A DNA stretch of 64,000 bases from assembly GCF_000186865.1 (NCBI RefSeq), contig NW_008705573.1:268685-332684 (forward strand), in the 5' to 3' direction. Positions 1-64,000 of the stretch are shown one piece after another. The notes beneath the pieces were generated by a model. It did not search any database and was not told the origin of the DNA. It saw nothing but the letters and a program-made list of their open reading frames with translations. Both the position numbers and the translations under genes were made by a program. How positions within the stretch are numbered: the first letter of the stretch is position 1; the number at the start of each line of letters is the position of its first letter. This DNA comes from Aureococcus anophagefferens (Eukaryota; Sar; Pelagophyceae; Pelagomonadales; Pelagomonadaceae).

Positions 1-93
1 GAGGTAGGTGCTCCGCCCGAGATGAGGCTGTATGCGCTCGAGCACCAGATTCGCGAACGGGTCAAAAATGTCGTTGTCGCTGGAAATTTCTAG
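1..93 (+). other. Possible 3' end of a gene at the left edge
   Basis: The first 93 bases are open in frame 1 and end at a TAG at 91-93. The roughly 30 codons give an unremarkable mixed peptide ending in VVVAGNF. It could be the last exon of a gene starting outside the window. No family is recognised and an open frame this short can occur by chance, so this is only a possibility. Confidence 0.2.
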
Positions 94-886
94 CCGGAGG
101 CCACGTAGATCTCATACGACGACGATGGTGTGCTCGGGCTCGTCGCCGTGGACGTTGGTGACGAGAATCGCAGCGGCAGAGATCATTCGGTAGGGCTGCA
201 GTGTATGGGGTCCGCGATCCACGACTTCAACACGTTTTCCGAGGTCACACGACGCTTCCGGACCGAGTATATGACCCACCGGAGGGATGTGGCCAGCGCC
301 TCGCACGTGTGGCGCTCCGGATGCCCGCGGTCAACGCGTCGGGAATGTCGTCGGCGCCGAGCTTCGGCCGCGCGCGCAGTCACGTTTTGGGCCCGCACGC
401 ATCGAACCAAGCACGCGGAATCTCTTATACCATCACTAAGGACCCGCACACGCCCCAAACGAGCCAGAAGCAGCGTTTCCGACGAGTCCGCACTCGGGCC
501 TCTGAGAGCGTGGGCCGCCTACCGCTGTCACGCGACCGTTTTGAGCCGCGAAGTCGCCATCACGAACGGTTGGAACGGCTCCGCGCCCTCGTGGGGTACA
601 TGCGCCGCGGCCGGGGCCGTTTTTCCTTCGGCTACCGCGGCCTACGCGCCGCTTTGAGGCCCATCGAGGGCTAATCGGGTGTTCACCACCCAAAGGTTTG
701 GGTGTGCGCGAGCCAGCGATGCAGCCGGGCCTCGATGCCTAGGCCTGCTCGACCGGCTCCGAGTACTAGTCGATGCGCATGCCGTCCGCGTACGCGTCCG
801 TCCGACGCCCGTCGAACGCCTCGTCGATTAAGCCCTCGAACGCGAGCCCAACGCGCCGCGGCGCCCCGACCGGCCTCCAGCATTAG
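94..886. other. Gene-poor stretch, no supported gene
   Basis: Several overlapping open frames occur on both strands, but none has a recognisable domain or a clearly better codon pattern than its rivals. The minus frame at 112-306 reads somewhat like protein (ends in HTIVVV) and might be a degraded exon. The rest looks like arginine-rich noise from GC-rich DNA. The 3' end of the ABCF gene begins at 887. Confidence 0.5.
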
Positions 887-3028
887 TCACGTCGCCCCCT
901 TGTCCTTGAGCGTCTTCTTCTTGTAGGCGTCGAAGTCGCCGTCGAAGCGCCGCACCTTGCCCTTGCCGACGACCCAAAGCGCGTCGCAGACCGCGGCGAG
1001 GAAGTGCTGGTCGTGCGAGACGACGAGGACGCCGCCGCGGAAGCTCTTGAGCGCCCCCGCCAGGGCGTCGATGGCGTCCATGTCGAGGTGGTTCGTCGGC
1101 TCGTCGAGGACGACGACGTGCGGCCTCGCGAAGGCGAGGAGCGCGAACGCGACGCGCGACTTCTGGCCGCCCGACATGAGCGCGCAGGGCTTGAGCTGCA
1201 GATCGCCGTCGATCATGAACTGGCCCAGGTGCCCCCGGACCTCCGCCTCGGACGCGCTCTTGAAGCGCCGGAGCACGTTCTCGATGGGCGACAGGTTCAG
1301 ATCGAGCTGGTCCGCGTGGTGCTGCGTGAAAAATTCGACCTTGAGCTGCTGCTTCCGGTGGACCTCGCCCGCCCGCGGCTTAATCTCGCCCAATAGCAGC
1401 TTCAGCAGCGTCGACTTGCCGCTGCCGTTGGGCCCGACGATGGCGACGCGGCTCTTGTCGTCGACGTCGAAGTCGACGTTTTCGAACAACGACGGCCCGT
1501 CGCCGTAGCCGAAGGCGCAGGTCTCGGCCTGGAGCATGGGCCGCGACAGCGGCTCCGCGGCGGGGATGGCGAAGGTCCAGGGCTTCGCGTCCCTGGGCTC
1601 GTCCGGCGCCTCCGCGTCCATCTTCTCCACCGTTTTGATGCGGCTCTGGACGATGGACGCGCGCTTCGCGTTGTAGCGGAACTTGTCGATGAACTCCTGG
1701 ATGTGGGCCCGCTGGTCCACGTAGGCGTCGTACTCGCGGCGCGCGCGCGCCGCGGCCTCGTCCCTGGCTTTCACGTACGCGTCGTAGTCGCCGCGGAACG
1801 GCACGAGCCGCTGGTCCTTGAAGACGACGCAGTCCGTGCAGACCGCGTTCAGGAACGACCGGTCGTGCGACACGAGGACCAGCGTGTGCTTGAACGTGTG
1901 CACGAGGTAGTGCTCGAGCCAGATGCAGGCCTCCAAGTCTAAATGGTTCGTCGGCTCGTCGAGGAGCAGCAAGTCGGGGCTCACGAAGAGCGCGCCGGCC
2001 AACGCCGTCCGCACGCGCCAGCCCCCCGACAGCGACGACAGCGGCGCGACCTGCTTCTCCTCGGAGAAGCCCAGGCCGTGGAGGATCGCCGACGCGCGCG
2101 CGTGCGCCGTCGACGCGTCGAGAGATTCCAACTGCTGCGCGATGCTCGCCAATTCCGCGTGGGCCGCCACGGCCGCCGCGGGCTCCATGCCCTCCAGCCC
2201 CGCGGAGAGCTCGCGCTCGCGCGCGCCCAGCGCCGCGAGCTCCGCGTCCGCGGAGAGCACCGCGTCGACGACCCGGACGCCCTCGGCGCCCGGCGCGACC
2301 TCCTGGCGCACGTGCAAGACGCGCAGGTGGCGCGGGAACTTGGGCAGGTCGAAGGCCGCCATGTGGCGCAGCAACGTCGTCTTCCCGACGCCGTTCGGCC
2401 CCACCAGGCCGTAGCGCCGCCGGTACGCGAGATGCAGGTCCGCGGATCGCAGGAGGCAGCTGCCCCCGAAGTAGACGTCAAAGTCCGTCACGTGGATGTC
2501 GCGCGACCCGGAGCCGGCGCCGTCGCGCTCGGGCACGGTCATGGCCGCGACGCCGCCGCCGCCGTGGTCGCTCGCCGCCATCTGGTCGTCGAAGGCCGCG
2601 CGCGCGCGCTCGACGTCGCGCGCGGCCTTGCGCTCCGCGCGCTTCGACGTCGCCGCGGCCGCGCCGTCCGTGGCCTCGTTGTAGGACACCTTGGGCTTGC
2701 CCCAGGCCTCCTCGTTGTCCAGGCGCGCGCGCTCCTCGGCCTCGAAGCTCCGCGTCGACGCGCCGAGCGTCACCGGCGCGGTCAGCAGCGCGAGGTCGTC
2801 GTCGTCGCCGGCGTCCGCGCTTTCGGCGACGGTCCGCAGCCGCGCCGCGACGGCGTTCGCGGCGTCCTCGTCGTCGACGCCGGCGCCCTCGAGGAACTCG
2901 GGCAGCGCCTCCCACTCGCCGGCCTCGGCGAGGCCCACGACGTAGTCCACCGTGTCCTCGTCGTCGACGCCGGCCGACGCCAGCAGCGCCGCGAGCGACG
3001 CTTTCGTCGCGTCGGAGAACTCGCTCAT
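887..3028 (-). CDS. ABC-F family ATPase (GCN20/ABCF3-like), 713 aa
   Basis: This is a soluble twin-cassette ABC-F protein without membrane segments. The family acts on ribosomes and in translation control; the GCN20/ABCF3 branch helps activate the eIF2-alpha kinase Gcn2. Walker A GPNGVGKTT lies near residue 208, signature LSGGW near 333 and LLLDEPTNHLD follows. The second cassette has GPNGSGKST near 530, MSGGQKSR near 617 and VVLDEPTNHLD. A charged linker separates the cassettes. The first 100 residues carry two similar VDDED-containing helical segments, like the N-terminal extension of ABCF3. The frame is open further upstream, but the ATG at 3026-3028 (MSEFSD) is preferred because the extension is compositionally unlike the family. 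Single exon. The exact subfamily is inferred. Confidence 0.93.
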   Translation of the reverse strand: MSEFSDATKASLAALLASAGVDDEDTVDYVVGLAEAGEWEALPEFLEGAGVDDEDAANAVAARLRTVAESADAGDDDDLALLTAPVTLGASTRSFEAEERARLDNEEAWGKPKVSYNEATDGAAAATSKRAERKAARDVERARAAFDDQMAASDHGGGGVAAMTVPERDGAGSGSRDIHVTDFDVYFGGSCLLRSADLHLAYRRRYGLVGPNGVGKTTLLRHMAAFDLPKFPRHLRVLHVRQEVAPGAEGVRVVDAVLSADAELAALGARERELSAGLEGMEPAAAVAAHAELASIAQQLESLDASTAHARASAILHGLGFSEEKQVAPLSSLSGGWRVRTALAGALFVSPDLLLLDEPTNHLDLEACIWLEHYLVHTFKHTLVLVSHDRSFLNAVCTDCVVFKDQRLVPFRGDYDAYVKARDEAAARARREYDAYVDQRAHIQEFIDKFRYNAKRASIVQSRIKTVEKMDAEAPDEPRDAKPWTFAIPAAEPLSRPMLQAETCAFGYGDGPSLFENVDFDVDDKSRVAIVGPNGSGKSTLLKLLLGEIKPRAGEVHRKQQLKVEFFTQHHADQLDLNLSPIENVLRRFKSASEAEVRGHLGQFMIDGDLQLKPCALMSGGQKSRVAFALLAFARPHVVVLDEPTNHLDMDAIDALAGALKSFRGGVLVVSHDQHFLAAVCDALWVVGKGKVRRFDGDFDAYKKKTLKDKGAT

Positions 3029-3223
3029 TGTGAACGCTGCTGCCGCGCGGGCTGGGCGCTGCCTGCGGCGCACGACGCTGGCGGCGACGGCAGAGCTCAA
3101 CAATCGATCGACGAGGTTCAACCATTTGACGTTGAAGTCCAAAAAACGCTCTTCCCAGCCCCACAACCGACGACAACAACGCACCAAGGGGCTCAAAAAA
3201 ACAAACGAATGCCGTGCTTTTTC

Positions 3224-3664
3224 TTAGGACTGGTCGCCGGGCGACGCGTCTCCGCGGCGGTCCGGCGCCGTCGTCGAGAACGACGCGAGGACGGGCCGCA
3301 GCAGCGACGGCGGAAAGGGCGGTCGCCTATCGCGCGATTTCACGCCCTTCAAGAGGCGCGGCTGCGAGCCGAAGACGTTTCTGTGGAGGAAGCAGTGGTA
3401 GCGCAGCGTCTCGTCGCCGCCGTCGCCGCGCGGCGCCGTCGTCTCGATGGAGACCACCTCCGCGGTGCAGTCCCAGGTGCCGCGCTCGCCGCAGTCGAAC
3501 TCGCACGTGCCGTCGTCGTAGAAGGAGAGGGTGCGCGGCCGCGCCCGGCCCCAGCGCGTCTCGCGGATGGGCCAGGGGTTCGCCGCCGGCAGGTCTGGAC
3601 TCAGGCCGGCGCGCGCGGCGCCGCACAGCGTCGCTGCGACGGCAGCGATGAATTTAACTTTCAT
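3224..3664 (-). CDS. Small secreted protein, Cys-containing, 146 aa
   Basis: The start at 3662-3664 gives a clear signal peptide: Met-Lys, a hydrophobic stretch and an Ala-X-Ala cleavage site (ARAG) near residue 20. The mature part has a short motif rich in Asp, Gly and Cys (DDGTCEFDCGERGTWDC) followed by a Ser/Pro/Arg-rich tail. No catalytic family is recognised. It is divergent from the Hsp33 gene with 191 bp between the starts, so the two may share a promoter region. The open frame extends upstream to 3841, but the extension lacks protein-like character. Extracellular or endomembrane location is inferred from the signal peptide. Confidence 0.6.
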   Translation of the reverse strand: MKVKFIAAVAATLCGAARAGLSPDLPAANPWPIRETRWGRARPRTLSFYDDGTCEFDCGERGTWDCTAEVVSIETTAPRGDGGDETLRYHCFLHRNVFGSQPRLLKGVKSRDRRPPFPPSLLRPVLASFSTTAPDRRGDASPGDQS

Positions 3665-3855
3665 CGCTTCTAGCAGCGGTACTGCGGCGCGTCGTGGGCG
3701 GCCAGCGAGGCTGCCGGAGGCGCTGCGGCGCGTGGTTGAGGCTGTACTTGCCACAACAAAGCAGCGATCGATTGCAGTCGCAGTTCGATGGTCCGTCCCT
3801 GACGCAGTCATCGTCAAGCGGCGCGACCACTGCTGACACACGCTCTCGCATCGTG

Positions 3856-5064
3856 ATGCGACTGCTCATGCTCGCCGCGACGACGACGGCGCTGCGCTGC
3901 GGCCTGCGCGTCCAGCGCACGCGCGCGCGCCGGCTCGCGACGCGCCTGCCCGACGCGCCGAACCTGCGCCTCCTCGACGGGTCGGACGAGCTGCGGCGCG
4001 GCCTCAGCGCCGACGGCTTCGTCAGCGCCAAGGCCGTCGACGTGACGCGCGCCGTGCGGGAGATCTCCGAGCTCCAGGAGTGTCTGCCGCTGGCCGCCAC
4101 GGCGCTCGGCCGGGCCATCGCGTCCGTCGTGCTCATCGCCGACGGCCTCGAGGCCGACGAGACGTTCCAGGTGCGCTTCGTCGGCGACGGCCCGCTCCGG
4201 GGCGTCTTCGCGGTCTGCAACGGCGCGCTGGAGACGCGCGGCTACGTCGGAAATCCGAAAGTCGCGCTCGACGGCGGCGTCAAGAGCGGCGTCGGCGCGG
4301 GCCAGCTGCAGGTCGTGCGGCTGAAGAACCTGCCCGGCGAGGAGGAGCTGTCGCCCTACAGCTCCGTCGTCGAGATCACCTCCGGCGAGATCGCCGAGGA
4401 CATCAACTACTACGTCGCGACGTCCGAGCAGCGCGAGGGCGCGCTCTCCGCAGGCGTGTCCTTCAGCGACCTCGACGCCGTCGACGGCTGCGGCGGCTGG
4501 CGCGTCGAGCTCCTGCCGGGCGCGCCCCAGGCCGTCGCCGAGCACCTGCTCAAGAACATCCAGCGAGTCATCGACGAGAAGGTGACGACGACGTCCGTGC
4601 TCAAGGCGGGCAACACGTGCGAGGCCGTGCTCCGCGCGTCGACCGGCGCCGTTTTTTGTTCTCTTCCGACCGCGCGGATGATGCGGGCACAAATCGTATT
4701 TTAGACTACGGATCATCCGTGACCGAGACATTTTATCAGCTCCTTGTGACGCGCGCCCCTCGACCCGCGGTCCCCACGACGGGTTCGCGGACCGCCCCGC
4801 GACCGCCTTCCGTTCGCAGGCCTGCTCCTCGACGGCATGGAGCCGCAGCTCGACTTCGACGTCAAGCACCCGGCGTTCAAGTGCGACTGCGGCATCGACC
4901 GGGTCTACCGAGTGCTGGCGCTCCTGCCCCGCGACGAGATCCAGGATATCCTCGACCAGAACGACAAGATCGAGGCGCGCTGCGAGTTCTGCTCGCGGCT
5001 CTACTCGCTCGGCAAGGACGAGATCGCCGCGCACTTCGCGCGCGTCGACGTGGAGGACGAGTAA
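3856..5064 (+). CDS. Hsp33 redox-regulated chaperone, organelle-targeted
   Basis: This is a homologue of bacterial Hsp33 (HslO), a holdase activated when its zinc-bound cysteines are oxidised. Exon 1 (3856-4633) encodes a basic presequence and the Hsp33 core; exon 2 (4820-5064) encodes the C-terminal zinc domain with CDC and CEFC, the four expected cysteines. The 186-nt intron must leave phase 1, and the best join is a GC donor (GCGCGT at 4634) to CAG at 4819. This gives a seam of AVLR then LLLDG that aligns with the family without insertion. The Met at 3856 starts a short hydrophobic and Arg-rich leader, suggesting plastid or mitochondrial import. The spliced product is about 340 aa. Family assignment is firm; the splice site is inferred. 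Confidence 0.9.
4634..4819 (+). other. Intron of Hsp33 gene, GC-AG type
   Basis: The frame of exon 1 runs into a stop at 4702-4704, and the missing zinc domain resumes after a pyrimidine-rich tract ending CAG at 4817-4819. The only GT in the required phase would add about seven residues that the family lacks. The GC at 4634-4635, in context GCGCGTC, gives an exact fit. Confidence 0.7.
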
Positions 5065-5074
5065 CGGAATTAGA

Positions 5075-6067
5075 TTAGTCGACGGCGAGCGCGCGCAGGG
5101 GCGCCGCCGGCGACTCGACGTCGTCGTCCTTCTCGGAGATGGACGACGCCCACCAGGCCCGGCGCCGCTCGAGCTCGGCCCGGTCCGCGGCCGCGAGGAG
5201 CGTCGCGTCGACGCCGTCCAGGGTCCGCGCGACCGTCCGGAACCGGCGGAAGGTGACGCTCAGGCGCCGCGACCGCGCGACGACGTCGCCGACGGCGCAC
5301 GCCGCGGCGTCGCGGTTGCGGACGAGGCCGTCGACGGCGTCGGCCGGCACGGCGGCGATGGCGTGCTCGAGGCCCTCGTAGGCGTCGCCGGAGAAGGCCA
5401 GCAGGCTCCGCGGGCGCAGGACGACGGACGCGACGCGCTCGCCGCGCCGCGAGAAGTCGAGGCGCGCGGACGACCCGAGCGACACGACGACCGCGAGGCC
5501 CTCGTAGAGCGGGCCGTCGCGGTGCGCGTCGATGCCGCCGCCGGCCGCGTACTCGTTGACGAGCGCCTGCTGCGGCGCGCGGCCGCCGAAGTAGGCGGCG
5601 ACGCGCGCCGCGAGGCCGGCGAGGCACGGCGGCAGCGGCTCCGCCCACGCGCCGGACGGATGCGGCGCGCCGCCGGCGGATAGCACGCGGCGCCGCGGCG
5701 TCGCGACCCAGCCCGGGAGCGCGCGGCAGCCGGCGGCGAGCGCCGTCGCCTCGGCTTCCGACAGGAACTCCGGGTGGTAGCGCACGACGCCGGGGCAGGG
5801 CGCGGGCAAGGGCGGCGCCAGGGTCGTAGCGGCGCGCGATTCGCTGGTCGGCCGCGCGAGGGTGCGCTGTTTGCGCGCTTCGCGGCGCGCGGCGGCGTAG
5901 GCCGCCTGCATGTCCAAGGCCGTAGCCATGTTTGGCAATAGATTTGCGGCGGCGAGGCTTTCGAGCCGCGCGAGAATATTACGGCGGTGCGAGGCTTTCG
6001 AGCCGCGCACCCAAGGCAGATCCGCCTTCCGCTTCGCGCCAAGACCGATGCCCCGCGGTGTCGCCAT
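5075..6067 (-). CDS. AlkB-like 2OG-Fe(II) dioxygenase (ALKBH6-like)
   Basis: AlkB-family dioxygenases use iron and 2-oxoglutarate to remove alkyl groups from nucleic acids or proteins. The product shows VNEYAAGGGIDAHRDGP with the HxD iron pair, then LAVVVSLGSS, the distal histidine in EGLEHAI, and the 2-oxoglutarate-binding arginine region SVTFRRFR. This order and spacing match the ALKBH family, closest to ALKBH6 by eye. Two starts are in frame: ATG at 6067 (330 aa, with a basic leader) and ATG at 5929 (284 aa). The stretch between them holds a 20-bp repeat at 5952 and 5989, and the 6067 start sits 15 bp from a MITE, so the shorter form may be the original one. It lies tail-to-tail with the Hsp33 gene, 10 bp apart. 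Confidence 0.82.
   Translation of the reverse strand: MATPRGIGLGAKRKADLPWVRGSKASHRRNILARLESLAAANLLPNMATALDMQAAYAAARREARKQRTLARPTSESRAATTLAPPLPAPCPGVVRYHPEFLSEAEATALAAGCRALPGWVATPRRRVLSAGGAPHPSGAWAEPLPPCLAGLAARVAAYFGGRAPQQALVNEYAAGGGIDAHRDGPLYEGLAVVVSLGSSARLDFSRRGERVASVVLRPRSLLAFSGDAYEGLEHAIAAVPADAVDGLVRNRDAAACAVGDVVARSRRLSVTFRRFRTVARTLDGVDATLLAAADRAELERRRAWWASSISEKDDDVESPAAPLRALAVD
5952..6008. repeat. 20-bp direct repeat, period 37
   Basis: The 20-mer GCGAGGCTTTCGAGCCGCGC occurs at 5952-5971 and again at 5989-6008. The two copies are read in different frames within the N-terminal extension of the AlkB-like frame, which argues that this part is recent or not translated. Confidence 0.85.
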
Positions 6068-6081
6068 TCAGCATTGCCGTA

Positions 6082-6578
6082 CTGGGTTTTACGATAACGT
6101 TGTCGCGCGAGGTTTTCATCGACGTCGAGGTTTCCGTCGAGATTTCGGTGTCCATCGAGGTTTTGGACGAGGTTATGGTGTGCGTCGCGGCTTTGGTCGC
6201 GGTTTCTGTCGTGGTTCCGCACTGTCGGCGCTCTTCGGCGTGCACTGTCGGCCTCGCTCCGCGCGCGCGGCGCTCTCGCGCGGCCGCGCGACCTTCAAAC
6301 ACCCAGCACTCGCGCCACGAGCGCGCGGGGCAGCCTCTCGCGCGGGAAAGACGGTTGAAATCGATCTCAGCATCTGCGGGCTCCCGAGACAAGCGGGTTG
6401 GTGTTTTGGAATGCCCGACCCCGAATTCCCACTGCGAAGTGTGCTCAGTTTTCCTCTCCGTGGCCTAGGGCACGCCAAAACCAGCGTCGAATACCTTGCT
6501 CGCAACCAAAACCATTGCCAAAACCTTGATGAAAACCTTCATCGACATGTTTTACGACAACGTTATCGTAAAACCCAG
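6082..6578. mobile_element. MITE-like element, 497 bp, TA target duplication
   Basis: The ends are a perfect inverted repeat. The 25 bp at 6081-6105 (ACTGGGTTTTACGATAAC and on) are the exact reverse complement of 6555-6579. TA dinucleotides flank both ends (6080-6081 and 6579-6580), as expected for Tc1/mariner-type insertions. Further inside, both arms carry the same AGGTTTTCATC motif, and the left arm is full of degenerate GAGGTTT-like repeats. No transposase frame is present, so it is nonautonomous. It lies just 5' of the AlkB-like gene and may have displaced its original promoter. The superfamily is inferred from TSD and termini only. Confidence 0.8.
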
Positions 6579-6833
6579 TAAAGAGATCGTAAAGGTGCAC
6601 CGTCGTTCCTCGGCTGAGCTCCGCCATTCAGCCTTCCTCGTCGTCCCGCCCCATCTGCAGAACCGGGGCAGCGTTCTCGCGTCGGGGGCGTCCGAGGTGC
6701 GCGGGACGGCAGCCGCGACCAACCATCTGCGCCCAGAGCCGGGGAAGCGTCATCATGGCACGGCGCAGTTGATCATGATGCCTCGGCCAGACTCGGTCGG
6801 AGGACCAGAAAGACTTAGGCGCCCCGCGCGCGC
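6579..6833. other. Short spacer, no gene seen
   Basis: Between the MITE and the zinc-ribbon-like fragment there is no credible frame. Open frames here are short and lack domain signal. Confidence 0.5.
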
Positions 6834-7284
6834 CTAACGCCCCCGACGCGGGTTGGTGTCGTTCACCAAGTGGCAATTCGCGCACTTGAGGAACGACATG
6901 TCCTCGTGCGTCTCCTTGAGGATCACGGGCTTCGCGGACTCGGGGCACAACTTCCGACACGCGCCGCTGACGCCGTCGTCGTCCTTGCCGCACGACGAGC
7001 GCCACTTCAGGTGCTCCGTCGCCTTGTGGTAGGAAGGCGTGCTTCGTCGTCGGGTTCTTGCGCGGTGCGAAGTGGCCGAGCGCGACGCGCGCGTCCAGCA
7101 ACTTCGTAGCGCAGACGCTCCTACGCTGGTTGCACGAGAGCCGCGGCGGCGGGACGGCCGCCGAGTCCTTCGCCTTGCGCTTGCAGCGCTTGAAGCGCTT
7201 GATCTTCTCGGCCTTGGCCGTCTCGGCGTCGAGCTCCTCCGCGCGCGCGCGATGGGCTTCTTCTGCAGCAGCTAGAGGCCGCAC
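6834..7284 (-). pseudogene. Broken gene with zinc-ribbon-like C-terminus
   Basis: Read on the minus strand, the 5' half is a charged helical region rich in Lys, Arg, Glu and Ala (AKAEKIKRFKRCKRKAKD). The 3' half in another frame reads as a convincing peptide with SSCGKDDDG, GACRKLCPES and LKCANCHLVNDTNPRRG, ending at TAG (6834-6836). The Cys spacing suggests a small zinc-binding fold. The two halves are in different frames around 7030, and no intron with acceptable sites and length joins them. It is therefore probably a decayed gene or carries an assembly error. No family is named. It sits in a patch of repeats and fragments. Confidence 0.4.
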
Positions 7285-7949
7285 TGCGCAGCAAGCATCC
7301 AGCTTTCAGTATACATGAAGCAGACGATCCTTCAGCGATGGTAAACGCTCTGTCGGATAAAGAAGGCTAGCTACCATTGTGCAAATGGAAAGATGGGCCC
7401 ACATGCCGTGGGCCCTGAGTTTGTTCAAAAGGGCGAGAAAAAGGGGCAACCTTCGCCCATCCGAGCGGACTACGCTGCGAAAGTTCGCGCTCTCGCAACG
7501 AACCGTTACCTTCATAGGCTGCTCTCAGCGCTACAAGATGGCCAGGTTGGCCTCAAGTCGCTCCAGGCGATCTCTAAGGACCCATATGGCAATGTCATTG
7601 CAGCAAAGGTGGACGCGCATGGGAACGTCACACCTCGAGGCGACGCAGCTGGACCATGCCGGCGCTGTGCACCTGCAGCGCACGCACGTCGGACGCGCTA
7701 AAGTGCTCCCACGCTTCATTCGGAACAGCCCGCAGGTCCGGCGCGAAGGCGCAGACCTCGCCGTAGATGCCTCCATCCAGCAGCACCCGTTCGCCGGCAT
7801 GGACGACGCCATCGAGGGCCAGCACGAAAAAAGACTGCGCGAGCGGGCGCGGTTTTTGAAGAACGGCAAGCTTTGCGGCCTCCATTCCGTGTCGCTAGAG
7901 CTTAGGAACGGACTTAAGAGTCTCTTAAGTGCCTACTACTAGGATTAAG
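7285..7949. other. Gene-poor stretch with weak open frames
   Basis: Composition is less GC-rich than the neighbours. A plus frame at 7393-7701 and a minus frame at 7628-7885 (containing FFVLALDGVVHAGERVLLDG) read somewhat like protein, but they overlap and no family is recognised. Either could be a decayed gene. I do not support a functional gene here. Confidence 0.4.
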
Positions 7950-7954
7950 CTAAG

Positions 7955-8130
7955 TTATTATTATTATTATTGGTGATTTAGCGTCGGAGGAGCCGCATGC
8001 CCAAGAGCACACACGGCCTGTAGGCCTCGGACGGAAGAAGTTGAAGTAGGTGGGGCAGCTGCCCCCCAGCAGGGGCCGAAGGCCCACGGGGGGAGGATCA
8101 GCCTCCCCGGCGCCACAAGTGGCGAAGCTT
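7955..8130 (-). repeat. Hairpin-rich retroposon-like repeat with (AAT)n tail
   Basis: Five compact perfect hairpins follow one another: 8015-8026, 8052-8065 (GGGGCAGCTGCCCC), 8073-8085, 8090-8108 and 8111-8124. On the minus strand they are followed by an AAT-repeat tail (about 7955-7972 on the plus strand, ATTATTATT). A structured body ending in a simple-repeat tail is typical of SINE-like or LINE-tail retroposons. No clear target duplication was found. The identity is inference; the hairpins and tail are seen directly. Confidence 0.45.
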
Positions 8131-8134
8131 ATAG

Positions 8135-8518
8135 TCATTTCTTACTGCCCATCATCGTGACGTTGCGGGAGACGGAGAGCGACGCGAGGCGCCGCTCGTC
8201 CTCCGCGTCAAGGTCGTCCCCGAGCGCGTCCTCGGGCTCCGGCGGCGGCGGGCTTTCGGGTTGGACCGGCCCGTCGCCGCGGCGGTAGAAGTCGAGGCTC
8301 GCGTCGGCGTCCGCGCGGCTCCGCGCGTCGAAGGCCGCGCGGTCCGTCGCCATGAGGCGCGCGGCCTCGACGTTCGCGGGCGACGCCGCGTCGAGCGCCG
8401 TCGGGTCGCAGAGGAGGCTCTGGAGGCTCAGCAACAACACGCGGATCGACGCCGCGGGCCGGGCGTCCAGTACTCGGACGGCCGACCCGCGGCCTTCGAG
8501 GCTAGGCCGCTCCGATTG
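8135..8518 (-). pseudogene. Truncated ubiquitin-conjugating enzyme (E2) 3' fragment
   Basis: The minus frame reads VLLLSLQSLLCDP followed by ASPANVEAARLMATDRAAF, matching the C-terminal half of E2 enzymes (VLLSIQSLLxDPNP...SPANxEAAxLY). The E2 core with the HPN motif and catalytic cysteine is absent. Upstream the frame soon meets a stop at 8519-8521, and the next gene ends at 8540. The fragment ends with an acidic tail and a stop at 8135-8137. It is most simply a truncated gene copy; an exon of a gene with a large intron around its neighbour seems unlikely. Confidence 0.55.
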
Positions 8519-8539
8519 TTAGTAGGGCCCGTCGCCGCC

Positions 8540-9286
8540 TCACCGGCCGAAGCCCGTCCTCTGGGCGACCTCGGGCCGCTCGTACTGGAGGCGCGACTTC
8601 GTCGTCGACGTCGGCGTCGCGCCGATGACGCCGTTCGTGACGTCGAAGGTCTCGACCTTCTCCGTGCCGCCGAACATGGGCGCCGCGGGCGCGGGGCGGA
8701 AGCCGCGCGAGAGCTTCGCCGCGACCTTGCCGTCAATGATGTAGGTCTCCGTGTAGCCGATCTGGCCGCGGCCGATGTCCTCGGACTTGCGGTCGACGAG
8801 CTTGAGCGCGTGCTTCGTGCCGTCCTTGGCCGCGAAGGAGAGCACGTCGCCCGAGACGGAGACGGACGACGCGCCGCGGCTCTCGAGCTCGAAGACGCGG
8901 TCCGTGCCGACGACGCCGCCCTTGTCGGAGGCCCACTGGGGGAAGAGGTTCCGCTTGACCCACGCGGGCTCGGGAGCGGCGAGGGGCTGGAACCGCGCCT
9001 CGTAGGCCTCCTTCTTGAGCATCTCGTAGGGCCCCGTGTTGCCGAGCGCCTTCATCGCCGCCGCGGCCGCGGCCGCGTCGCCCTCCTGGACGTTGATCTT
9101 GCGCTCGGTGACCCACGTGCCCTCGTAGATGGACGCCGGGAAGAGCGCGTCGGGGGCGTCCGCGGCGCGCGCCGCCAGCGGCACGTACGGTGTCGTGAGG
9201 GCGCCGGCGACGGCGCCGGCGACGGCGCGGCGCGGCACGCGGAGCGCGCTGCCGGTGGACAGCAACGCGAGGAGCGCGGCCTTCAT
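8540..9286 (-). CDS. Plastid lumen-type conserved protein, 248 aa
   Basis: The N-terminus begins with a signal-peptide-like segment, an Arg-containing stretch, then an alanine-rich hydrophobic segment ending ARAADAP. This layout suits a bipartite plastid leader with a second, thylakoid-type signal. The mature part begins SIYEGTWVTERKI and continues with FELESRGASSVSVSGDVLSF and GYTETYIIDGKVAAKLSRGFRP. This resembles the uncharacterised plant and cyanobacterial lumenal proteins with a DUF6816-type domain (from memory, unverified). No catalytic residues can be named. Single exon, start at 9284-9286. The truncated E2 fragment lies 21 bp downstream. Confidence 0.65.
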   Translation of the reverse strand: MKAALLALLSTGSALRVPRRAVAGAVAGALTTPYVPLAARAADAPDALFPASIYEGTWVTERKINVQEGDAAAAAAAMKALGNTGPYEMLKKEAYEARFQPLAAPEPAWVKRNLFPQWASDKGGVVGTDRVFELESRGASSVSVSGDVLSFAAKDGTKHALKLVDRKSEDIGRGQIGYTETYIIDGKVAAKLSRGFRPAPAAPMFGGTEKVETFDVTNGVIGATPTSTTKSRLQYERPEVAQRTGFGR

Positions 9287-9450
9287 CGTCGTCGAGGCTG
9301 CGCCTCAGCTTCGGCAGCTGAGTTCGGCAGCGATTTGGATGAAGGTCAACTTGAAGGGGCAATTATGCGATGGGAGCTTACAAATCGAGCCCACAACTCA
9401 TGAGCGGCGCATAAAAGCTTACAAAAGCGAGCGCACAACCTTGCAAACAC

Positions 9451-10758
9451 ATGGCAGCCCTGCTCCTGCCCGCCGACCACGAGCTCTCGCGGGAGCTCGC
9501 GGCGCAGGTCGCGGCGCCCCTCCCGCCGCAGATCTCCAGCGCGACGCGCATCGCCCCGGGCCTCGTCGAACTCCGCGTCCGCGCCGGCGCGGCGACGGGC
9601 TACGGCTGCCGCGCCTGGCGCGTCGTCGTCGGCGGCGAGGGCGTCGGCGACGACGTCGTCGACGAGCGCTTCGGCGGCGAGCCCCGATCGCCCGCTCGCG
9701 TGCGCTTCGCGGACCCGTCGCTGGCCCTGCGCGGCGTCGACGACTGCGGCGTGCCCGACGCGCGCTTCTGGGAGGGCCTCGGCGCGCGGCCGTCCCTGCA
9801 CGCCATCGCCGCGCGCTGCGTCGCGTGGCTCGAGGGGCCCCGGAGCGACGACGACCGCGACGCCTGGGCCGCGGCGGAGGCGAAGACGGCGAGGAAGCGC
9901 GCGGCCGTCGTCGAGTTCCGCGACAGGTACGCCGTCTCCGACTGGGCGAAGGGCGGGCGCGGCCTCGAGGAGCCGGCGCTCGAGCCCGAGTTCCGCGACA
10001 GGCACGCCGTCTCCGACTGGGCGAAGCGCGGGGGCCTCGAGGCGCCGGCGCTCGGACTCCCGATCGTCGAGATCGCGCCGGGCGCGTACGCGTTCCCGCT
10101 CTTCACGGAGGCCTTTTGCGCGCGGCTCCTCGCGGACCTCGACGCCTGGGAGCGGTCGCCGCTCCCGCGGCGCCGGCCCAACAGCATGAACGCCGGCGGT
10201 CTCGTCGTGAACGACTGCGGCATGGAGCGGCTCGGCGACGATCTGTTGGCGCGCGTCGTCGGGCCGCTGGCGTCGACGCTCTTCGGCGACGAGGTCTTCG
10301 CGCGGTCGCTGGACCACCACCACCTCTTCGCGGTCCGCTACGCCGTCGGCGAGGACGAGACGCTCGCCATGCACCACGACGCGTCCGAGGTGACTCTAAA
10401 CGTCTGCCTCGGCACCGCGGGCTTCGAGGGCGGCGCGCTCCAGTTCTGCGGCCGCGTCGGCGACGGCGACCACCGCGCGGCGTCCGGCGCCTTCGACCAC
10501 CGCGTCGGCACGGCCGTGCTCCACCTCGGCCGCCACCGCCACGGCGTCGCGCGGCTCGCGAGCGGCGAGCGCGCGAACCTCGTGCTCTGGGCCCGGAGCA
10601 GCGCGTTCCGGTCCGCCGCGGCCTTCGGCCACGTCGCCCTCGACGGGCAGACGGGGCGGCCCGAGACGCGCGTGGACCGCGTCTGCCTCAGCGAGCCCAA
10701 CGACCACGACTACGCGCGCCAGGTCGCGCTCCTCGACGCGCAACAAGAAGTCACCTAA
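9451..10758 (+). CDS. Prolyl 4-hydroxylase-like 2OG-Fe(II) oxygenase, 435 aa
   Basis: The C-terminal half carries the jelly-roll iron site of P4H-type oxygenases: HHD in MHHDASEV (about 307-309), the distal His in LGRHRHGV (near 363) and the 2-oxoglutarate arginine in RANLVLW (near 373). The preceding region with LDHHHLFAVRYAVGEDE resembles OGFOD2-type proteins. Such enzymes hydroxylate prolyl or lysyl residues or related substrates; the substrate here is unknown. Residues about 155-205 contain a tandem duplication, EFRDRYAVSDWAK followed by EFRDRHAVSDWAK, each trailed by an LE-PAL motif, between the N-terminal part and the oxygenase core. Single exon, ATG at 9451. No signal peptide is evident, so it is probably cytosolic. 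Confidence 0.82.
   Translation: MAALLLPADHELSRELAAQVAAPLPPQISSATRIAPGLVELRVRAGAATGYGCRAWRVVVGGEGVGDDVVDERFGGEPRSPARVRFADPSLALRGVDDCGVPDARFWEGLGARPSLHAIAARCVAWLEGPRSDDDRDAWAAAEAKTARKRAAVVEFRDRYAVSDWAKGGRGLEEPALEPEFRDRHAVSDWAKRGGLEAPALGLPIVEIAPGAYAFPLFTEAFCARLLADLDAWERSPLPRRRPNSMNAGGLVVNDCGMERLGDDLLARVVGPLASTLFGDEVFARSLDHHHLFAVRYAVGEDETLAMHHDASEVTLNVCLGTAGFEGGALQFCGRVGDGDHRAASGAFDHRVGTAVLHLGRHRHGVARLASGERANLVLWARSSAFRSAAAFGHVALDGQTGRPETRVDRVCLSEPNDHDYARQVALLDAQQEVT
9914..10060 (+). repeat. In-frame tandem duplication, about 75 bp x 2
   Basis: Two adjacent copies encode EFRDRxAVSDWAK plus a following LExPALxP segment within the P4H-like gene. The nucleotide copies are close, so the duplication is recent. 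It keeps the reading frame. Confidence 0.85.
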
Positions 10759-10767
10759 ACGTCATTG

Positions 10768-12065
10768 TTACGGCGCCTTCTTGTCCTTGAGGCGCTTGAG
10801 GAAGAAGCTCAGCGTCGCGTTGACGAACTCCGCGGAGACCTCGGAGAGCGCGTAGGCGCGGTTGAGCTCCTCGGCGATGGGCGACTTGAAGGGCGCGAGG
10901 CTGTCGCGCGCGATGGCCCGGAGGATCCCCAGCTCGAAGCCGCCGCGCCGGCCGATGGGCGCCGAGATCACGGACCGCCAGGCCGACCGCTGCGGGTCCA
11001 CCAAGAGGAAGCCGCCGCCCGAGAGGTAGCCGCCCACGCGGAGCATGGCGACGATCTGCGCGCTCTCGGCGCGCGACAGGCCGCTGACGCTGTCGGAAAA
11101 ATAGGCGTCCGTGAGCGGCAGCGGCACGGCGCGCTGCTCGAGGACCGTCGCGCCCGTCTGCGCCCAGGCGTGCTTGATGGACCGCGCCGCGCGCGCGACG
11201 GAGTCGTCGCGCGGCATGTGGCAGATGACGACGTTCGGCGCCTGGGCAGCACAAGAGTGATTCAACGTCGCTTCAACGTGAGTGTTCCGCGCGCGCGCGT
11301 TCCGGGAAAAGCATTCACGCTTCGAGACCGTTCCGAGAGATGATCGCTCGTCCAAAAATCAGCCGAAACGAGAGGAAAACGGCCGAGAAAGGAGCCTTTG
11401 AAGTTGGGAATTTCGCTCTCTTGTCCTGCCCTGTTCGGCGCGGGCGGCGCCGCGAGCGTCGCCTTGGCGCCGCCGTGCCAGCCGGCGCCGATGACGCCCT
11501 GGCCGCCCTTGAAGGCCTTGGTGACGCTCGACGTCGACAGGCCCGCCTGGTCCGTCATGAGCTGCAGGTGCACGCCGCGCACGGCCATCGACGGCGGCAG
11601 CGCCTTGGGCAGGATCGTCGCCGCGAAGCCCGCGCCGCAGCCGACGCCCAACGCGAAGAGGGGCACGCCCTTCCAGCGCCGCGCGCCCGTGAGCGCCACG
11701 AGGCCGTGGGCGACGAAGGGCCCGTCCTCGGGCTCCCAGCGCGACGACTTGCCGTCGTGGCAGCCCACGGCGACGGCCGCGAAGCCTTTGGCGAGCGCCG
11801 CGGCGACGATGGCCTTCTCCTCGGGCATGCCCGTGCATCTCTCGCAGGTCGCGCTCGCGTCCCACCAGGACAGCGCGCTCCGCCCGCCGCGGTGGAAGAG
11901 CACGAGGAGCCCCAGGGGCTGCTTGCGGTTCGCCGGCGCCTCCCAGACGACCTCGACGCCCTCGAGCACCTCCCAGGTGCCGCCGCGCAGCACGGGGCCC
12001 GCCGCGCGGCACCAGCGCCAGGACAGCGCGGCGAGCAGCCACCAGCCCGGCCTCGCAGTGCCCAT
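10768..12065 (-). CDS. Secreted alpha/beta-hydrolase-like protein, introner intron
   Basis: Exon 1 (12065-11442) begins with a signal peptide (WWLLAALSW) and encodes an alpha/beta-type core: VLFHRGGRSALSWWD, AKGFAAVAVGCHDG, then LFALGVGCGAGFA in the position of a nucleophile elbow but with Cys or Gly where Ser is usual. Exon 2 (11241-10768) continues with APNVVICHMPRDD, a strand-helix pair and a helical tail. The two halves join in phase 0 (ATLAAPP then APNVV) when introner A is removed as a 200-nt GC-AG intron, giving 365 aa. The family is not certain: the fold guess rests on the strand-helix rhythm and HRGG oxyanion-like motif. Tail-to-tail with the P4H-like gene, 9 bp apart. Confidence 0.7.
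11242..11433 (-). mobile_element. Introner element copy A, 192 bp
   Basis: On the plus strand it begins CTGGGCAGCACAAGAG and ends CTCTTGTCCTGCCCTG, an imperfect inverted repeat. The 8-bp target duplication TTCGGCGC flanks it at 11234-11241 and 11434-11441. In the host gene (minus strand) the intron is 11441-11242: its donor GC comes from the target duplication, and its acceptor CAG is the last trinucleotide of the element. Copies B and C have the same length and layout. Members of this type are called introners or introner-like elements. Confidence 0.95.
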
Positions 12066-12231
12066 AATTTTATTGAAAGCGACGGGCACTGAGCTCGGCT
12101 TGAAGTGCACTGCCAACCGCAGACATATATCCTTTTTCAACGCGTTGCCCCCTCAGCGCGTGGTGTGCCCCGCCGGCCGCGGCGTCGGCCCGTGCTCAAC
12201 GCGCGCCCCGCGGCGCCGTCGGCGGTGCGCC

Positions 12232-14163
12232 ATGGACGAGGTGGACCACATCATCGCGGAGATCCTCACGGAACGCAAGCACAGCGCCTCCAAAACGTCG
12301 CTGCTGCTCGAGACGAAAAAGCTGCGCGAGGCCTGGGACGCGCTCAACGCCTGGATCCTGGACCGCGTCATCCAGCGGCGGGGCGCCGCCGTGCCCAACT
12401 TCGGGAAATTCACGTGGCAGGTGCTCGGCGGCTTCACGCCCGCGGACCTGGACCCGCGCCTCGCGGGCAAGAAGGCCGCGAGCAAGATTCCGCTCCGGCC
12501 CGTGTTCATGTTCGCGGAGAACTTCTGCCGGAGCCACGGCCTGCCCTGGCGGCGCCAGAACGAGGCGGACCTCGTGAAGTGCGGCGACCTCGACTACAGC
12601 AACCTCGCGCTGCGCTACAGCTCCCACCTCACGAAGGACATGGTCTTCGCCGCGCTGCGGGACGTCACGCGGCGCGTCGGCGAGAAGATCGCGTCGGGCT
12701 TCGCGCTCCGGGTGAAGATGAGCGTCGGGTCCCTCGTCTGCGAGCACGGCAAGTGCCGCTTCGAGTTCGACGCGGCGTCCCTGGCCCCGCGCGCGCGCGA
12801 GCCCGCCGCGGCGCCGCCGCCGGCCGACGCGCCCGCGGCGGACGCGGCGCGGCCGGGCACCGTCGCCGCGAGCCGCCCGGCGTCCGAGGACAAATCCGAC
12901 GACGCCGGCGACGGCGGCGACGAGCCCCTGCCGGTGATCCCGCCGCCGAAGCCCTACGCGTTCACGTCGAGCACGTTCTATTCGACGCCCGCGGACGAGT
13001 ACGAACATCCCGACACGCCCGCGGAGTACCACAGCTCCGTGCTCGCCAAGACGAACGGCGAGATCATGCGCGACTCCACGGACGCGCTCCTGGGCATGCT
13101 CCCGACGAAGAACCACCTCAAGCCGTCGGCGACGTACTACCGGCGCGACCGCGACCCGGGCAAGCCGCTGCTCTCGGAGCTCAACGACAAGTGCAAGACG
13201 ACGGGCCTGCTCCAGGCCGAGTCGTCCGTCGCCGACGCGGCCTACGAGCGCCACCTCGCGTCCATCGAGCACGAGGCGAACCGCATCCAGGACGAGAAGG
13301 TCGTCTTCCAGAATTTGTTGGCCGAGGGCTACGCGGCCGACGCGGAGAAGCGGAAGAACTGGAAGCGCGCGAACCTCGAGCTCCAGGAGTACCTCCAGAA
13401 CCAGATCGACACCAAGGCCGTCAAGCACGCGCGCGAGAAGGAGATCCCCGAGGACGAGCTCAAGGAGCAGGAGGCCCTCGGCGCCATCGTCACGAAGAGT
13501 CTGGAGGCGTCCAAGGGCAAAACCTCCCGACCTGCGGACGGCGCGCCGCTCCGGCGGAACACGTCCGTCGCGGAGTCGCTCAAGCAGCCCATGCGGCCCA
13601 TGCTCGAGGGGCCCTTCAAGATGTACAACATCACGGGCTTCCCGACGCGGGGCCGCGCGGAGAACATCAAGGTCCACGAGCTCTGCGACGAGCTCGCGCG
13701 GTCCATCGACTGCCGCAAGGAGCGCGTCAAGAGCGAGCGCGAGGAGGTGTTGGAGGAGGAGCGGCGCTTCATCCGCCACGTCAACGACGAGATGTTCAAG
13801 AACAAGACGCTGGCGAAGCAGAAGCTCGACGCGGCGAACAACGAGCTCCTCCGGGCCTGGGAGACGTCGCAGCACGTCAAGAACTTGCAGCGGCTCCAGG
13901 GCTTCGGCGCGGACGCGATGCTGAGCTACGCCAAGTCCGCCCACCCGGAGGGCGACGAGCCCGAGACGCTCCGCCACCCGCCGACGCTCCCGCCCACGCG
14001 CCAGCTCGCCGCGACCATCGCGTCCGCGAAGGCCAAGGGCGTCGACCTCTCCGTGGGCTTCGACCCGCGCGACGCGGCCGCGTCCGGCGTCCCGGCGTCG
14101 AAGAAGGGCTCGAGCCTCATGGGCCTCTCCACCGACAGCCGCAAGGCCCTCATCGACGCCTAG
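12232..14163 (+). CDS. CCDC81-like protein with HU-type domain, 643 aa
   Basis: CCDC81 family proteins pair an HU-like N-terminal domain with coiled coils and are linked to centrosomes and cilia. Here the first 110 residues show the family pattern: a helix with WDALNAWILDRVIQRRGAAVP, then NFGKFTW and RPVFMFAENFC. A second HU-like half follows (about 115-190, LALRYSSHLTKDMVFAALRDV ... FALRVKMSVGSL). After a low-complexity Ala/Pro linker come motifs of the conserved middle region, and long charged coiled coils span about 330-580. Single exon; the ATG at 12232 is the first after the upstream low-homology stretch. Its presence suggests a flagellate stage or ancestry; that is inference. Confidence 0.78.
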   Translation: MDEVDHIIAEILTERKHSASKTSLLLETKKLREAWDALNAWILDRVIQRRGAAVPNFGKFTWQVLGGFTPADLDPRLAGKKAASKIPLRPVFMFAENFCRSHGLPWRRQNEADLVKCGDLDYSNLALRYSSHLTKDMVFAALRDVTRRVGEKIASGFALRVKMSVGSLVCEHGKCRFEFDAASLAPRAREPAAAPPPADAPAADAARPGTVAASRPASEDKSDDAGDGGDEPLPVIPPPKPYAFTSSTFYSTPADEYEHPDTPAEYHSSVLAKTNGEIMRDSTDALLGMLPTKNHLKPSATYYRRDRDPGKPLLSELNDKCKTTGLLQAESSVADAAYERHLASIEHEANRIQDEKVVFQNLLAEGYAADAEKRKNWKRANLELQEYLQNQIDTKAVKHAREKEIPEDELKEQEALGAIVTKSLEASKGKTSRPADGAPLRRNTSVAESLKQPMRPMLEGPFKMYNITGFPTRGRAENIKVHELCDELARSIDCRKERVKSEREEVLEEERRFIRHVNDEMFKNKTLAKQKLDAANNELLRAWETSQHVKNLQRLQGFGADAMLSYAKSAHPEGDEPETLRHPPTLPPTRQLAATIASAKAKGVDLSVGFDPRDAAASGVPASKKGSSLMGLSTDSRKALIDA

Positions 14164-15419
14164 GGCTGCGGCGTAAAACGTAGACTAGGGAACGAAGGGG
14201 AGACAAATCGATCTGCCGACGCCGATGTCCCTGCGAAATAATCACAACGCCGTCGCGCTGGATTATTTAATCTACGTCGGCTAGAAGGGACGCCGGAGGC
14301 TGGCCGGCGCCGGCAACCTGCGCGCCGATTTAATTCCATTTTAAATCAACCATAGCCATTGAATTTCGTCAACATTGACGACAACGATACCTCGACAGCC
14401 CGGTCCGCATCGCATCTCCGCATCGCTGCGCTCGACCGACGAGATGCTTGGTGAACTGTTGGACGTCCAGAGCTCCGCGAATATGAAGGGACGTGCAACG
14501 ATCCCAGTGGCTTCGAGGTCCGCAAACATGTGGGCGAGGCACCTGCGAAGACGCGACATCCAAACGATTGCGAGGTGGCGCAAACGGGCAGCTTCAGGGG
14601 GTGCAGTGAGGCTCGGCAGCGTCCCCCGACCCAATTTCGGGTCGCTTTCGAGCCACAGAGCGTCGGGAATCGTTCGTCATGGGGGCCACCAGATGCTCTC
14701 GCGACAGCTCCTCGGCTCGAGTCGATTTGATCGAGATCATCTCAGCGCCTCCGACGGGCGCGCGGCGCCGCGGGTGACACGGTGCTCACCGCGCAATGAA
14801 TGAGACGTTCGGTGCGCCAGTGCTAAGCAGAGACCTCCGGGAAAACATTCCAGGGGTGGCTTACCCAGGGTCTAGCGCACCGCTCGACCTCTGGAACTAA
14901 GTTGGGCCCCTCGTCGGTCGCCCACCATCGTTAACGGCCGTTCTCGTCATCCACGGGCTGCCCCGACGCGAACCAAGTTGCTCGCCATCGACCGGTGGTC
15001 TTTCCCGAGCGACTCGCAGTCGGGCCCGAGGCGCGGCATGGTCCACAGACCGAGCGCCGCGCCAAGTCCTGGAACCGCTGCATCGGACGCCCAGAAAACC
15101 GTGGTCGCAGAAGATACCTTGACTGCATGATTCTGTTTTTCAATGGCCATGGTTGGTCCAAAAACACGATGATGGCATATTAAATCATGCGCCATCTGGC
15201 AGTACGGGGACCGCGCAGGTCGCTCTTAGATTAAATCGTAGCCCGATCATCAGAAAACGGGACCTCCGAAACCATAGCGCAACTCTGACTTCGTATTAAA
15301 CCCCCTTAGAACCTAAGATGACGTAAAACGGGGGCGATCGTGGCAACGCGCGCAGGGCGTCGGCGACTCACGCTCGTTGAAGCGGTGGTTGCAGTTCTGA
15401 GCAAGAGAATCGCACGAGC
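14164..15419. other. Gene-poor 1.26 kb, no supported gene
   Basis: This is the longest gap between genes. Composition is closer to AT-neutral, with short open frames on both strands (for example 14375-14803 plus and 14341-14634 minus) that overlap and lack domains. No tRNA, rRNA or terminal inverted repeat was found by eye. It may hold regulatory DNA for the DUF4239 gene or decayed sequence. Confidence 0.5.
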
Positions 15420-16487
15420 ATGGCCTGTGCAAGCAGCTCTCGATCGCGCTGGCTCGCGGCGGTCTTCGTCGTCTCCATCCATGGCTGCGCGGCGTACCGG
15501 CCGCCGGTCCTGCGGCCGCCCCGGCTCGCGCAGCTCCGCGTCCGCGCCGCCGCCGTCGCCGTCCCCAAGCACCCAAAGACCAACTCCGTGGGCCTGCTCC
15601 GGCGCGTCCGCGGGTCGTCGGCGACGGCGCGCGCCGTGTTCATCCCGGCCTTCGCCGTGGCCGTCGTCGCGTTCCAGAGCTTCACCTACCTCTGCGTGGA
15701 GACGGGCCACTTCCTCGCGGCGCTCGGCGCGGCGACGAACGTCGGCGACTCGATGATCGTGCAGCAGACGCCGGACGTGCTGGGCATCATCTTCTCCGTC
15801 TTCGCGTCGAACACGTTCACGGGCCTCTACGAGCAGCAGGAGCTGGCGCACGTCGCCGTCTACGCCGAGGTGTCCGTCGCGCGCGCACTCCTCGAGCAAT
15901 TGGTGCTCGTGCTCGGCGGGCCGCGCGAGCCGCGGTGCCGCGCGGCGCTCGCGGCCTACGGCCGCTACCTCGCGGACCTGCGGCTGGACGTCGGCGACCC
16001 GCGGCGCGGCCCCGCCGCGCGGCTCCACCTCGGCGCGCCCACGCCGCGCGCGGCGGCCGTCGCAAAGGGCGAGGGCCGCTTCGAGGACCCGCTCGAGGAG
16101 CTGCTCTACGCGACGTCCGTGGGCCTGCCGTCGCCCCACGTCTACGCGACGGTCAAGGACGTGCGCGCCGCGCGGTCGCGGCGCCTCGGCGCCGTCCAGC
16201 GGAAGCTGCCGGGCTTGCAGTTCGGCATGCTCTACGCGCTCGGCGCGTCGCTCCTATCGTCCTTCGTCATCACCGTCGCGGGCTACGCGCCGGGCGCGAA
16301 TTTGGCCATGGAGAAGTGGGGCTTCGCCGTCCTCGCCTTCGCGCTCGTCACGTGCCTCCGCGTGCTCGAGGACATCTGGTCGCCGACGTCCGGCGCCTAC
16401 TCCGTGAGCCGCGTGCTCGACACCATGCTCGCGGGCCTCGAGAGCGAGCTCGAGGAGCGCCTCGCCGAGGAAGACGGGGGGTTCTAA
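15420..16487 (+). CDS. Bestrophin-like DUF4239 membrane protein, 355 aa
   Basis: The N-terminus has a signal-like hydrophobic segment ending CAAYRPP, reminiscent of a stramenopile plastid leader, then a Pro/Arg-rich stretch. Hydrophobic segments lie at about 78-97, 112-128, 266-285 and 295-318. The region between carries a long soluble insertion rich in Arg and Ala. The conserved pattern near the C-terminus (RKLPGLQFGMLYALGASLLSS, then EDIWSPTSGAYSVS) fits the DUF4239 bestrophin-like family found in plants, algae and bacteria. These may act as anion channels, but function is unproven. Single exon, ATG at 15420. Confidence 0.68.
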   Translation: MACASSSRSRWLAAVFVVSIHGCAAYRPPVLRPPRLAQLRVRAAAVAVPKHPKTNSVGLLRRVRGSSATARAVFIPAFAVAVVAFQSFTYLCVETGHFLAALGAATNVGDSMIVQQTPDVLGIIFSVFASNTFTGLYEQQELAHVAVYAEVSVARALLEQLVLVLGGPREPRCRAALAAYGRYLADLRLDVGDPRRGPAARLHLGAPTPRAAAVAKGEGRFEDPLEELLYATSVGLPSPHVYATVKDVRAARSRRLGAVQRKLPGLQFGMLYALGASLLSSFVITVAGYAPGANLAMEKWGFAVLAFALVTCLRVLEDIWSPTSGAYSVSRVLDTMLAGLESELEERLAEEDGGF

Positions 16488-16613
16488 CGTGGCTTCGCGA
16501 CGTCGGTGCGAGCGAGGAGACGTGCGAGGACGGCCCGCGCGAGGGCACGCGCCGCGCGGCACATCGCATTCAATTTGAGTGCACCGTGGCGGCGTTTGCC
16601 TCGACCCAGAAGC

Positions 16614-18313
16614 ATGGTGATGGGGGCTGCAGCCCGGCTCCGCCTCGCGCTCTTCGCCGCCGCCGCCGCCGCTTGGCGGATCTGCGACGTCGCGGACCAC
16701 GGCGCCGTCGGCGACGGCCAGACCGACGACAGCCGCGCGCTGCGGAGTGCGCTCGCGGCCTGCGACGAGGTCGTGATCCCGCGGCACCGCTCCTGCGTCA
16801 GCGGGCCCCTCAACCTCACGTCGAACCAGGTCCTGCGCGTCGACGGCGCCCTGCTCGCGAGCACGATCCCGGCGCAGTACCCGCTCATGGAGCCCGTCGT
16901 CGGCTACGGCTGGAGCCGCGACACGAACTGTTTTCCCGCGAACTCGACGCGCCGCGGCTTCCGCGAGGGCGCGCGCCGCCACGCGCCCGTCGTCGGCGCC
17001 TACAACGCGTCGAACGTCAGCGTCGTCGGCGGCGGCGTCATCGACGGGCGGGCCGGCGAGCCCCTGGGCTGGTGGGACAACTGCACGCGATGCCGCGGCG
17101 CGAGGCCGCCCGACCCGGCGTTCCCGCCCGACGAGGCCTTCTGCCTCGCCGCGAGCCGGCCCAAGCTCCTCGAGTTCCAGTACGTCACGGGCCTGACCGT
17201 CGCCGGCAACGCCGTCGGCGACCCGCTCCACCTCAAGGACTCGCCGTTCTGGACCCTCACGCCGAGCTACTCCCGAAACGTCCGCGTCCGCGACCTCCGC
17301 ATCACCGCGCCCATCCGGACGCCCGGCATCGGCAACACGGACGGCGTCAACCTCGACTCGTGCCGCGACGCGCTCGCGGCGCCCGGCGCCCCTCTCGAAA
17401 CCGAAAGCTCCCGAAGCTTTTTGCTCGCCGAGCCGCGCCCCCCGGCCGGCGGGCCTGTACCGAAGAGCGAGACCGACCGTCGACCGTCGCTCCTCGCACG
17501 CGCGTTCCCCTCGTTGGAGCGCGCGTCGCGACGGCCGCCGACACAGGTGGAGAACGTCTACGTCAACAACAGCGACGACGGCGTCTGCATGAAGAGCGGC
17601 CTCGACGGCTTCGGCATCAACCTCGCGATCCCGACGGAGGACGTGCTCGTGCGGAACATCACCTGCGGCGACCGGCGTGCGTGATTTGGGCCGGGAAACG
17701 AACAGACGACCGCGTAGGCGACGACGCGGGCCGCGGCGGCTTCGCCGTCGGGTCCGAGATGAGCGGCGGCGTGCGCAACGTGACGTTCCGCGACAGCGTC
17801 CTCGGCGCCGGGCCGCAGAGCCGGGGCATCGACGTCAAGACGAGCGTCGGCCGCGGCGGCTACATCATCGACGTCACGTTCGAGAACATCCGCGCGCCGT
17901 CGCCCTTTCCGAAGGCGAACGTGAACGTCCACTCCGCGCTCCGCGACGATCCCGACGTCCCCGGCGACGACCTCGTCCCGGTCATCGGGAACCTGCGCTT
18001 CGCCAACGTCTCGGGTCCGAGCGGCTGCGGGTTTTCCTTCTGCGACAAGGCGAACGGCAGCGCGTGCTACAACCTCGTCGTCGAGGGCGACAGGCCCGAC
18101 GGCTGCGTCGCGCCGGACCCGGGGCCGCCGCTGCCGGCCATGACCTTTTCCTGCAAGCGCGTGGCTCGGACGCTCTTCGGCGAGATCACGCTGCCCTGGC
18201 CCGTGTGCGTGCCGCGCGAGGCGCCCGTGAACGTGTACCGCGACTACCCCAACTGGGGACCCGCGCGCGTCGCCTACCCCTCCCTCGGCGCCTGCAAGGC
18301 CGCGTGCCATTAG
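16614..18313 (+). CDS. Secreted GH28 polygalacturonase-like enzyme, 495 aa
   Basis: GH28 enzymes hydrolyse pectin-type galacturonan with a right-handed beta helix. Visible landmarks are DVADHGAVGDGQTDDS near the mature N-terminus, NTDGVNLDSC (catalytic NTD), NNSDDGVCMKSG (the DD pair) and GRGGFAVGSEMSGG, which replaces the usual GHG histidine motif with GRGG. A signal peptide covers the first 25 residues. Three exons are proposed: 16614-17375, 17547-17676 and 17718-18313. Intron 1 uses a GC donor, giving CRDAL then VENVYVNN, which aligns with the family. Intron 2 is only 41 nt with a GT donor. The loss of the GHG histidine could alter activity. Its stop overlaps the next gene's stop by 4 bp. 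Confidence 0.88.
17376..17546 (+). other. GH28 intron 1, GC-AG
   Basis: The donor GCGGCG at 17376 and acceptor ACACAG at 17541-17546 join DSCRDAL to VENVYV in phase 0 and keep the spacing of the GH28 core. A GT donor would need about 30 extra residues. Confidence 0.65.
17677..17717 (+). other. GH28 intron 2, 41 nt GT-AG
   Basis: The frame stops within the segment; removing GTGCGTG...CGCGTAG restores ITCGDR-RDDAGRGGFAVG. The length of 41 nt is among the shortest introns in the window. Confidence 0.7.
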
Positions 18314-20709
18314 GAGCTGGGCCGGAGGTCGAGGTCGTCGAGGAAGAGCGCGCCGCCGCCGGCGACGTGGGATTTGACGGAGAAGAAGAGGGGCGAGAAG
18401 TCCGTGAAGTCGCCGAGGTCGTGGTCGAAGGCGACGGTCGCGACGCAGGTCGCCCAGGCCGTCGTGAGCGCGGCGCCGCACGTGTTTTTCAGGATTTTCC
18501 CGCGGAGCGCGCCCGGCGCGAGCGCGATCCCGCCGGGCGAGGCCATCGCGCTGTACGTGAAGGCGTAGGACGACGCGTTCAGGGCCGTGACGAGGAGGGG
18601 CACGAAGACCTGGACGTCGCCGCCGGCGAGGTTCACCTTGGCGGCGTAGCGGCCCGACTTGGGCGCGGCCGTCGACGACGTCACGCGGCAGCGGTCGTCG
18701 ACCATGGACGTGTTGTGGCAGTCGTAGCCCGAGGCCCCGGGCCGGAACGTGAAAAACTGGCCCGGGTTGTTCAGGTCGATGAGCTCGGGCTGCTCGAAGT
18801 CGCCGTAGGCCACGAGGTTCGCCGCGTCGGGCGCCGGCGCGACGCAGCCGAGGCGGTAGACCTTGGCCTGGCGCGCGTCCAAGAAATCGCGGAGCTCGTT
18901 CGCGACGAGGGCCACGTCGTAGGCCTCGTCGAAGATGCGCGTCGCCGCGTCGAACGTCTTCCCCACCGCCGGGGGGAGGCGCGCGGCGAACGCCGTCGGG
19001 ATCGACGCGGAGTTGACGACGACCGCGTGGCCGCACAGTTCGCTTTCCGCGTACCACGACGCCCAGATCTTGACGGGCCCGCCCGTCGCCGGGTTCACCG
19101 CGCCGCCCGCGTCGGCGTCGAGCGCCGCGCCGCCTTGAAAGAACGACGGCAGCAGCTCGCCCGTCATCGCCGCGAAGCGCGACGCCGCGTAGGACTGGCT
19201 CCATTTCACGGCCTGCACGGGGTTGTAGACGAAGAAGTTCGTGTGGAACATGCCCGCGGTCAACGCGCCCAGATACGCGTGCGCCTCGACCGCCGGCTGC
19301 GACCCCAGCGCGTGCGGGTCCGGCATGCCCACGAGCGGCTCGTAGGTCATGGGGAACTCGCGGTACGCGGCCATCGTCGACATGCCGCCGCCGTAGGCCT
19401 CCTTCATGACGACGTCGATGCCCAAGCCCGCGGCCTCCTCGGACCAGTACCAGGTCTCGCCGCAGGCCACCGTGCCGAACATGACGTGGTAGGGGTCCAG
19501 GTCGTAAATCAAAGCCTTGATCTTTGCTAGGGCGACGTACTCCGCGGGGCCGTACGCGTCCAATTCGGTCATGTGGCAGCAGTCGTCGCACGCGTACCAG
19601 CCTCCCACGGCCGGGTGGTCCTTGAAGGCCGAAATGGACGCGCGCACGGCCGCCCAGGTCTCGGCGTAGTCGGGGATGATACCCGTGTGCGAGTCGGGGA
19701 TCTTCGCGACCGCGCGCGCGAGCTTGTCGACCTCGACGTTGCACAGGACCGCGAGCCCCGCCGCGTGCGCGTCGTCCAAAAATTCGAAGCCGTGGGTCAG
19801 GTTGGAAAAGCCGCCGGAGCGCACGAAGGTGTGGCCCTGCTTGCCCCACTCGGCGACGAGGGACGCCTGCTTCCTGACGACGACGCCGTCGTCGAAGTTG
19901 TCGCCGGGGACGGGCAAACCCGCGGAGATGTGGGAGTAGTGCCCCGCGAACCAGCCGCTCATGGCGAAGGGCACGCCATCTCGCAACAGGGCCCGGCGCT
20001 CGTGGTCCACCTGGGTCACGACGACGGACGTCACCGCCGGCGGCGGCGGCGCCCGGTGCAGCGCGCGCTCGTGCGCGTAGGTCTCGCCGCCGCAGGCGAC
20101 TTGTATCGTCGCCGCGCCGTAGTAGGACGCGGGCAGGCCGTCCAACGAAAAGCCGAAGGACGCGACGGCGGTGTCCGCGAAGGTGTGGGCGACGTCGACG
20201 AGGGTCGCGGTGCTTGTTCTCGCGGAGACGCGGCAGCTTTTGCCCGCGAGGCTGCCGTCGACGGACACGAGCAGGGCCCCGGACGCCTCGCGGACGTAGG
20301 GCCGGCGGTCGAAGGCGGGCGCGAAGGCCGCGTAGTGGTCGACGAAGGCGTAGCCGAAGGGCGACGCGAACTTCTTGGGCGTCGTGCCGAAGCAGTCCGC
20401 GTCGTCGCGCGCGAGGCACACCGTCGTGTTTCCGGCGGTGACGACCGGCGGCACCGCGCACGTCGCGGCGCCGTCGTCGAGCACCGTCGCGTTGGCGTAG
20501 ACGCGCACGCCGCCCTGGCGGAACCCGGGCTGCGGCAGCACCGGCGAGAACTGGGCGACGCGCGAGAAGACGCAGCGCAGGGGACCGGCGAAGGGCGGGT
20601 CGCCGGGCCCGCGGCGCAGGGTCAGCGTGCCGCCGGTCTCGACGGCGAAGCGCCACGGCTCCACGGTCACGGCCGCGGTCATCGTCGGGATGAGCAGCAG
20701 CGCGAGCAT
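18310..20709 (-). CDS. Secreted glycoside-hydrolase-like protein, 799 aa
   Basis: The Met at 20707-20709 opens a signal peptide (MLALLLIPTMTAAV). The first 250 residues look like beta-sandwich sequence with paired cysteines. From about residue 250 the pattern suits a TIM barrel of glycoside-hydrolase type: FAMSGWFAGHYSH, FLDDAHAAGLAVLCNVE, HPAVGGWYACDDC, then GIDVVMKEAYGGGMS. The C-terminal 200 residues (LVAYGDFEQPELI ... SGRYAAKVNLAG) resemble a carbohydrate-binding jelly roll. Asp and Glu in ACDDC and KEAYGG are candidate catalytic acids, but the family is not identified. Next to the GH28 gene, it suggests a small polysaccharide-use pair; that link is inference. Single exon. Confidence 0.68.
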   Translation of the reverse strand: MLALLLIPTMTAAVTVEPWRFAVETGGTLTLRRGPGDPPFAGPLRCVFSRVAQFSPVLPQPGFRQGGVRVYANATVLDDGAATCAVPPVVTAGNTTVCLARDDADCFGTTPKKFASPFGYAFVDHYAAFAPAFDRRPYVREASGALLVSVDGSLAGKSCRVSARTSTATLVDVAHTFADTAVASFGFSLDGLPASYYGAATIQVACGGETYAHERALHRAPPPPAVTSVVVTQVDHERRALLRDGVPFAMSGWFAGHYSHISAGLPVPGDNFDDGVVVRKQASLVAEWGKQGHTFVRSGGFSNLTHGFEFLDDAHAAGLAVLCNVEVDKLARAVAKIPDSHTGIIPDYAETWAAVRASISAFKDHPAVGGWYACDDCCHMTELDAYGPAEYVALAKIKALIYDLDPYHVMFGTVACGETWYWSEEAAGLGIDVVMKEAYGGGMSTMAAYREFPMTYEPLVGMPDPHALGSQPAVEAHAYLGALTAGMFHTNFFVYNPVQAVKWSQSYAASRFAAMTGELLPSFFQGGAALDADAGGAVNPATGGPVKIWASWYAESELCGHAVVVNSASIPTAFAARLPPAVGKTFDAATRIFDEAYDVALVANELRDFLDARQAKVYRLGCVAPAPDAANLVAYGDFEQPELIDLNNPGQFFTFRPGASGYDCHNTSMVDDRCRVTSSTAAPKSGRYAAKVNLAGGDVQVFVPLLVTALNASSYAFTYSAMASPGGIALAPGALRGKILKNTCGAALTTAWATCVATVAFDHDLGDFTDFSPLFFSVKSHVAGGGALFLDDLDLRPSS

Positions 20710-20745
20710 GGATGGGCCGCGCGCGAGCATGGATGGGCTGCGTCC
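20700..20745. repeat. Tandem repeat of about 20 bp at divergent promoter
   Basis: The unit GCGCGAGCATGGATGGGC is repeated back to back at about 20700-20740, spanning the start codon of the GH-like gene (minus). It creates two in-frame Met codons on the minus strand, at 20709 and 20730. Confidence 0.7.
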
Positions 20746-20815
20746 AGCGGCTGGCCCCATCGGAACAAAGCTCGATCGGCGAGCGACCGCTGTGGACGGC
20801 CTGCGCGCAGTGGGC

Positions 20816-21535
20816 ATGGCGCCGCCTTTCACGCCGGAGCTCTGGAATCTCATGCTCGAGTATCTGCCGATCGAGAAGGTCGTCGAGTGCAAAACAGTCT
20901 CCTCGGAGTTGGGCGTCGCGGCTCGGTTCGCGCTCACGAAAGGCCGCTGGAAACCGGTGGCGGAATCAGTTCGTGAATTTGAAAAGTGGAAATATAACGG
21001 GGTGGACGGTATTTGTCCTAATCCCTGTTACCACGCAGCGTGGGCCCTGGACCCGGTACTCCTTGCCGCTGAAAAGCAACGAATCCCGCCTTCAGATTTT
21101 TGGGGCTTTTTCTTTCTCGTCGAGCCGTCGATCGATGGGCTCGGACGCGTGATCAAAAGCTTGGATCAACCGAATGTTTATCTAGATGCTGTGGCTATGG
21201 ACTTTCTGGCATGGGTCCAAAGAGTCACCCCGTCGGGCACCGTGTGGTCGACTTCGGCCCGACGGCCCGTGTGGACCCGTCTCTGGCGCGAGCTCGAGCA
21301 CTGGAGTGACGGAACGCGCGCGGGCCACTTGCTGACCAGCCAGACATTCCTCGACTGGTTCGAGGACGAATTCAGCCAGGATTACGCATTGGAGATGACC
21401 GACGATTGGATTGACCAAGATAAAAGACAGGCTCTCATCGACCACATCGCGGAGACTGAGCCTCGGTTCGCGGCGTGGGAAGAGAGTCAGGCCCGGGCTC
21501 GGTTCGCGGCGCAGGAAGAGTTCGACGACTACTGA
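20816..21535 (+). CDS. F-box-like protein, 239 aa
   Basis: The first 40 residues (TPELWNLMLEYLPIEKVVECKTVSSELG) match an F-box pattern: Pro-X-Glu-hydrophobic start, YLP turn and a variable end. F-box proteins recruit substrates to SCF ubiquitin ligases. The rest is acidic and aromatic-rich with no recognised repeat; the tail carries a short duplication (RFAAWEESQAR, RFAAQEE). The ATG at 20816 is preferred; the open frame upstream overlaps the divergent secreted-protein gene. Codon use is visibly less GC-biased than the neighbours, as for the LRR-like gene at 44596. Lineage-specific families often look like this. Confidence 0.6.
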   Translation: MAPPFTPELWNLMLEYLPIEKVVECKTVSSELGVAARFALTKGRWKPVAESVREFEKWKYNGVDGICPNPCYHAAWALDPVLLAAEKQRIPPSDFWGFFFLVEPSIDGLGRVIKSLDQPNVYLDAVAMDFLAWVQRVTPSGTVWSTSARRPVWTRLWRELEHWSDGTRAGHLLTSQTFLDWFEDEFSQDYALEMTDDWIDQDKRQALIDHIAETEPRFAAWEESQARARFAAQEEFDDY

Positions 21536-21583
21536 GAAGACCAACCCACCCACTCCCCTCCCCGATAAGACCCTAGACACGTA

Positions 21584-23050
21584 TTACCCGCCCGGCGGCT
21601 CGTCGTCGTCCCGCCGCATCCGCCGCGCCGTCAGCAACTTCGCGCGCGTGACGCGCTTGTTCTCGAGCGCGAACGTCGTCACCTCCGCCTCCGCGCGCCT
21701 CCGCGCGGCCGCGGCCTGGAGCCGGCCCGTGCGCTTGCGCGTGTCCAGCAAATAGCCGTCGAGGAGCCGCTGCTCCACGGACCGCTGCTCCGCGTCGCTG
21801 AGGCCGTCGGACGCCCAACGCCGCGCCGTCGCGCGCGCGTCCGGCTCGATCTCGATGAACAGGGCGTCCGGGTGCTTGGCGCGGATGGCGTTCTCGACGT
21901 CGCGCACCTCGGACTCGACGGCGCGCATGACGTCCTCGGCGTAGAAGGAGAGCAGCGTCGGGAGCTCGTCGTCGAGGGCCCTCGCGCGCGCCGCGTCGGA
22001 GAACAGCGGCTCGTAGCGGTCGAAGAGCTGCGCGGCGACCCAGGTGCCGTCGAAGTCGACCTCGCACTTGTAGGCGAAGGCGTTGGGGCCGACCCACTGG
22101 GACTGGACGCTGTGGACGTCGTCGATGGCCGGCCGGCTCCGCAACAACGCCTCGATGTCGTCGACGACCGCCGGCTCGACCGCGGACCCGATGAGGTAGC
22201 GCCCGTTCACCGCCGCGAGCACGGCGCCCACGGCGCCCAGCAGCACGCCGACGGCGACGCCCGACAGCGTGTCGAGGCCGTGGAGCCCCGTGTAGACCGA
22301 CGCCTTCATGCCCACGGCCACCAGGACGACGCCGCAGCACGCGGCCGCGTCCTCGCAGAGCACGGCGAGCAGCGTCGGGTCCTTCGCCGCCCGGACGTGC
22401 TCCGCCAGCGTCTTGTCCCGGGGCTTCGTCGCCATCAGGTGCGTCAGCGACTTGCCCAGCACCGCGCCGTCGACCACGAACGACAGCCCGAGCACCGTCC
22501 ACGTGTCCCACGCGTCCAGCCGGTCCAGATCCACGGACGGCTCCGGCGCGAGCAGCTCCGTGAAGGAGCCGTGGAGCGCGACGCCCGCGCCGAGCCAGAA
22601 GGTGCCCAGCGCCGACACGAGGCTCCACAAATAGACCGACTTGCCGTAGCCGTACTGGTGCGTCGCCGACGGCTTCAGCGAGGCCGCCCGCAGCCCGACG
22701 AGGAGCAGCGCCTGGTTCCCGGCGTCGACGGCGCTGTGCACGGCCTCGGCGGACATGGCCGACGACCCGCTGGACACGGCGACGACGGTCTTGGCGCCCA
22801 TGATGACGAGGTTCCCGAGCAACGCGTAGACGACGATCGACTCCGACTGGCTCAGGCCCTCCGCGGGCGCGTCGACGGCGACGATGGCCTTGTCCTCGTC
22901 CTTGGGCGACGTCGAGAGGCACGCGGCCCAGGGCTGCGGCGCGACGCGGGGCGGGAGGCGGCGCGCGGCGACGGTGCTGAGCGACGGTGCTGTCGTGACG
23001 CGATGGATTGTTGTGTGGCCGAGGCGCCGCGCGGCGACGCGCACGAACAT
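21584..23050 (-). CDS. SLC30A9-like cation diffusion facilitator, mitochondrial
   Basis: This belongs to the ZnT9 branch of CDF transporters, which exports zinc from mitochondria in animals. A basic amphipathic leader (MFVRVAARRLGHTTIHRVTT) predicts mitochondrial import. The core starts ESIVVYALLGNLVIMGAKT, followed by SSAMSAEAVHSAVDAGNQ with the HxxxD metal pair, then HQYGYGK, and later EDAAACCGVVLVAVG. Five to six membrane segments are visible between about 75 and 300. A cytosolic or matrix CDF tail follows, and then a helical C-terminal extension. Length is 488 aa from the Met at 23048-23050; upstream open frame is Arg-rich noise. It converges on the F-box-like gene with 48 bp between stops. 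Confidence 0.85.
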   Translation of the reverse strand: MFVRVAARRLGHTTIHRVTTAPSLSTVAARRLPPRVAPQPWAACLSTSPKDEDKAIVAVDAPAEGLSQSESIVVYALLGNLVIMGAKTVVAVSSGSSAMSAEAVHSAVDAGNQALLLVGLRAASLKPSATHQYGYGKSVYLWSLVSALGTFWLGAGVALHGSFTELLAPEPSVDLDRLDAWDTWTVLGLSFVVDGAVLGKSLTHLMATKPRDKTLAEHVRAAKDPTLLAVLCEDAAACCGVVLVAVGMKASVYTGLHGLDTLSGVAVGVLLGAVGAVLAAVNGRYLIGSAVEPAVVDDIEALLRSRPAIDDVHSVQSQWVGPNAFAYKCEVDFDGTWVAAQLFDRYEPLFSDAARARALDDELPTLLSFYAEDVMRAVESEVRDVENAIRAKHPDALFIEIEPDARATARRWASDGLSDAEQRSVEQRLLDGYLLDTRKRTGRLQAAAARRRAEAEVTTFALENKRVTRAKLLTARRMRRDDDEPPGG

Positions 23051-23305
23051 GCTTGTGCGGCGCGGCCCGCGGCGGCGCGCGCGACGACGCGTGCGGCCGA
23101 CGACGCGGGCGTCGAGGCACTGCACTGTTGCGGCAGCACCGATGCACTTTTGCCACAGTGGGCGCTTTCTCGAGCGTGACCGAGGCCTTCGTCGACCCGC
23201 CGCCGGGAGCGCGGCCAAAACAGCGGTTAACGCCTGGTGTACGACGCGCAGGTCCTCGCCGGCGCGCCCGACTCAAAAATCCGCGCCGGCGCGCGACCCT
23301 TCGCG

Positions 23306-24137
23306 ATGGCCGAGGAGCTGCTGCTCGAGCCCGACTTCCTGTCCCAGACGCTCCGGTCGGCCCACGAGACGGCGGCGGAGGCCGAGGCCTGCGCCGACGA
23401 GGCGCGGGCGGCGGCGCTCCACGAGCGGGCCGCCCAGGGCTACGTCGCCGCCGCGCGGCGCGTCACCGACGGCGCGACGCGGCGGGCCGTGGCCCTGGTC
23501 GCGAACTCGCACGCGCGGCGCGCGTGGGCCCTGCGGCGGTCGCGGGGCCAGCCGTCCCAGGAGCCCGACGGCGCGCGGCCGCCGCCCGAGGAGGACCGGC
23601 GGCCGCGCGCGGAGCCGCCGCCGGGCACGCTCTGCGTCGGCGACGTCCTCGCGCTCGAGCGGCGCCTGCACGCGCTCGGCGCGCGCGGCCGCGGCGCCGC
23701 GCCGGACGTGAGAGACGCGCCGCGGCCCGGCGACCGCGCGGCGCGCGTGCGGGGCGCCGCGGCGCAGCACGTCGCCGCCTGCCTCGGCGAGACCTGGGCC
23801 GAGGACGCGATCGGCGTCGTCGCGCCGCCCGACTCGACGACNNNNNNNNNNNNNNNNNNNNNNNNNNNNNNNNNNNNNNNNNNNNNNNNNNCGCGACTAC
23901 CCGTCGCCGGCGAACCCGGCGAACGCGACGCGGCCGGGCGACCCGGACCCGCCCAAGTCCGCCGTGGACCTCGAGGCGGAGAACCGCCAATTGCGCGCGC
24001 GCCTCGGCGCGGAGCGCGACGCGGGCCGGAAGAAGGACGCGATCATCTCGCGCTACGAGCACTGGTACCGCGCGCTCAAGGCCAGCGCCAACAGCAAGCG
24101 GCGCCCGAGCCTCACGAAGGAGTCCGCCGCGCTCTAG
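23306..24137 (+). CDS. Helical/coiled-coil protein interrupted by an assembly gap
   Basis: The N-terminal 75 residues form an MIT-like helical array (LSQTLRSAHETAAEAEACAD ... ALHERAAQGYVAAARRVTDG), rich in Ala and with the length of an MIT domain. A Pro/Arg-rich linker follows up to the N run. After the gap the frame resumes with DLEAENRQLRARL, a coiled coil, and ends at TAG 24135-24137. The arrangement of MIT-like helices and a short coiled coil recalls NRBF2, an autophagy factor, but this is only a shape comparison. The frames before and after the gap differ by one base if the gap is exactly 50, so the true gap size is unknown. Confidence 0.55.
23842..23891. other. Assembly gap, 50 N
   Basis: Fifty consecutive N bases lie inside a coding region, with coding sequence directly on both sides. 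A round 50 suggests a placeholder of unknown size. Confidence 1.
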
Positions 24138-24188
24138 GGACGCAAGTAAGCGTCCGCCGGCCGGTGGTTTAGACCCGGAAACGAGCGC

Positions 24189-25166
24189 CTACTGCGTCCC
24201 GCGGAGGCCGAGGATCGCGCGCGCCTCCGCCGTCGTCGCCGGCGCGGCGCCCAGGTCGCCCATGAGCCGCAGGGCTTTCGTGACGAGCTCGCCGTTCGTC
24301 GCGAGGACGCCCTTCTCGAGGTAGAGGTTGTCCTCGAGCCCCACGCGGACGTGGCCGCCGAGGAGGAGCGACTGCGCGACCATGGGCATCTGGTTGCGCG
24401 AGATGCCGAAGGCGGCCCAGTTCGCGCCCGGCGCCACGAGGGGCACCATGGCCTGGACGCTCGCCGCGTCCGCCGTCGCGCCCCAGGGGATGCCCAGCGC
24501 GAATTGATAGAACGGCGGGTCGTCGAGGAGGCCCTCTTCGTGGAGCCGCGTCGCGAGGGCCACGTGGCCGATCTCGAAGCACTCGAGCTCGGGCTTGACG
24601 CCCGCCGCCGTGATGCGCGCCGCCATCTCGCGGAGCATGGGCAGCGTCGACACGTAGGCGCCCGTCCCAAAATTCAGCGAGCCGCAGTCGAGCGAGCAGA
24701 TCTCGGGCTTGAGCTCCTCGATGTGCGCGAGCCGCTGGTCCACGCCGACGAGGTCCGTCGATTTGCCCACGGACGTGAGCGTGCCGTCCTCGGGGTCCTC
24801 GGCGATCTCGTAGAAGCAGTCGCCGCCCATGCCGCACGTCACGTTCAGAATCACGTCGCTCGACGACTCGCGGACGCGCGCCACGACCTCGCGGTAGTAG
24901 TCCAGGTTCCGCGAGCAGTCGCCGCTCTCGGGCTCGCGGACGTGGAGGTGGGCGATGGCCGCGCCGGCCTCGCCGGCCTCGATGCAGGCGTCGGCGATCT
25001 CCTTGGGGCTCTTGGGCAGCCCCGGGTGCATCGACGCCGTGTCGCCGGAGCCCGTGACGGCGCAGGTGACGATGACGGGGCCCCGGTTCATCGTGTGCTG
25101 CGGCATGCGCCGGACGGCCGACGCATGGAGGCACCGGCGGCCGAGGATCCTCGATGCGATCGCCAT
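24189..25166 (-). CDS. Beta-keto acid cleavage enzyme (BKACE/Kce-type), 325 aa
   Basis: BKACE (formerly DUF849) enzymes condense a beta-keto acid with acetyl-CoA and cleave it; the best known, Kce, acts in lysine fermentation on 3-keto-5-aminohexanoate. The zinc-binding motif HLHVRE is present near residue 75, along with VILNVTCGMGG, PEICSLDCGSLNFG, PELECFEIGHV and FALGIPWGATAD, all typical. The first 25 residues (RILGRRCLHASAVRR) look like a mitochondrial presequence. The family is mainly bacterial, so transfer from bacteria is likely; the added leader shows it is now a host gene. Single exon. The substrate cannot be told from sequence. Confidence 0.87.
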   Translation of the reverse strand: MAIASRILGRRCLHASAVRRMPQHTMNRGPVIVTCAVTGSGDTASMHPGLPKSPKEIADACIEAGEAGAAIAHLHVREPESGDCSRNLDYYREVVARVRESSSDVILNVTCGMGGDCFYEIAEDPEDGTLTSVGKSTDLVGVDQRLAHIEELKPEICSLDCGSLNFGTGAYVSTLPMLREMAARITAAGVKPELECFEIGHVALATRLHEEGLLDDPPFYQFALGIPWGATADAASVQAMVPLVAPGANWAAFGISRNQMPMVAQSLLLGGHVRVGLEDNLYLEKGVLATNGELVTKALRLMGDLGAAPATTAEARAILGLRGTQ

Positions 25167-25234
25167 CGTGTGTTTTGAGAAGCTTCAACGAGCACCGTAA
25201 TTCACTGCAAGAACACAGCAGGCGCAAGTTACGT

Positions 25235-26135
25235 ATGGGGGGATCGCTGCGCGAGCTGGTCGCCGGCGGCGCCGGCGGCGCCTCCATGGTCGTCGTCGGC
25301 CACCCGCTGGACACGGTGAAGGTGCGCATGCAGGCGTCCGACGGCTACCGGTCCGCGCTGCACTGCGTCATCCGCACGTCGCGCGCCGAGGGCCCCCTGG
25401 CGCTCTACAAGGGCATGATCATGCCCCTCGGCGCGACGTCCGCCGTCTTCGCCCTCTGCTTCAGCGGCTACGAGCACGGCAAGCGCCTCCTGGGCTCCGG
25501 GGGCGCGCCGTCCGTGCGCGAGGCGGCGCTGGCCGGCGCGTTCTCGGCGCTGTACACGACGCCGGTCCAGGCGCCGCAGGAGCTGCTCAAGTGCCGCATG
25601 CAGCAGGCGACGGGGCGCGTCACCGTGCGCGCGGCCTTTGGCGAACTCTGGGCGTCGGGCGGCCTCGCCGCGCTCTCGCGGGGCTTCTCTGTGACGCTCG
25701 CTCGCGACGCCGCGGCTTCGGCGGTCTACTTCGCGACCTACGTCTGGACGAAGCGCGAGCTCGCGCGGGTGCCGGCCTTCCGCGGCGACGACGGCCGCGC
25801 GTCCTTCCTCGGCGTCTTCGCCGCGGGCGCCGCCGCGGGCGTCATGAACTGGGTCCTTCCGACGGCGTCCCGACGTTTTTTCGGAGATCCGTCCACCGGG
25901 AACGCGCTAGGTGCCCGCGATCCCGCTCGACTTCCTCAAGACGCGCTACCAGGTCGACCCGACCTACACGGGCGCCTTCCTCGGGCGGCGGCCCGTCGCC
26001 GCGGAGGTCCTCGCCGCGGACGGCCTCCGCGGCGTGTTCCGCGGCACGCAGGCCACCTTCCTCCGCGCGGTCCCGGCGAACGCGGCCTGCTTCGGCGGCT
26101 ACGAGGCCTGCGTCCGCGCCTTCGACACCGCCTGA
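25235..26135 (+). CDS. Mitochondrial carrier (SLC25-type), 280 aa
   Basis: Three carrier repeats are visible. Repeat 1 has PLDTVKVRMQ near residue 25, repeat 2 has the weaker PVQAPQELLKCRMQQ, and repeat 3 has IPLDFLKTRYQ in exon 2. Each is followed by the usual glycine-rich loop (GPLALYKGM, GGLAALSRG, GLRGVFRG). The repeat-1 motif and overall length resemble the carnitine/acylcarnitine and basic amino acid group, but the substrate is open. Exon 1 is 25235-25852 and exon 2 is 25911-26135; a 58-nt GT-AG intron joins VMNW to VPAIPLD. It is divergent from the BKACE gene, 68 bp apart. Confidence 0.88.
25853..25910 (+). other. Carrier intron, 58 nt GT-AG
   Basis: GTCCTTC opens and CGCTAG closes the segment. 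Removal restores the third carrier signature PxDxxKxR in frame. Confidence 0.85.
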
Positions 26136-26247
26136 GACACGGCGCGTACTTTTGCTTTGTGTGTCTCTCGCGCGGGAGTGCCGCGACTGGCGGGGTCGAC
26201 GGCGGAGGTCGTTTTTTTTCACCTCACTGGCAAGTGGTCGGGAGAGG

Positions 26248-26410
26248 CGTTCACACGCACGACGTGCGACGACTCGCCCGTCTCGGTCGATCGGTACCAG
26301 CGTTCACACGCACGACGACTCGCTCGACGCCTTCACACGCTTGACGACTCGCCCGACGCTTCGACTCGCCCGTCTCGTTCGATTGGTTTTACAGGCGTTC
26401 ACAACCCCCA
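26248..26410. repeat. Degenerate tandem repeat before SLC35 gene
   Basis: Variants of GCGTTCACACGCACGACG with CGACTCGCCCG recur at about 26248, 26301, 26331 and 26396. The array ends about 12 bp before the start codon at 26422 and so lies in the promoter or 5' UTR. No function is known. Confidence 0.75.
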
Positions 26411-26421
26411 CGCGCTTTACC

Positions 26422-27423
26422 ATGGACGACCCGAAGCCGGCGACGGCGCGGATCGCCGTGCTGGCGGCCATGCTCTTCCAGAACGTGGCCTACACGCTCC
26501 TGCGCAGATACAGCCAGGGCGTGCTCCACGAGAATTATAGTTACGCCGAGGTGCTCGTCCTGGCCGAGGTCGCGAAGACCGCCGTCGCCGGCGCCGTCGC
26601 CTGCCGCGGCGAGGCGAACCCGCTCGCGACGCTCGCCGCGCTCGTGAGGGACTCGCGGCAGATGCTCTTCCTCGCGATTGTCTACGCGACGATGAACCTG
26701 TTGTCGTTCGCCGCGCTCCGCCGCGTCGACGCGTCGACGTTCACGGTCTGCGCGCAGCTGAAGATCCTCTCCACGGCGGGCTGCTCCGCGGTCTTCCTGC
26801 GGCGCGCGCTCTCGCCGGCGAAGTGGCGCGCGCTCGCGTCTCTGACCGTCGGCGCGATCCTCGTGTCGCGCTCCGCGCTCGGGGGCGGCGGCGCGGCGGA
26901 GGACGCCGGGGACCGCCGCGTCGCCGTGGTCGGCCTCGCGGCCGTGCTCACCGAGGTCACGCTCAGCGGCTTCGCGAGCGCCTACTTCGAGGGCGTCATC
27001 AAGGCCTCGGGCAAGCGGCTCACGATCTTCGACCGCAACTTCCAGCTGGGCCTCCACTCGCTGCTCCTGTACGGCGCGGTCATCGCCGTCGAGGGCGGCG
27101 GGCCGCCGAGCTTCCGGGGCTTCTCGCCGGCGGCCGGCGCGCTCGTCGCGCTCGGCGCGGCGGGCGGTTTGCTGGTCGCGCTGACGTTGAAGTACGCGGA
27201 CGCGATATTGAAGACGCTGGCGACGGCCGGCGGCGTCGTCGTGTCCATCGCGTTGGAGGCGCTCCTCCTCGGCGCGCCGCTGTCGGCCGGCACCGCGCTG
27301 GGCGCGGCCGTCGTCGTCATCGCCATCTTCGACTACGCGCTCGACGCGACGCCGAAGCGCGAGGACGAGCTCGAGGACCTCCCGCCGCTCCTCGACGCGC
27401 CGACGCGCGACGGTGATGCGTAA
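26422..27423 (+). CDS. Nucleotide-sugar transporter (SLC35A-like), 333 aa
   Basis: The family carries UDP-galactose, CMP-sialic acid or UDP-GlcNAc into the Golgi. The product has about ten hydrophobic segments. Motifs include NVAYTLLRRYSQG in the first segment, LAEVAKTAVAG, MNLLSFAALRRVDASTFTV with QLKILSTA, FASAYFEGVIK, and LKYADAILKTLATA near the C-terminus. The segment QLKILSTA and the KTLAT motif are diagnostic for SLC35A. The tail is acidic. Single exon, ATG at 26422. Confidence 0.88.
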   Translation: MDDPKPATARIAVLAAMLFQNVAYTLLRRYSQGVLHENYSYAEVLVLAEVAKTAVAGAVACRGEANPLATLAALVRDSRQMLFLAIVYATMNLLSFAALRRVDASTFTVCAQLKILSTAGCSAVFLRRALSPAKWRALASLTVGAILVSRSALGGGGAAEDAGDRRVAVVGLAAVLTEVTLSGFASAYFEGVIKASGKRLTIFDRNFQLGLHSLLLYGAVIAVEGGGPPSFRGFSPAAGALVALGAAGGLLVALTLKYADAILKTLATAGGVVVSIALEALLLGAPLSAGTALGAAVVVIAIFDYALDATPKREDELEDLPPLLDAPTRDGDA

Positions 27424-27647
27424 GAGGGGGGTCCCTTCGACTCACAGGCGTCGAGTACGATGCAATTTTAGTATTTTGAACAACGCGCGACGCGTCGCCG
27501 ATCGCGACGACGCGTCGTGGCCGTGGGGAGGGAAAGGATGTTTGTGTCAGGGTCTAAGCATGGCGGCGGGCCGGCCTCGCGTTCCGGGTGGACGCGTCCA
27601 GGCGCCGCGGGCCGCGCGAAGACTCGTGGGTTTCGGACGCGTCGAGC
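27424..27647. other. Convergent spacer
   Basis: About 220 bp between the stops of the SLC35 gene and the poly-Asp gene. No feature was found. Confidence 0.4.
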
Positions 27648-28085
27648 TCAGTTGCCCGCGGCGGCGGCGCCGCGGAGGAGGCGGCGGCGGCGGAGCTCGC
27701 CCTGCGACTCGTCGTCGTCGTCGTCATCGTCCTCCTCGCCGTCCTCGCCGGGAATCTCCTGGGCGTCGTCGTCCGTGACGTCGTCGTCGTCGCCGAGGTC
27801 GTCGTCGCCCGCGGCTTCGAACTTGCCCGGTCCGCGCCCGCTCGTCGGGATGTCGTCGTCGTCGTCGTCGTCTTCCTCGTCGTCGTCGTCGTCGTCGCCC
27901 GCGGCCGCCGCGTCACTGGCTTCGTCGTCGTCGTCGTCGTCGTCGCCCTCCGGCATGACCTTCGGGGCGGCCGCCGGCGTGTCGCCCTTCTTCGCCGGCT
28001 CCGCCCCGCCCCCGAAGCCGAACCAGGCGTTCCCGAGGGCAAGCATGCTGATGACGGCCAACACGAAAGCGAGGCGCGACAGCAT
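27648..28085 (-). CDS. Secreted poly-aspartate protein, 145 aa
   Basis: A signal peptide (MLSRLAFVLAVISMLALGNA) precedes an unusual mature chain: WFGFGGGAEP, a short Lys/Ala/Pro stretch, then blocks of 4-7 Asp residues separated by Glu, Ala, Gly and Ser. The C-terminus turns basic, with ELRRRRLLRGAAAAGN. Such Asp runs can bind calcium or other cations, as in secreted acidic matrix proteins; that role is inference. The blocks are encoded by GTC/GAC trinucleotide repeats that could change length easily. A second protein of this design is at 32167-32844 with the same ELRRR...LRGA ending. Confidence 0.7.
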   Translation of the reverse strand: MLSRLAFVLAVISMLALGNAWFGFGGGAEPAKKGDTPAAAPKVMPEGDDDDDDDEASDAAAAGDDDDDDEEDDDDDDDIPTSGRGPGKFEAAGDDDLGDDDDVTDDDAQEIPGEDGEEDDDDDDDESQGELRRRRLLRGAAAAGN

Positions 28086-28307
28086 CGTGCGGCGGGCGAC
28101 GGCGCCCGAGGTCAAATTTTCAGCCGCTCTCCGGACTCGCGATCGGCTTTGGACGAGATCCTCCACAAGGAGCCGCACGCCGGGGCGCACGCGAAGCGAC
28201 GAAACCATGTCGTCTGCCGCGGTGAACATGCGCCTGGACACGCGCGGCGCCGCGCCGAGGCCCGCTACCAACCCCCCCTCGCAAAAAACGCTTTCCACAG
28301 GCACAAC

Positions 28308-29476
28308 ATGATCATGGAGGAGGCGCTCGGCGCCCGCGTCGTCGAGGGCGTGCGCGAGGCCACGGAGCTCTCGGTGCGTGCCCCCCCCGCCCCGCCTACG
28401 ACGCCGCGAACGCCCCCCCGAAGCGAGTGCCCCGTCCGTCGTCGCCCCGTCCGCGCGCGGCCCGACGCCCGTCGGGACACGTCGCGGGATACGAGACGCG
28501 CGCGCCGCGCAGGTCGGCGACTTCGACGGCTGCCGCTTCAAGCTCGTCTGCGCGCCCGAGGCCCTGAGCGTCGTGACCATGCACGTGGACCTGCCGTGCT
28601 GGCGCGAGCTGTCGTCGCTCGGCGGCCAGGCGGCGCTCGACGAAATCTTCGCGGGCCACGTCGCGGCGCCCGACCCGGGCTACAAGGTCGCCGTGCGCGT
28701 CGACTGCGACGCCGTCGCGGCGGCGGACCGGCCGGCGCTCCTCGCGAAGCTCATCGACATCAAGCGCCACCTCGTCGGCGCTCCGTTCGCCGACGCCTTT
28801 GCGAAACTCGCCGCGGGCACCGCGACCAAGGGGCCCGTCGCGGCGCTGCCCTGGCGCGAGGGCGGCGAGGCGGTCTACGTCATGGCCGGCGCGTCCCGCC
28901 GCGTCCCGCCGTCTTTTCGTTTCCGCCGCGCGTCGTTTACCTTCGCGCCTCGAACCCTCCGACGACCGCGCCGTCCCCCCAGGCAACGACCCGGCGAAGC
29001 CCGCGAGCTACGACCGCGTCGCCGTCGTCTACGCCATCGACTTCCCCGAGGAGACGGACCGCGCCATGGGCCGCGTGCTGCTCCAGCAGTTCGCGGAGAC
29101 GCGCGTCCCCGGCGCGCCGCCGGTGACCTTCTCCGAGGCCAAGGCGCCGCCCCTCGAGATCCGCGACCTCGTCGCGACGTCGGGCTTCCTCGGCTTCGGC
29201 GGGAAGAAGCTGCCGAGCGTCGTCGGCTACGTGACCCTCACGGTCTTCAAGCGGCACGTCGACACGCCCGAGAAGCTCGCGGACCGCGTCGGCCTCTGCG
29301 TCGGCTTCCGCAACTACCTCCACTACCACATCAAGGCCGCCAAGACGAACCAGCACATGCGCATGCGCCGCAAGGTCTACTCCTGGCTCCAGATCCTCAA
29401 CCGCGCGGTGCCCAAGCCGGCCGCGGGCAGGGAGATGAAGACGGCCACGGGCCGCTCCTTCTTCCGGAAGAAGTAG
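28308..29476 (+). CDS. ARPC2: ARPC2, Arp2/3 complex p34 subunit, 311 aa
   Basis: ARPC2 forms the structural core of the Arp2/3 complex that nucleates branched actin. Start MIMEEALGARVVEGV corresponds to the conserved MILLE...IIEE opening. Then come DFDGCRFKL, GYKVAVRVD, PPLEIRD, YLHYHIKAAK and ILNRAVPK, with a closing EMKTATGRSF that matches the family. Three exons: 28308-28373, 28513-28888 and 28983-29476. Intron 1 has GT; intron 2 appears to use GC (GCGCGT), although a GT reading with a 13-residue insertion is possible. Length fits the usual 300. The gene shows this alga has actin-branching machinery. Confidence 0.9.
28374..28512 (+). other. ARPC2 intron 1, GT-AG
   Basis: GTGCGTG at 28374 and GCGCAG ending at 28512 remove a C-rich 139-nt segment and join ATELS to VGDFDG in phase 0. 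Confidence 0.85.
28889..28982 (+). other. ARPC2 intron 2, probably GC-AG
   Basis: The donor must leave phase 1 to meet CAG at 28980-28982. GCGCGT at 28889 gives VMAG-NDPAKP. A GTTTCC further in also fits the frame but adds 13 residues, so the call is likely, not certain. Confidence 0.55.
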
Positions 29477-29641
29477 GCGAGAGCGTCGGGGGCGCGGCGC
29501 GCGCGTAACAACCGCGCGCGAGCTCCATCCATCGACGCGCGCGGGACGGGCCGCTCAAGTTGCGGCCGTCGTTGCCCGGCACGTTGCACCCCACACACTC
29601 GAAGCGCGCGCGCTGCTGGGCAGCGCCGCTGCCCCCAAGCC

Positions 29642-32158
29642 ATGGCGCCGCAGGACGATGTGGCCGCGTCGGGCGTGGAGATCCCGTTCAAGAGCCACAA
29701 CATCGACCCCAAGGACATCCAGGGCGGGACCAAGGCCGCGGAGCGCAAGGCCAAGGCCAAGGAGGCATGGCACAGCGAGCTCATTAGGTTCGAGGTCTGG
29801 CACGAGTCCGGCGAGGTCGAGAAGTTCCGCCTGCCGCGGCGCAAGTGCCAGGAGCGGTCCATCCAGAACTTCGTCTTCCGGTCGAAGAAGCCCTTTTTAA
29901 TCGACTACATGCAGGAAACCGAGACGAACGAGGTCATCTACCTGCACGAAGCTCTATCCAAGTGCCAGGGCAAGCCGCGGAACTACAAGCTCGTGCCCCG
30001 CGCCATCCGCGAGATCGACGACGCCGCGGACAAGGACACCTACGAGGGGTCCCTGGCGCTCGTGCTCGACCAGGTGCCCGTGCAGAACGACGGCACCGGC
30101 CACGACGTCAAGGCGGAGGACATCCGCGAGTGGCTCATGTTCGGCATCCAGGAGGAGGACGACGAGGTGCAGAACGCCGTCGGCCGCGTCGAGGTCATCG
30201 CCGAGGAGATCGAGGAGGTCAAGGTCAACATGGCCGACGTGCCCTTCATGATGCTCTTCGACGCCGCGGGCAAGGAGCTCGACGGCGACGCCGCGGACGC
30301 GGAGCGCGAGATCAAGTACCAGGAGTTCCTGGCCATCAAGGAGTCGCTGGAGACGAAGCTGGAGAACGCGAAGCTCGAGGCCCAGGAGATCATCCGCGAC
30401 CGCGACCGCACGCCCATCGTCCTCACGTCGACGGCGCAGGACAAGGACTGGACGGGCCACAACAACGGCACGAACTCCTGGTACGTGTCCTTCATGACCG
30501 AGGAGGCCTGGCAGCTCGAGCAGTGGGTCGCGAACAAGCAGGACTGGGACGGCATCAAGCTCGCGCTGAGCCACGAGGCCGACGCGGACACGGGCAAATT
30601 CCGCGAGCTCCTGCCGCCGTGGAGCGGCCGCGGCGACGTGCCCGACGGGTCGAAGCCCTACCTGCCGGACTACAGCCCCTACGTCGTGAACATGGCGTCC
30701 GTGCGCGTGCGGCGCGTCGAGCACGGCTTCGGCGTCCACAAGACCATACAATCGGAGCAGGTGCCCTTCGACGGCCCGAACTTCGAGTACTACCACGGCC
30801 AGTTCCACGGCGGCAAGAAGCACGGCCACGGCGTCGAGTACACCGACTCCGGCGTCTACACGGGCAAGTACAAGCACGGCATGCGCTGGGGCAGCGGCCG
30901 CATGGACTACGCGGGCGGCGACGCGTACGACGGCGACTTCGGGTGCCACGAGCTGTTGAGCCCGTCGGTGCTGCCGGAGGGCAACCCCTACGAGTTCGGC
31001 GTGCCCCACGGCAAAGGGCGGCGCACCTTCGCCGACGGGTCCATCTACGTGGGCGAGTTCGCCGAGGGCCGCGTGACCGGCAGGGGCCGCTACGAGTCGT
31101 CCGTCGGCGAGACCCTGGAGGGCACCTTCATCGACGGCATCCTGCACGGCAAGGAGGGCTACCTCCAGACCGTCATCGGCGAGGAGTACCGCGGCGGCTT
31201 CGACCACGGCGCGTTCCACGGGTTAGGCAAGTACCGGAACCACAAACGCGACGAGTCCTACGAGGGCTGCTACAGGAGCGGCCAGAAGAGCGGCCGCGGC
31301 TTCGAGGTCTTCGCCGACGGCACGGAGTACGAGGGCTACTTCTTCCTCAACCACCGCTGCGGCCACGGCGTCATGAAGTACGGCAAGAAGAACTTCGAGA
31401 AGCGGAGGAAGCGCAAGTCCGACCGGCCCCTCACGCCGCGGACCATCGAGGCGCTGGCGAAGAAGGAGGCCGAGGCCAAGGAGGCCGAAAGCCTCGCGTC
31501 CGAGCGCATCTCGTCCCTCATCCCCGACTTCGACTTCAACTACAAGTACGAGGGCAACTGGCTCATGGGCTTCCCGCGGAGTTTGGGCGCGCACCTCTTC
31601 GCGCGGAGCGGCAACCTCTACTACACGCTCGGCAAGACGTCGGCCCTCTACCCCTTCCTCTCGACGCTCCAGGAGAAGCAGACGAAAAGGTACGCCAAGG
31701 ACGCGCGGCTGCGGCAGAAGCACGTCGACCTCGACCGCGCGTTCCGGAAGGAGATCGTGCGGAAGAAGGAGAAGGTCTTCCGCCAGCAGCGGCACCACGT
31801 GAAGCGCGCCATCCGCCACGACTACCACGAGCCCTTCAACGACGGCGCGACGGAGGCGCGGCGCGGCCTCCGGAAGCTCCGGCTGGAGAACCTCGTGGAG
31901 AAGGGCAAGCTCACGGCGGAGCACGCCAAGGTCGTCGGCATGACGAACACGTTCGGCGACGCGGCCAACGAGGTCGGCGCCGCCGCGGCGCCCCACGAGG
32001 AGTGGATCGCCTACAACCCCCTCTCCCAGGCCATCCAGTCCGACTTCGAGGAGATGGAGGAGCGGCGCCGCACGATCAACTACAAGAACCGCCTCGAGGC
32101 CGCGCGCCAGCACATCGTCCGCGCGGAGGAGAAGGAGCGGGGCCTCGACGACATCTAA
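29642..32158 (+). CDS. MORN-repeat protein, 838 aa
   Basis: A single exon encodes a large cytoplasmic protein. Residues about 380-580 hold eight or so MORN repeats of the YxGxxxxGxxxGxGxxxY type, for example YHGQFHGGKKHGHG, YTGKYKHGMRWGSG and YVGEFAEGRVTGRG. MORN arrays bind membranes or act as rigid dimers and are frequent in flagellar proteins. The N-terminal 380 residues are mixed alpha/beta with a coiled coil near 215-255 (LAIKESLETKLENAKLEAQ). The C-terminal 200 residues are strongly charged helix. One more MORN-like unit (YEGNWLMGFPRSLG) is at about 633. A flagellar role is plausible but unproven. Confidence 0.85.
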   Translation: MAPQDDVAASGVEIPFKSHNIDPKDIQGGTKAAERKAKAKEAWHSELIRFEVWHESGEVEKFRLPRRKCQERSIQNFVFRSKKPFLIDYMQETETNEVIYLHEALSKCQGKPRNYKLVPRAIREIDDAADKDTYEGSLALVLDQVPVQNDGTGHDVKAEDIREWLMFGIQEEDDEVQNAVGRVEVIAEEIEEVKVNMADVPFMMLFDAAGKELDGDAADAEREIKYQEFLAIKESLETKLENAKLEAQEIIRDRDRTPIVLTSTAQDKDWTGHNNGTNSWYVSFMTEEAWQLEQWVANKQDWDGIKLALSHEADADTGKFRELLPPWSGRGDVPDGSKPYLPDYSPYVVNMASVRVRRVEHGFGVHKTIQSEQVPFDGPNFEYYHGQFHGGKKHGHGVEYTDSGVYTGKYKHGMRWGSGRMDYAGGDAYDGDFGCHELLSPSVLPEGNPYEFGVPHGKGRRTFADGSIYVGEFAEGRVTGRGRYESSVGETLEGTFIDGILHGKEGYLQTVIGEEYRGGFDHGAFHGLGKYRNHKRDESYEGCYRSGQKSGRGFEVFADGTEYEGYFFLNHRCGHGVMKYGKKNFEKRRKRKSDRPLTPRTIEALAKKEAEAKEAESLASERISSLIPDFDFNYKYEGNWLMGFPRSLGAHLFARSGNLYYTLGKTSALYPFLSTLQEKQTKRYAKDARLRQKHVDLDRAFRKEIVRKKEKVFRQQRHHVKRAIRHDYHEPFNDGATEARRGLRKLRLENLVEKGKLTAEHAKVVGMTNTFGDAANEVGAAAAPHEEWIAYNPLSQAIQSDFEEMEERRRTINYKNRLEAARQHIVRAEEKERGLDDI

Positions 32159-32166
32159 TTCGCAGA

Positions 32167-32442
32167 CTAGCGGGAGGCACCGGCGCCGCGGAGCGACGCG
32201 CGGCGCCGGAGTTCCGCCTCCTCGTCCTTCTTGCCGAGGTGCGCGAAGCGCCGCCGGAGCTCGCTGTTGGTCTTCCGCGACCCCTTCTTCCGCGGGCGCT
32301 TCGGCGCGGGCCGCGGCGCGGGTGTCTCGTCGTCGTCGTCGTCGCCGCCGCCGTGGTCCTTTCGGAGCTTGTTGAAGCGCTTCCGGAGCACCGACGGCGC
32401 CCGATTCTGCCTGGCCGTGGGCTTGACGGCGGGCCGCGGCTT

Positions 32443-32490
<48 letters not shown>

Positions 32491-32541
32491 TTCCGCCGCT
32501 TTCTTGTCGTCGTCGCCTTTCGAGGCCTTCTTGGCGTCGCG

Positions 32542-32578
<37 letters not shown>

Positions 32579-32844
32579 GACGGCGGCCGCCGCTTGCCGG
32601 GCGGTCCTTTCCCCGGGCTCGGTTTCTTTATTCGCCGCGGCAGGGTCACCTGCTGGTTAAAATACTTCTCCAATTTTGGTTTCATTCTCCAGGGCAGCTG
32701 CGGCTGCCTGCGGTTTTCCTCGACCCAGCTCTCGACGGTCGCCCGGTCCTCTTCCATCGTGTTCCAGAGCCTACGCCGGTCCGCGCACTCGCAGAGCGAA
32801 GCGAGGCAGGCGACGCCGAGCATTACAGAGACGGCGCGCATCAT
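32167..32844 (-). CDS. Secreted poly-aspartate protein, 225 aa
   Basis: The signal peptide is MMRAVSVMLGVACLASLCECA. Next is a helical segment with WVEENRRQPQLPWRMK, then basic stretches alternating with runs of 11 and 16 consecutive Asp residues. The tail is basic and ends EAELRRRASLRGAGASR, resembling the end of the protein at 27648-28085. A repeated ELRRRF/ELRRRA element occurs twice near the C-terminus. The alternating acidic and basic blocks suggest an extracellular polyelectrolyte that could bind cations or another matrix partner; that is inference. It converges on the MORN gene, 8 bp apart. Confidence 0.7.
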
Positions 32845-32981
32845 CGCGTAGCAGCCCCTTCAAGCAGGTCGGAGATGCACTGATCTTACACTGCTCGCCA
32901 CTGGCCGAAGCGCCATCTCGAAGCGCCGTCGACGCAGAGTGTGGTGCGCGTGCATCCGTCCTTGTGCGCCGCTCGTCGTGC

Positions 32982-35049
32982 ATGAAACTATTCAGCTTCG
33001 CGAAGCGAGGCCTCGCACTTCGGAGCCAGGTGCGCATGGCGAGCTTCGGCGGGTGCGGCGGCGACCTGCCCTACGGCTCCTGGCCGAGCCCCTTCACCGC
33101 CAAGTTCATCACGTCGAGCTCCGTCGGGCTGAGCAACGTCAAGTGCGACGGCGACGGCGGCCTCTGGTGGCAGGAGTCGCGCCCGCAGGAGGGCGGCCGC
33201 AACGTCGTCGTGCGGCGCGACGCCGGCGCGGCCGGCGCGTCGGAGCGCGGGGCCGTGGACGTCACGCCACGCGGACAAGAACGTGCGCACGCGCGTCCAC
33301 GAGTACGGCGGCGGCGCCTTCTGCCTCGGCCCGGGCGGCGCCGTCGTCTTCAGCGACTTTGGGACGCAGCGGCTCCACGCGACGGAGGGCGGCGCGACGC
33401 GCGTCGTCACGGCCGGCGACCCGGAAGGCCGCTACCGCTACGCGGACTACGCGGTCGACCCCTCGGGCGCCTTCGTCGTCGGCGTGCGCGAGGACCACGG
33501 GCCCGCGGGCGACCGCAAGCCGTCCGAGGTCGTCAACGAGGTCGTCAAGGTCGCGCTGGAGGACGGCGCGGCGACGGTCCTCGCGACGGGCCGCGACTTC
33601 TACGGCGCGCCGCGCCTGTCGCCCGACGGGTCCCGCGTCGCCTACGTCACGTGGGACCACCCGAACATGCCCTGGGACGCCACGGAGCTGCGGCTCGCGG
33701 CCGTCGACGGCGCGGCCCCGGCGACGGAGGGCCACGACCTCGTCGACGGCGCCGACGGCGACACGTCGGTCCTCCAGTGCGCCTGGCACCCCGAAACCGC
33801 CGAGCTCTACTACGTGAGCGACGCGCCGGGCACCTACGTGCTCAAGAAGTTCGACGGCACATCGTCCTCGACGGTCCTCGACGTCGGCGTCGACCTCGGC
33901 GGGTCCGCGCCCGGCTGGGTCTTCGGCCAGCAGGGCTACAGCTTCCTGCCCGACGGCGCCGTCGCCGCGGCCTACCCGGACCGCGCCACGGGGCGCACGG
34001 TGCTCCACGTCGTGGCGCCGGACGGTTCCTCCGCCGTCTACGACAAGGACGACGGCCTGCCGCACGCCTTCGGCGGCGTCGCCCCGGCGCCCGACGGGTC
34101 GCTCTACCTGCTCGGCGGCGGGCCGGACACGCCGAGCGGCATCTTCCACTGGGATCCGGCGACGAAGGTTGGGAAGAAGCTCGCGAGCTCGAGCTCGGCC
34201 GAGGTGCCCGAGGGCTACGTCTCCGTGCCGAAGCCCGTGGAGTTCCCCTGCCCGCTGGGCACGGCGCACGCCTACTACTACGCGCCGGCGAACAAGGACT
34301 GCTCCTCGTCCGAGGCCGCGCCGCCGCTCTTGGTGAAGGCGCACGGCGGGCCGACGGCGTGCACGGGACCGAACTACAACCCGGGCATCCAGTTCTTCAC
34401 GTCCCGCGGCTTCGCCGTGCTCGACGTGGACTACGGCGGGTCCACGGGCTACGGCCGCGAGTACCGGCGCCGGCTCCGCGGGTCCTGGGGCGTCGTCGAC
34501 ATCGACGACGTCTGCGCGGGCGCGACGTACCTCGTCGACCAGGGCCTCGCGGACGCGAAGCGGCTGGCCATCGACGGCGGGTCCGCCGGCGGCTTCACGA
34601 CCCTCGGCGCGCTGGCCTTCAAGGACGTCTTCACGGCGGGCTGCTCGCTCTACGGCGTCGCGGACCTCGCGGCGCTCGCCGGCGACACGCACAAGTTCGA
34701 GAGCCGCTACCTCGACTCGCTCGTCGGCGCCTACCCGGCGGACGAGGCCGTCTACGCGGCGCGCGCGCCCATCAACGCCGTCGACAAGCTCAACTGCCCC
34801 ATCCTGCTGCTCCAGGGCGACGAGGACAAGATCGTGCCGCTGAACCAGGCGCAGCTCATGCACGAGGCCCTCCTCGCGAAGAACATCCCCTGCAAGCTCA
34901 AGGTCTACGAGGGCGAGCAGCACGGCTTCCGCAAGGCCGAGAACATCGAGGACGCGCTCAACTCCGAGCTCTACTTCTATTCCAAGGTCTTCGGCTTCGC
35001 GTGCGCGGGCGACGACATCACGCCCTTCGCCATCGACAACATGGCCTAG
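32982..35049 (+). CDS. S9 family prolyl-oligopeptidase-like peptidase, frame break
   Basis: The peptidase family cleaves short peptides with a beta-propeller over an alpha/beta-hydrolase. The leader MKLFSFAKRGLALRSQVR at 32982 suggests an organelle presequence. Then YGSWPSPFTA starts the propeller, including ESRPQEGGRNVVVRRDA and VRTRVHEYGGGAF, both classic for the bacterial-type S9 group. The hydrolase part shows AHGGPT, DYGGSTGYGREYR, the nucleophile GGSAGGF, Asp in QGDEDKIVP and His in EQHGF, so the triad is complete. A single extra base at about 33270-33279, between DVTP and ADKNVRT, breaks the frame. This is probably a sequencing or assembly error because everything else is intact. About 688 aa if read through. 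Confidence 0.85.
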
Positions 35050-35059
35050 GGCGCCGCGC

Positions 35060-35901
35060 TTAAAAGAAGAGGAGCGCGCCGAGGAGCGCCGGCCACGGGG
35101 GTCCGGGCCGCCGCGCGCGGCTCGACTCGTCCTCCGTGACGCGCGCGGCCCGCGCGTTGACGTAGCACCACGCGGCCTCGCCCGCGCCGCCGTCGAGGCC
35201 CGCCGTCGCTAACACGCAGGTCGTGCCGTCGAAATCGAAGCCCGTGCACTCGGCCTCGTCGTCGCAGGCGGTGGCGCAGCCGTAGACCGTGTTCGTCATC
35301 TCGTACAAAGGCGACGTTTTCGTGTAATCGCCGTCGACGGCGCAGAAGCCGACGACGCAGTCGTAGCCCATGAGCGTCGTCACGCAGCCGTTGGTCTCCA
35401 CGAGGTCGTCGCCGTCGTCGGCCGCGGGCTCGCCGTCGTCCGCGGCGACGGGAGCGGCGTCGTCCGCGCCCGGGTCGTCGTCGAAGACCCAGGTCGTCGC
35501 CGGGTCGTAGTTCTCGCAGCCGTGGTCGTAGGACTCGTACTCCGGGTGGCCGCAGGTCGCCACGGTGTACTCGAGGAGGAAGTAGCAGTTGTAGAGCTGC
35601 AGGATGCCCCGGTCGCAGCTGTAGATCCAGCCGTGCGCGCTACGTCGGGAAGGTTTGCGCAGGTTAAAAGCAGGAGACGCTGCCCGCCGCGCCAGGAGCC
35701 GTCGATGTAGCCGAGGACGTCGGCGTCGTCCATGTCCTCCGCGACGCGCGTCACGCCGCACTCGCAGGTGCACTCGTTGCAGTCGTCGTTGTAGGTGACG
35801 CGGTCGTCGGCGTCGCAGCCCCAGTCGTCGCTCTCGTCGTCGTCGTAGTAGTAGGCGCGGACGGCAAGCGCCGAGCAGAGGAGGAGGCCGCCGCGCCGCA
35901 T
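35060..35901 (-). CDS. Secreted Cys-rich protein, 265 aa
   Basis: Exon 1 (35901-35684) gives a signal peptide (LLLCSALAVRAYYY) and a short Cys motif, CNECTCECG. After a 44-nt GC-AG intron (35683-35640), exon 2 (35639-35060) encodes a Cys- and Asp-rich ectodomain with CDRGILQLYNCYFLLE, CVTTLMGYDCVVGFC and ATACDDEAECTGFDFDGTTC; this last resembles PAN/apple-like patterns. The protein ends with a basic patch and a hydrophobic tail (PWPALLGALLFF), the layout of a GPI-anchored or membrane-tethered surface protein. No enzyme is indicated. The intron must be GC-AG because no GT exists in the needed phase. Confidence 0.65.
35640..35683 (-). other. 44-nt GC-AG intron
   Basis: On the minus strand the intron opens GCAGCGTC and closes GACGTAG. 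It joins SWRGG to AHGWIYSC. Without it the downstream Cys-rich frame cannot be reached. Confidence 0.6.
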
Positions 35902-36119
35902 CACCGCTGCCGCGCAGAAGGTACGCCGACGAGGGCCGGGGCGAGAGGCCGAGGTGGATTTGTCGCAATTCTTTCGCGTGTAGCGGCCGATGCTGCCCCG
36001 GGCCGAGCTGGGCGTTTCTCTGCAAGGCAGAGGTGTTGACTTTTTGAGTGTAGCAATTCTGGGCAGCGATTGGCTCCAAGTCGTGCTCGCGCGCCGTCGC
36101 CTGCAAGAACGAGACCGCG

Positions 36120-37526
36120 ATGCAGCTCTCCCTCCTCGCCTGCAGCGTCCTCGGCATTACAGCGCTGAACCAGCGCTTCAAACACCTGCCGAAGACGGTC
36201 TACGGCAACGGCACGAAGGAGGCGGTCTTCGTGACGCCCTACCTGCCCGAGCGCTACACGGAGGCCCAGGCGCTCACGGCCTCCAAGGTCGGCGACTTCC
36301 CCATCCATGCGGGGTTCCTCACCCTCGACAGCAAGGCGTTCTCGAACACCTACTTCGTCTACTCGCCCGCGCGCAACGGCCAGGCGGACGCGCCGATCCT
36401 GCTCTGGCTCCAGGGCGGGCCCGGCGCGTCGTCGCTCTTCGGCCTCTTCACGGAGATCGGGCCCTTCGACATCGACGCGAAGATGGAGGTCATCGGCCGC
36501 GACATCCACTGGAACGAGGACCACCACCTCCTCGTGCTCGACAACCCGCTCGGCACGGGCTTCTCGTTCACGAACGACCTGGCCGCCATGGCGACGGACG
36601 AGGACATGGTCGGCGCGGCGCTCCTCGAGGCCCTGACGCAGTTCTTCGCCCTCTTCCCGGACCTGCGGACCAACGACTTCTACGTCACCGGCGAGTCCTA
36701 CGCGGGGAAGTACGTGCCGGCGTGCGCCTACGCGATCCACGGGGCGAATCTGGAGAACGCCGCGGCGCCGATCAACCTGAAGGGCATCGCCATCGGCGAC
36801 GGCGCCTTCGACCCGTCGGGCCAGTTCTACAACTTCGGCGAGCTGCTCTACTACAGCGGCATGGTCACGCTCGCGGAGAAGCAGGTCTTCGACGCCTACG
36901 AGGCCAAGTGGCGGGAGCACATGGACGCGCACGAGCTCGTCGACGCGTTCCACGTCTTCGACGAGATGCTCAACGGCGACATCTATCCGTACGCGACGTA
37001 CTACGCGAACGTCACGGGCATGGGCAGCAACTACTTCAACCTGAACCAGGGCCCCGACGGGTCGTCGCTCACGACGAACTACTTCATCGACTGGCTGAAC
37101 ACGACGGTGGGCCGCGACGCCATGAACGTCGGCGACGTGCCCTACGCCGTGCTGAACCAGACGGTCGAGAACCAGCTCCTCGGCGATTGGATGCGCGGCG
37201 TCGTCAACAAGCTCCAGGTGCTCCTCGAGAACTACAAGGTGCTGATCTACTCCGGCGCCTACGACATCATTTTGGGCGCGCCGCTCACGGAGCAGGCGCT
37301 CCGGGGCATCAAGTGGTCGGGACAGCAGGCGTTTTTGGACGCGACGAAGAAGACGTGGCACGTCGCGACGAAGGCGGGCCCGGATTTGGCCGGCTACGCG
37401 CGCGTCGTCGGCAATTTTACGCAGGTCGTCGTCCGCGGCGCGGGACACATGGTTCCTGGCGACCAGCCGGCTCGCGCGCTGGACATGATCACGAAATTCG
37501 TCAAGGGCCAGCCCCTCGGGATCTAG
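36120..37526 (+). CDS. Serine carboxypeptidase S10, CPVL-like, 468 aa
   Basis: S10 enzymes are secreted or lysosomal and remove C-terminal residues at acid pH. The triad is complete: Ser in TGESYAGKYVP, Asp in YSGAYDIILG, His in GAGHMVPGDQP. The oxyanion and substrate region LQGGPGASSLFGLF and the NPLGTGFSF segment also match. A short signal peptide starts the protein (MQLSLLACSVLGITA). Several NxT/NxS sites suit a glycosylated product. Single exon, ATG at 36120, starting 218 bp from the divergent Cys-rich gene. It lies tail-to-tail with a second S10 gene. Confidence 0.93.
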   Translation: MQLSLLACSVLGITALNQRFKHLPKTVYGNGTKEAVFVTPYLPERYTEAQALTASKVGDFPIHAGFLTLDSKAFSNTYFVYSPARNGQADAPILLWLQGGPGASSLFGLFTEIGPFDIDAKMEVIGRDIHWNEDHHLLVLDNPLGTGFSFTNDLAAMATDEDMVGAALLEALTQFFALFPDLRTNDFYVTGESYAGKYVPACAYAIHGANLENAAAPINLKGIAIGDGAFDPSGQFYNFGELLYYSGMVTLAEKQVFDAYEAKWREHMDAHELVDAFHVFDEMLNGDIYPYATYYANVTGMGSNYFNLNQGPDGSSLTTNYFIDWLNTTVGRDAMNVGDVPYAVLNQTVENQLLGDWMRGVVNKLQVLLENYKVLIYSGAYDIILGAPLTEQALRGIKWSGQQAFLDATKKTWHVATKAGPDLAGYARVVGNFTQVVVRGAGHMVPGDQPARALDMITKFVKGQPLGI

Positions 37527-37532
37527 TAGATT

Positions 37533-38987
37533 TTAAAGCTCGTGGCCCCGGAGGAAGCGCCGGAGGAGCGCGAGGGCCGCGTCGGGCTTGTACGTGGGCA
37601 CCATGTGGCCCGCGTTGCGCACCGTCGCGAAGGTAAAATTGCGCTCGTAGGCGACGACGCTGCCGGCGACCTCGCCCGTGGGGAGCGCCCACGGCCGCCA
37701 GGGGCGCGCCGTCGCGTAGCCGAGGCCCCGCGTCCACGCCTCCGTGCCGCGCCAGGGCACCTGTCCGTCCGCGTCGCCGGAGTAGATCAAGACGCGGTCG
37801 AGCTTCTCGACGAGCTGCGGGTAGGACCGCCGCGACGGCGTGAGAAGATCCGCGGCCGTGCGCGTGTAGTGGATGTCGCGCGCGCCCCAGACGACGGGCT
37901 TCCCCGCGACGCGCGGCACGTGGATCGCGTCCTGGACGTCTGCGCGCGAGAGGTAGGCCGCGGTCCGCGCGCCAACGCCGCAGTCCGCGCCCGAGGCCAG
38001 GCGCTTCGCCGCGCGGCCGTCGCCGAAGGCGCAGGCCCAGGACGCGTTCGGCGTCTCGTCGCAGACGAACTTCACGAGCGTCATGTTCTGGGCGCAGCCG
38101 TCCATGACGTCGTAGGTGTCGTAGCGGCCGGCCTCGGCCGACGCGGCGCGCAGGGCCCGCTCGCAGGCGTCGTCGGCCCCGAGGAAGCCCTCCGGGCAGG
38201 CGCCGCGCACGCGCTCCGCCGTCGCCGGCGCGACCATGGCCCGGTCCGCGAGCTGGTCGAAGGTGTTGGCCGCGCGGTCCGGCCCGCAGGGGCCGATGGC
38301 CGTGCCCGTGCAGCCGTTGCCGATCATCGCGCCGACGAGTCTGGGCGCGGCGGCGGCGCAGCCGGCTTCGACGAAGCCCAGGGCCGCGAGGGGGACGTAG
38401 ACGCCGCCGTAGCTCTCGCCGGTCATGAAGAAGTCGAGCGGCGCCAGCGCGGGGAACGCGGCGAAGAACTCGCAGAAGAACTCCGTCGCCTGCGCCTCGA
38501 ACTTCGTGTCGTCGTACGTCGGGCAGCCCCGCGCGGCGCACGTGCTGAACCCGACGCCCGCGGGCATCTCCCAGAAGAGCATCGTCGCCTCCGTCGACCA
38601 GCCGCCCGACGCCGACCGCTCGAGCGCGCCGTCCGCCGCGACCGCGAACGGGCCCATGTTCTCGGTCCACATGCCCTCGAGGCTGCTCCCGCCGGGGCCG
38701 CCCTGGACCCAGAGCACGAGCGGCTTGCGCTCCCAGTCGCCCTCGCCGACCACGAGCCAGTAGCGGATGCCCGACCCGTCGGCGAGCGCGATGGAGCCAG
38801 AGTACTGCTTCGATGGCAAGGCCTGGGACCAGCCGGGGAGGGAGCGGATCTCGTCGGCGGCGCGGAAGCCGTCGTTTGCGCGGAGGGTCGCATCGTTGCT
38901 GTGGGTGCTGGCGGCGCTCGCGACGGCGAGCGCGGCGAGCAAGGGCAGCCAGGCGCCGCGTTTCCGAGGTCCAAATGAGGCGCCCAT
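37533..38987 (-). CDS. Serine carboxypeptidase S10, second paralogue, 484 aa
   Basis: This is a second S10 enzyme with the full triad: Ser in TGESYGGVYVP, Asp in YSGDADGQVPW, His in NAGHMVPTYKP. VQGGPGGSSLEGMW and MPAGVGFS are also present. The signal sequence (WLPLLAALAVASAAS) follows a short basic stretch, from the Met at 38985-38987. It is closer to plant-type carboxypeptidases (GDxDGxVP) than its neighbour, which is CPVL-like, so the pair is not a recent duplication. The two stops are 6 bp apart. It probably acts in a lysosome-like compartment or outside the cell. Confidence 0.93.
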   Translation of the reverse strand: MGASFGPRKRGAWLPLLAALAVASAASTHSNDATLRANDGFRAADEIRSLPGWSQALPSKQYSGSIALADGSGIRYWLVVGEGDWERKPLVLWVQGGPGGSSLEGMWTENMGPFAVAADGALERSASGGWSTEATMLFWEMPAGVGFSTCAARGCPTYDDTKFEAQATEFFCEFFAAFPALAPLDFFMTGESYGGVYVPLAALGFVEAGCAAAAPRLVGAMIGNGCTGTAIGPCGPDRAANTFDQLADRAMVAPATAERVRGACPEGFLGADDACERALRAASAEAGRYDTYDVMDGCAQNMTLVKFVCDETPNASWACAFGDGRAAKRLASGADCGVGARTAAYLSRADVQDAIHVPRVAGKPVVWGARDIHYTRTAADLLTPSRRSYPQLVEKLDRVLIYSGDADGQVPWRGTEAWTRGLGYATARPWRPWALPTGEVAGSVVAYERNFTFATVRNAGHMVPTYKPDAALALLRRFLRGHEL

Positions 38988-39010
38988 GCTTTCTGCCACA
39001 AAAACTGCGA

Positions 39011-39092
39011 GACGCTCTCCGAGCACACGCCGCGCGCCTCGACCGCCGCGACGCTCTCCGAGCACACGCCGCGCGCCTCGACGCGCCTCGAC
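39011..39092. repeat. 33-bp direct repeat, period 39, between divergent genes
   Basis: The 33-mer beginning GACGCTCTCCGAGCACACGC lies at 39011-39043 and again, exactly, at 39050-39082. A third partial unit (GCGCCTCGAC) follows. It occupies the 143-bp region between the S10 and VTA1 start codons. Confidence 0.9.
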
Positions 39093-39130
39093 GTCGCCGC
39101 GCAGCTCCCAGGACCCCGTGAGCGCCAGCC

Positions 39131-40006
39131 ATGGCGCTGTCGTCGTCGGTCCCGGCGGACATGAAGGCCTGCAAGAGCTTCCTGCAACGGGCCGAGGAGC
39201 TGGACCGCGCGAGCGACCCCAACGCCAAGGTCGTGGCCTACCACTGCCGCCAGTACGCCATGGAGCTGGGCATCGCGCTCCGCGACCGCGCGGCCGACGC
39301 CGAGGCCGCGACGGCGTTCCTGCTCGGCCTCATGGACGCGCTGGAGCACGAGAAGAAGGCGCTGGGCGACGTGAGCCGCGAGGACGGCGAGCAGATCGTC
39401 TTCCAGTTCGCGAGCGACGTCTTCGCGCGGGCCGACGCCGAGGACCGCGCGCGCGCGGCGACGAAGAACACGGCGCGCACCTTCTACGCGGCGTCCGTCT
39501 TCTTCGACGCCCTCAAGCAGTTCGGCGAGCGCGGCGAGGAGGTCGAGGAGAAGACGCGCTACGCGAAGTGGAAAGCGACCGAAATCCTCAAGGCCATCAA
39601 GGAGGGCCGCGAGGTCGCGCCCGGCGGGCCCGGCGACGAGCCGGAGCTGCCGGACATCCCCGCGGCCCACGACGCCATCCCCGCGGCGCCGGCCGCGCCG
39701 CCGGCCGCGCCGCCGCCGCCCGCGTTCGCCGCGCCGCCGCCGCCCGCGTACGACGCCTACGCGCCGCCGCCCGCGGCGCCGCCGCCGGCCGCCGCGCCGC
39801 CGCCGCCGCGCGCCTACTCGCCGCCGCCGCCCGCGGCGCCGCTGAACTTCGCGCCGCCGCCCGTGCAGCACCCGGGCAAGGTGCCCACGAAGGCGCAGTT
39901 CGACGACGCGATCGAGTACTGCAAGTTCGCCATCGCCGCCTGCGAGGTCAAGGACACGGCCCTCGCCCTCGACCGCCTCCGCGGCGCCTTCACGAGCCTC
40001 TCCTGA
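39131..40006 (+). CDS. VTA1: VTA1/LIP5-like ESCRT cofactor, 291 aa
   Basis: VTA1 activates the Vps4 ATPase that disassembles ESCRT-III in multivesicular body sorting. The N-terminal 150 residues fit the VTA1 tandem-MIT domain: VVAYHCRQYAMELG, FLLGLMDALEHEKKALGD, FARADAEDRARAATKNTARTF and RYAKWKATEILKAIKEG. A Pro/Ala-rich linker of about 90 residues follows. The C-terminal 40 residues (AQFDDAIEYCKFAIAACEVKD) match the Vps4-binding domain. Architecture and length agree with the family. Single exon. Confidence 0.93.
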   Translation: MALSSSVPADMKACKSFLQRAEELDRASDPNAKVVAYHCRQYAMELGIALRDRAADAEAATAFLLGLMDALEHEKKALGDVSREDGEQIVFQFASDVFARADAEDRARAATKNTARTFYAASVFFDALKQFGERGEEVEEKTRYAKWKATEILKAIKEGREVAPGGPGDEPELPDIPAAHDAIPAAPAAPPAAPPPPAFAAPPPPAYDAYAPPPAAPPPAAAPPPPRAYSPPPPAAPLNFAPPPVQHPGKVPTKAQFDDAIEYCKFAIAACEVKDTALALDRLRGAFTSLS

Positions 40007-40031
40007 GCGGACCTAACCTCCCGTCTTTGCC

Positions 40032-40379
40032 TTACTTGGGCGCGGGCGGCGGCCCCTGGCGCGTCGAGATGCCGAGCGCGAAGCTCCCCGCGCACACGGC
40101 CGCGGCCTGGATGAAGAAGCCGCGGTCGACGCCGCCCTCCTCGGCGATGTCCGCGGCCATCTTGCGATCGTACTCGTCGCGCGCGGCCTTGTAGCCCTTC
40201 GGATCTTTGAAGAGCAGCTCGACGGCTTCCGCGCCCGAGTTCACCTCCGGGATCTCCGATGCGACCTCGAGCTCCTTCGGCTCCTCGCCGGCGCGCAGTT
40301 TGAGCGCGCGCGTGGCGGTGCGGGGCGCCTGGAAGGCGGCGCAGGTGGTGAGCAGGGCGAGCAGGGCGAGGCGGCGCAT
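40032..40379 (-). CDS. Small plastid-type membrane protein, 115 aa
   Basis: The leader (MRRLALLALLTTCAAFQAP) is a signal peptide followed by the AFQAP motif, the stramenopile signal for import into a complex plastid. The mature part has a charged amphipathic region (LLFKDPKGYKAARDEYDRKM) and one hydrophobic segment near the end (FIQAAAVCAGSFALGIS), probably a thylakoid or envelope anchor. No named family is recognised. It converges on VTA1, 25 bp between stops. Confidence 0.7.
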   Translation of the reverse strand: MRRLALLALLTTCAAFQAPRTATRALKLRAGEEPKELEVASEIPEVNSGAEAVELLFKDPKGYKAARDEYDRKMAADIAEEGGVDRGFFIQAAAVCAGSFALGISTRQGPPPAPK

Positions 40380-40753
40380 CGTCTCTGTGCAGCGGTTGCT
40401 GCTTTCAGCGATGCGGCGCGTCGTTGCCAGATGCGATGCGGCGCGTCGTTGCCACGGCGATTTTGCGCGGTCGGCGCGAGCAGCGGCAGCGAGTTTGCAG
40501 CACTAAACAAGCCACAGATCGAGCCGCGGCGATGTTAACGAGGCGAGCGACACAACATTGAAGTCAACCTTGAATGAATTCTGAGCGCTAGCTCGTGGTT
40601 GCGGAGTGCTCTCGGTCCCATGCTCGAGTGCCCGCGGCGCGCGGCGCGCCTGCTGTCCGAATAAGAACACAACATTTTACACATACGCGGCGCCCCACGC
40701 CCTAGCAAGCGCATGGACACGCGTCCTCGGCCGCGGCGGGGACGCCCGACTCG
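40380..40753. other. Intergenic, no gene seen
   Basis: A 374-bp stretch between the start of the small plastid-type gene and the stop of the ShK-like gene. It holds a repeated GATGCGGCGCGTCGTTGCCA word at about 40408 and 40433, likely in the promoter of the small gene. No other feature was found. Confidence 0.5.
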
Positions 40754-42115
40754 CTAGCACGTCCCGCACGCGACGGGACAGGCTCCGGCGCTCGGCACGT
40801 CGCTCTCGTCGGTGTACTTGCTCTTGCACCGCTTCGACTTCTTCGCGACGTACTCGCAGTCGTACTTCGACTTCTTCCAGTACCAGCTCGTCGAGTCGGC
40901 GCACGCCGCTTCGCACTCGCCGCACGCGACGGGGCAGGCGTCGCTGCTCGAGACGTCGTGCTCGTCCGCGTACTTGCTCTTGCACCGCTTCGACTTCTTT
41001 GCGATGTACTCACAGTCGTACTTGGATTTTTTCCAGTACCAGGACGCGCTGTCGAAGCACTCGCCGTCCGTCGGAAATGGCGTCGGCGCGGGCGCGGGCA
41101 GCTCGCAGGTTCCGCACGTGAGGGGGCAAGCGGCCTCAGCCTTGACCTTGAAGTCGTCCTTCTTCTTGCAATTTTTGCTTTTCTTGGACACGTAGGACTC
41201 GCAGTTGTTTTTGCTCTTTTTTTTGTAGTGCCAGCTCGTCGAGTCCGCGCATTCGTCCTCGTCGTGCCGCGACGTCGGCGCGGGGATTGGGCGTGCCGTG
41301 CTCGGCGCGGCCGTCGGCGCGGCCGTCGGCGCGGCCGTCGGCGCGACCGTTGGCGCGGATGTAGGCGCAGCGGTCGGAGCGGTCGTCGGAGCGGTCGTTG
41401 GAGCGGTCGTTGGAGCGGTCGTGGGCGCGGTCGTGGGCGCCCCCGTGGGCGCAGTCGTGGGCTCCGACGTGGGACTCGGCGTCGGCTCCAGCGTGGGCAG
41501 TTCGCTGGAGACGTAGGTCGGCTCCAGCGTGGGCAGTTCGCTGGGGAAGGCGGATGGCGTGCCAGTCGGAGCGGCGGACGGCGCGCCCGTGGGCGCGCCG
41601 GTGGGCGCGCCCGTGGGAGCGGCCGTCGGCGCGGGGGAATTTGTCGGCGCGGCCGTCGGCGCGCAGCTGCCGCCCTGGCCCGCGTTGAAGAAGGAGATGA
41701 TGATCGGGCTCGTCGCCGAGCCGGGGCTCCCGTTCGCGGTAAACACGTTCGCGTCTTCGTCGTCGTCCACCGTCGCCGTGACGCTCGTCGCCGAATATAT
41801 TTCTCCGCTGTCGGCGCAGAAAAAGTAGGTGATCGCCGCGCCAGAATCATCGTTGTAGACCATGGCTGCGTATTGGTACGTGCCAGCGTAGTCGCCGAAT
41901 GGCACCTCGCTGGGCTCGTCCTCGAGGGCGTGGATGTCGCCGTCGATCTCGGCCATCAAAACTCCTGCCGTCTGTTCCACGCAGTCGACCTCCACGAGCG
42001 CCGTCAGCGTCATCGTGTTCGCATAGGCCGCGGCGTTGAACGACCAACTGGAACAATCATCCGCCGACGCCGATGACAGCACCAGCGCAAGCAGTGCAGC
42101 CCGGCTCGAGCTCAT
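40754..42115 (-). CDS. Extracellular PT-repeat protein with three ShK-like domains
   Basis: The 453-aa chain begins with a signal peptide (MSSSRAALLALVLSSASA) and a 120-residue Cys-poor beta-rich region. Residues about 130-270 are made of Pro-Thr-Ala/Ser-Ala-Pro repeats, a typical O-glycosylated stalk. The C-terminus has three Cys-rich units of about 50 residues, each with the pattern C-ADSTSWYW-KKSK-YDCEYVAKKSKRC, then SDACPVACGxC. The six-Cys spacing and final C-x2-C-x2-C resemble ShK-like domains found in secreted proteins of many eukaryotes, including protease-linked ones; no toxin role is implied. Units 2 and 3 are nearly identical, so duplication is recent. Likely a cell-surface or secreted adhesive protein. 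Confidence 0.75.
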   Translation of the reverse strand: MSSSRAALLALVLSSASADDCSSWSFNAAAYANTMTLTALVEVDCVEQTAGVLMAEIDGDIHALEDEPSEVPFGDYAGTYQYAAMVYNDDSGAAITYFFCADSGEIYSATSVTATVDDDEDANVFTANGSPGSATSPIIISFFNAGQGGSCAPTAAPTNSPAPTAAPTGAPTGAPTGAPSAAPTGTPSAFPSELPTLEPTYVSSELPTLEPTPSPTSEPTTAPTGAPTTAPTTAPTTAPTTAPTTAPTAAPTSAPTVAPTAAPTAAPTAAPSTARPIPAPTSRHDEDECADSTSWHYKKKSKNNCESYVSKKSKNCKKKDDFKVKAEAACPLTCGTCELPAPAPTPFPTDGECFDSASWYWKKSKYDCEYIAKKSKRCKSKYADEHDVSSSDACPVACGECEAACADSTSWYWKKSKYDCEYVAKKSKRCKSKYTDESDVPSAGACPVACGTC

Positions 42116-42225
42116 CGTCGAATTATTATTTTCAACCGTGAAACATGCACCCAACTTCAACGTTGGCCCGTCACGGTGCTGCTACTTGTGCCGCTCGTCC
42201 AGCTAGACGTAGCTTCGGTCCTTCT

Positions 42226-44403
42226 CTAGCGTGCCGTTACGGGAGGGAACAGGGCGGCGAGGACGTCCCGGGTCGCGGCGCGGGCGTCGACGCCCGCGGG
42301 CGCGCACGCCGGGTACGCCGTCGCCGTCGTCGTCCCCTCGGGAACGCCCATGGCGCAGTCCACGTACGGTCGATCGCGGCGGAACGTCGCGTCCTGGGAG
42401 CTTTCGCCGCGGAGCTTGAAGTCGAACTGGGGCCAGAGGGACGACGCGGCGATGCCGCGGCGCTTCTTCACGTTGGGGGGGAACGCGTGCAGTCCCTGGC
42501 CCGCCGTCGACTCGATCTCCTCGAGCACGTCCTTCGCCGCGAGGCGGTCGAAGAGGAAGACCTGTTCCGCGTACGCGTCGGCCACGCGGTTGTGGGCCCG
42601 CTTCGACTTGGGCGTTTCGTGGGCCCACGGGTTCTTGACGAAGCGCGTTTCCGCCGCTTTCGGCAGCGGCAGGTCCGACTGCCACGTGACGTCCCAGCGG
42701 ACGACGACGAAGAGGTCCGCGTCGAAGGCGGCCTCCGCGGCGCGGACGCTCGGGACGATGATCTTCTTGTTCGCCTCGTTGCTGCTCTCGTAGCGAGGAT
42801 GCGCCTGGGAAAGGTAGGAGACGCGCGCCTTCGAGCGCTCGAGCGCCGCCTTCAGGAGATGGTTGAGCTCGCAGTCCTCGTAGAGCATGGCGAGCACGGC
42901 GACGTCGTAGCCCGCGCGGGCGAGGGGACCGACGACCTTCGCGAGGACGGACGCGAGGGCCACGAGCTGGTTGAACGTCGCCTCGGACGAGTCGACGCAG
43001 CCCGTCTTCGCGTCCGGGTCCTTGTACTCGACGACGGGTCGCTCCCGATGTCGGCGGAACGCCTCGCCGACGACGACGACCGCGGCCGTCCGCCCGCTGA
43101 CGTCCGTCGACCGCTTCGCGCGTTGGGAGCGTTCGAGAAGTGTCTGGGGGGGGTCGGCCGCCGCCGACGTCGTCGCGCTCGTCGCGGCCGGCGGCGACGA
43201 CGCCGATGCGAGTCGGGGGCATCGCGGCGCGAGTTTGAGTCGTATCTCGTCGAAGCGGGCGAGCGCGGCGTCGTAGATCCGCCGGTCGCCGGCGAGCGCG
43301 CGGACCACGTCCGGATCGCGCCGCGCGGCCGCCGCCGCGCGCCGCTCGTCCGCGGCGTACGTCTCGCTCCCGTGCGAGGCCCGCGTCGTCGTCGTCAACG
43401 CCTTCCAGGTCTTGCCGCCGCTCAGCGGCAGGACGCAGTCCAGGACGTCGAGCGACGCGTCCATGCGCTCGACGATCACGAGCGCGTCGTAGAGCGCCGG
43501 CAGCGCGCCGACGACGAGCGCGACGTTCTGCGCGCCCGCCGCCGTCGACGGGTCGTCGCCGCCGCGGAGGTCGCCGCGCCACCGCTGCCACGCGCGATCG
43601 CCGACGCGCGTTTTGCTCGCGTTGCCGTAGCGAACGTCGGGCCGGAGCGGCGCGCTCAGCAGCAGGTTCGTCAGCCCGTAATTTCCCCAGAGCTTGGCCA
43701 TCTGCGCGGCCGTGGCGCTCTCGAACCAGGCGGCGCTCTTCCCGCCGCAGAGTGGGTCCGCGCTCTGCTTCCGGCAATAGAACATCGCGGAGACCATCCG
43801 CGCCGTCGGGTCGCGGAAGGTCGTGAACCAGAAGCACCCGTCCGTCCGGCGCCAGCCGGGCGCGCCGGCGACGGTCGGCGCGAGCCCGTTGAGCACGACC
43901 CGCGGCGCGCCGGCGCCGGCGAGCTCCGCTCCTGCCGCGGCGACGCACGGGCAGGTCTTCGTCTCGTAGTCGAAGCATTGCTTCTCCATTTCGTCGCAGT
44001 TCTGCACGAGGCCCGGGAGCTTCTTCTTCCGCGCGGTCCGCGCCGGCCAGCCCCGCAGCCACGGCCGCGGGACGCCGCGGTGCGCCCATTTGATCGCGTC
44101 GTCGAGGCCCTGGAGCGCCCGGTTGAAGGTGAGGCCCGCGGACTTGTGCTGCGCGTGGAAGCCGACGCACGGCGCTCGTCGCGTCCCATTTCGCTCGTCG
44201 CAGTCACTCGAGGCCCAGCAGTGGCCGCTCGTCGCGTCGCACTTGCGGTCGCCGGAACAATAGCGCCCGCTGAATGTGGTGGGGCGGTCTCTCCGGTGCT
44301 CGAAGCGCGGCAGGTTTTTATCCACGGACGCAGAGTCGCAGCGTCGGCACGTTCCGAGGAGCAGCACCACGCCGACGTAGCGGAGCAGCTCGAGATGACA
44401 CAT
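42226..44403 (-). CDS. Sulfotransferase-like protein fused to a second domain, 725 aa
   Basis: After a signal or anchor segment (YVGVVLLLGTC) the N-terminal 370 residues resemble membrane carbohydrate sulfotransferases. HKSAGLTFNRAL fits the 5'-phosphosulfate-binding loop (KxAGTT type) and TTFRDPTARMVSAMFYC fits the 3'-phosphate-binding motif (RDP..R..S). A Ser/Thr/Ala-rich linker leads to a second domain from about 450, containing GYDVAVLAMLYEDCELNHLLKAA and FDADLFVVVRWDVTW. The latter looks like a nucleotide-binding or glycosyltransferase-like fold but is not identified. The gene may therefore link sulfation with another step in polysaccharide making in the Golgi. Single exon. The second domain's role is unknown. 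Confidence 0.65.
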   Translation of the reverse strand: MCHLELLRYVGVVLLLGTCRRCDSASVDKNLPRFEHRRDRPTTFSGRYCSGDRKCDATSGHCWASSDCDERNGTRRAPCVGFHAQHKSAGLTFNRALQGLDDAIKWAHRGVPRPWLRGWPARTARKKKLPGLVQNCDEMEKQCFDYETKTCPCVAAAGAELAGAGAPRVVLNGLAPTVAGAPGWRRTDGCFWFTTFRDPTARMVSAMFYCRKQSADPLCGGKSAAWFESATAAQMAKLWGNYGLTNLLLSAPLRPDVRYGNASKTRVGDRAWQRWRGDLRGGDDPSTAAGAQNVALVVGALPALYDALVIVERMDASLDVLDCVLPLSGGKTWKALTTTTRASHGSETYAADERRAAAAARRDPDVVRALAGDRRIYDAALARFDEIRLKLAPRCPRLASASSPPAATSATTSAAADPPQTLLERSQRAKRSTDVSGRTAAVVVVGEAFRRHRERPVVEYKDPDAKTGCVDSSEATFNQLVALASVLAKVVGPLARAGYDVAVLAMLYEDCELNHLLKAALERSKARVSYLSQAHPRYESSNEANKKIIVPSVRAAEAAFDADLFVVVRWDVTWQSDLPLPKAAETRFVKNPWAHETPKSKRAHNRVADAYAEQVFLFDRLAAKDVLEEIESTAGQGLHAFPPNVKKRRGIAASSLWPQFDFKLRGESSQDATFRRDRPYVDCAMGVPEGTTTATAYPACAPAGVDARAATRDVLAALFPPVTAR

Positions 44404-44595
44404 TATTTGACCATCGCAAACACTTCAATGACCGAGGCAACCGATCTTCAATTCTGGCCCAACCCATGCGGCATGGTTGCTGGCCGCTGTCGGTGACGGG
44501 TTAGACGGGCTGCATCGCCGCGACTACATCACGGCGACCCGCGCGGTGGCAACCTCTGGTAGAGGGGCAGGCGCGACGCTCCAGTGGCAGCAGCT

Positions 44596-46059
44596 ATGGG
44601 GGGCTCCGCCTCTCGTCTACCCGACGACGCGCTCGGACTCTGCGCGTGGTGGACTGACAAGGCCGGCTTCTTGAGCCTGCGTGCCGCGTCGGTCGCTGGT
44701 GGTGGGGCGGCGCGGCGTGCGATCAGTTTATGCACGTACTCGAGGCTGCGCCGCATTCGAATTCTCGGTAAACACGCGAGGAGAATTGAGGACTCGGAAG
44801 ACCTTGTCGTGATGGACGCGCACCCCCGCGCCATGGCCATGATGGGCCGCGTCTTTGGCGCCGTCTGCGAGCACCTCACAGTGGATGGCGGCCTCTGGAA
44901 CGACGACAGAATGAACCGCATTCCGCGAGAGAGGGTCGATGCGATTCGTTCCTTTGTTACGTCTTACACCAACGGCGGCTTGAGAGAGTTGGACATCGAA
45001 AGAGTCGAGCTTTCATCGGCCGCCCTGGTCGAGATCTGTCAGGCCTCGCCTAAGCTGACGAGGCTTCACGCGCTTGCGGATAAACTTGAGCCGATGAGGC
45101 TACTTCCCTCGGATGCTGAGTGCGTCGTCATAAGCGCCGCATGCCCCGAGCTGAGTGATGTCCGCTTCGCGAGCAGCGAGTTCAGCCCCGCGGAGACCTG
45201 GAGCATCCACTTTCCAAATCTTAGCTGTTTATGCGTGACTCTCGAGTACGTGCCAGACCCGCAATACGTGCCGACGCGGCTCGATGCGATTTCAGCAGCG
45301 GCGCGCTCTACGAATGCGACCGAGCTCGAGATCGCTGGAGCCCACATCATGCCCGAGCTGATTGACGCGATTGTCGGCACGCCTTTCGGCGATCGCATCG
45401 AGACGTTTGGCTCCATCCCCGTCGAATGCCACATGGACGTCGACACCAAGCTCGAGCCCGAGGCTGTGCTAGCCGCGGCGCGAGGATTTCCGCGACTACG
45501 GACTTTGACGATTCCCCAAGGTTCGACGATGGGCGGCCCCGACTTCTATGCGAAGCTCGCACGCGCAAGTCCCGACCTCGAGCACCTGAGTTTGCGCGAC
45601 AACTTAGCGACCACCGACGCGTGTATAGTTGCTGCATGCGAACACCTCAGCTTGGAGCGTTTTGAATTCCGAGACTTCTCTGCGAGTTCGCGCATCGTCG
45701 ACGGCATCCTCGCGGGCAAGACAAGATGGACGCTCCGCTCGCTCATCATAGAGAACATCGACGGTGGTACGGATGGGAGCCAAGCTCGTGCCGTCGACGT
45801 GCTGCGGCTCGTGAATGGCTGTCCGAAGCTCAAAACATTCGACTGGCTTGAGCTCGGGCATGATGATCTTGGCGGGTTTGAGATGCGTCCCGAGACCTGC
45901 GGTCAGATCGCGAAGGTCCTCAGACGCCGCGGAGGGCAGGTCCTGCAAGAACCGGTGAGTGGCGACGAGAGGGACGAATCGGTGAGGGTAGATCCAAAGA
46001 CGCGCTTCCTTGGTGCAGACCACTGTGGAATCCTCTTTGCCAGTGAAGATCTATGGTAA
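44596..46059 (+). CDS. Leucine-rich-repeat-like protein, 487 aa
   Basis: From about residue 100 the sequence shows irregular Leu-rich units of 25-30 residues (LRELDIERVELSSAALVEIC, LEHLSLRDNLATTDACIVAAC, LKTFDWLELG), as in F-box/LRR or ribonuclease-inhibitor-like proteins. The first 60 residues (LPDDALGLCAWWTDKAGFLSLRAAS) resemble a divergent F-box. Substrate binding in ubiquitin ligation is possible but not shown. The ATG at 44596 is the first in frame; codons are less GC-rich than in neighbours. Single exon. Confidence 0.6.
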   Translation: MGGSASRLPDDALGLCAWWTDKAGFLSLRAASVAGGGAARRAISLCTYSRLRRIRILGKHARRIEDSEDLVVMDAHPRAMAMMGRVFGAVCEHLTVDGGLWNDDRMNRIPRERVDAIRSFVTSYTNGGLRELDIERVELSSAALVEICQASPKLTRLHALADKLEPMRLLPSDAECVVISAACPELSDVRFASSEFSPAETWSIHFPNLSCLCVTLEYVPDPQYVPTRLDAISAAARSTNATELEIAGAHIMPELIDAIVGTPFGDRIETFGSIPVECHMDVDTKLEPEAVLAAARGFPRLRTLTIPQGSTMGGPDFYAKLARASPDLEHLSLRDNLATTDACIVAACEHLSLERFEFRDFSASSRIVDGILAGKTRWTLRSLIIENIDGGTDGSQARAVDVLRLVNGCPKLKTFDWLELGHDDLGGFEMRPETCGQIAKVLRRRGGQVLQEPVSGDERDESVRVDPKTRFLGADHCGILFASEDLW

Positions 46060-46227
46060 GCCCGACTAGGACCCTCGAGAGCTAGGGAAAAAAGGAGAGG
46101 CGGGCGCTCGGTCGTCACAGGCCCAGCCAATCCAGGCCCTCGCGCGCAAGTTCGCGCTAGCGCGCGCGGCGGAACCACCTTGGACACAAAGTTTCCCCAG
46201 GTGCTGCCCTTTGCGTCCGTCCAAACG

Positions 46228-47422
46228 ATGTCGGCGCAGGTAGGAGAGGACAACGAGAAGTTCCGGGCTGCCCTCGCCGAGGCCTTGGCGCTGGCCAAGG
46301 ACCCGCGGCACGTCATCGCGCTGTCGCGGGTCTACGCGCACACGGTCGGCGCCCTCGAGCACACGACGGACGTGTCGCAGCAGTTTCGCGAGATGGACCT
46401 CGACCGCGCGGACCGGCGCATCCAGAGCGACCTCGAGGAGACGCGGCGGCGGCGCGTCGTCGTCGACGTCGATGCCGACGAGGACGACGATGTCGATGAA
46501 GACGACGAGATCGACGACGACGACGACGACGACGAGGTCGGGGTCGGCGGCGCCGCGTCGTACGACGACGACGGCGGCGGCTCGTACTCGGCGTCGGAGT
46601 CGTCGGGCCGCGACTACGCGTCCGGCGACGCGACGGAGGCGATCCTCGAGTACGAGGCCGCGGCGGCGCGGCGCGGCGCGTCGCCGAAGCGCCGCTACCG
46701 GGCCGCGTCGCCGCGCCGCGCGGGCCTCGAGGGCAACCTCCGGGACCGCGAGCGCGAGTACCGCCAGCTGCTCGCGCGCGCGTCCATGGAGAGCGCGCGC
46801 GGCGACCCGGCGGGCGTGGCGCCGTCGGCGAAGACGAGCCGGGCCCTCGTCGGCGCCATCCAGCGCCTCGAGCGCAGCTCCGACGAGCTCCGGAGGCGCC
46901 GCGCGCGGCGTCCCGGCCCGTTACCCGCGAGACGCCCCGCGCTCCTGCAGGTACCAGGCGCGGTCCGACGAGGCGGCGGCGCTCAAGGCGAAGCTCGCGG
47001 CGCGCGAGCGCGAGCGGGGCCGGCGGCGCGTCGAGGCGAAGCGCGCGAGCGCGCTCGAGAAGGCCGAATTGAAGGGCGCGCTGCGGCGCGCGCGGCGCGA
47101 GACCCGCGACCACCTGCGTACGGCCGACGCCGTGAACCGGCTCCACCGGGGCGTCGCGACGGGGGGCGCGGCCGCCGAGGCGCGGTCCTACGACGCGGCG
47201 CTCGCGCTCGAGGCGCTCCGGCGCCTCGACGCGCCGCCCCGGCGCGCAGGCCAGTCGCGCGCGGCGGCGTCGCGCGCCGAGACGCGCGCGCGGGGCAAGC
47301 TCGCCCTCGCCGCCGCCGTGCCCGCCATCTACTCGCCCGACTCGACGATGCGCAAGAAGGCCGCGCTCAAGATCCTCCGCGACTTCAAGAACAGCCTCGG
47401 CGGGCCCGGCCGCTACCCCTAG
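46228..47422 (+). CDS. Coiled-coil protein of unknown function, about 379 aa
   Basis: Exon 1 begins at ATG 46228 with a helical segment, EALALAKDPRHVIALSRVYAHTV, then a very acidic Asp run (about 80-110), a Ser-rich stretch and a coiled coil (LRDREREYRQLLARASMES). Exon 2, in another frame, continues with YQARSDEAAALKAKLAARE, long Arg/Ala/Glu coiled coil, and ends ILRDFKNSLGGPGRYP at TAG 47420-47422. The join needs phase 2 and the acceptor CTGCAG at 46945-46950. The donor is uncertain: GCGCCG at 46896 gives a 55-nt intron. No family is recognised. Convergent with the next gene, 28 bp apart. Confidence 0.6.
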
Positions 47423-47450
47423 CGACGGCGTAAGCTCGGCGACCCGCACC

Positions 47451-50400
47451 TTACCCGTCGAAGGAGATGGAGCTCGCGTCGGACTGGGTCTCGCGCGGGC
47501 TGTTGGCGCCGCGGTGGCGCCGCGCGGCGTCGTCGGGCGCGACCGTGTGGTCGTCGTCGGGCCGCGGCGCCGGCGCGCCGCGCGCGGTCAGCGGCGGCGC
47601 GCGGTCCCAGGGCTCGTCCTCGGCCATTGTCCAGTGGCGCCGGCAGGACTCGCTGTAGGTGAGCTTGCACCGCGTCGCCTTCAGGATGACGACCGGAAAA
47701 GTGTCCGCGTCGTCGATGGCCGCCGTCTGGTTCACGTCCGTGTACTCCGCGTCCGCGAGGCCCTCGATGGTCTCGTGGAGCTTCGCGTAGTCCGGGTCGT
47801 GGTCCGGCCCGTTGGTCCACTGGACCAGGCGCAGGAACTCGTCGCAGTCGAGGCCCGCGTCGCCCTCGTCGAAGCGGTAGAACGCCTCCAACAGATGGTG
47901 CTCGTGGTGCTCCACGGCCAGGCACTGGTGCCGCAGGATCAAAAAGGACAGGTCCACGAAGTCGACGCCCGACGTCGCGCCGGCCGCGGCCCCTGTGTCC
48001 TTCTGGGCCACCTGGGCGACGACGGGCAGCTCGCCGACGGCGTCGACGAGGTCGTCGACGGCGAAGGGGTGCATCATCTGCCGCAGGCAGGGCCCCGGCT
48101 CCTCCGGCGCCGCCGACGCGTTGATGGCGTCCTCGACGTGGACGCGCTTCAACACGGCCACGGAGTGCGCGGACAGGTAGTCCGCGGGGCCCTCCGAGAA
48201 CTCCTTCGACGCCGCGAAGCACCGGCCCATGAGCGAGAGCCAGGCCTCGGCGACCCAGGGCACGACGGGCGCCGTGTCGCCGTTGGCGAGGTCGACGTCC
48301 TCCATGCCCATCAAAATCGCGCAGAGCTGGACGCGGCGGTTCCGCGCGCGGTGCGCGTCGATGGCCGCGAGCGTCTCGTGGATCTTGACCTGGGCAGCAA
48401 AAGAGAGATTCAACGTCGCTTCAACGCGAGTGTTCCGCGCGCTCGCGTTCCAAAATAGACATCCACGCTTCGAGGCCGTTCCGAGAGATGATCGCCCGTC
48501 CAAGAATCAGCCGAAACGAGTGGAAAACGGCCGAGAAAGGAGCCTTTGAAGTTGGGAATTTCGCTCTCTTTTGCTGCCCGGATCTTCACGTTCATCTGCT
48601 TCCGCGTGATGATCTGCGGGTTCGACTTCCAGTAATCCTTCACAAAGTCGGCGAACCGGCCCACGGGCGCGCCGTGGCGCACGGCCTCGGCGTCGAGCGC
48701 GATCTTTTTTTCCAATAAGTCGTGGACGAGCTCGCACGTCTTGCCCTCGGAGAGCACGTGCGTGCTCGCGCGCTTCCGCGGCCCCGCGGCGCTGGACTTC
48801 TTCTTCCCGTCGTAGAAGGACTTGCCGCCGCCGCTCCGCCCGGCCCACTTCATGCCCTTCAAGTCCGAGAGCTCGAGCTTCGCGGCCTTGCGCGACGACG
48901 ACTCGGAGCCGACGGAGCCGCCGTCCTTTTGCGCGTCCGGCGCGGGCGGCGGCGCGTGCGGCCCGCTGCTTGTGCTGGGACACGGCGGCGGCGACGAGCG
49001 ACTTCATGTCGTCGCCGATCTCGCCCAGGGCGCCCGTCGCGCCCTTGATGTCCGTCTGCGACGACGAGGAAGAGACCGCGACGACGGCCGTCTGCGTCGA
49101 CGCGGCCATGCCCGCGTGGCGCCGCGCGACCTCCTCCTCGACCTCGGCGAGCTCCTCGCGCAGCCCCTCCTCCTCGCTGCGCAGCTCCTCGTTCTCACGC
49201 GCGCAGCTCCGCGGCCTCCTCCTCGAGCTCCCGGTTCCGCCGCTCGAGCTCGTCGTTCTCCTCGACGTTCTCCACGAACAAGACGCGCTGCTCGTCGCGC
49301 GCGGTCTCGAGGTCCGCGATGCGCTTCGTCAGCTCCTCGACCTCGGCGCCGTGCCTGTCCCGCAGCTTCTTGACTTCGCGCTCCTTGGCGTGGTGCTCCT
49401 CGTCGACGAGGGACCGCTCCTGGAGGTGGCGGAGGCACGCGTGGTGCTCCGGCGCGGCCCAGCCCAGCGACTCGTTGACGGACTTGGCGAAGGCGTCGTT
49501 CCGCGCGTAGCGCGCGACCTTGCGGCAGAGCTCCTTGGCGCTCAGCGACGGCTGCAGCAGCAGGAAGAGCGACGGGATGCGGTCGATGGGCAGCCGGTGC
49601 TCGCGGCTCAGCTTCGACATGAAGCAGAACGTGCACCGCGGGTGCTCCTCGAAGCCGCAGGCCGCGCAGCCCGCGCAGCGCTTCGCGTGCGTCAGGTGCT
49701 TCACGAGGCGCGGGTCCGCGTTGAGCGCGTCGAAGCGGCTCCGGAGGGGGACCACAAAGTCCGTGCCGTCGACGGAGTCGCCGTCGGGCTGGAAGCCCGT
49801 CAGACCGCCGATGCGGTTCCCCGCGAGCGTGTGGTGGCTCGCCGCGACGGAGTGGGGCCGCGCCGCGGAGACGGGGCTGAAGGCCGACGCGAAGGAGCCC
49901 AGGTCGCTCACGGCGTCCCAGTGCGGCGGCGTCCGCGCGCGGCCCGGCGGCGCCGCCTGGCTCGTGCCCGGCCGCGAGCCCGCGCGCGACCCGGCCCGGC
50001 TGTGGAAGGGGTCGACCGTCGACGGCCGGCTCCAGTCGATGGACGCGTTGCCCACGCTGAACAGCGAGTCCACGAAGGACACGCCCGACGCGACGGACGC
50101 GCCGTCGGCCTCGGCGTCGTCCTTGTCCGCGAACGTGTTCCCCCCCTCGACCCGCAGGAGCTGGGCCGGCGTCATGTGCTTGTGGCGCTGGACGGCGGCG
50201 GCGCGCTGCTTCGCCTCGCCGATCATCGTCGCCAGGCCCCGCTGGTGGACCTTGATCTCCGTCTTCCGGAAGTCGCGGAGCCCGGGAGACTTTTCCGCGC
50301 GGAGCTCCGAGAACCGGAGGCCCGCGGACGACGCGCGCTGGTCGATGGCGCAGGGCGCCTTCAGCGAACTCCGGGCCGGCCCGCCGTGGCGCACGGCGCT

Positions 50401-50586
50401 GCGCCCGGCGTTGGCCAGCGTCGCCTCCTCGAAGCGCTTCGCCGCCTGCCGCGCCGCGTCGGCGAGCTCCGGCGACCCGAGGCGCCCGTCGGGCGCGGGC
50501 CGGTCCGTCGCCGTCGCGAACTTGGGCGAGAAGCGGTAGTCCGGCAGCTCCATGGACCCATGGGAGGGCGAATTGGTCCGGCGCAT
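47451..50586 (-). CDS. Large coiled-coil/EF-hand-like protein with introner B, frame breaks
   Basis: From ATG 50584-50586 the protein has a low-complexity N-terminus (RAGSRAGSRPGTS), a Cys cluster (CAGCAACGFEEHPRCTFC) near 315, possibly zinc-binding, and a coiled coil (EVEELTKRIADLETARDEQR). Two one-base frame changes interrupt it, near 49195 and near 48960. After the second, KGMKWAGRSGGGKSFYDG leads to RKQMNVKI, where introner B sits. Exon 2 (48389-47451) holds helical segments and an EF-hand-like LLEAFYRFDEGDAGLDCDEF. Removing the introner as 48589-48390 gives QMN-VKIHETL in phase 0. Roughly 978 aa if repaired. The function is unknown. Confidence 0.6.
48390..48581 (-). mobile_element. Introner element copy B, 192 bp
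   Basis: The ends are CTGGGCAGCAAAAGAG and CTCTTTTGCTGCCCGG (plus strand). Flanking octamers ATCTTGAC (48382-48389) and ATCTTCAC (48582-48589) match at 7 of 8 bases. The host intron is 48589-48390 on the minus strand, 200 nt. Its donor GTGAAG is the duplicated target and its acceptor CAG is the element end. This is the one copy of three with a GT donor. Confidence 0.93.
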
Positions 50587-50722
50587 GCTGGCTCTCTAGG
50601 GGCTGCGCATTGCGAGAGCTTGGCGTTGGTTACGATGCAAGGTTATGCTTGCACGGCATCGTTGGCATTTGTCACGGGCACGCCATACCGAAGCCCGACC
50701 CCTAGGCTAGCTACATTACCCC

Positions 50723-53700
50723 TCACAAGCACCGCGCCGGCACGACGACGGTGAAGCGCGTCGGCCCCGCGGCCGGGGCCCCCGGCGGCCGGCGGAAGGC
50801 GAGCGTGAGCCCGCCGCGGTGCGAGCCCGCCGTCGCGCGGCGCCGCGGCTTGCCCGGCGCGTCGCTCCGGGCCACGGCGGCGCGCGCGTCGAAGAGGGCC
50901 AGCGGCGGCACCTGGAGCGGCGCCATGAGCGGCAGCTGGGCCTTGGCCGGGTCCGTCGCGCGGAGCCGCGGCGGCAGCGGCCGCCCGCGCGCGGTCGTCT
51001 TCGCGTTCGACGGCCGGTAGCGCAACAGCTGCCCCAGCGACGGCCCCGGGGCCGCGACGGGCCGCGCGCCCGCCGCGGCCCCCTCGGGCGCCGCCGCCGC
51101 CGCCGCCGCGGGCGCGCCGGCGGCGAGGTCGACCATGGCGAGCGCGACGGCCGGCGGAGTGACCGTCGACGCGTCGTCGAGGGCCACATCCACCAGCGAC
51201 GGCGGCGCGTCGTCGGGCGCGGCGCGCGCCGCGGCGACCCAGCGCGGCGCCATGTCGAGGTGGAAGCCGCGCCAGCGCACGCGCCGCCGCGCGCGGCCGC
51301 CGCGCGCGGGCGCGGCCGCGGCCGCGTCGCCGAGCCCCGCGCGGCGGATGCGCCACTCGTCCGCGTCGGCCGTGCGGTCGTCCCAGTCCGGGCCCCGCGC
51401 GATGGGCGACCCCTTCTCCGCGGGCCGCCGGCTCCGCAGCGCGTCCTCGCGCGGGCTCCCCCAATCGTCCCAGTCGTCGGCCGCGTCCGGAGCCGGCGGC
51501 CGCTTCCGAGCGTTATTCTGCGTGACGTCGCCGGCCCGCTTCGCCTCGTCGCGGGCGGCGCGCGCGCGCTGGGCCGGCGACCGGTTCGCCTCCTTCAAAG
51601 ATCGCAGCGACGCCTCCGCCGCGGCGCTTTTGACCGACGCGTCGTCGTCGACGACGGACGTGTCGCCGAGCGCGTCGAAGCGCGGCAGCTCGACCCGCTC
51701 GCCGCCGGCCTCGAGCGTGCGCGCCTCGCGGTCGAGGGGCTCGCCCGGCGGCGGCGTGCCCCGCCGCGACACGGAGACGACGGGCGGCGACGCGACGCGG
51801 ACGCGCACGGGCGCGTCCGGCGACCGCGCGGGCGCCGCCTCGGGCGTCCGAGCGGGCGACGGCTCCGGCGACGGCTCCGGCGACGGCTCCGGCGACGGCT
51901 CGTCCTCGCTGGCCTCCTCGGAGCCGCTGCTGCTCTCCTCGTCGGAGCCGCGGTCGGAGCCGGACCCGCTCCGGCTCTCGTCGACGTCGATCAGGTCGTC
52001 GTGGTCCTCGAGGTCCGTCGCGATGCGCAGCGCGTCGAGGCGCGTCACCTGGGCCATGGGCGCGTAGCAGCGGCGGCCGGACCCGTCGGCGACCGTCGTC
52101 GCGCGGAGCAGGTCCTCCGCGATCGCGCACCGCGCCGCGTGGCCGCCGCGGCACCACGCGGCCAGGTTGCCCCGCGTCGCGGCCACAAAGTCGACGCGGC
52201 TCAAGGACTGCTGCTCGATGACGAACCAGGGCAGGTCCGCGTTCGACGCCGCGTCGAAGAGCTCGTCGTCGAAGAGGCAGCGGAAGCAGCGAAGTTCGAA
52301 GGCCGCGTACGCGCGCGTCGCGATCGCCGGCGGCTCGAAGGCCCCGCCGAGCGCCGACCGCCAGTCGGGCCCGAGCACTTTCGCGTCGATGCCGTGGAAG
52401 GCGAGCCAGAGCGCGTCGAGCGCGTCGGCGAGCACGGGCGGCGGCGGGCCGCGGCGCCGTCGCGGCGGCGCGCGCTTCCGCGCGGACTCGCGGCTCCGGT
52501 CTAGAATGGACCGCCGCGCCGGCGCCGCCGCGGCGCGCTTCGAGGATGATTTCGGCGGCGGCGTCGGGATGACGACGAGCTCGAGGAGCGCGAGCGACGT
52601 GCGCCGCCGCGTCGGCACGCCCTGGACGTTGAGCGTCTGGCTCGCGCGGCGGTGCCTGGGCAGGACAAGAGAGATTCAACGTCGCTTCAACGTGAGTGTT
52701 TCTCGCGCGCGCGTTCCAGAAAACGCATCCACGCTTCGAGATCGTTCCGAGAGATGATCGCTCGTCCAAAAATCAGCCGAAACGAGTAGAAAACGGCTGA
52801 GAGAGGAGCCTTTGAAGTTGGGAATTTCGCTCTCTTGTCCTGCCCTGGGCGGTGCATGTCGGAGATGGACATGCGCCGCCGCGGCGCGCCGGACTGGGTC
52901 GAGTCGTCGTCGACGTAGTCGCGCTGCGCCTGCTTGATCACGTCCATGGCGTCGCCCAGCGTCGCGACGCCGCGATGGGGCTCCGCGGCGTGGACGGACG
53001 CGATGCGGTCGAGGGGCCGGTAGGCGCCGTCCTCGACGATGCGGTCGTAGAGCTTGGAGAGGAAGGAGATGTACTCCTCGATCTCCGCGCTCTCCGTCCA
53101 GATGTCCACCGTCTCGAAGAGCGTGTCGCGGAACTTGACGCGCGAGACCGTCTCCGCGTCGCCGACGTCCTTGTCCATGTCGTCCGCGACGACCTCGCGG
53201 CAGCTCTCGACCTCGAAGTCGTCGGGGTCGAAGAGGGCCTTGCAGAGGATGATGTTAAAGTCGAAGAGCTGCGACCGCGAGATATTTTCGTCGGTCGTCG
53301 CGAAGGTGTCGAAGTAGCGGTCGAGCCAGCGGATGACCTCCGGGTGGGACCGGTTCTTGCGCCGCAGCGCCAGGGCGTCGGACCGGTACATGGTCATGTC
53401 GCCGTCGCGCTGGTAGTCGAGCGTCGACCGCTTCTTCTTCTCCTCGGCCGCCGACGCCGCGCCGTCGCGCCGCGGCTTCGCGCCGCGGAAGCCGCCGCCG
53501 CTCCGTCCCGAGCCGCCGGAGCCGCCGGAGCCGCGGCTCCGCTCGGAGCCCCGCGACGACAGGCGCCGCTTCTGGCGGCTCGACGACGGCGAGTCGCCCT
53601 TGATCGGCGACTGGGACCGCTCCCAGGGGCTCGGGCTCCCCTGCCGCTCCGTGCGGAACGACTCGGCTTTGAGGCCCACCTTGGCCAGCAAGTCGTCGGC

Positions 53701-53757
53701 GCCCTCGAGGCCGTCGAGGCCCAGGCCCAGCACGTCGTGGAGCAGGTCCGCCGCCAT
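50723..53757 (-). CDS. Large protein of unknown function with introner C, 944 aa
   Basis: Exon 1 (53757-52856) starts MAADLLHDVLGLGLDGLEG, followed by a Ser/Arg/Gly low-complexity stretch (SERSRGSGGSGGSGRSGGG) and a helical domain (RWLDRYFDTFATTDENISRS, then FDIWTESAEIEEYISFLSK-type helices). Exon 2 (52655-50723) contains LWLAFHGIDAKVLGPDW, a region with EDHDDLIDVDESRSGSGSD, repeats of PEPSPEPSP, and a Pro/Arg-rich C-terminus. The exons join in phase 2 (SISDM then HRRASQ) after removal of introner C. No known family is recognised. It is next to another introner-bearing gene with a similar mixed layout. Divergent from the ankyrin gene, 220 bp between starts. Confidence 0.65.
52656..52847 (-). 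mobile_element. Introner element copy C, 192 bp
   Basis: Ends CTGGGCAGGACAAGAG and CTCTTGTCCTGCCCTG (plus strand) are nearly perfect inverted repeats. The exact 8-bp target duplication GGCGGTGC lies at 52648-52655 and 52848-52855. On the minus strand the host intron is 52855-52656, 200 nt, with the donor GC taken from the duplicated target (GCACCGCC) and the acceptor CAG at the element end. Confidence 0.95.
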
Positions 53758-53977
53758 CGTCGGCCTGCGTGCGCGACTGTCCGGCTAGGCGGGCTGGCTC
53801 ATCATCGGCGGTTTCGGCAGAGCACTCGGCAGAGCGCGGCAAAGGAGCCTGCAAGGTGTCGAGGTGCAGCTCACGAGCTCTCTGCGTGCCAAGACCGATA
53901 GCGCGCCAAACTCATCGTCGCCGGCAAACTTCATCCATATCACTCTCGACGCCTCTCACCCATCACCCGTTCGAACC

Positions 53978-55316
53978 ATGGCCGTGACTTTTGGAGTGGA
54001 GATTGCCGAAGCGCGACAACAGCAGACGCGCTCGGAGATCGCGAACATCCTGCAGTGCCGGCGCTCCAAGATGCCACTCGTCGCGGCGGTGGCGAACGGC
54101 GACGTCGGCCAGGTCGCGGCGTTGCTCGCCGGCGGCGCCAACCCCAACGAGGTCGACGATTGGGTCGACGCGGTCGGGGTCGCGGTCATGACCAAGCGCG
54201 TCGACGTGCTCCTGCTCCTCGTGAAAGCGGGCGCGAAGCCGCACGGCGCCGGCGGCGACACGGAGGACGACGTCTTCCTCGCGGCGCTCGGCGGCAGCGC
54301 CGACGTGCTCAACGTGCTGCTCGCGGCGCCGGGCGCGTCGGTGTCGGGCCCCCGGGCCCAGTACGTCTTCGCCGCGGCGCAGTTTGGCTACGCGGATCAG
54401 TGTCGATTCCAAATATTTTCGTGAGATAACCCGAGATCCGTTGAATCAAAAAGTTTGCACTTGAAGTGCAATGTTGAAGTTCAATTACCACGTTTCCCCG
54501 ATCTCTTTGCCCCCCAAACACCTCCAAATCGCCTTTTTTCGACATATAACGAGCTTATGTTGACATGATTTGATATAGGCGACCAATTTTGCCGAGGTTC
54601 GACGACCACGGCCTTCCCTAGGCGTACTGGCGGCCCAGGATAGCTCCCTAGCCGTACTCCGGCCGGCCAAGATAGTTAGTTACTTAATTCCTATGGGGGC
54701 CCCTGGCCCTATGTGTGGAATCGACACTGACGCGGATGCGCTCGCCGCGCTTATCGCGGCCGGCGCCGATCCGAGCGCGGTCCCCCTCGACAACAAGGGC
54801 ACGACGCCCGTCTCCGTGGCCGCGCGGCACGGCGACGCGGCGACGCTCAAGGTCCTCGTCGACGCGGGCGCGGACGTTGAGAAATCGAACATCTCCGGCT
54901 CGTCGCCGCTCTACCTCGCCGCTCAGGAGGGCCACGCCGAGGCCATCGAGCTCCTCGTCGCCGCCGGCGCCGACGTCGACACGCCGCGGGACTCGGGCGC
55001 GACCCCCTGCTTCATCGCCTGCGTCGACGGCCACGTCGACGCGCTCAACGCGCTCATCAAGGCCGGCTGCGACGTGCACGCGAAGGTGCCCACCAGAGCG
55101 GCGGGCGTGCACCAGACGGCCGCGGACGTCGCCGCGCAGAACGGCCACCAGGCCTGCCTCACCGCGCTCCTCGCCGCGGGCGCCGCGCCGCCCGCGGACT
55201 GGGACTGCGACCCTGACGAGGACACGGTCAGCTTCATGTGCTCCAAGGGCGCCTCGCTCGTCATCAAGACCAAGAACGGCACCGGCAGCGTGCGCCCCCT
55301 GCAGCTCGATCTCTAA
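53978..55316 (+). CDS. Ankyrin-repeat protein interrupted by a TIR element
   Basis: Ankyrin repeats mediate protein binding. The 5' part (53978-54397) has MPLVAAVANGDVGQVAALLAG and further units ending QFGYAD. The 3' part (54738-55316) continues ALAALIAAGADPSAV, then GTTPVSVAARHGDAATLKVLV, SSPLYLAAQEGHAEAIELLV and others, ending PLQLDL. Deleting the 332-bp element plus one target copy restores a continuous 332-aa ankyrin protein with no lost codon. In the present sequence the frame stops at 54422-54424 inside the element. Splicing from GT at 54400 to TTAG at 54679 would also keep frame, with about 20 residues added from the element. Whether it is functional is unknown. Confidence 0.75.
54398..54729. 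mobile_element. TIR element, 332 bp, 8-bp TSD, inside ankyrin gene
   Basis: The 14-bp ends CAGTGTCGATTCCA and TGGAATCGACACTG are perfect inverted repeats. The target duplication ACGCGGAT is exact at 54390-54397 and 54730-54737. There is no transposase frame. The interior is AT-richer than its host and has a partly repeated GTACTGGCGG / GTACTCCGGCCGGCC motif. The 8-bp TSD matches that of the introners, but the sequence is unrelated. Confidence 0.95.
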
Positions 55317-55317
55317 G

Positions 55318-57921
55318 TTACGTCCGCGGCGGCGTCGGCGGCTCCTCCGCCATGCGCCGGATGTGGGGCGCGACGAGGTCGCCCGCGAGGAGCGCGGCCT
55401 GGACCTCCGGCGCCGCCTTGGAGAAGCCGCCGACGGTCTCGCCCGTGGCCCAGTCGACGAAGGGCTCCGCGAGGGCCCACTCCGTCGTGCGGTAGTCGAA
55501 GGAGAGCGCGTCGCCCGCCGCGAGGTCCGCGACGGCGACGACGTCGATCGTTTCGGCGCCGACGCGGACGCCGCAGTTCGGCGTCGAGGAATGGTTGAGC
55601 TTGAGCGCCTTGGCCGAGAAGCGGACGTGCTCGGCCTCGCCGACCTGGAGCGTGTCCCAGGCCGGCTCGGACCGCAGGGACCGCGGCGACCGCTTCACGG
55701 ACACGACGACGGCGCCGGCGGCGACTTTCTCGCGCGCGACGACCTGTTCGACGCGGTCGCCGGACGACGCGGCGGACGACACGGCGGCGTCGATCTTCCA
55801 GGTCTCGTCGCCGTTGAGGCGATCGTCGAGGAAGCGGGCGCACTCCGCGAAGAAGTCCGCCGTCGTCCGCGGCGTGTCCAACGCGTGGTCGTCGTCCGGG
55901 TAGACGAGCATCTCCGCGTCCTTGCCCCTCCGCTTGAGCGCGCGGTAGTAGTCGATGGCCTGGGACGGCGGCACGCGCCGGTCCCGCATGCCCACGGCCA
56001 GGAGGATCGAGCCCGCGACGTCGTCGATTTTGGACGCGGGGCTCGCCGCGAAGAGCCTCGCGAGCGTCGCCGGCGTCGCGGGCGTCTCGACCTCCACCCC
56101 CACCTCGACGGCGCACCAGTCGGGGATGTCCGTGACGCCGACCATGGCCGCGACGTTCGTCACGGGGTTCCGCAGGCACGCGCACGTGTACAGATCCGGG
56201 CGCTTCGCCATGAGCCACGCGCCGAGGAAGCCGCCGTGGGACCCGCCGACGACGGCGACGGCGCCCCGGTCGAGGCTCGGGTTCTTCTCGAGCTCCGCCT
56301 CGGTCGCCGCGACGACGTCGCGCACGTCGAGGTCGCCGACGTTGCCGGGCAGCGCGTTCAGCGCGGCGGCGCCGAAGCCCGTGGACCCGCGGTAGTTCGG
56401 CGAGAGCACCGCGTAGCCGCGCGACGCGAGGAACGCCTGAGCCGCGCCGTAGGCGAGCGGCGTGCACGAGTGGGGGCCGCCGTGGACGTAGACGACGAGC
56501 GGCCGCGGCTCCGGCGTGGACTCGTCCCAGAGCAAGTTCGCCTCGAAGTTCTCCGGGAAGCGCCGCGCGGCGCAGCGGAGCGACGCGGGCGCCGAGTCGA
56601 AGGCGGCCTTGCCGTGGACGACGCCCATGGGCGGCAGCGGCAGGCGGCTCGCGACGGCGCCGGTCTTCGCGTCGACGGCGAGGAGCGCGCCGGCGGCGTC
56701 GTCGGGCGCCGACGTCGCGACGACGGCGTAGGCGCCGGCGACGCAGAGGAGCTTGTGCGACCGCTTGAGGACGTCGTCGCCGAGGGGGCTGATCTTGCCC
56801 GTCTTCGCGTCGACCTTGAGGCAGCAGGGCGCGCTCCGCCACAGCGAGTTCAGCACGAGCGTCGCGTCGTCGACCCAGCAGTCGCGCGGGAGCGTCGCCG
56901 CGCCCCAGATGCCCGGGAAGACGTGGAGGTCCGCGCCGCCCGCGGCGACGGGCACGACGTCGTCCTTTTCGCCGCGGATGCGAAGCGCGACGGGCCCGTC
57001 GTGCGTTTTAAAGTCGCCGCCGAGGTAGCAGAACGTCGACCCGTCGGGCCTCCAGCGCGGCGACCGCGCGAGGGGCTCGCTCGTCTGCGCCTCCGCCGCC
57101 CAGGCGCCGCCGGACCGCGCGAAGATCGACGACGGCCGGTTGAAGCAGTAGACGAGCCCGAGCTTCGCGGAGTCCTCCTTCCACGCGACCGTGAGCAGCT
57201 CGCGGGGCTTCGACGGGTGGAAGGTCGGCTGGCCCTCGCAGGCGTATCCCGGCGGCGGCGCCAGCGCCGCGAGCGCGCCGTCGTCCGTTTGGAGGTCGAC
57301 GATGAACACGGTCGGTCGCGACACGCCGACGTACTTCTCGCCGAGCTCCTCGCGGTAGGCGAACGCCCCGGCGAAGGCCTCGGCCTTGAGCGCCACGGCG
57401 CCGTCGGCGACGAAGGCCACGAGGCTCTCGTCCGCGTTCCAGGAGACGCCGCCGACCATGGCGTCGCCGCACAGGAGCTTGCCGACGGCCGTTTCGTCCA
57501 ACGGCAGGCGCTGCACGAGCACGCTCTCCTCGTAGATCTCCAAAGCGCCGCCGGCGTCGCGCGTGCGGAAGACGGCGGTCTTGCCGCTCGGGGACCGGGC
57601 CTCGCACACGACGTCGCCGGGCAGCTCCGAGCGGAGGCGCGACGCGCGCGACAGAACGCCCGCCGCGTCGACCGCGTAGTGCAGCTTCGCTTTGGTGAAC
57701 TTGTTGCCGTCGACGTCGGGCTGGGACAGCGTAACGTCGACGTCGGCGCCGCCGCCGCTCCGGAGCGTCGCGGCGCCGGCCTCGACGCCCGACGCCTGGC
57801 CCACGGCGCGGCTAAAGGCCTGGCCCAAAGCTTGCGTGCTCGCCATCCTCGACGAACCCAGCGCGTTGCAGCTCCGCAGCGACGACGCGAGGACGAAGGT
57901 CGACGAGAGGATGCGGCGCAT
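55318..57921 (-). CDS. Acylaminoacyl-peptidase fused to a SET-like tail, 867 aa
   Basis: Residues about 40-700 form an acylaminoacyl-peptidase (APEH, S9C): a beta propeller (FCYLGGDFKTHDGPVALRI, VSWNADESLVAFV) and a hydrolase domain with VYVHGGPHSC, NYRGSTGFG, nucleophile Ser in GGSHGGFLGAW (561), Asp in GMRDRRVP (647) and His in DDDHALD (679). APEH removes N-acetylated residues from peptides. From about 720 the sequence changes to a SET-type pattern: LNHSSTPNCGVRV (776), GDALSFDYRTTEWALAEPF and a short tail. This matches the end of small bacterial or algal SET proteins, but the N-terminal SET motifs and post-SET cysteines are not clear. Start: ATG 57919-57921; an ATG at 57846 is an alternative. 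Its stop is 1 bp from the ankyrin stop. Confidence 0.85.
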   Translation of the reverse strand: MRRILSSTFVLASSLRSCNALGSSRMASTQALGQAFSRAVGQASGVEAGAATLRSGGGADVDVTLSQPDVDGNKFTKAKLHYAVDAAGVLSRASRLRSELPGDVVCEARSPSGKTAVFRTRDAGGALEIYEESVLVQRLPLDETAVGKLLCGDAMVGGVSWNADESLVAFVADGAVALKAEAFAGAFAYREELGEKYVGVSRPTVFIVDLQTDDGALAALAPPPGYACEGQPTFHPSKPRELLTVAWKEDSAKLGLVYCFNRPSSIFARSGGAWAAEAQTSEPLARSPRWRPDGSTFCYLGGDFKTHDGPVALRIRGEKDDVVPVAAGGADLHVFPGIWGAATLPRDCWVDDATLVLNSLWRSAPCCLKVDAKTGKISPLGDDVLKRSHKLLCVAGAYAVVATSAPDDAAGALLAVDAKTGAVASRLPLPPMGVVHGKAAFDSAPASLRCAARRFPENFEANLLWDESTPEPRPLVVYVHGGPHSCTPLAYGAAQAFLASRGYAVLSPNYRGSTGFGAAALNALPGNVGDLDVRDVVAATEAELEKNPSLDRGAVAVVGGSHGGFLGAWLMAKRPDLYTCACLRNPVTNVAAMVGVTDIPDWCAVEVGVEVETPATPATLARLFAASPASKIDDVAGSILLAVGMRDRRVPPSQAIDYYRALKRRGKDAEMLVYPDDDHALDTPRTTADFFAECARFLDDRLNGDETWKIDAAVSSAASSGDRVEQVVAREKVAAGAVVVSVKRSPRSLRSEPAWDTLQVGEAEHVRFSAKALKLNHSSTPNCGVRVGAETIDVVAVADLAAGDALSFDYRTTEWALAEPFVDWATGETVGGFSKAAPEVQAALLAGDLVAPHIRRMAEEPPTPPRT

Positions 57922-58215
57922 GCACAGGGCAAGTTGGCAGCGCAGCGAGCACCGCAGCGACAGCACGCGAGACGGCTGCAGCAGAGCGTCACCGCTGTGG
58001 CAACGAGCCAACGATTCCCTTTGCGAGAGTCCGTCGCCGACCGTGCTCGATCGATTATGGCGCGCTGTAGCTGTGTTTTGACCGGAACGGGCGTCAGTGG
58101 CGTGCTAACTCTCAGTCAGCCGTCGGAGGACCAGCCGACCGCGCGCTGCCGGCGCCGCAAGCGCCATCGCTTTCGAGAGCAGAGCACCGCTTCGGCGAGA
58201 GAGGCTGTTTTTGCC

Positions 58216-58713
58216 ATGGGCGGCGGCGGCGCGCGGCGCGGAGCGCGCGCGCCGCCGCTGGCCGCGCCGCGGACCGCCGCATCGCACGACGCTTAACGTC
58301 GCGCCGCGCCGTCGACGACCGCTCCTCGCCCGCAGGTCATCGAGGGCAGCATCACCGGCCTCGCCCCGGGCCAGCACGGCATCCACGTGCACATCTTCGG
58401 CGACTTCAGCCAGGGCCTCACGTCCGCCGGCGGCATCTTCAACCCCTTCGGCAAGAACCACGGCGCGCCGGACGCCGACGAGCGCATGACGGGCGACCTC
58501 GGCAACCTCGAGGTCAAGGAGGACGGGTCCTGCGCGGTCTACATCGAGGACCACCTCGTCAAGCTCATCGGCCCCCACTCCATCATCGGCCGCTCCATCG
58601 TCGTCTTCGGCGGCGAGGACGACCTCGGCCGCGGCGGCCACGAGCTGAGCCTGACCACGGGCAACCCGGGGCCCCGCGTCGCCGGCGGCGTCGTCGGCAT
58701 CGCGCCGTCCTAG
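58216..58713 (+). CDS. CuZn-SOD-like protein lacking metal ligands
   Basis: The main exon (58336-58713) matches copper/zinc superoxide dismutase from the third strand on: [50 protein letters not shown] and [14 protein letters not shown]. Of the seven ligands only the HVH pair, one His (KNHGAP) and the Asp (GDLGN) remain. His63 is Ile (IFNP), His80 is Met (RMTGD), His120 is Phe (VVFGG), and Cys57 and Cys146 are Leu and Gly. It should not bind a working metal site. The proposed first exon (58216-58230, MGGGG) joined by a GC-AG intron is uncertain, and the N-terminal strands appear missing. Possible roles: scaffold, chaperone-like binding or a decaying gene. Confidence 0.7.
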
Positions 58714-59019
58714 GGCGGCGCGCCGTCCGCGGGCGCGTCGAGGCGCCCGCGATGTCACCCACGCCCCCTTCCGCACCGCATCCTCCCAACCCGGCGCGTC
58801 TAACTCCGGCTAGCGCGTCGCTGGATCTCGTGGCTTTTTGGCCGCGCGCGCCGCGGTGTTTCCCGTGCTTGTGGAGGGAGACGCGCCATTGCCCCACGCA
58901 CACGAAGCGCAACTGGCCGGGCTGCCTCGTGGGGTCCTGGGAGCCTGTGGGACGCGTCAGTAGCCGTCAGTGACCGCATGTTGCCTGTGCAAGTGAAGGA
59001 GAGAAACTCACCACACACG

Positions 59020-60980
59020 ATGGTACGTCGACGCGCTCGCCGCGCGCCGTCAGCGGTCGCGCTCCCGCCGCGCGCGCCGCGCGCCGCGCTCCTCCTGCTC
59101 GCCTGCGCGAGTGCGTTCCACGCGCCGCGGCGCGCGCCGCGGCGCGCCGTCGCGTTGCGGAGCGAGAAGAGCGAGCGCCGGTGGCCCTTCGCGTTCCCCA
59201 ACGCGAGCGACGCCGCGGAGGGCGCGCGCGACGCCCTGGCCTCGACGCGCAACGCCTTCGACGAGGTCCGCGCGCGCGGCGACCGCGGCGCCGACGGTAT
59301 CGCGGACCTCGCGGAGGCCGTCGTCGCCGCGGCGGGCCAGCCCGGCGACCTGAGCGCGTTGATCGGCGACCTGCCCGGCGTCCGCGAGCTGCGGCGCCAG
59401 CTGCCCGACCTGGCGAGGCCGCCGCCGGACGCGTCGGCCAACGACACCGCCGCGGACGCGTCCGAGGTCGTCGCGTATCTGTCGCGGCTCGCGGAGCAGG
59501 CGCTGTCGGGCGCGGCGGAGACGAACCCGCTCGAGTTCGCGCGCGACATGTTCAGCGTCGCCGCGGGCGCCGCCGCGGGCTTCGCGAGCGAGGAGTCCGA
59601 GGCGCGGGCGAACCAGACGGAGATCCGGGCGCTCGCGAACGCGCTCCTGAGGGACGGCTACTTCGACGAGTCGACGGGCGTCTCGTCGCTGTTCCCCGCG
59701 TCCGCGGGCGTCGCGCGCGTCGACACGACGACGGCCTGGTTCGACCGGGCGACCTTCGCGTCGGAGCTCGCCTCCGCGGCCTACGCGAACGACGGCGCGC
59801 GGGCGGCGTTCCGGGCGTTGGGCGTTTCGAAAGTGGCCTCCGGAGTCACCTGCGACGTCGCCTGGCACGTCTACGACGCGGCGCGCGACGGCCGCGTCGA
59901 ACGGCACGTCGTCATCCGCGGCTTCGACGCGTCGGACGAGTCGGGCGACAACTTCGAGCTCGTGCGGCGCATCGTCTGCGCGCGGGAGCGGAGGATCCCG
60001 GCGTCGCCCGACGCGCTCCCGCGGGACTGGGCGGCGTACGAGGCCGCCGAGGACGTCGCGGGCCCCGCGCTCGACGGCGTCGTCGCCCACGCGGGGTTCC
60101 TGTTCATGGCGGAGCGGCTCCTGGACGACCTCGCGCCGTTGTTGGACGTCGCGGAGGGCCACCGGTTGGTCCTCGCGGGCCACTCCATCGGCGGCGCGTT
60201 GGCGACGCTCCTGACCGTGCTGCTGGCGAAGCGCGACGACGACCGCTTCCTCTTCGACGGCGGGAATCTCGAGGCGTTCACCTTCGCGGCGCTGCCGTGC
60301 CTGCGCGTCGTCGACGGCGAGAAGGTTTGGTCGTCCTGCGGCGCACGGTGTCGTCGCCGGAGACGTCCTTCAAGCTCTTCCGCGGCGAACCGGCCGAGGC
60401 GAAGACGACGCTGGGCGCGCTGGGCCTGCGCGACGCGCTCGTGTCCGCGTTCGTGCAGCCGTGGGATCCGCTGGTGCGCTGGTACAGCGACGGCGACCCC
60501 TGCTACCCGCTCATCGCCGACATGGGCGACGACGGCGTGACGATCCTGCCGGGCGGGCCCGCGCGCGTGCTCCGGCCGCTCGCGCGCGCCGTCTTCCGCC
60601 AGGCCGACGAGTGGCCGCGGTTCCGGTCCGTCTACGTCGCCGAGGCGAACGCGTCCTTCGCGCCCACGGGCGACCAGTACCTCATCATGCCCGACGAGAC
60701 GCGCTACCTCGCGGACCGCATCTTCTCGCTCATCGTCGACGTGCCGGAGCCCGCAGCGCTCCTCCGCGTCGCGCCGGGCAACTTGGCCGCCGCGCTCGAG
60801 CAGGCGTTCCCGCTGGAGGAGTTCTCCATCTCCCTCGTGCCCGCGGCCCTGCGGTCCTTCGTGCACCACTTCCACCCGGCCTACTCCGGGCCCCTGCGCG
60901 CGCTGCGGGACCGCGGCGCGGAGCCGCGGGACGCCGCGCCGACGGCCGCGGCCGCGCTGCACCCCGCGGGCTCGACCTAA
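59020..60980 (+). CDS. Plastid-type class 3 lipase (PLIP-like), frame break
   Basis: The leader (AALLLLACASAFHAPRRAP) has a signal peptide and the AFHAP motif for complex-plastid import. The catalytic region shows GHSIGGALATLL with the nucleophile Ser, preceded by VVIRGFDASDE and followed by FVQPWDPLVRWYSDGDPCYPLI, a motif of plant plastid lipases of the PLIP group that act on galactolipids or phosphatidylglycerol. Asp in WDPLV and a later His may complete the triad. The frame changes once, at about 60315-60335 between LRVVDG and LVVLRRTVSS, so one base is missing (or extra two). No splice sites fit. This is likely a sequencing error. Another in-frame Met is at 58978. Confidence 0.78.
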
Positions 60981-60994
60981 CTTCCCTTTTGTGT

Positions 60995-62200
60995 TTAGCA
61001 GGTGTCGATGGCGTCCTTCTGGGCGAGGTAGAGCGCCGCGGACGCGGCGAGGTAGCCCAGGCCGACGAACGCGACGCGGTCGACGTAGCGCCGCCCGAGA
61101 AGGCACGTCGCCGTGTTCATGAGCGCCGTCAGGGGGAAGGACAGGGCGACGAGGTTGAACGCGAGGTCGAGGTCGTCGCCGGGCCGCCACGTCCGCGCCA
61201 GCGCGCCGTAGCCGACGACGGACACCGCCGCCTGGGAGCTCAGCACGCACGCGAGGCGCGTCTCCGGCGACGCCGCCGTCAAAAACGCGCGGAGGAACCC
61301 CGCGGCGCCGAGCGCGACGAAGCCGTGGCGCGCGAGGAGCAGCGCCAGGGACAGCGCCGGCGCCGCGCCGGTGACTTCGCACTTGAGGCCGATGAGGAGG
61401 AAGAGCACGGGCGTGTTGGCGGCGGCGAGCGACGCGACGGCTTTCCCGAAGAAGCCCAGCGAACTCGTCGGCGTCCCGAGGACGGCCAACAGGAGGCCGC
61501 CGAGGATGCCCGCGTTGAAGGGGTCCGCGAGTATCTTGCGCACGCTGGGCTTCCCGACCGCCGCCGCGGCCGCGCCCTTGTCGCCCCGGAGCTCGGCGAC
61601 CTTCGGGAGGCCGAGCAGCACGTAGGCCTTGTTGGGCATGTCGGCGAGCGCCGCCAGGCCGACGTGCGCCGGCGACGCGAACTCGCGCACGAACGCGAAG
61701 ACCGACGACGCCGGCGCGCAGGTCCCGAGCTGCAGCGCGGCTGCGCGGCGCATCGCGCGCCGCCGCGCGTCGCCGGCGTCCGCGCGGACGACGAGCCGCG
61801 CGGCGGCGGCGCCGGCGGCGATCTGCACCGCGACGAGCGCCGCGCCCGCGGCGACGACGGCGCCCAGGTCGCGGCCGAACGATAGAGCGCTCAGCGAGCT
61901 GAGGATGACGCAGGGCACGAGCGCTTTGAGGAGGAGCCCGGTGATGGCCGCCGGGTCGAGCGTGCCGCGCAGCGACGCGCCGAGCGACGCGATGGTGCCC
62001 AGCTCCAAGATCTTCTGCACGCCCGTGGAGCCCAGCGTCGACGCCACGCCGGCGACGCTGAGGCCGCCGCGCAGGCGCAGCGTCGCGAGCCTGCGGTCCG
62101 GTCGCCGGAGCGCGACGCGTCGCCGGTGCTGCGTCGCCGGCGACCACGCCGCCGTCGCCGACGCGGCGCACAGCGCGAGGAGGAGAGTCATGCGCGCCAT
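60995..62200 (-). CDS. AEC-like (auxin efflux carrier fold) permease, 401 aa
   Basis: The N-terminus has a signal segment (MTLLLALCAASATAAW) then an Arg-rich plastid-like leader ending RLRGG. About ten hydrophobic segments follow from residue 70, with LLLKALVPCVILSSL, LADMPNKAYVLLGLP, PFNAGILGGLLLAVLG, TPVLFLLIGLKCEV and LVALSFPLTALMN. The AGILGG and TPVLFLLIG motifs are characteristic of AEC/BART-type transporters. The natural substrate is not known. Single exon, ATG at 62198-62200. Tail-to-tail with the lipase, 14 bp apart. Confidence 0.72.
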   Translation of the reverse strand: MARMTLLLALCAASATAAWSPATQHRRRVALRRPDRRLATLRLRGGLSVAGVASTLGSTGVQKILELGTIASLGASLRGTLDPAAITGLLLKALVPCVILSSLSALSFGRDLGAVVAAGAALVAVQIAAGAAAARLVVRADAGDARRRAMRRAAALQLGTCAPASSVFAFVREFASPAHVGLAALADMPNKAYVLLGLPKVAELRGDKGAAAAAVGKPSVRKILADPFNAGILGGLLLAVLGTPTSSLGFFGKAVASLAAANTPVLFLLIGLKCEVTGAAPALSLALLLARHGFVALGAAGFLRAFLTAASPETRLACVLSSQAAVSVVGYGALARTWRPGDDLDLAFNLVALSFPLTALMNTATCLLGRRYVDRVAFVGLGYLAASAALYLAQKDAIDTC

Positions 62201-62400
62201 GAGACGCCGTCAAGCTGCAAAAGCGACGAGGCTAGCACAAGACCATAAGAGCTCAAACCAGAGCACTACAACTTCAAGCACAGGCTCAACAAGGGAGGGC
62301 ATCAGTCAGCGCGCGTCCCCAAAATGGTCAACATGCAGTACAAAAGTGAATTTTCGGAACAGGGGGAGGGGCGGGGAGCAGGAGGGGCGGGCGCGCGGGC

Positions 62401-63699
62401 TCAGGCGAGGGCCCGCGACCGCGGCGTCCGCGGCGACGACACGCCGAGGCGCGCGAACCACGCGGCCGTCGCGGACGCCGTCGCGTTCGCCTTCACGGCC
62501 GGCGCGCGGAGCCGCGACCGGCTCGGCGGCGTCGGCGGCGGCGGCGCCTGCGCGTCGATGAGCTTGGCCAGGGCCGCCGTCGCGCCCGCGCCGGACGACG
62601 CTCCCGCGTCGCGCGCGCGGTCGAGCCACTTCCGCGCGGCGTCGCCGTCGGCCGCGACGCCGCGGCCCTGGGCGTAGATGGCCGCGAGGTTCACCTGCGG
62701 GCGGGGGCGCGGGTGAGGACGGGGGATGGCGCCGGCGCGCGCGGACCGCGGCGCGCGGACCGTCGCGCGAGTCGGGACGCCGCGGGCCACCATGGCCGTT
62801 CCGTCGCCCAGGTCCGCGGCCTTGGTGCACCAGGCGAGCGCCGCGACGTCGTCCTTGGCCATGCCGCGGCCGCGCGCGTAGAGGCACGCGAGGTCGAACA
62901 TGGCGCGCGCGACGCCGCCGCGCGCGGCCTGGCGGTAGTGGAAGGCGGCGAGCGTGTCGTCCTGGGCGACGCCGGAGCCCGCGGCGTGCATGATGCCGAG
63001 GTTGCAGGCCGCCTTCGCGTGGCCCTGCGCGGCGGCCGCGGAGAACCATTCGGCCGCGCGCGCGGGGTCCTTGTCGACGCCGCGGCCCTCGGCGAAGCGG
63101 ATGCCCAGCGAGAACTGGGCCTTGGCGGCGCCGCGGTGCGCCGCCGCGGCGAACCAGGCCGCCGCGAGGGCCTCGTCCTTGGCGACGCCGCGGCCCTCGT
63201 CGACGGCGATCGCGAGCGCGAACATGGCGCGGACGTGGCCCGCCTCCGCCGCGAGGCCGTAGAAGTGAGCCGCGCGCGCCTCGTCGACGACGCAGCCCCG
63301 GCCGAGCTCGTAGGCGAGGCCCAGCTTGTACTGCACGCGGACGACGTGGCGGCCCTCGGTCCGCGTCTCCAGCAATTTCTCGAGGCGGACGACGTTCTCC
63401 TCGTGGGACGCGCGGAGGGGCTCGCGGCAGGCCGGGCACTTGTCCCAGCCCAAGGCCCGGTACTTGGCGTCGCCCGCCGCGAGCGCCGCGCGGCGGCTCA
63501 GCTCCGGCTTGCAGTCGCAGCAGTAGAACGTGCCGCACGCGCTACACATGCCGCAGTCGAGGCCCCGGGCCCGGTCCTCGTGGTCGTCGGCGTTGCTCAG
63601 GCAGATGAGGCAGAGGTGCTCCTCGCCGTCGTCGGCCGCGGCGCAATTGGGCTTGATGCGCGCGGGGCGCCGCGACGACGACGACGCCGCCTCGGCCAT
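62401..63699 (-). CDS. RING-like and Sel1-repeat protein, 400 aa
   Basis: The N-terminal 100 residues hold a RING-like Cys cluster: CLICLSNADD, CGMCSACGTFYCCDC and KCPACREPL, suggesting E3 ubiquitin ligase activity. Then come six to seven Sel1 (TPR-like) units, such as KLGLAYELGRGCVVDEARAA, AMFALAIAVDEGRGVAKDEA and AACNLGIMHAAGSGVAQDD. A 96-nt GT-AG intron (62790-62695) lies in the last repeat and joins GTAM to VNLAAIYAQG. Its length is a multiple of three and it has no stop, so the unspliced frame stays open. Further in-frame ATGs at 63879 and 63945 could extend the N-terminus. Such proteins are common in this lineage. Confidence 0.82.
   Translation of the reverse strand: MAEAASSSSRRPARIKPNCAAADDGEEHLCLICLSNADDHEDRARGLDCGMCSACGTFYCCDCKPELSRRAALAAGDAKYRALGWDKCPACREPLRASHEENVVRLEKLLETRTEGRHVVRVQYKLGLAYELGRGCVVDEARAAHFYGLAAEAGHVRAMFALAIAVDEGRGVAKDEALAAAWFAAAAHRGAAKAQFSLGIRFAEGRGVDKDPARAAEWFSAAAAQGHAKAACNLGIMHAAGSGVAQDDTLAAFHYRQAARGGVARAMFDLACLYARGRGMAKDDVAALAWCTKAADLGDGTAMVARGVPTRATVRAPRSARAGAIPRPHPRPRPQVNLAAIYAQGRGVAADGDAARKWLDRARDAGASSGAGATAALAKLIDAQAPPPPTPPSRSRLRAPAVKANATASATAAWFARLGVSSPRTPRSRALA
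62695..62790 (-). other. Intron in Sel1 gene, 96 nt, no stop in frame
   Basis: GTGGCCCGCG opens and CCCGCAG closes it. Removal makes a perfect Sel1 unit; retention would insert a Pro/Arg-rich 32-residue segment. Confidence 0.8.
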
Positions 63700-63945
63700 G
63701 GCGCCGGCGTCCGCCTCGAACCGGCGCTGCGACGCGCGCGTCCGGCGCGCGCGGAGGAGGCGGGCGCGGCGCGTCGCGTCGCGCCCGATGGGACCCGGGC
63801 GGTCGTGTCCACTTCGCAGCGGAGGTGGACAGGTCGCCTTCGCAGTCGCCTTTGCTTGATTCTTGCCGCCACTCGTCATTGGGGCTGCTGATTGGCTGCG
63901 CAAACTTTCGAACACGTTGAATCGATGCTGAAGCGAGCGCAGCAT

Positions 63946-64000
63946 GGGAATCGAATTTGATTAGCTTTTGCTGCGTGCACGGTTCTGTTCTCGCAGCGCA
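63946..64000. other. Right edge, nothing seen
   Basis: The last 55 bases are upstream of the Sel1 gene and contain no recognised element. Confidence 0.4.

Follow-up and report, generated by a model that had tools for sequence, protein, structure and literature searches.

Three genes in a 64,000-nucleotide stretch of Aureococcus anophagefferens DNA (hereafter, the window) each contain a similar 192-bp segment that, together with eight adjacent nucleotides, makes up a candidate intron of 200 nt. This raises the question of how the same sequence came to lie in three genes, and of which parts of the inserted and host DNA provide the splice sites. We conclude that the window copies are almost certainly introners. 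Such elements, which have been described in Aureococcus anophagefferens, are short DNA transposons that bear terminal inverted repeats and are non-autonomous. The marks by which DNA-transposon introners are recognized were found, these being terminal inverted repeats, an 8-bp target duplication and a large number of nearly identical copies occupying introns in genes unrelated to one another. The sequences also point to one splice site coming from the element and the other being co-opted from the target. The copies, here called family A, and their putative donors are as follows:

11242..11433, minus strand: copy 1 of introner family A, 192 bp; with 11434-11441, a candidate 200-nt GC-AG intron, phase 0; exact exon join in protein P0001
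11434..11441, minus strand: target duplication of copy 1, donor copy, GCGCCGAA in gene sense; partner at 11234-11241
48390..48581, minus strand: copy 2 of introner family A, 192 bp; with 48582-48589, a predicted 200-nt GT-AG intron, phase 0
48582..48589, minus strand: target duplication of copy 2, donor copy, GTGAAGAT in gene sense; partner at 48382-48389, with one mismatch
52656..52847, minus strand: copy 3 of introner family A, 192 bp; with 52848-52855, a candidate 200-nt GC-AG intron, phase 2; exact exon join in protein P0015
52848..52855, minus strand: target duplication of copy 3, donor copy, GCACCGCC in gene sense; partner at 52648-52655

As the initial annotation had stated, the three copies are alike in length (each 192 bp), in sequence (90.0-93.2% pairwise identity, E 2e-80 to 4e-71) and in their inverted ends, which in family A read CWGGGCAGSAMAAG. 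In copy 3, positions 3-18 form a perfect inverted repeat, while that of copy 1 is less perfect (11/13 match). No fourth full-length copy was found in the window. The 8-mers bordering copies 1, 2 and 3 are TTCGGCGC/TTCGGCGC (8/8), ATCTTGAC/ATCTTCAC (7/8) and GGCGGTGC/GGCGGTGC (8/8), such that the 8-bp duplication claimed for each copy is exact at copies 1 and 3 and carries one mismatch at copy 2. A de novo scan of the window for inverted ends flanked by exact 8-bp direct repeats gave 12 hits, including copies 1 and 3, as compared to 0-2 hits in each of five shuffled windows; copy 2 was missed because of the mismatch in its duplication. The host genes of all three copies lie on the minus strand. 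When 200 nt (the element and one of its target copies) are deleted, the open frames on either side are joined, in phase 0 at copies 1 and 2 and in phase 2 at copy 3, as had been proposed, and database proteins match two of the three junctions exactly. Left unspliced, these frames run into a stop codon after 59 (copy 1), 59 (copy 2) and 56 codons (copy 3).

At the copy 1 junction, P0001 joins the exons exactly (AAPP|APNVVICH). A second protein, P0002 (hypothetical protein JL721_5196 of Aureococcus anophagefferens), has near-identical exons and the same copy 1 insertion, and carries a translated introner at this very position. In this public gene model, the GC donor seems to have been missed and the translated introner left in, and other gene models may thus contain translated introner as well. 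At the copy 3 junction, P0015 joins the exons exactly (SDMHRRASQTL). P0015 also has a 64-residue insert, part of which matches translated introners of another family, B, at a site that is empty in the window, as expected of mobile elements; since this insert is kept, P0015 is not a fully spliced sequence. Both P0001 and P0015 derive from ENA contigs that are short (1,536 and 3,725 nt, respectively) and could represent transcripts or element-free alleles. At the copy 2 junction, the two relatives in the database either run into the element or begin within it, and neither offers an exact exon join. Thirteen copies of family B were found, a set biased towards genes, as it was taken only from loci fetched around family A.

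Searching the genome (49.05 Mb) with the element yielded 995 complete copies with CAG...CAG ends, of which 980 have GC or GT directly after the element (control, 0). Among the best 40 of 1,924 candidates, all 40 scored matches cover at least 190 of the 192 bases. No elements with CAG...CTG ends were found in the genome and only six with CTG...CAG ends (L121-L126); without a register shift, the 8-bp duplication is exact in three of these six, matches in 5/8 in one and in 1/8 in two. The viral contigs searched, a set from which kin of the window's genome are possibly absent, contained neither the element nor a relative of P0001. The initial annotation had read three copies in 64 kb as a very active recent burst, for which the data speak only faintly. 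Three per 64 kb is ordinary, because the genome average is ~1.3 per 64 kb (995 complete copies in 49 Mb). The mean divergence of sampled copies from the consensus is 4.3% (standard body orientation) or 7.7% (inverted body), and the copy 1 insertion is common to the annotated Aureococcus anophagefferens protein P0002.

Target sites, donors and reading frames were tallied in 121 copies from loci L001-L120 and the window, each a distinct match over the full length that has 320 nt or more of sequence on both sides. The sample excludes partial copies, copies lying at the edge of a locus and second instances of a copy already counted. The loci were drawn from 30 of the best 40 matches and from 30 plus 60 of another 100 listed, ten of those being left out. 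As 86 of the 121 copies come from loci picked by an exact CAG start, variation at this end is underestimated. The two target copies agree in 8/8 positions in 102 copies, in 7/8 in 14 and less well in five, with the target register shifted in 4/121, whereas target pairs shuffled across copies were exact in 17/2420 cases; matching duplications are thus found at other copies too. The putative donors are GC in 74 copies (61%), GT in 46 and GA in one, i.e., GC or GT in 120/121; prior to turning and shifting, these counts were GC 69, GT 43 and other 9. Per available site, GT would be ~2.3 times better than GC as a donor, and GA would almost never be accepted, while target positions 3-8 stand at most 0.11 bit above exon composition. 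A candidate acceptor AG is present at the element end in all 121 copies, in two of these after a one-base register shift. In the window as in the sample, the proposal that the acceptor comes from the element end and the donor from the duplicated target is borne out at the level of sequence. Once one target copy and the element are removed, the frame runs on across the junction in 112/121 copies, whereas with both target copies kept it is continuous in just one of 118 copies with both flanks scored sense. The nine copies that lack a single continuous frame include six in which both flanks are sense but the frames differ and three in which one flank is antisense. Read-through of the unspliced element hits a stop in 105/111.

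The orientation relative to transcription, described as always the same, is indeed so for the three window copies, but not for the family, as the body is inverted in 9/121 sampled copies, the ends still being CAG...CAG in gene sense. By eye, 31 of 100 CAG...CAG copies listed have an inverted body. Eight inverted copies were turned on the basis of their CTG...CTG ends, before coding was considered, while L110 was turned only after its flanks had scored antisense; with the eight turned and L110 not, the frame is kept in 111/121. In a tree of the 121 full-length bodies, orientation needs to change twice, and grouping all nine inverted copies in one clade is not rejected (p-AU 0.325). A tree of 78-base pieces needs 12 orientation changes but holds little signal (146 rows, R_L060_119 and R_C1_2539884 having been dropped from 148; L097 is present twice, the second time as C2_736410). 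The predicted acceptor is the downstream inverted end and not the element body.

We propose that a transposase acting in trans would place the 192-bp element into an exon, with 8 bp of target being duplicated, as the 8-bp duplications suggest. The inverted end lying downstream in the gene, typically CTCTTKTSCTGCCCAG (a pyrimidine-rich tract and AG), would then act as the acceptor, with the A at its second-last position probably being the decisive base. The upstream target copy, which starts with GC or GT, would act as the donor, and removal of 8 + 192 nt would therefore restore the mRNA. Body orientation would be irrelevant, because both ends carry the same acceptor module, inverted. In exons, survival would be limited to insertions that splice; the G-Y found at 980/995 complete copies would then follow from the loss of non-splicing exon insertions.

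Other routes to such introns need to be considered. Gene duplication can in general give similar introns, inherited from one ancestral gene, yet the three copies have only short matches of 17-34 nt in common in their 600-nt flanks, the three host proteins did not match each other, a Pfam search found no family in any of them, and the intron phases differ; we assign this origin practically no probability. An RNA route, in which an intron, once spliced out, enters another transcript by reverse splicing and is then copied back to DNA, predicts that recognisable copies are nearly all splice-competent and in sense within coding sequence, as was found. Such a route, however, would bring the 8 nt of the old locus along to the new site, whereas the first 8 nt of the intron are those of its own downstream exon (102/121 exact) and rarely those of another copy (17/2420). 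With inverted ends and two body orientations also fitting DNA transposition, we regard the RNA route as very improbable. Equally hard to credit is that these are ordinary MITE insertions that inactivate genes, with the in-frame junctions being accidental. The window does hold a 332-bp inverted-repeat element, D, which lies in an ankyrin gene and has no usable AG at its end, but a kept frame in 112/121 and GY in 980/995 are far from chance, and P0001 and P0015 join their exons exactly.

A question that concerns the introners themselves is whether they insert at random and are then sorted by selection, or whether transcribed exons are targeted in sense, by a transcription-coupled or chromatin-guided process. 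Splice-incompetent contexts are indeed rare (GY after 980/995, frame kept in 112/121), and 94% of flanks score as coding, as compared to ~74% of the window's 300-nt steps at the same threshold, the latter fraction being an estimate made on the window alone, using a score that was itself trained there. Selection purges harmful insertions from exons, whereas intergenic copies should be neutral and persist; selection alone would therefore not give so few copies outside the splice-competent, exon-sense class. The CAG...CAG polarity in gene sense, whatever the body direction, and the few outside copies could reflect a strand-aware route to the target. On the other hand, a mere preference for GC-rich or nucleosome-free DNA also favours exons, and loss of non-splicing copies accounts for the sense-only orientation. 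We thus consider directed insertion unlikely, though with a small but real chance of being correct, and retain insertion of a DNA transposon followed by selection as the preferred reading.

MITEs of the hAT superfamily have an 8-bp target duplication and ends starting with CAG. Family A is like them in both respects, and is at best a candidate member of this superfamily. The transposase with the same ends that the initial annotation recommended looking for did not emerge, as neither a transposase nor a longer element bearing family A ends was found in 90 fetched loci and the domain searches. In the genome, there was no match to the hAT domain PF05699, and a six-frame search without gene models gave none to PF18758 (KDZ) or to PF10551 (MULE). 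The positive controls were also silent for PF05699 and PF18758, and PF10551 was detected in 4/14 control genomes. Matches to the 5' end in the 90 loci numbered 93, of which 85 lie inside full-length copies; of the remaining eight, one runs off the end of its locus (L060) and seven belong to incomplete or altered copies (L068, L071, L073, L089, L100, L116 and L120, with L120 having one end only).

Transposon-driven intron gain is among the foremost explanations for waves of newly acquired introns, and insertion between nucleosomes is one trait ascribed to Aureococcus anophagefferens introners. Introners are described in this species, as the initial annotation noted for Aureococcus and Micromonas, and the finding itself is therefore already known. 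Huff, Zilberman and Roy reportedly described these introners in 2016 as ~200 nt long, with inverted ends and direct repeats, one splice site coming from the element and the other from the duplicated target; a 2025 paper is said to deal with horizontal transfer of introners. Family A agrees with the Aureococcus anophagefferens introners in species (judged by protein identity), length of ~200 nt, inverted ends and direct repeats, with no conflict. What our analysis adds is a tally that makes plain in what way the end of a transposon can serve as a splice site. Family A can be viewed as a natural mutagenesis experiment, in which about a thousand exon 8-mers were offered to one spliceosome as donors; judging by the 121 sampled survivors, G-C or G-T would suffice as a donor, with positions 3-8 little constrained.

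According to PMC7789003, Aureococcus anophagefferens introners always bear fixed-length direct repeats and inverted ends, and their splice motifs are canonical, whereas 74/121 family A donors here are GC. Their characteristic length is given as about 210 bp in PMC9481584. In PMC3033335 (2011), GC-AG introns make up 39.6% of Aureococcus anophagefferens introns, and their abundance in this species and in Micromonas pusilla is called 'an enigma'. Our results address this enigma, in that GC-rich exons would give introners GC starts. In the survey of other protists by Gozashti et al. 2022 (PMC9860276), introners are enriched in genes in 161/175 genomes, and some TSD families bring the 3' site themselves and draw the 5' site from the TSD (Fig. 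2B), as family A appears to do. GC donors reach up to 50.0% in the families described there, as compared to 61% in our 121-copy sample. The Aureococcus sp. example shown there (Fig. 2F) contains both splice sites and lengthens the mRNA by 12 nt, whereas family A would supply the acceptor only and add nothing.

The three elements that the initial annotation had assigned to one family (here family A) were recovered as 192-bp copies with a mutual identity of 90–93%, and the window holds no fourth full-length copy. These and the further element discussed below are located as follows:

11242-11433, in a minus-strand gene: family A introner, copy 1
48390-48581, in a minus-strand gene: family A introner, copy 2
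52656-52847, in a minus-strand gene: family A introner, copy 3
54398-54729, within an exon of a plus-strand ankyrin-repeat gene: element D, 332 bp, with inverted ends and a duplication

In gene sense, each family A copy reads as an 8-bp target, an element that starts with CAGGGCAG (CCGGGCAG in copy 2) and ends with CTGCCCAG, and the 8-bp target again. The claimed target duplication is perfect (8/8) for copies 1 and 3 but not for copy 2, where only 7/8 bases agree. As previously proposed, deleting the first target copy and the element restores an open frame across each junction (phase 0 for copies 1 and 2, phase 2 for copy 3); unspliced reading in the host frames runs into a stop codon after 59, 59 and 56 codons, respectively. 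A codon-usage scoring scheme, trained on the window itself, ranks the expected sense frame top on either side of all three junctions. Gene duplication as the source of three similar introns was ruled out, as the flanks of the three copies are mutually unrelated, as are the host proteins.

The searched genome comprised 49,050,692 bases in 86 contigs; for A. anophagefferens strain CCMP1851, an excerpt of PMC11237714 gives 49.9 Mb and 70.5% G+C, and the G+C content of the window is ~70%. There are 819 exact occurrences of the 16-mer CAGGGCAGSAMAAGAG (control 0), and further copies, expected from the initial annotation, amount to 995 complete elements with CAG...CAG ends (control 0), 980 of which are directly followed by GC or GT (GY). 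As exact ends were required, element counts are lower bounds. When the 192-bp sequence was used for searching, each of the 40 matches scored, the best of 1,924 first-look candidates, spanned 190/192 bases or more.

For splice-site statistics, we considered 121 distinct full-length copies, each with at least 320 nt of flank on both sides. Their target copies agree at 8/8 in 102, 7/8 in 14 and fewer positions in 5. The frame is continuous over the junction in 112/121 copies (phases 0, 1 and 2 in 49, 28 and 35); of the others, six have both flanks in sense but in different frames, and three have one flank scored as antisense. Retaining both target copies keeps the frame in only 1/118, and unspliced read-through meets a stop in 105/111. 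An AG lies at the element end, or at most one base away, in 121/121 copies, with donors being GC (74), GT (46) or GA (1). Since the frequency of GC in the exon flanks is 3.8-fold that of GT (0.163 vs 0.042), GT is accepted ~2.3 times better per available site. GA was observed once against eight expected, GG never, and donor positions 3–8 carry at most 0.11 bit over exon composition.

Database proteins were compared with the spliced products. P0001, from a 1,536-nt ENA contig, is 99% identical to the spliced copy-1 protein across the full query and contains the exact join AAPP|APNVVICH, and P0015 contains the exact copy-3 join SDMHRRASQTL. These proteins may represent transcripts or element-free alleles, either being compatible with exact restoration. 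The copy-2 junction has no independent support in the database, as P0013 begins inside the element and P0014 extends into it. At the copy-1 junction, the remoter relatives P0003-P0009 and P0011 appear uninterrupted by eye, and P0010 runs on into the element. The same query found P0002 (hypothetical protein JL721_5196, Aureococcus anophagefferens), which has near-identical exons and carries RAGQESEIPNFKGSFLGRFPL, translated introner, at this junction (matching window 11242-11441). Its gene model seems to use the correct acceptor with a false GT donor within the element, the GC donor seemingly having been overlooked by annotation. Other public models of GC-donor introner genes may share this fault, of which one case was observed.

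The proposed fixed orientation relative to transcription does not hold family-wide, as the element body is inverted relative to the gene in 9/121 sampled copies and, by eye, in 31 of the 100 listed among the 995. The nine still present CAG...CAG ends in gene sense (one after a one-base shift) and a target beginning with GY, so that end polarity follows the gene and not the body. Eight were turned from their ends alone, with the frame kept in 8/8; the ninth, at locus L110, was turned only after its flanks were scored. In the consensus, the two ends form inverted repeats with base 2 as the one exception, this being A at either end in gene sense. The simplest account would start from an ancestral element with CAG...CTG ends, where replacing T by A at one end or the other would turn that end into an acceptor, a 16-nt module that includes a pyrimidine-rich tract and AG. 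The non-acceptor end varies, being CGG in two and CCG in one of the 121 (a biased sample), and CTG in six complete elements genome-wide (12 matches, because the search pattern is palindromic). The genome holds no complete element (0) with CAG...CTG ends, which, together with this variability, is as expected under selection on the acceptor. In the predicted RNA fold of copy 3 (z -3.65), the ends would pair as a 16-bp stem, with both the donor stretch and the final AG left single-stranded.

A second family, B (~203 bp, CTGTGTGGAAWTC...GAWTTCCACACAG), has 288 complete copies in the genome by exact ends; a core of 54 bp, 80% identical between the two families, is common to A and B. Its CTG...CAG ends make an AG available in either orientation. 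Among 13 copies in loci retrieved around family A elements, the reference body is gene-sense in six and inverted in seven, and the splice-competent orientation matches the coding-scored strand in 13/13, with two competent both ways and one scored on a single flank. Their target copies agree at 8/8 in 10, 7/8 in two and 6/8 in one. P0015 has 64 additional residues between EPHR and GVATL, partly matching translated family B introners; the window has no counterpart and is unbroken near 52986, this being an occupied/empty difference (insertion polymorphism) between isolates. Divergent copies with mixed ends (e.g., CTGTGCCGGAAAC...GTTTCCTGCCCGG) that share the central A/B core were seen in two loci (L005 ~2400-2540 and L026 ~560-730). 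The core may be kept while the ends change.

The 15/995 family A elements without GY would allow ~2% non-genic copies, assuming exon-like dinucleotides in such copies, and about a quarter of the window is not scored as coding. Rarity outside sense exons could reflect insertion favouring DNA that is GC-rich or open, or a strand-aware insertion route; the data do not tell these apart. Pfam profiles PF05699, PF18758 (both with silent controls) and PF10551 identified no transposase in the genome. Element D has 14-bp perfect inverted ends (CAGTGTCGATTCCA) and an 8-bp duplication (ACGCGGAT). Six full-length copies are found in the genome, three being 100% identical and on different contigs, and D was therefore recently active. 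Its end lacks AG, and D thus falls outside introner types A and B. The window also shows 31 merged G+C dips below 56%, three being copies 1–3 themselves; low-G+C stretches of 120–380 bp may be further introns or intergenic gaps.

The donor-choice numbers, the end polarity and the symmetric family B were not found in the portions of the open-licence literature covered, and may already be published elsewhere. Introners of A. anophagefferens and Micromonas pusilla were reportedly described by Huff et al. in 2016; in these, one of the splice sites comes with the transposon and the other is supplied by the target duplication. The direct repeats, ends and length of those introners are restated in excerpts of PMC7789003 and PMC9481584. 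The Aureococcus sp. family shown in a wide introner survey (PMC9860276) is of a different type from the window elements. The window elements match the described introners and hence belong to an established type in a host where it is already documented.
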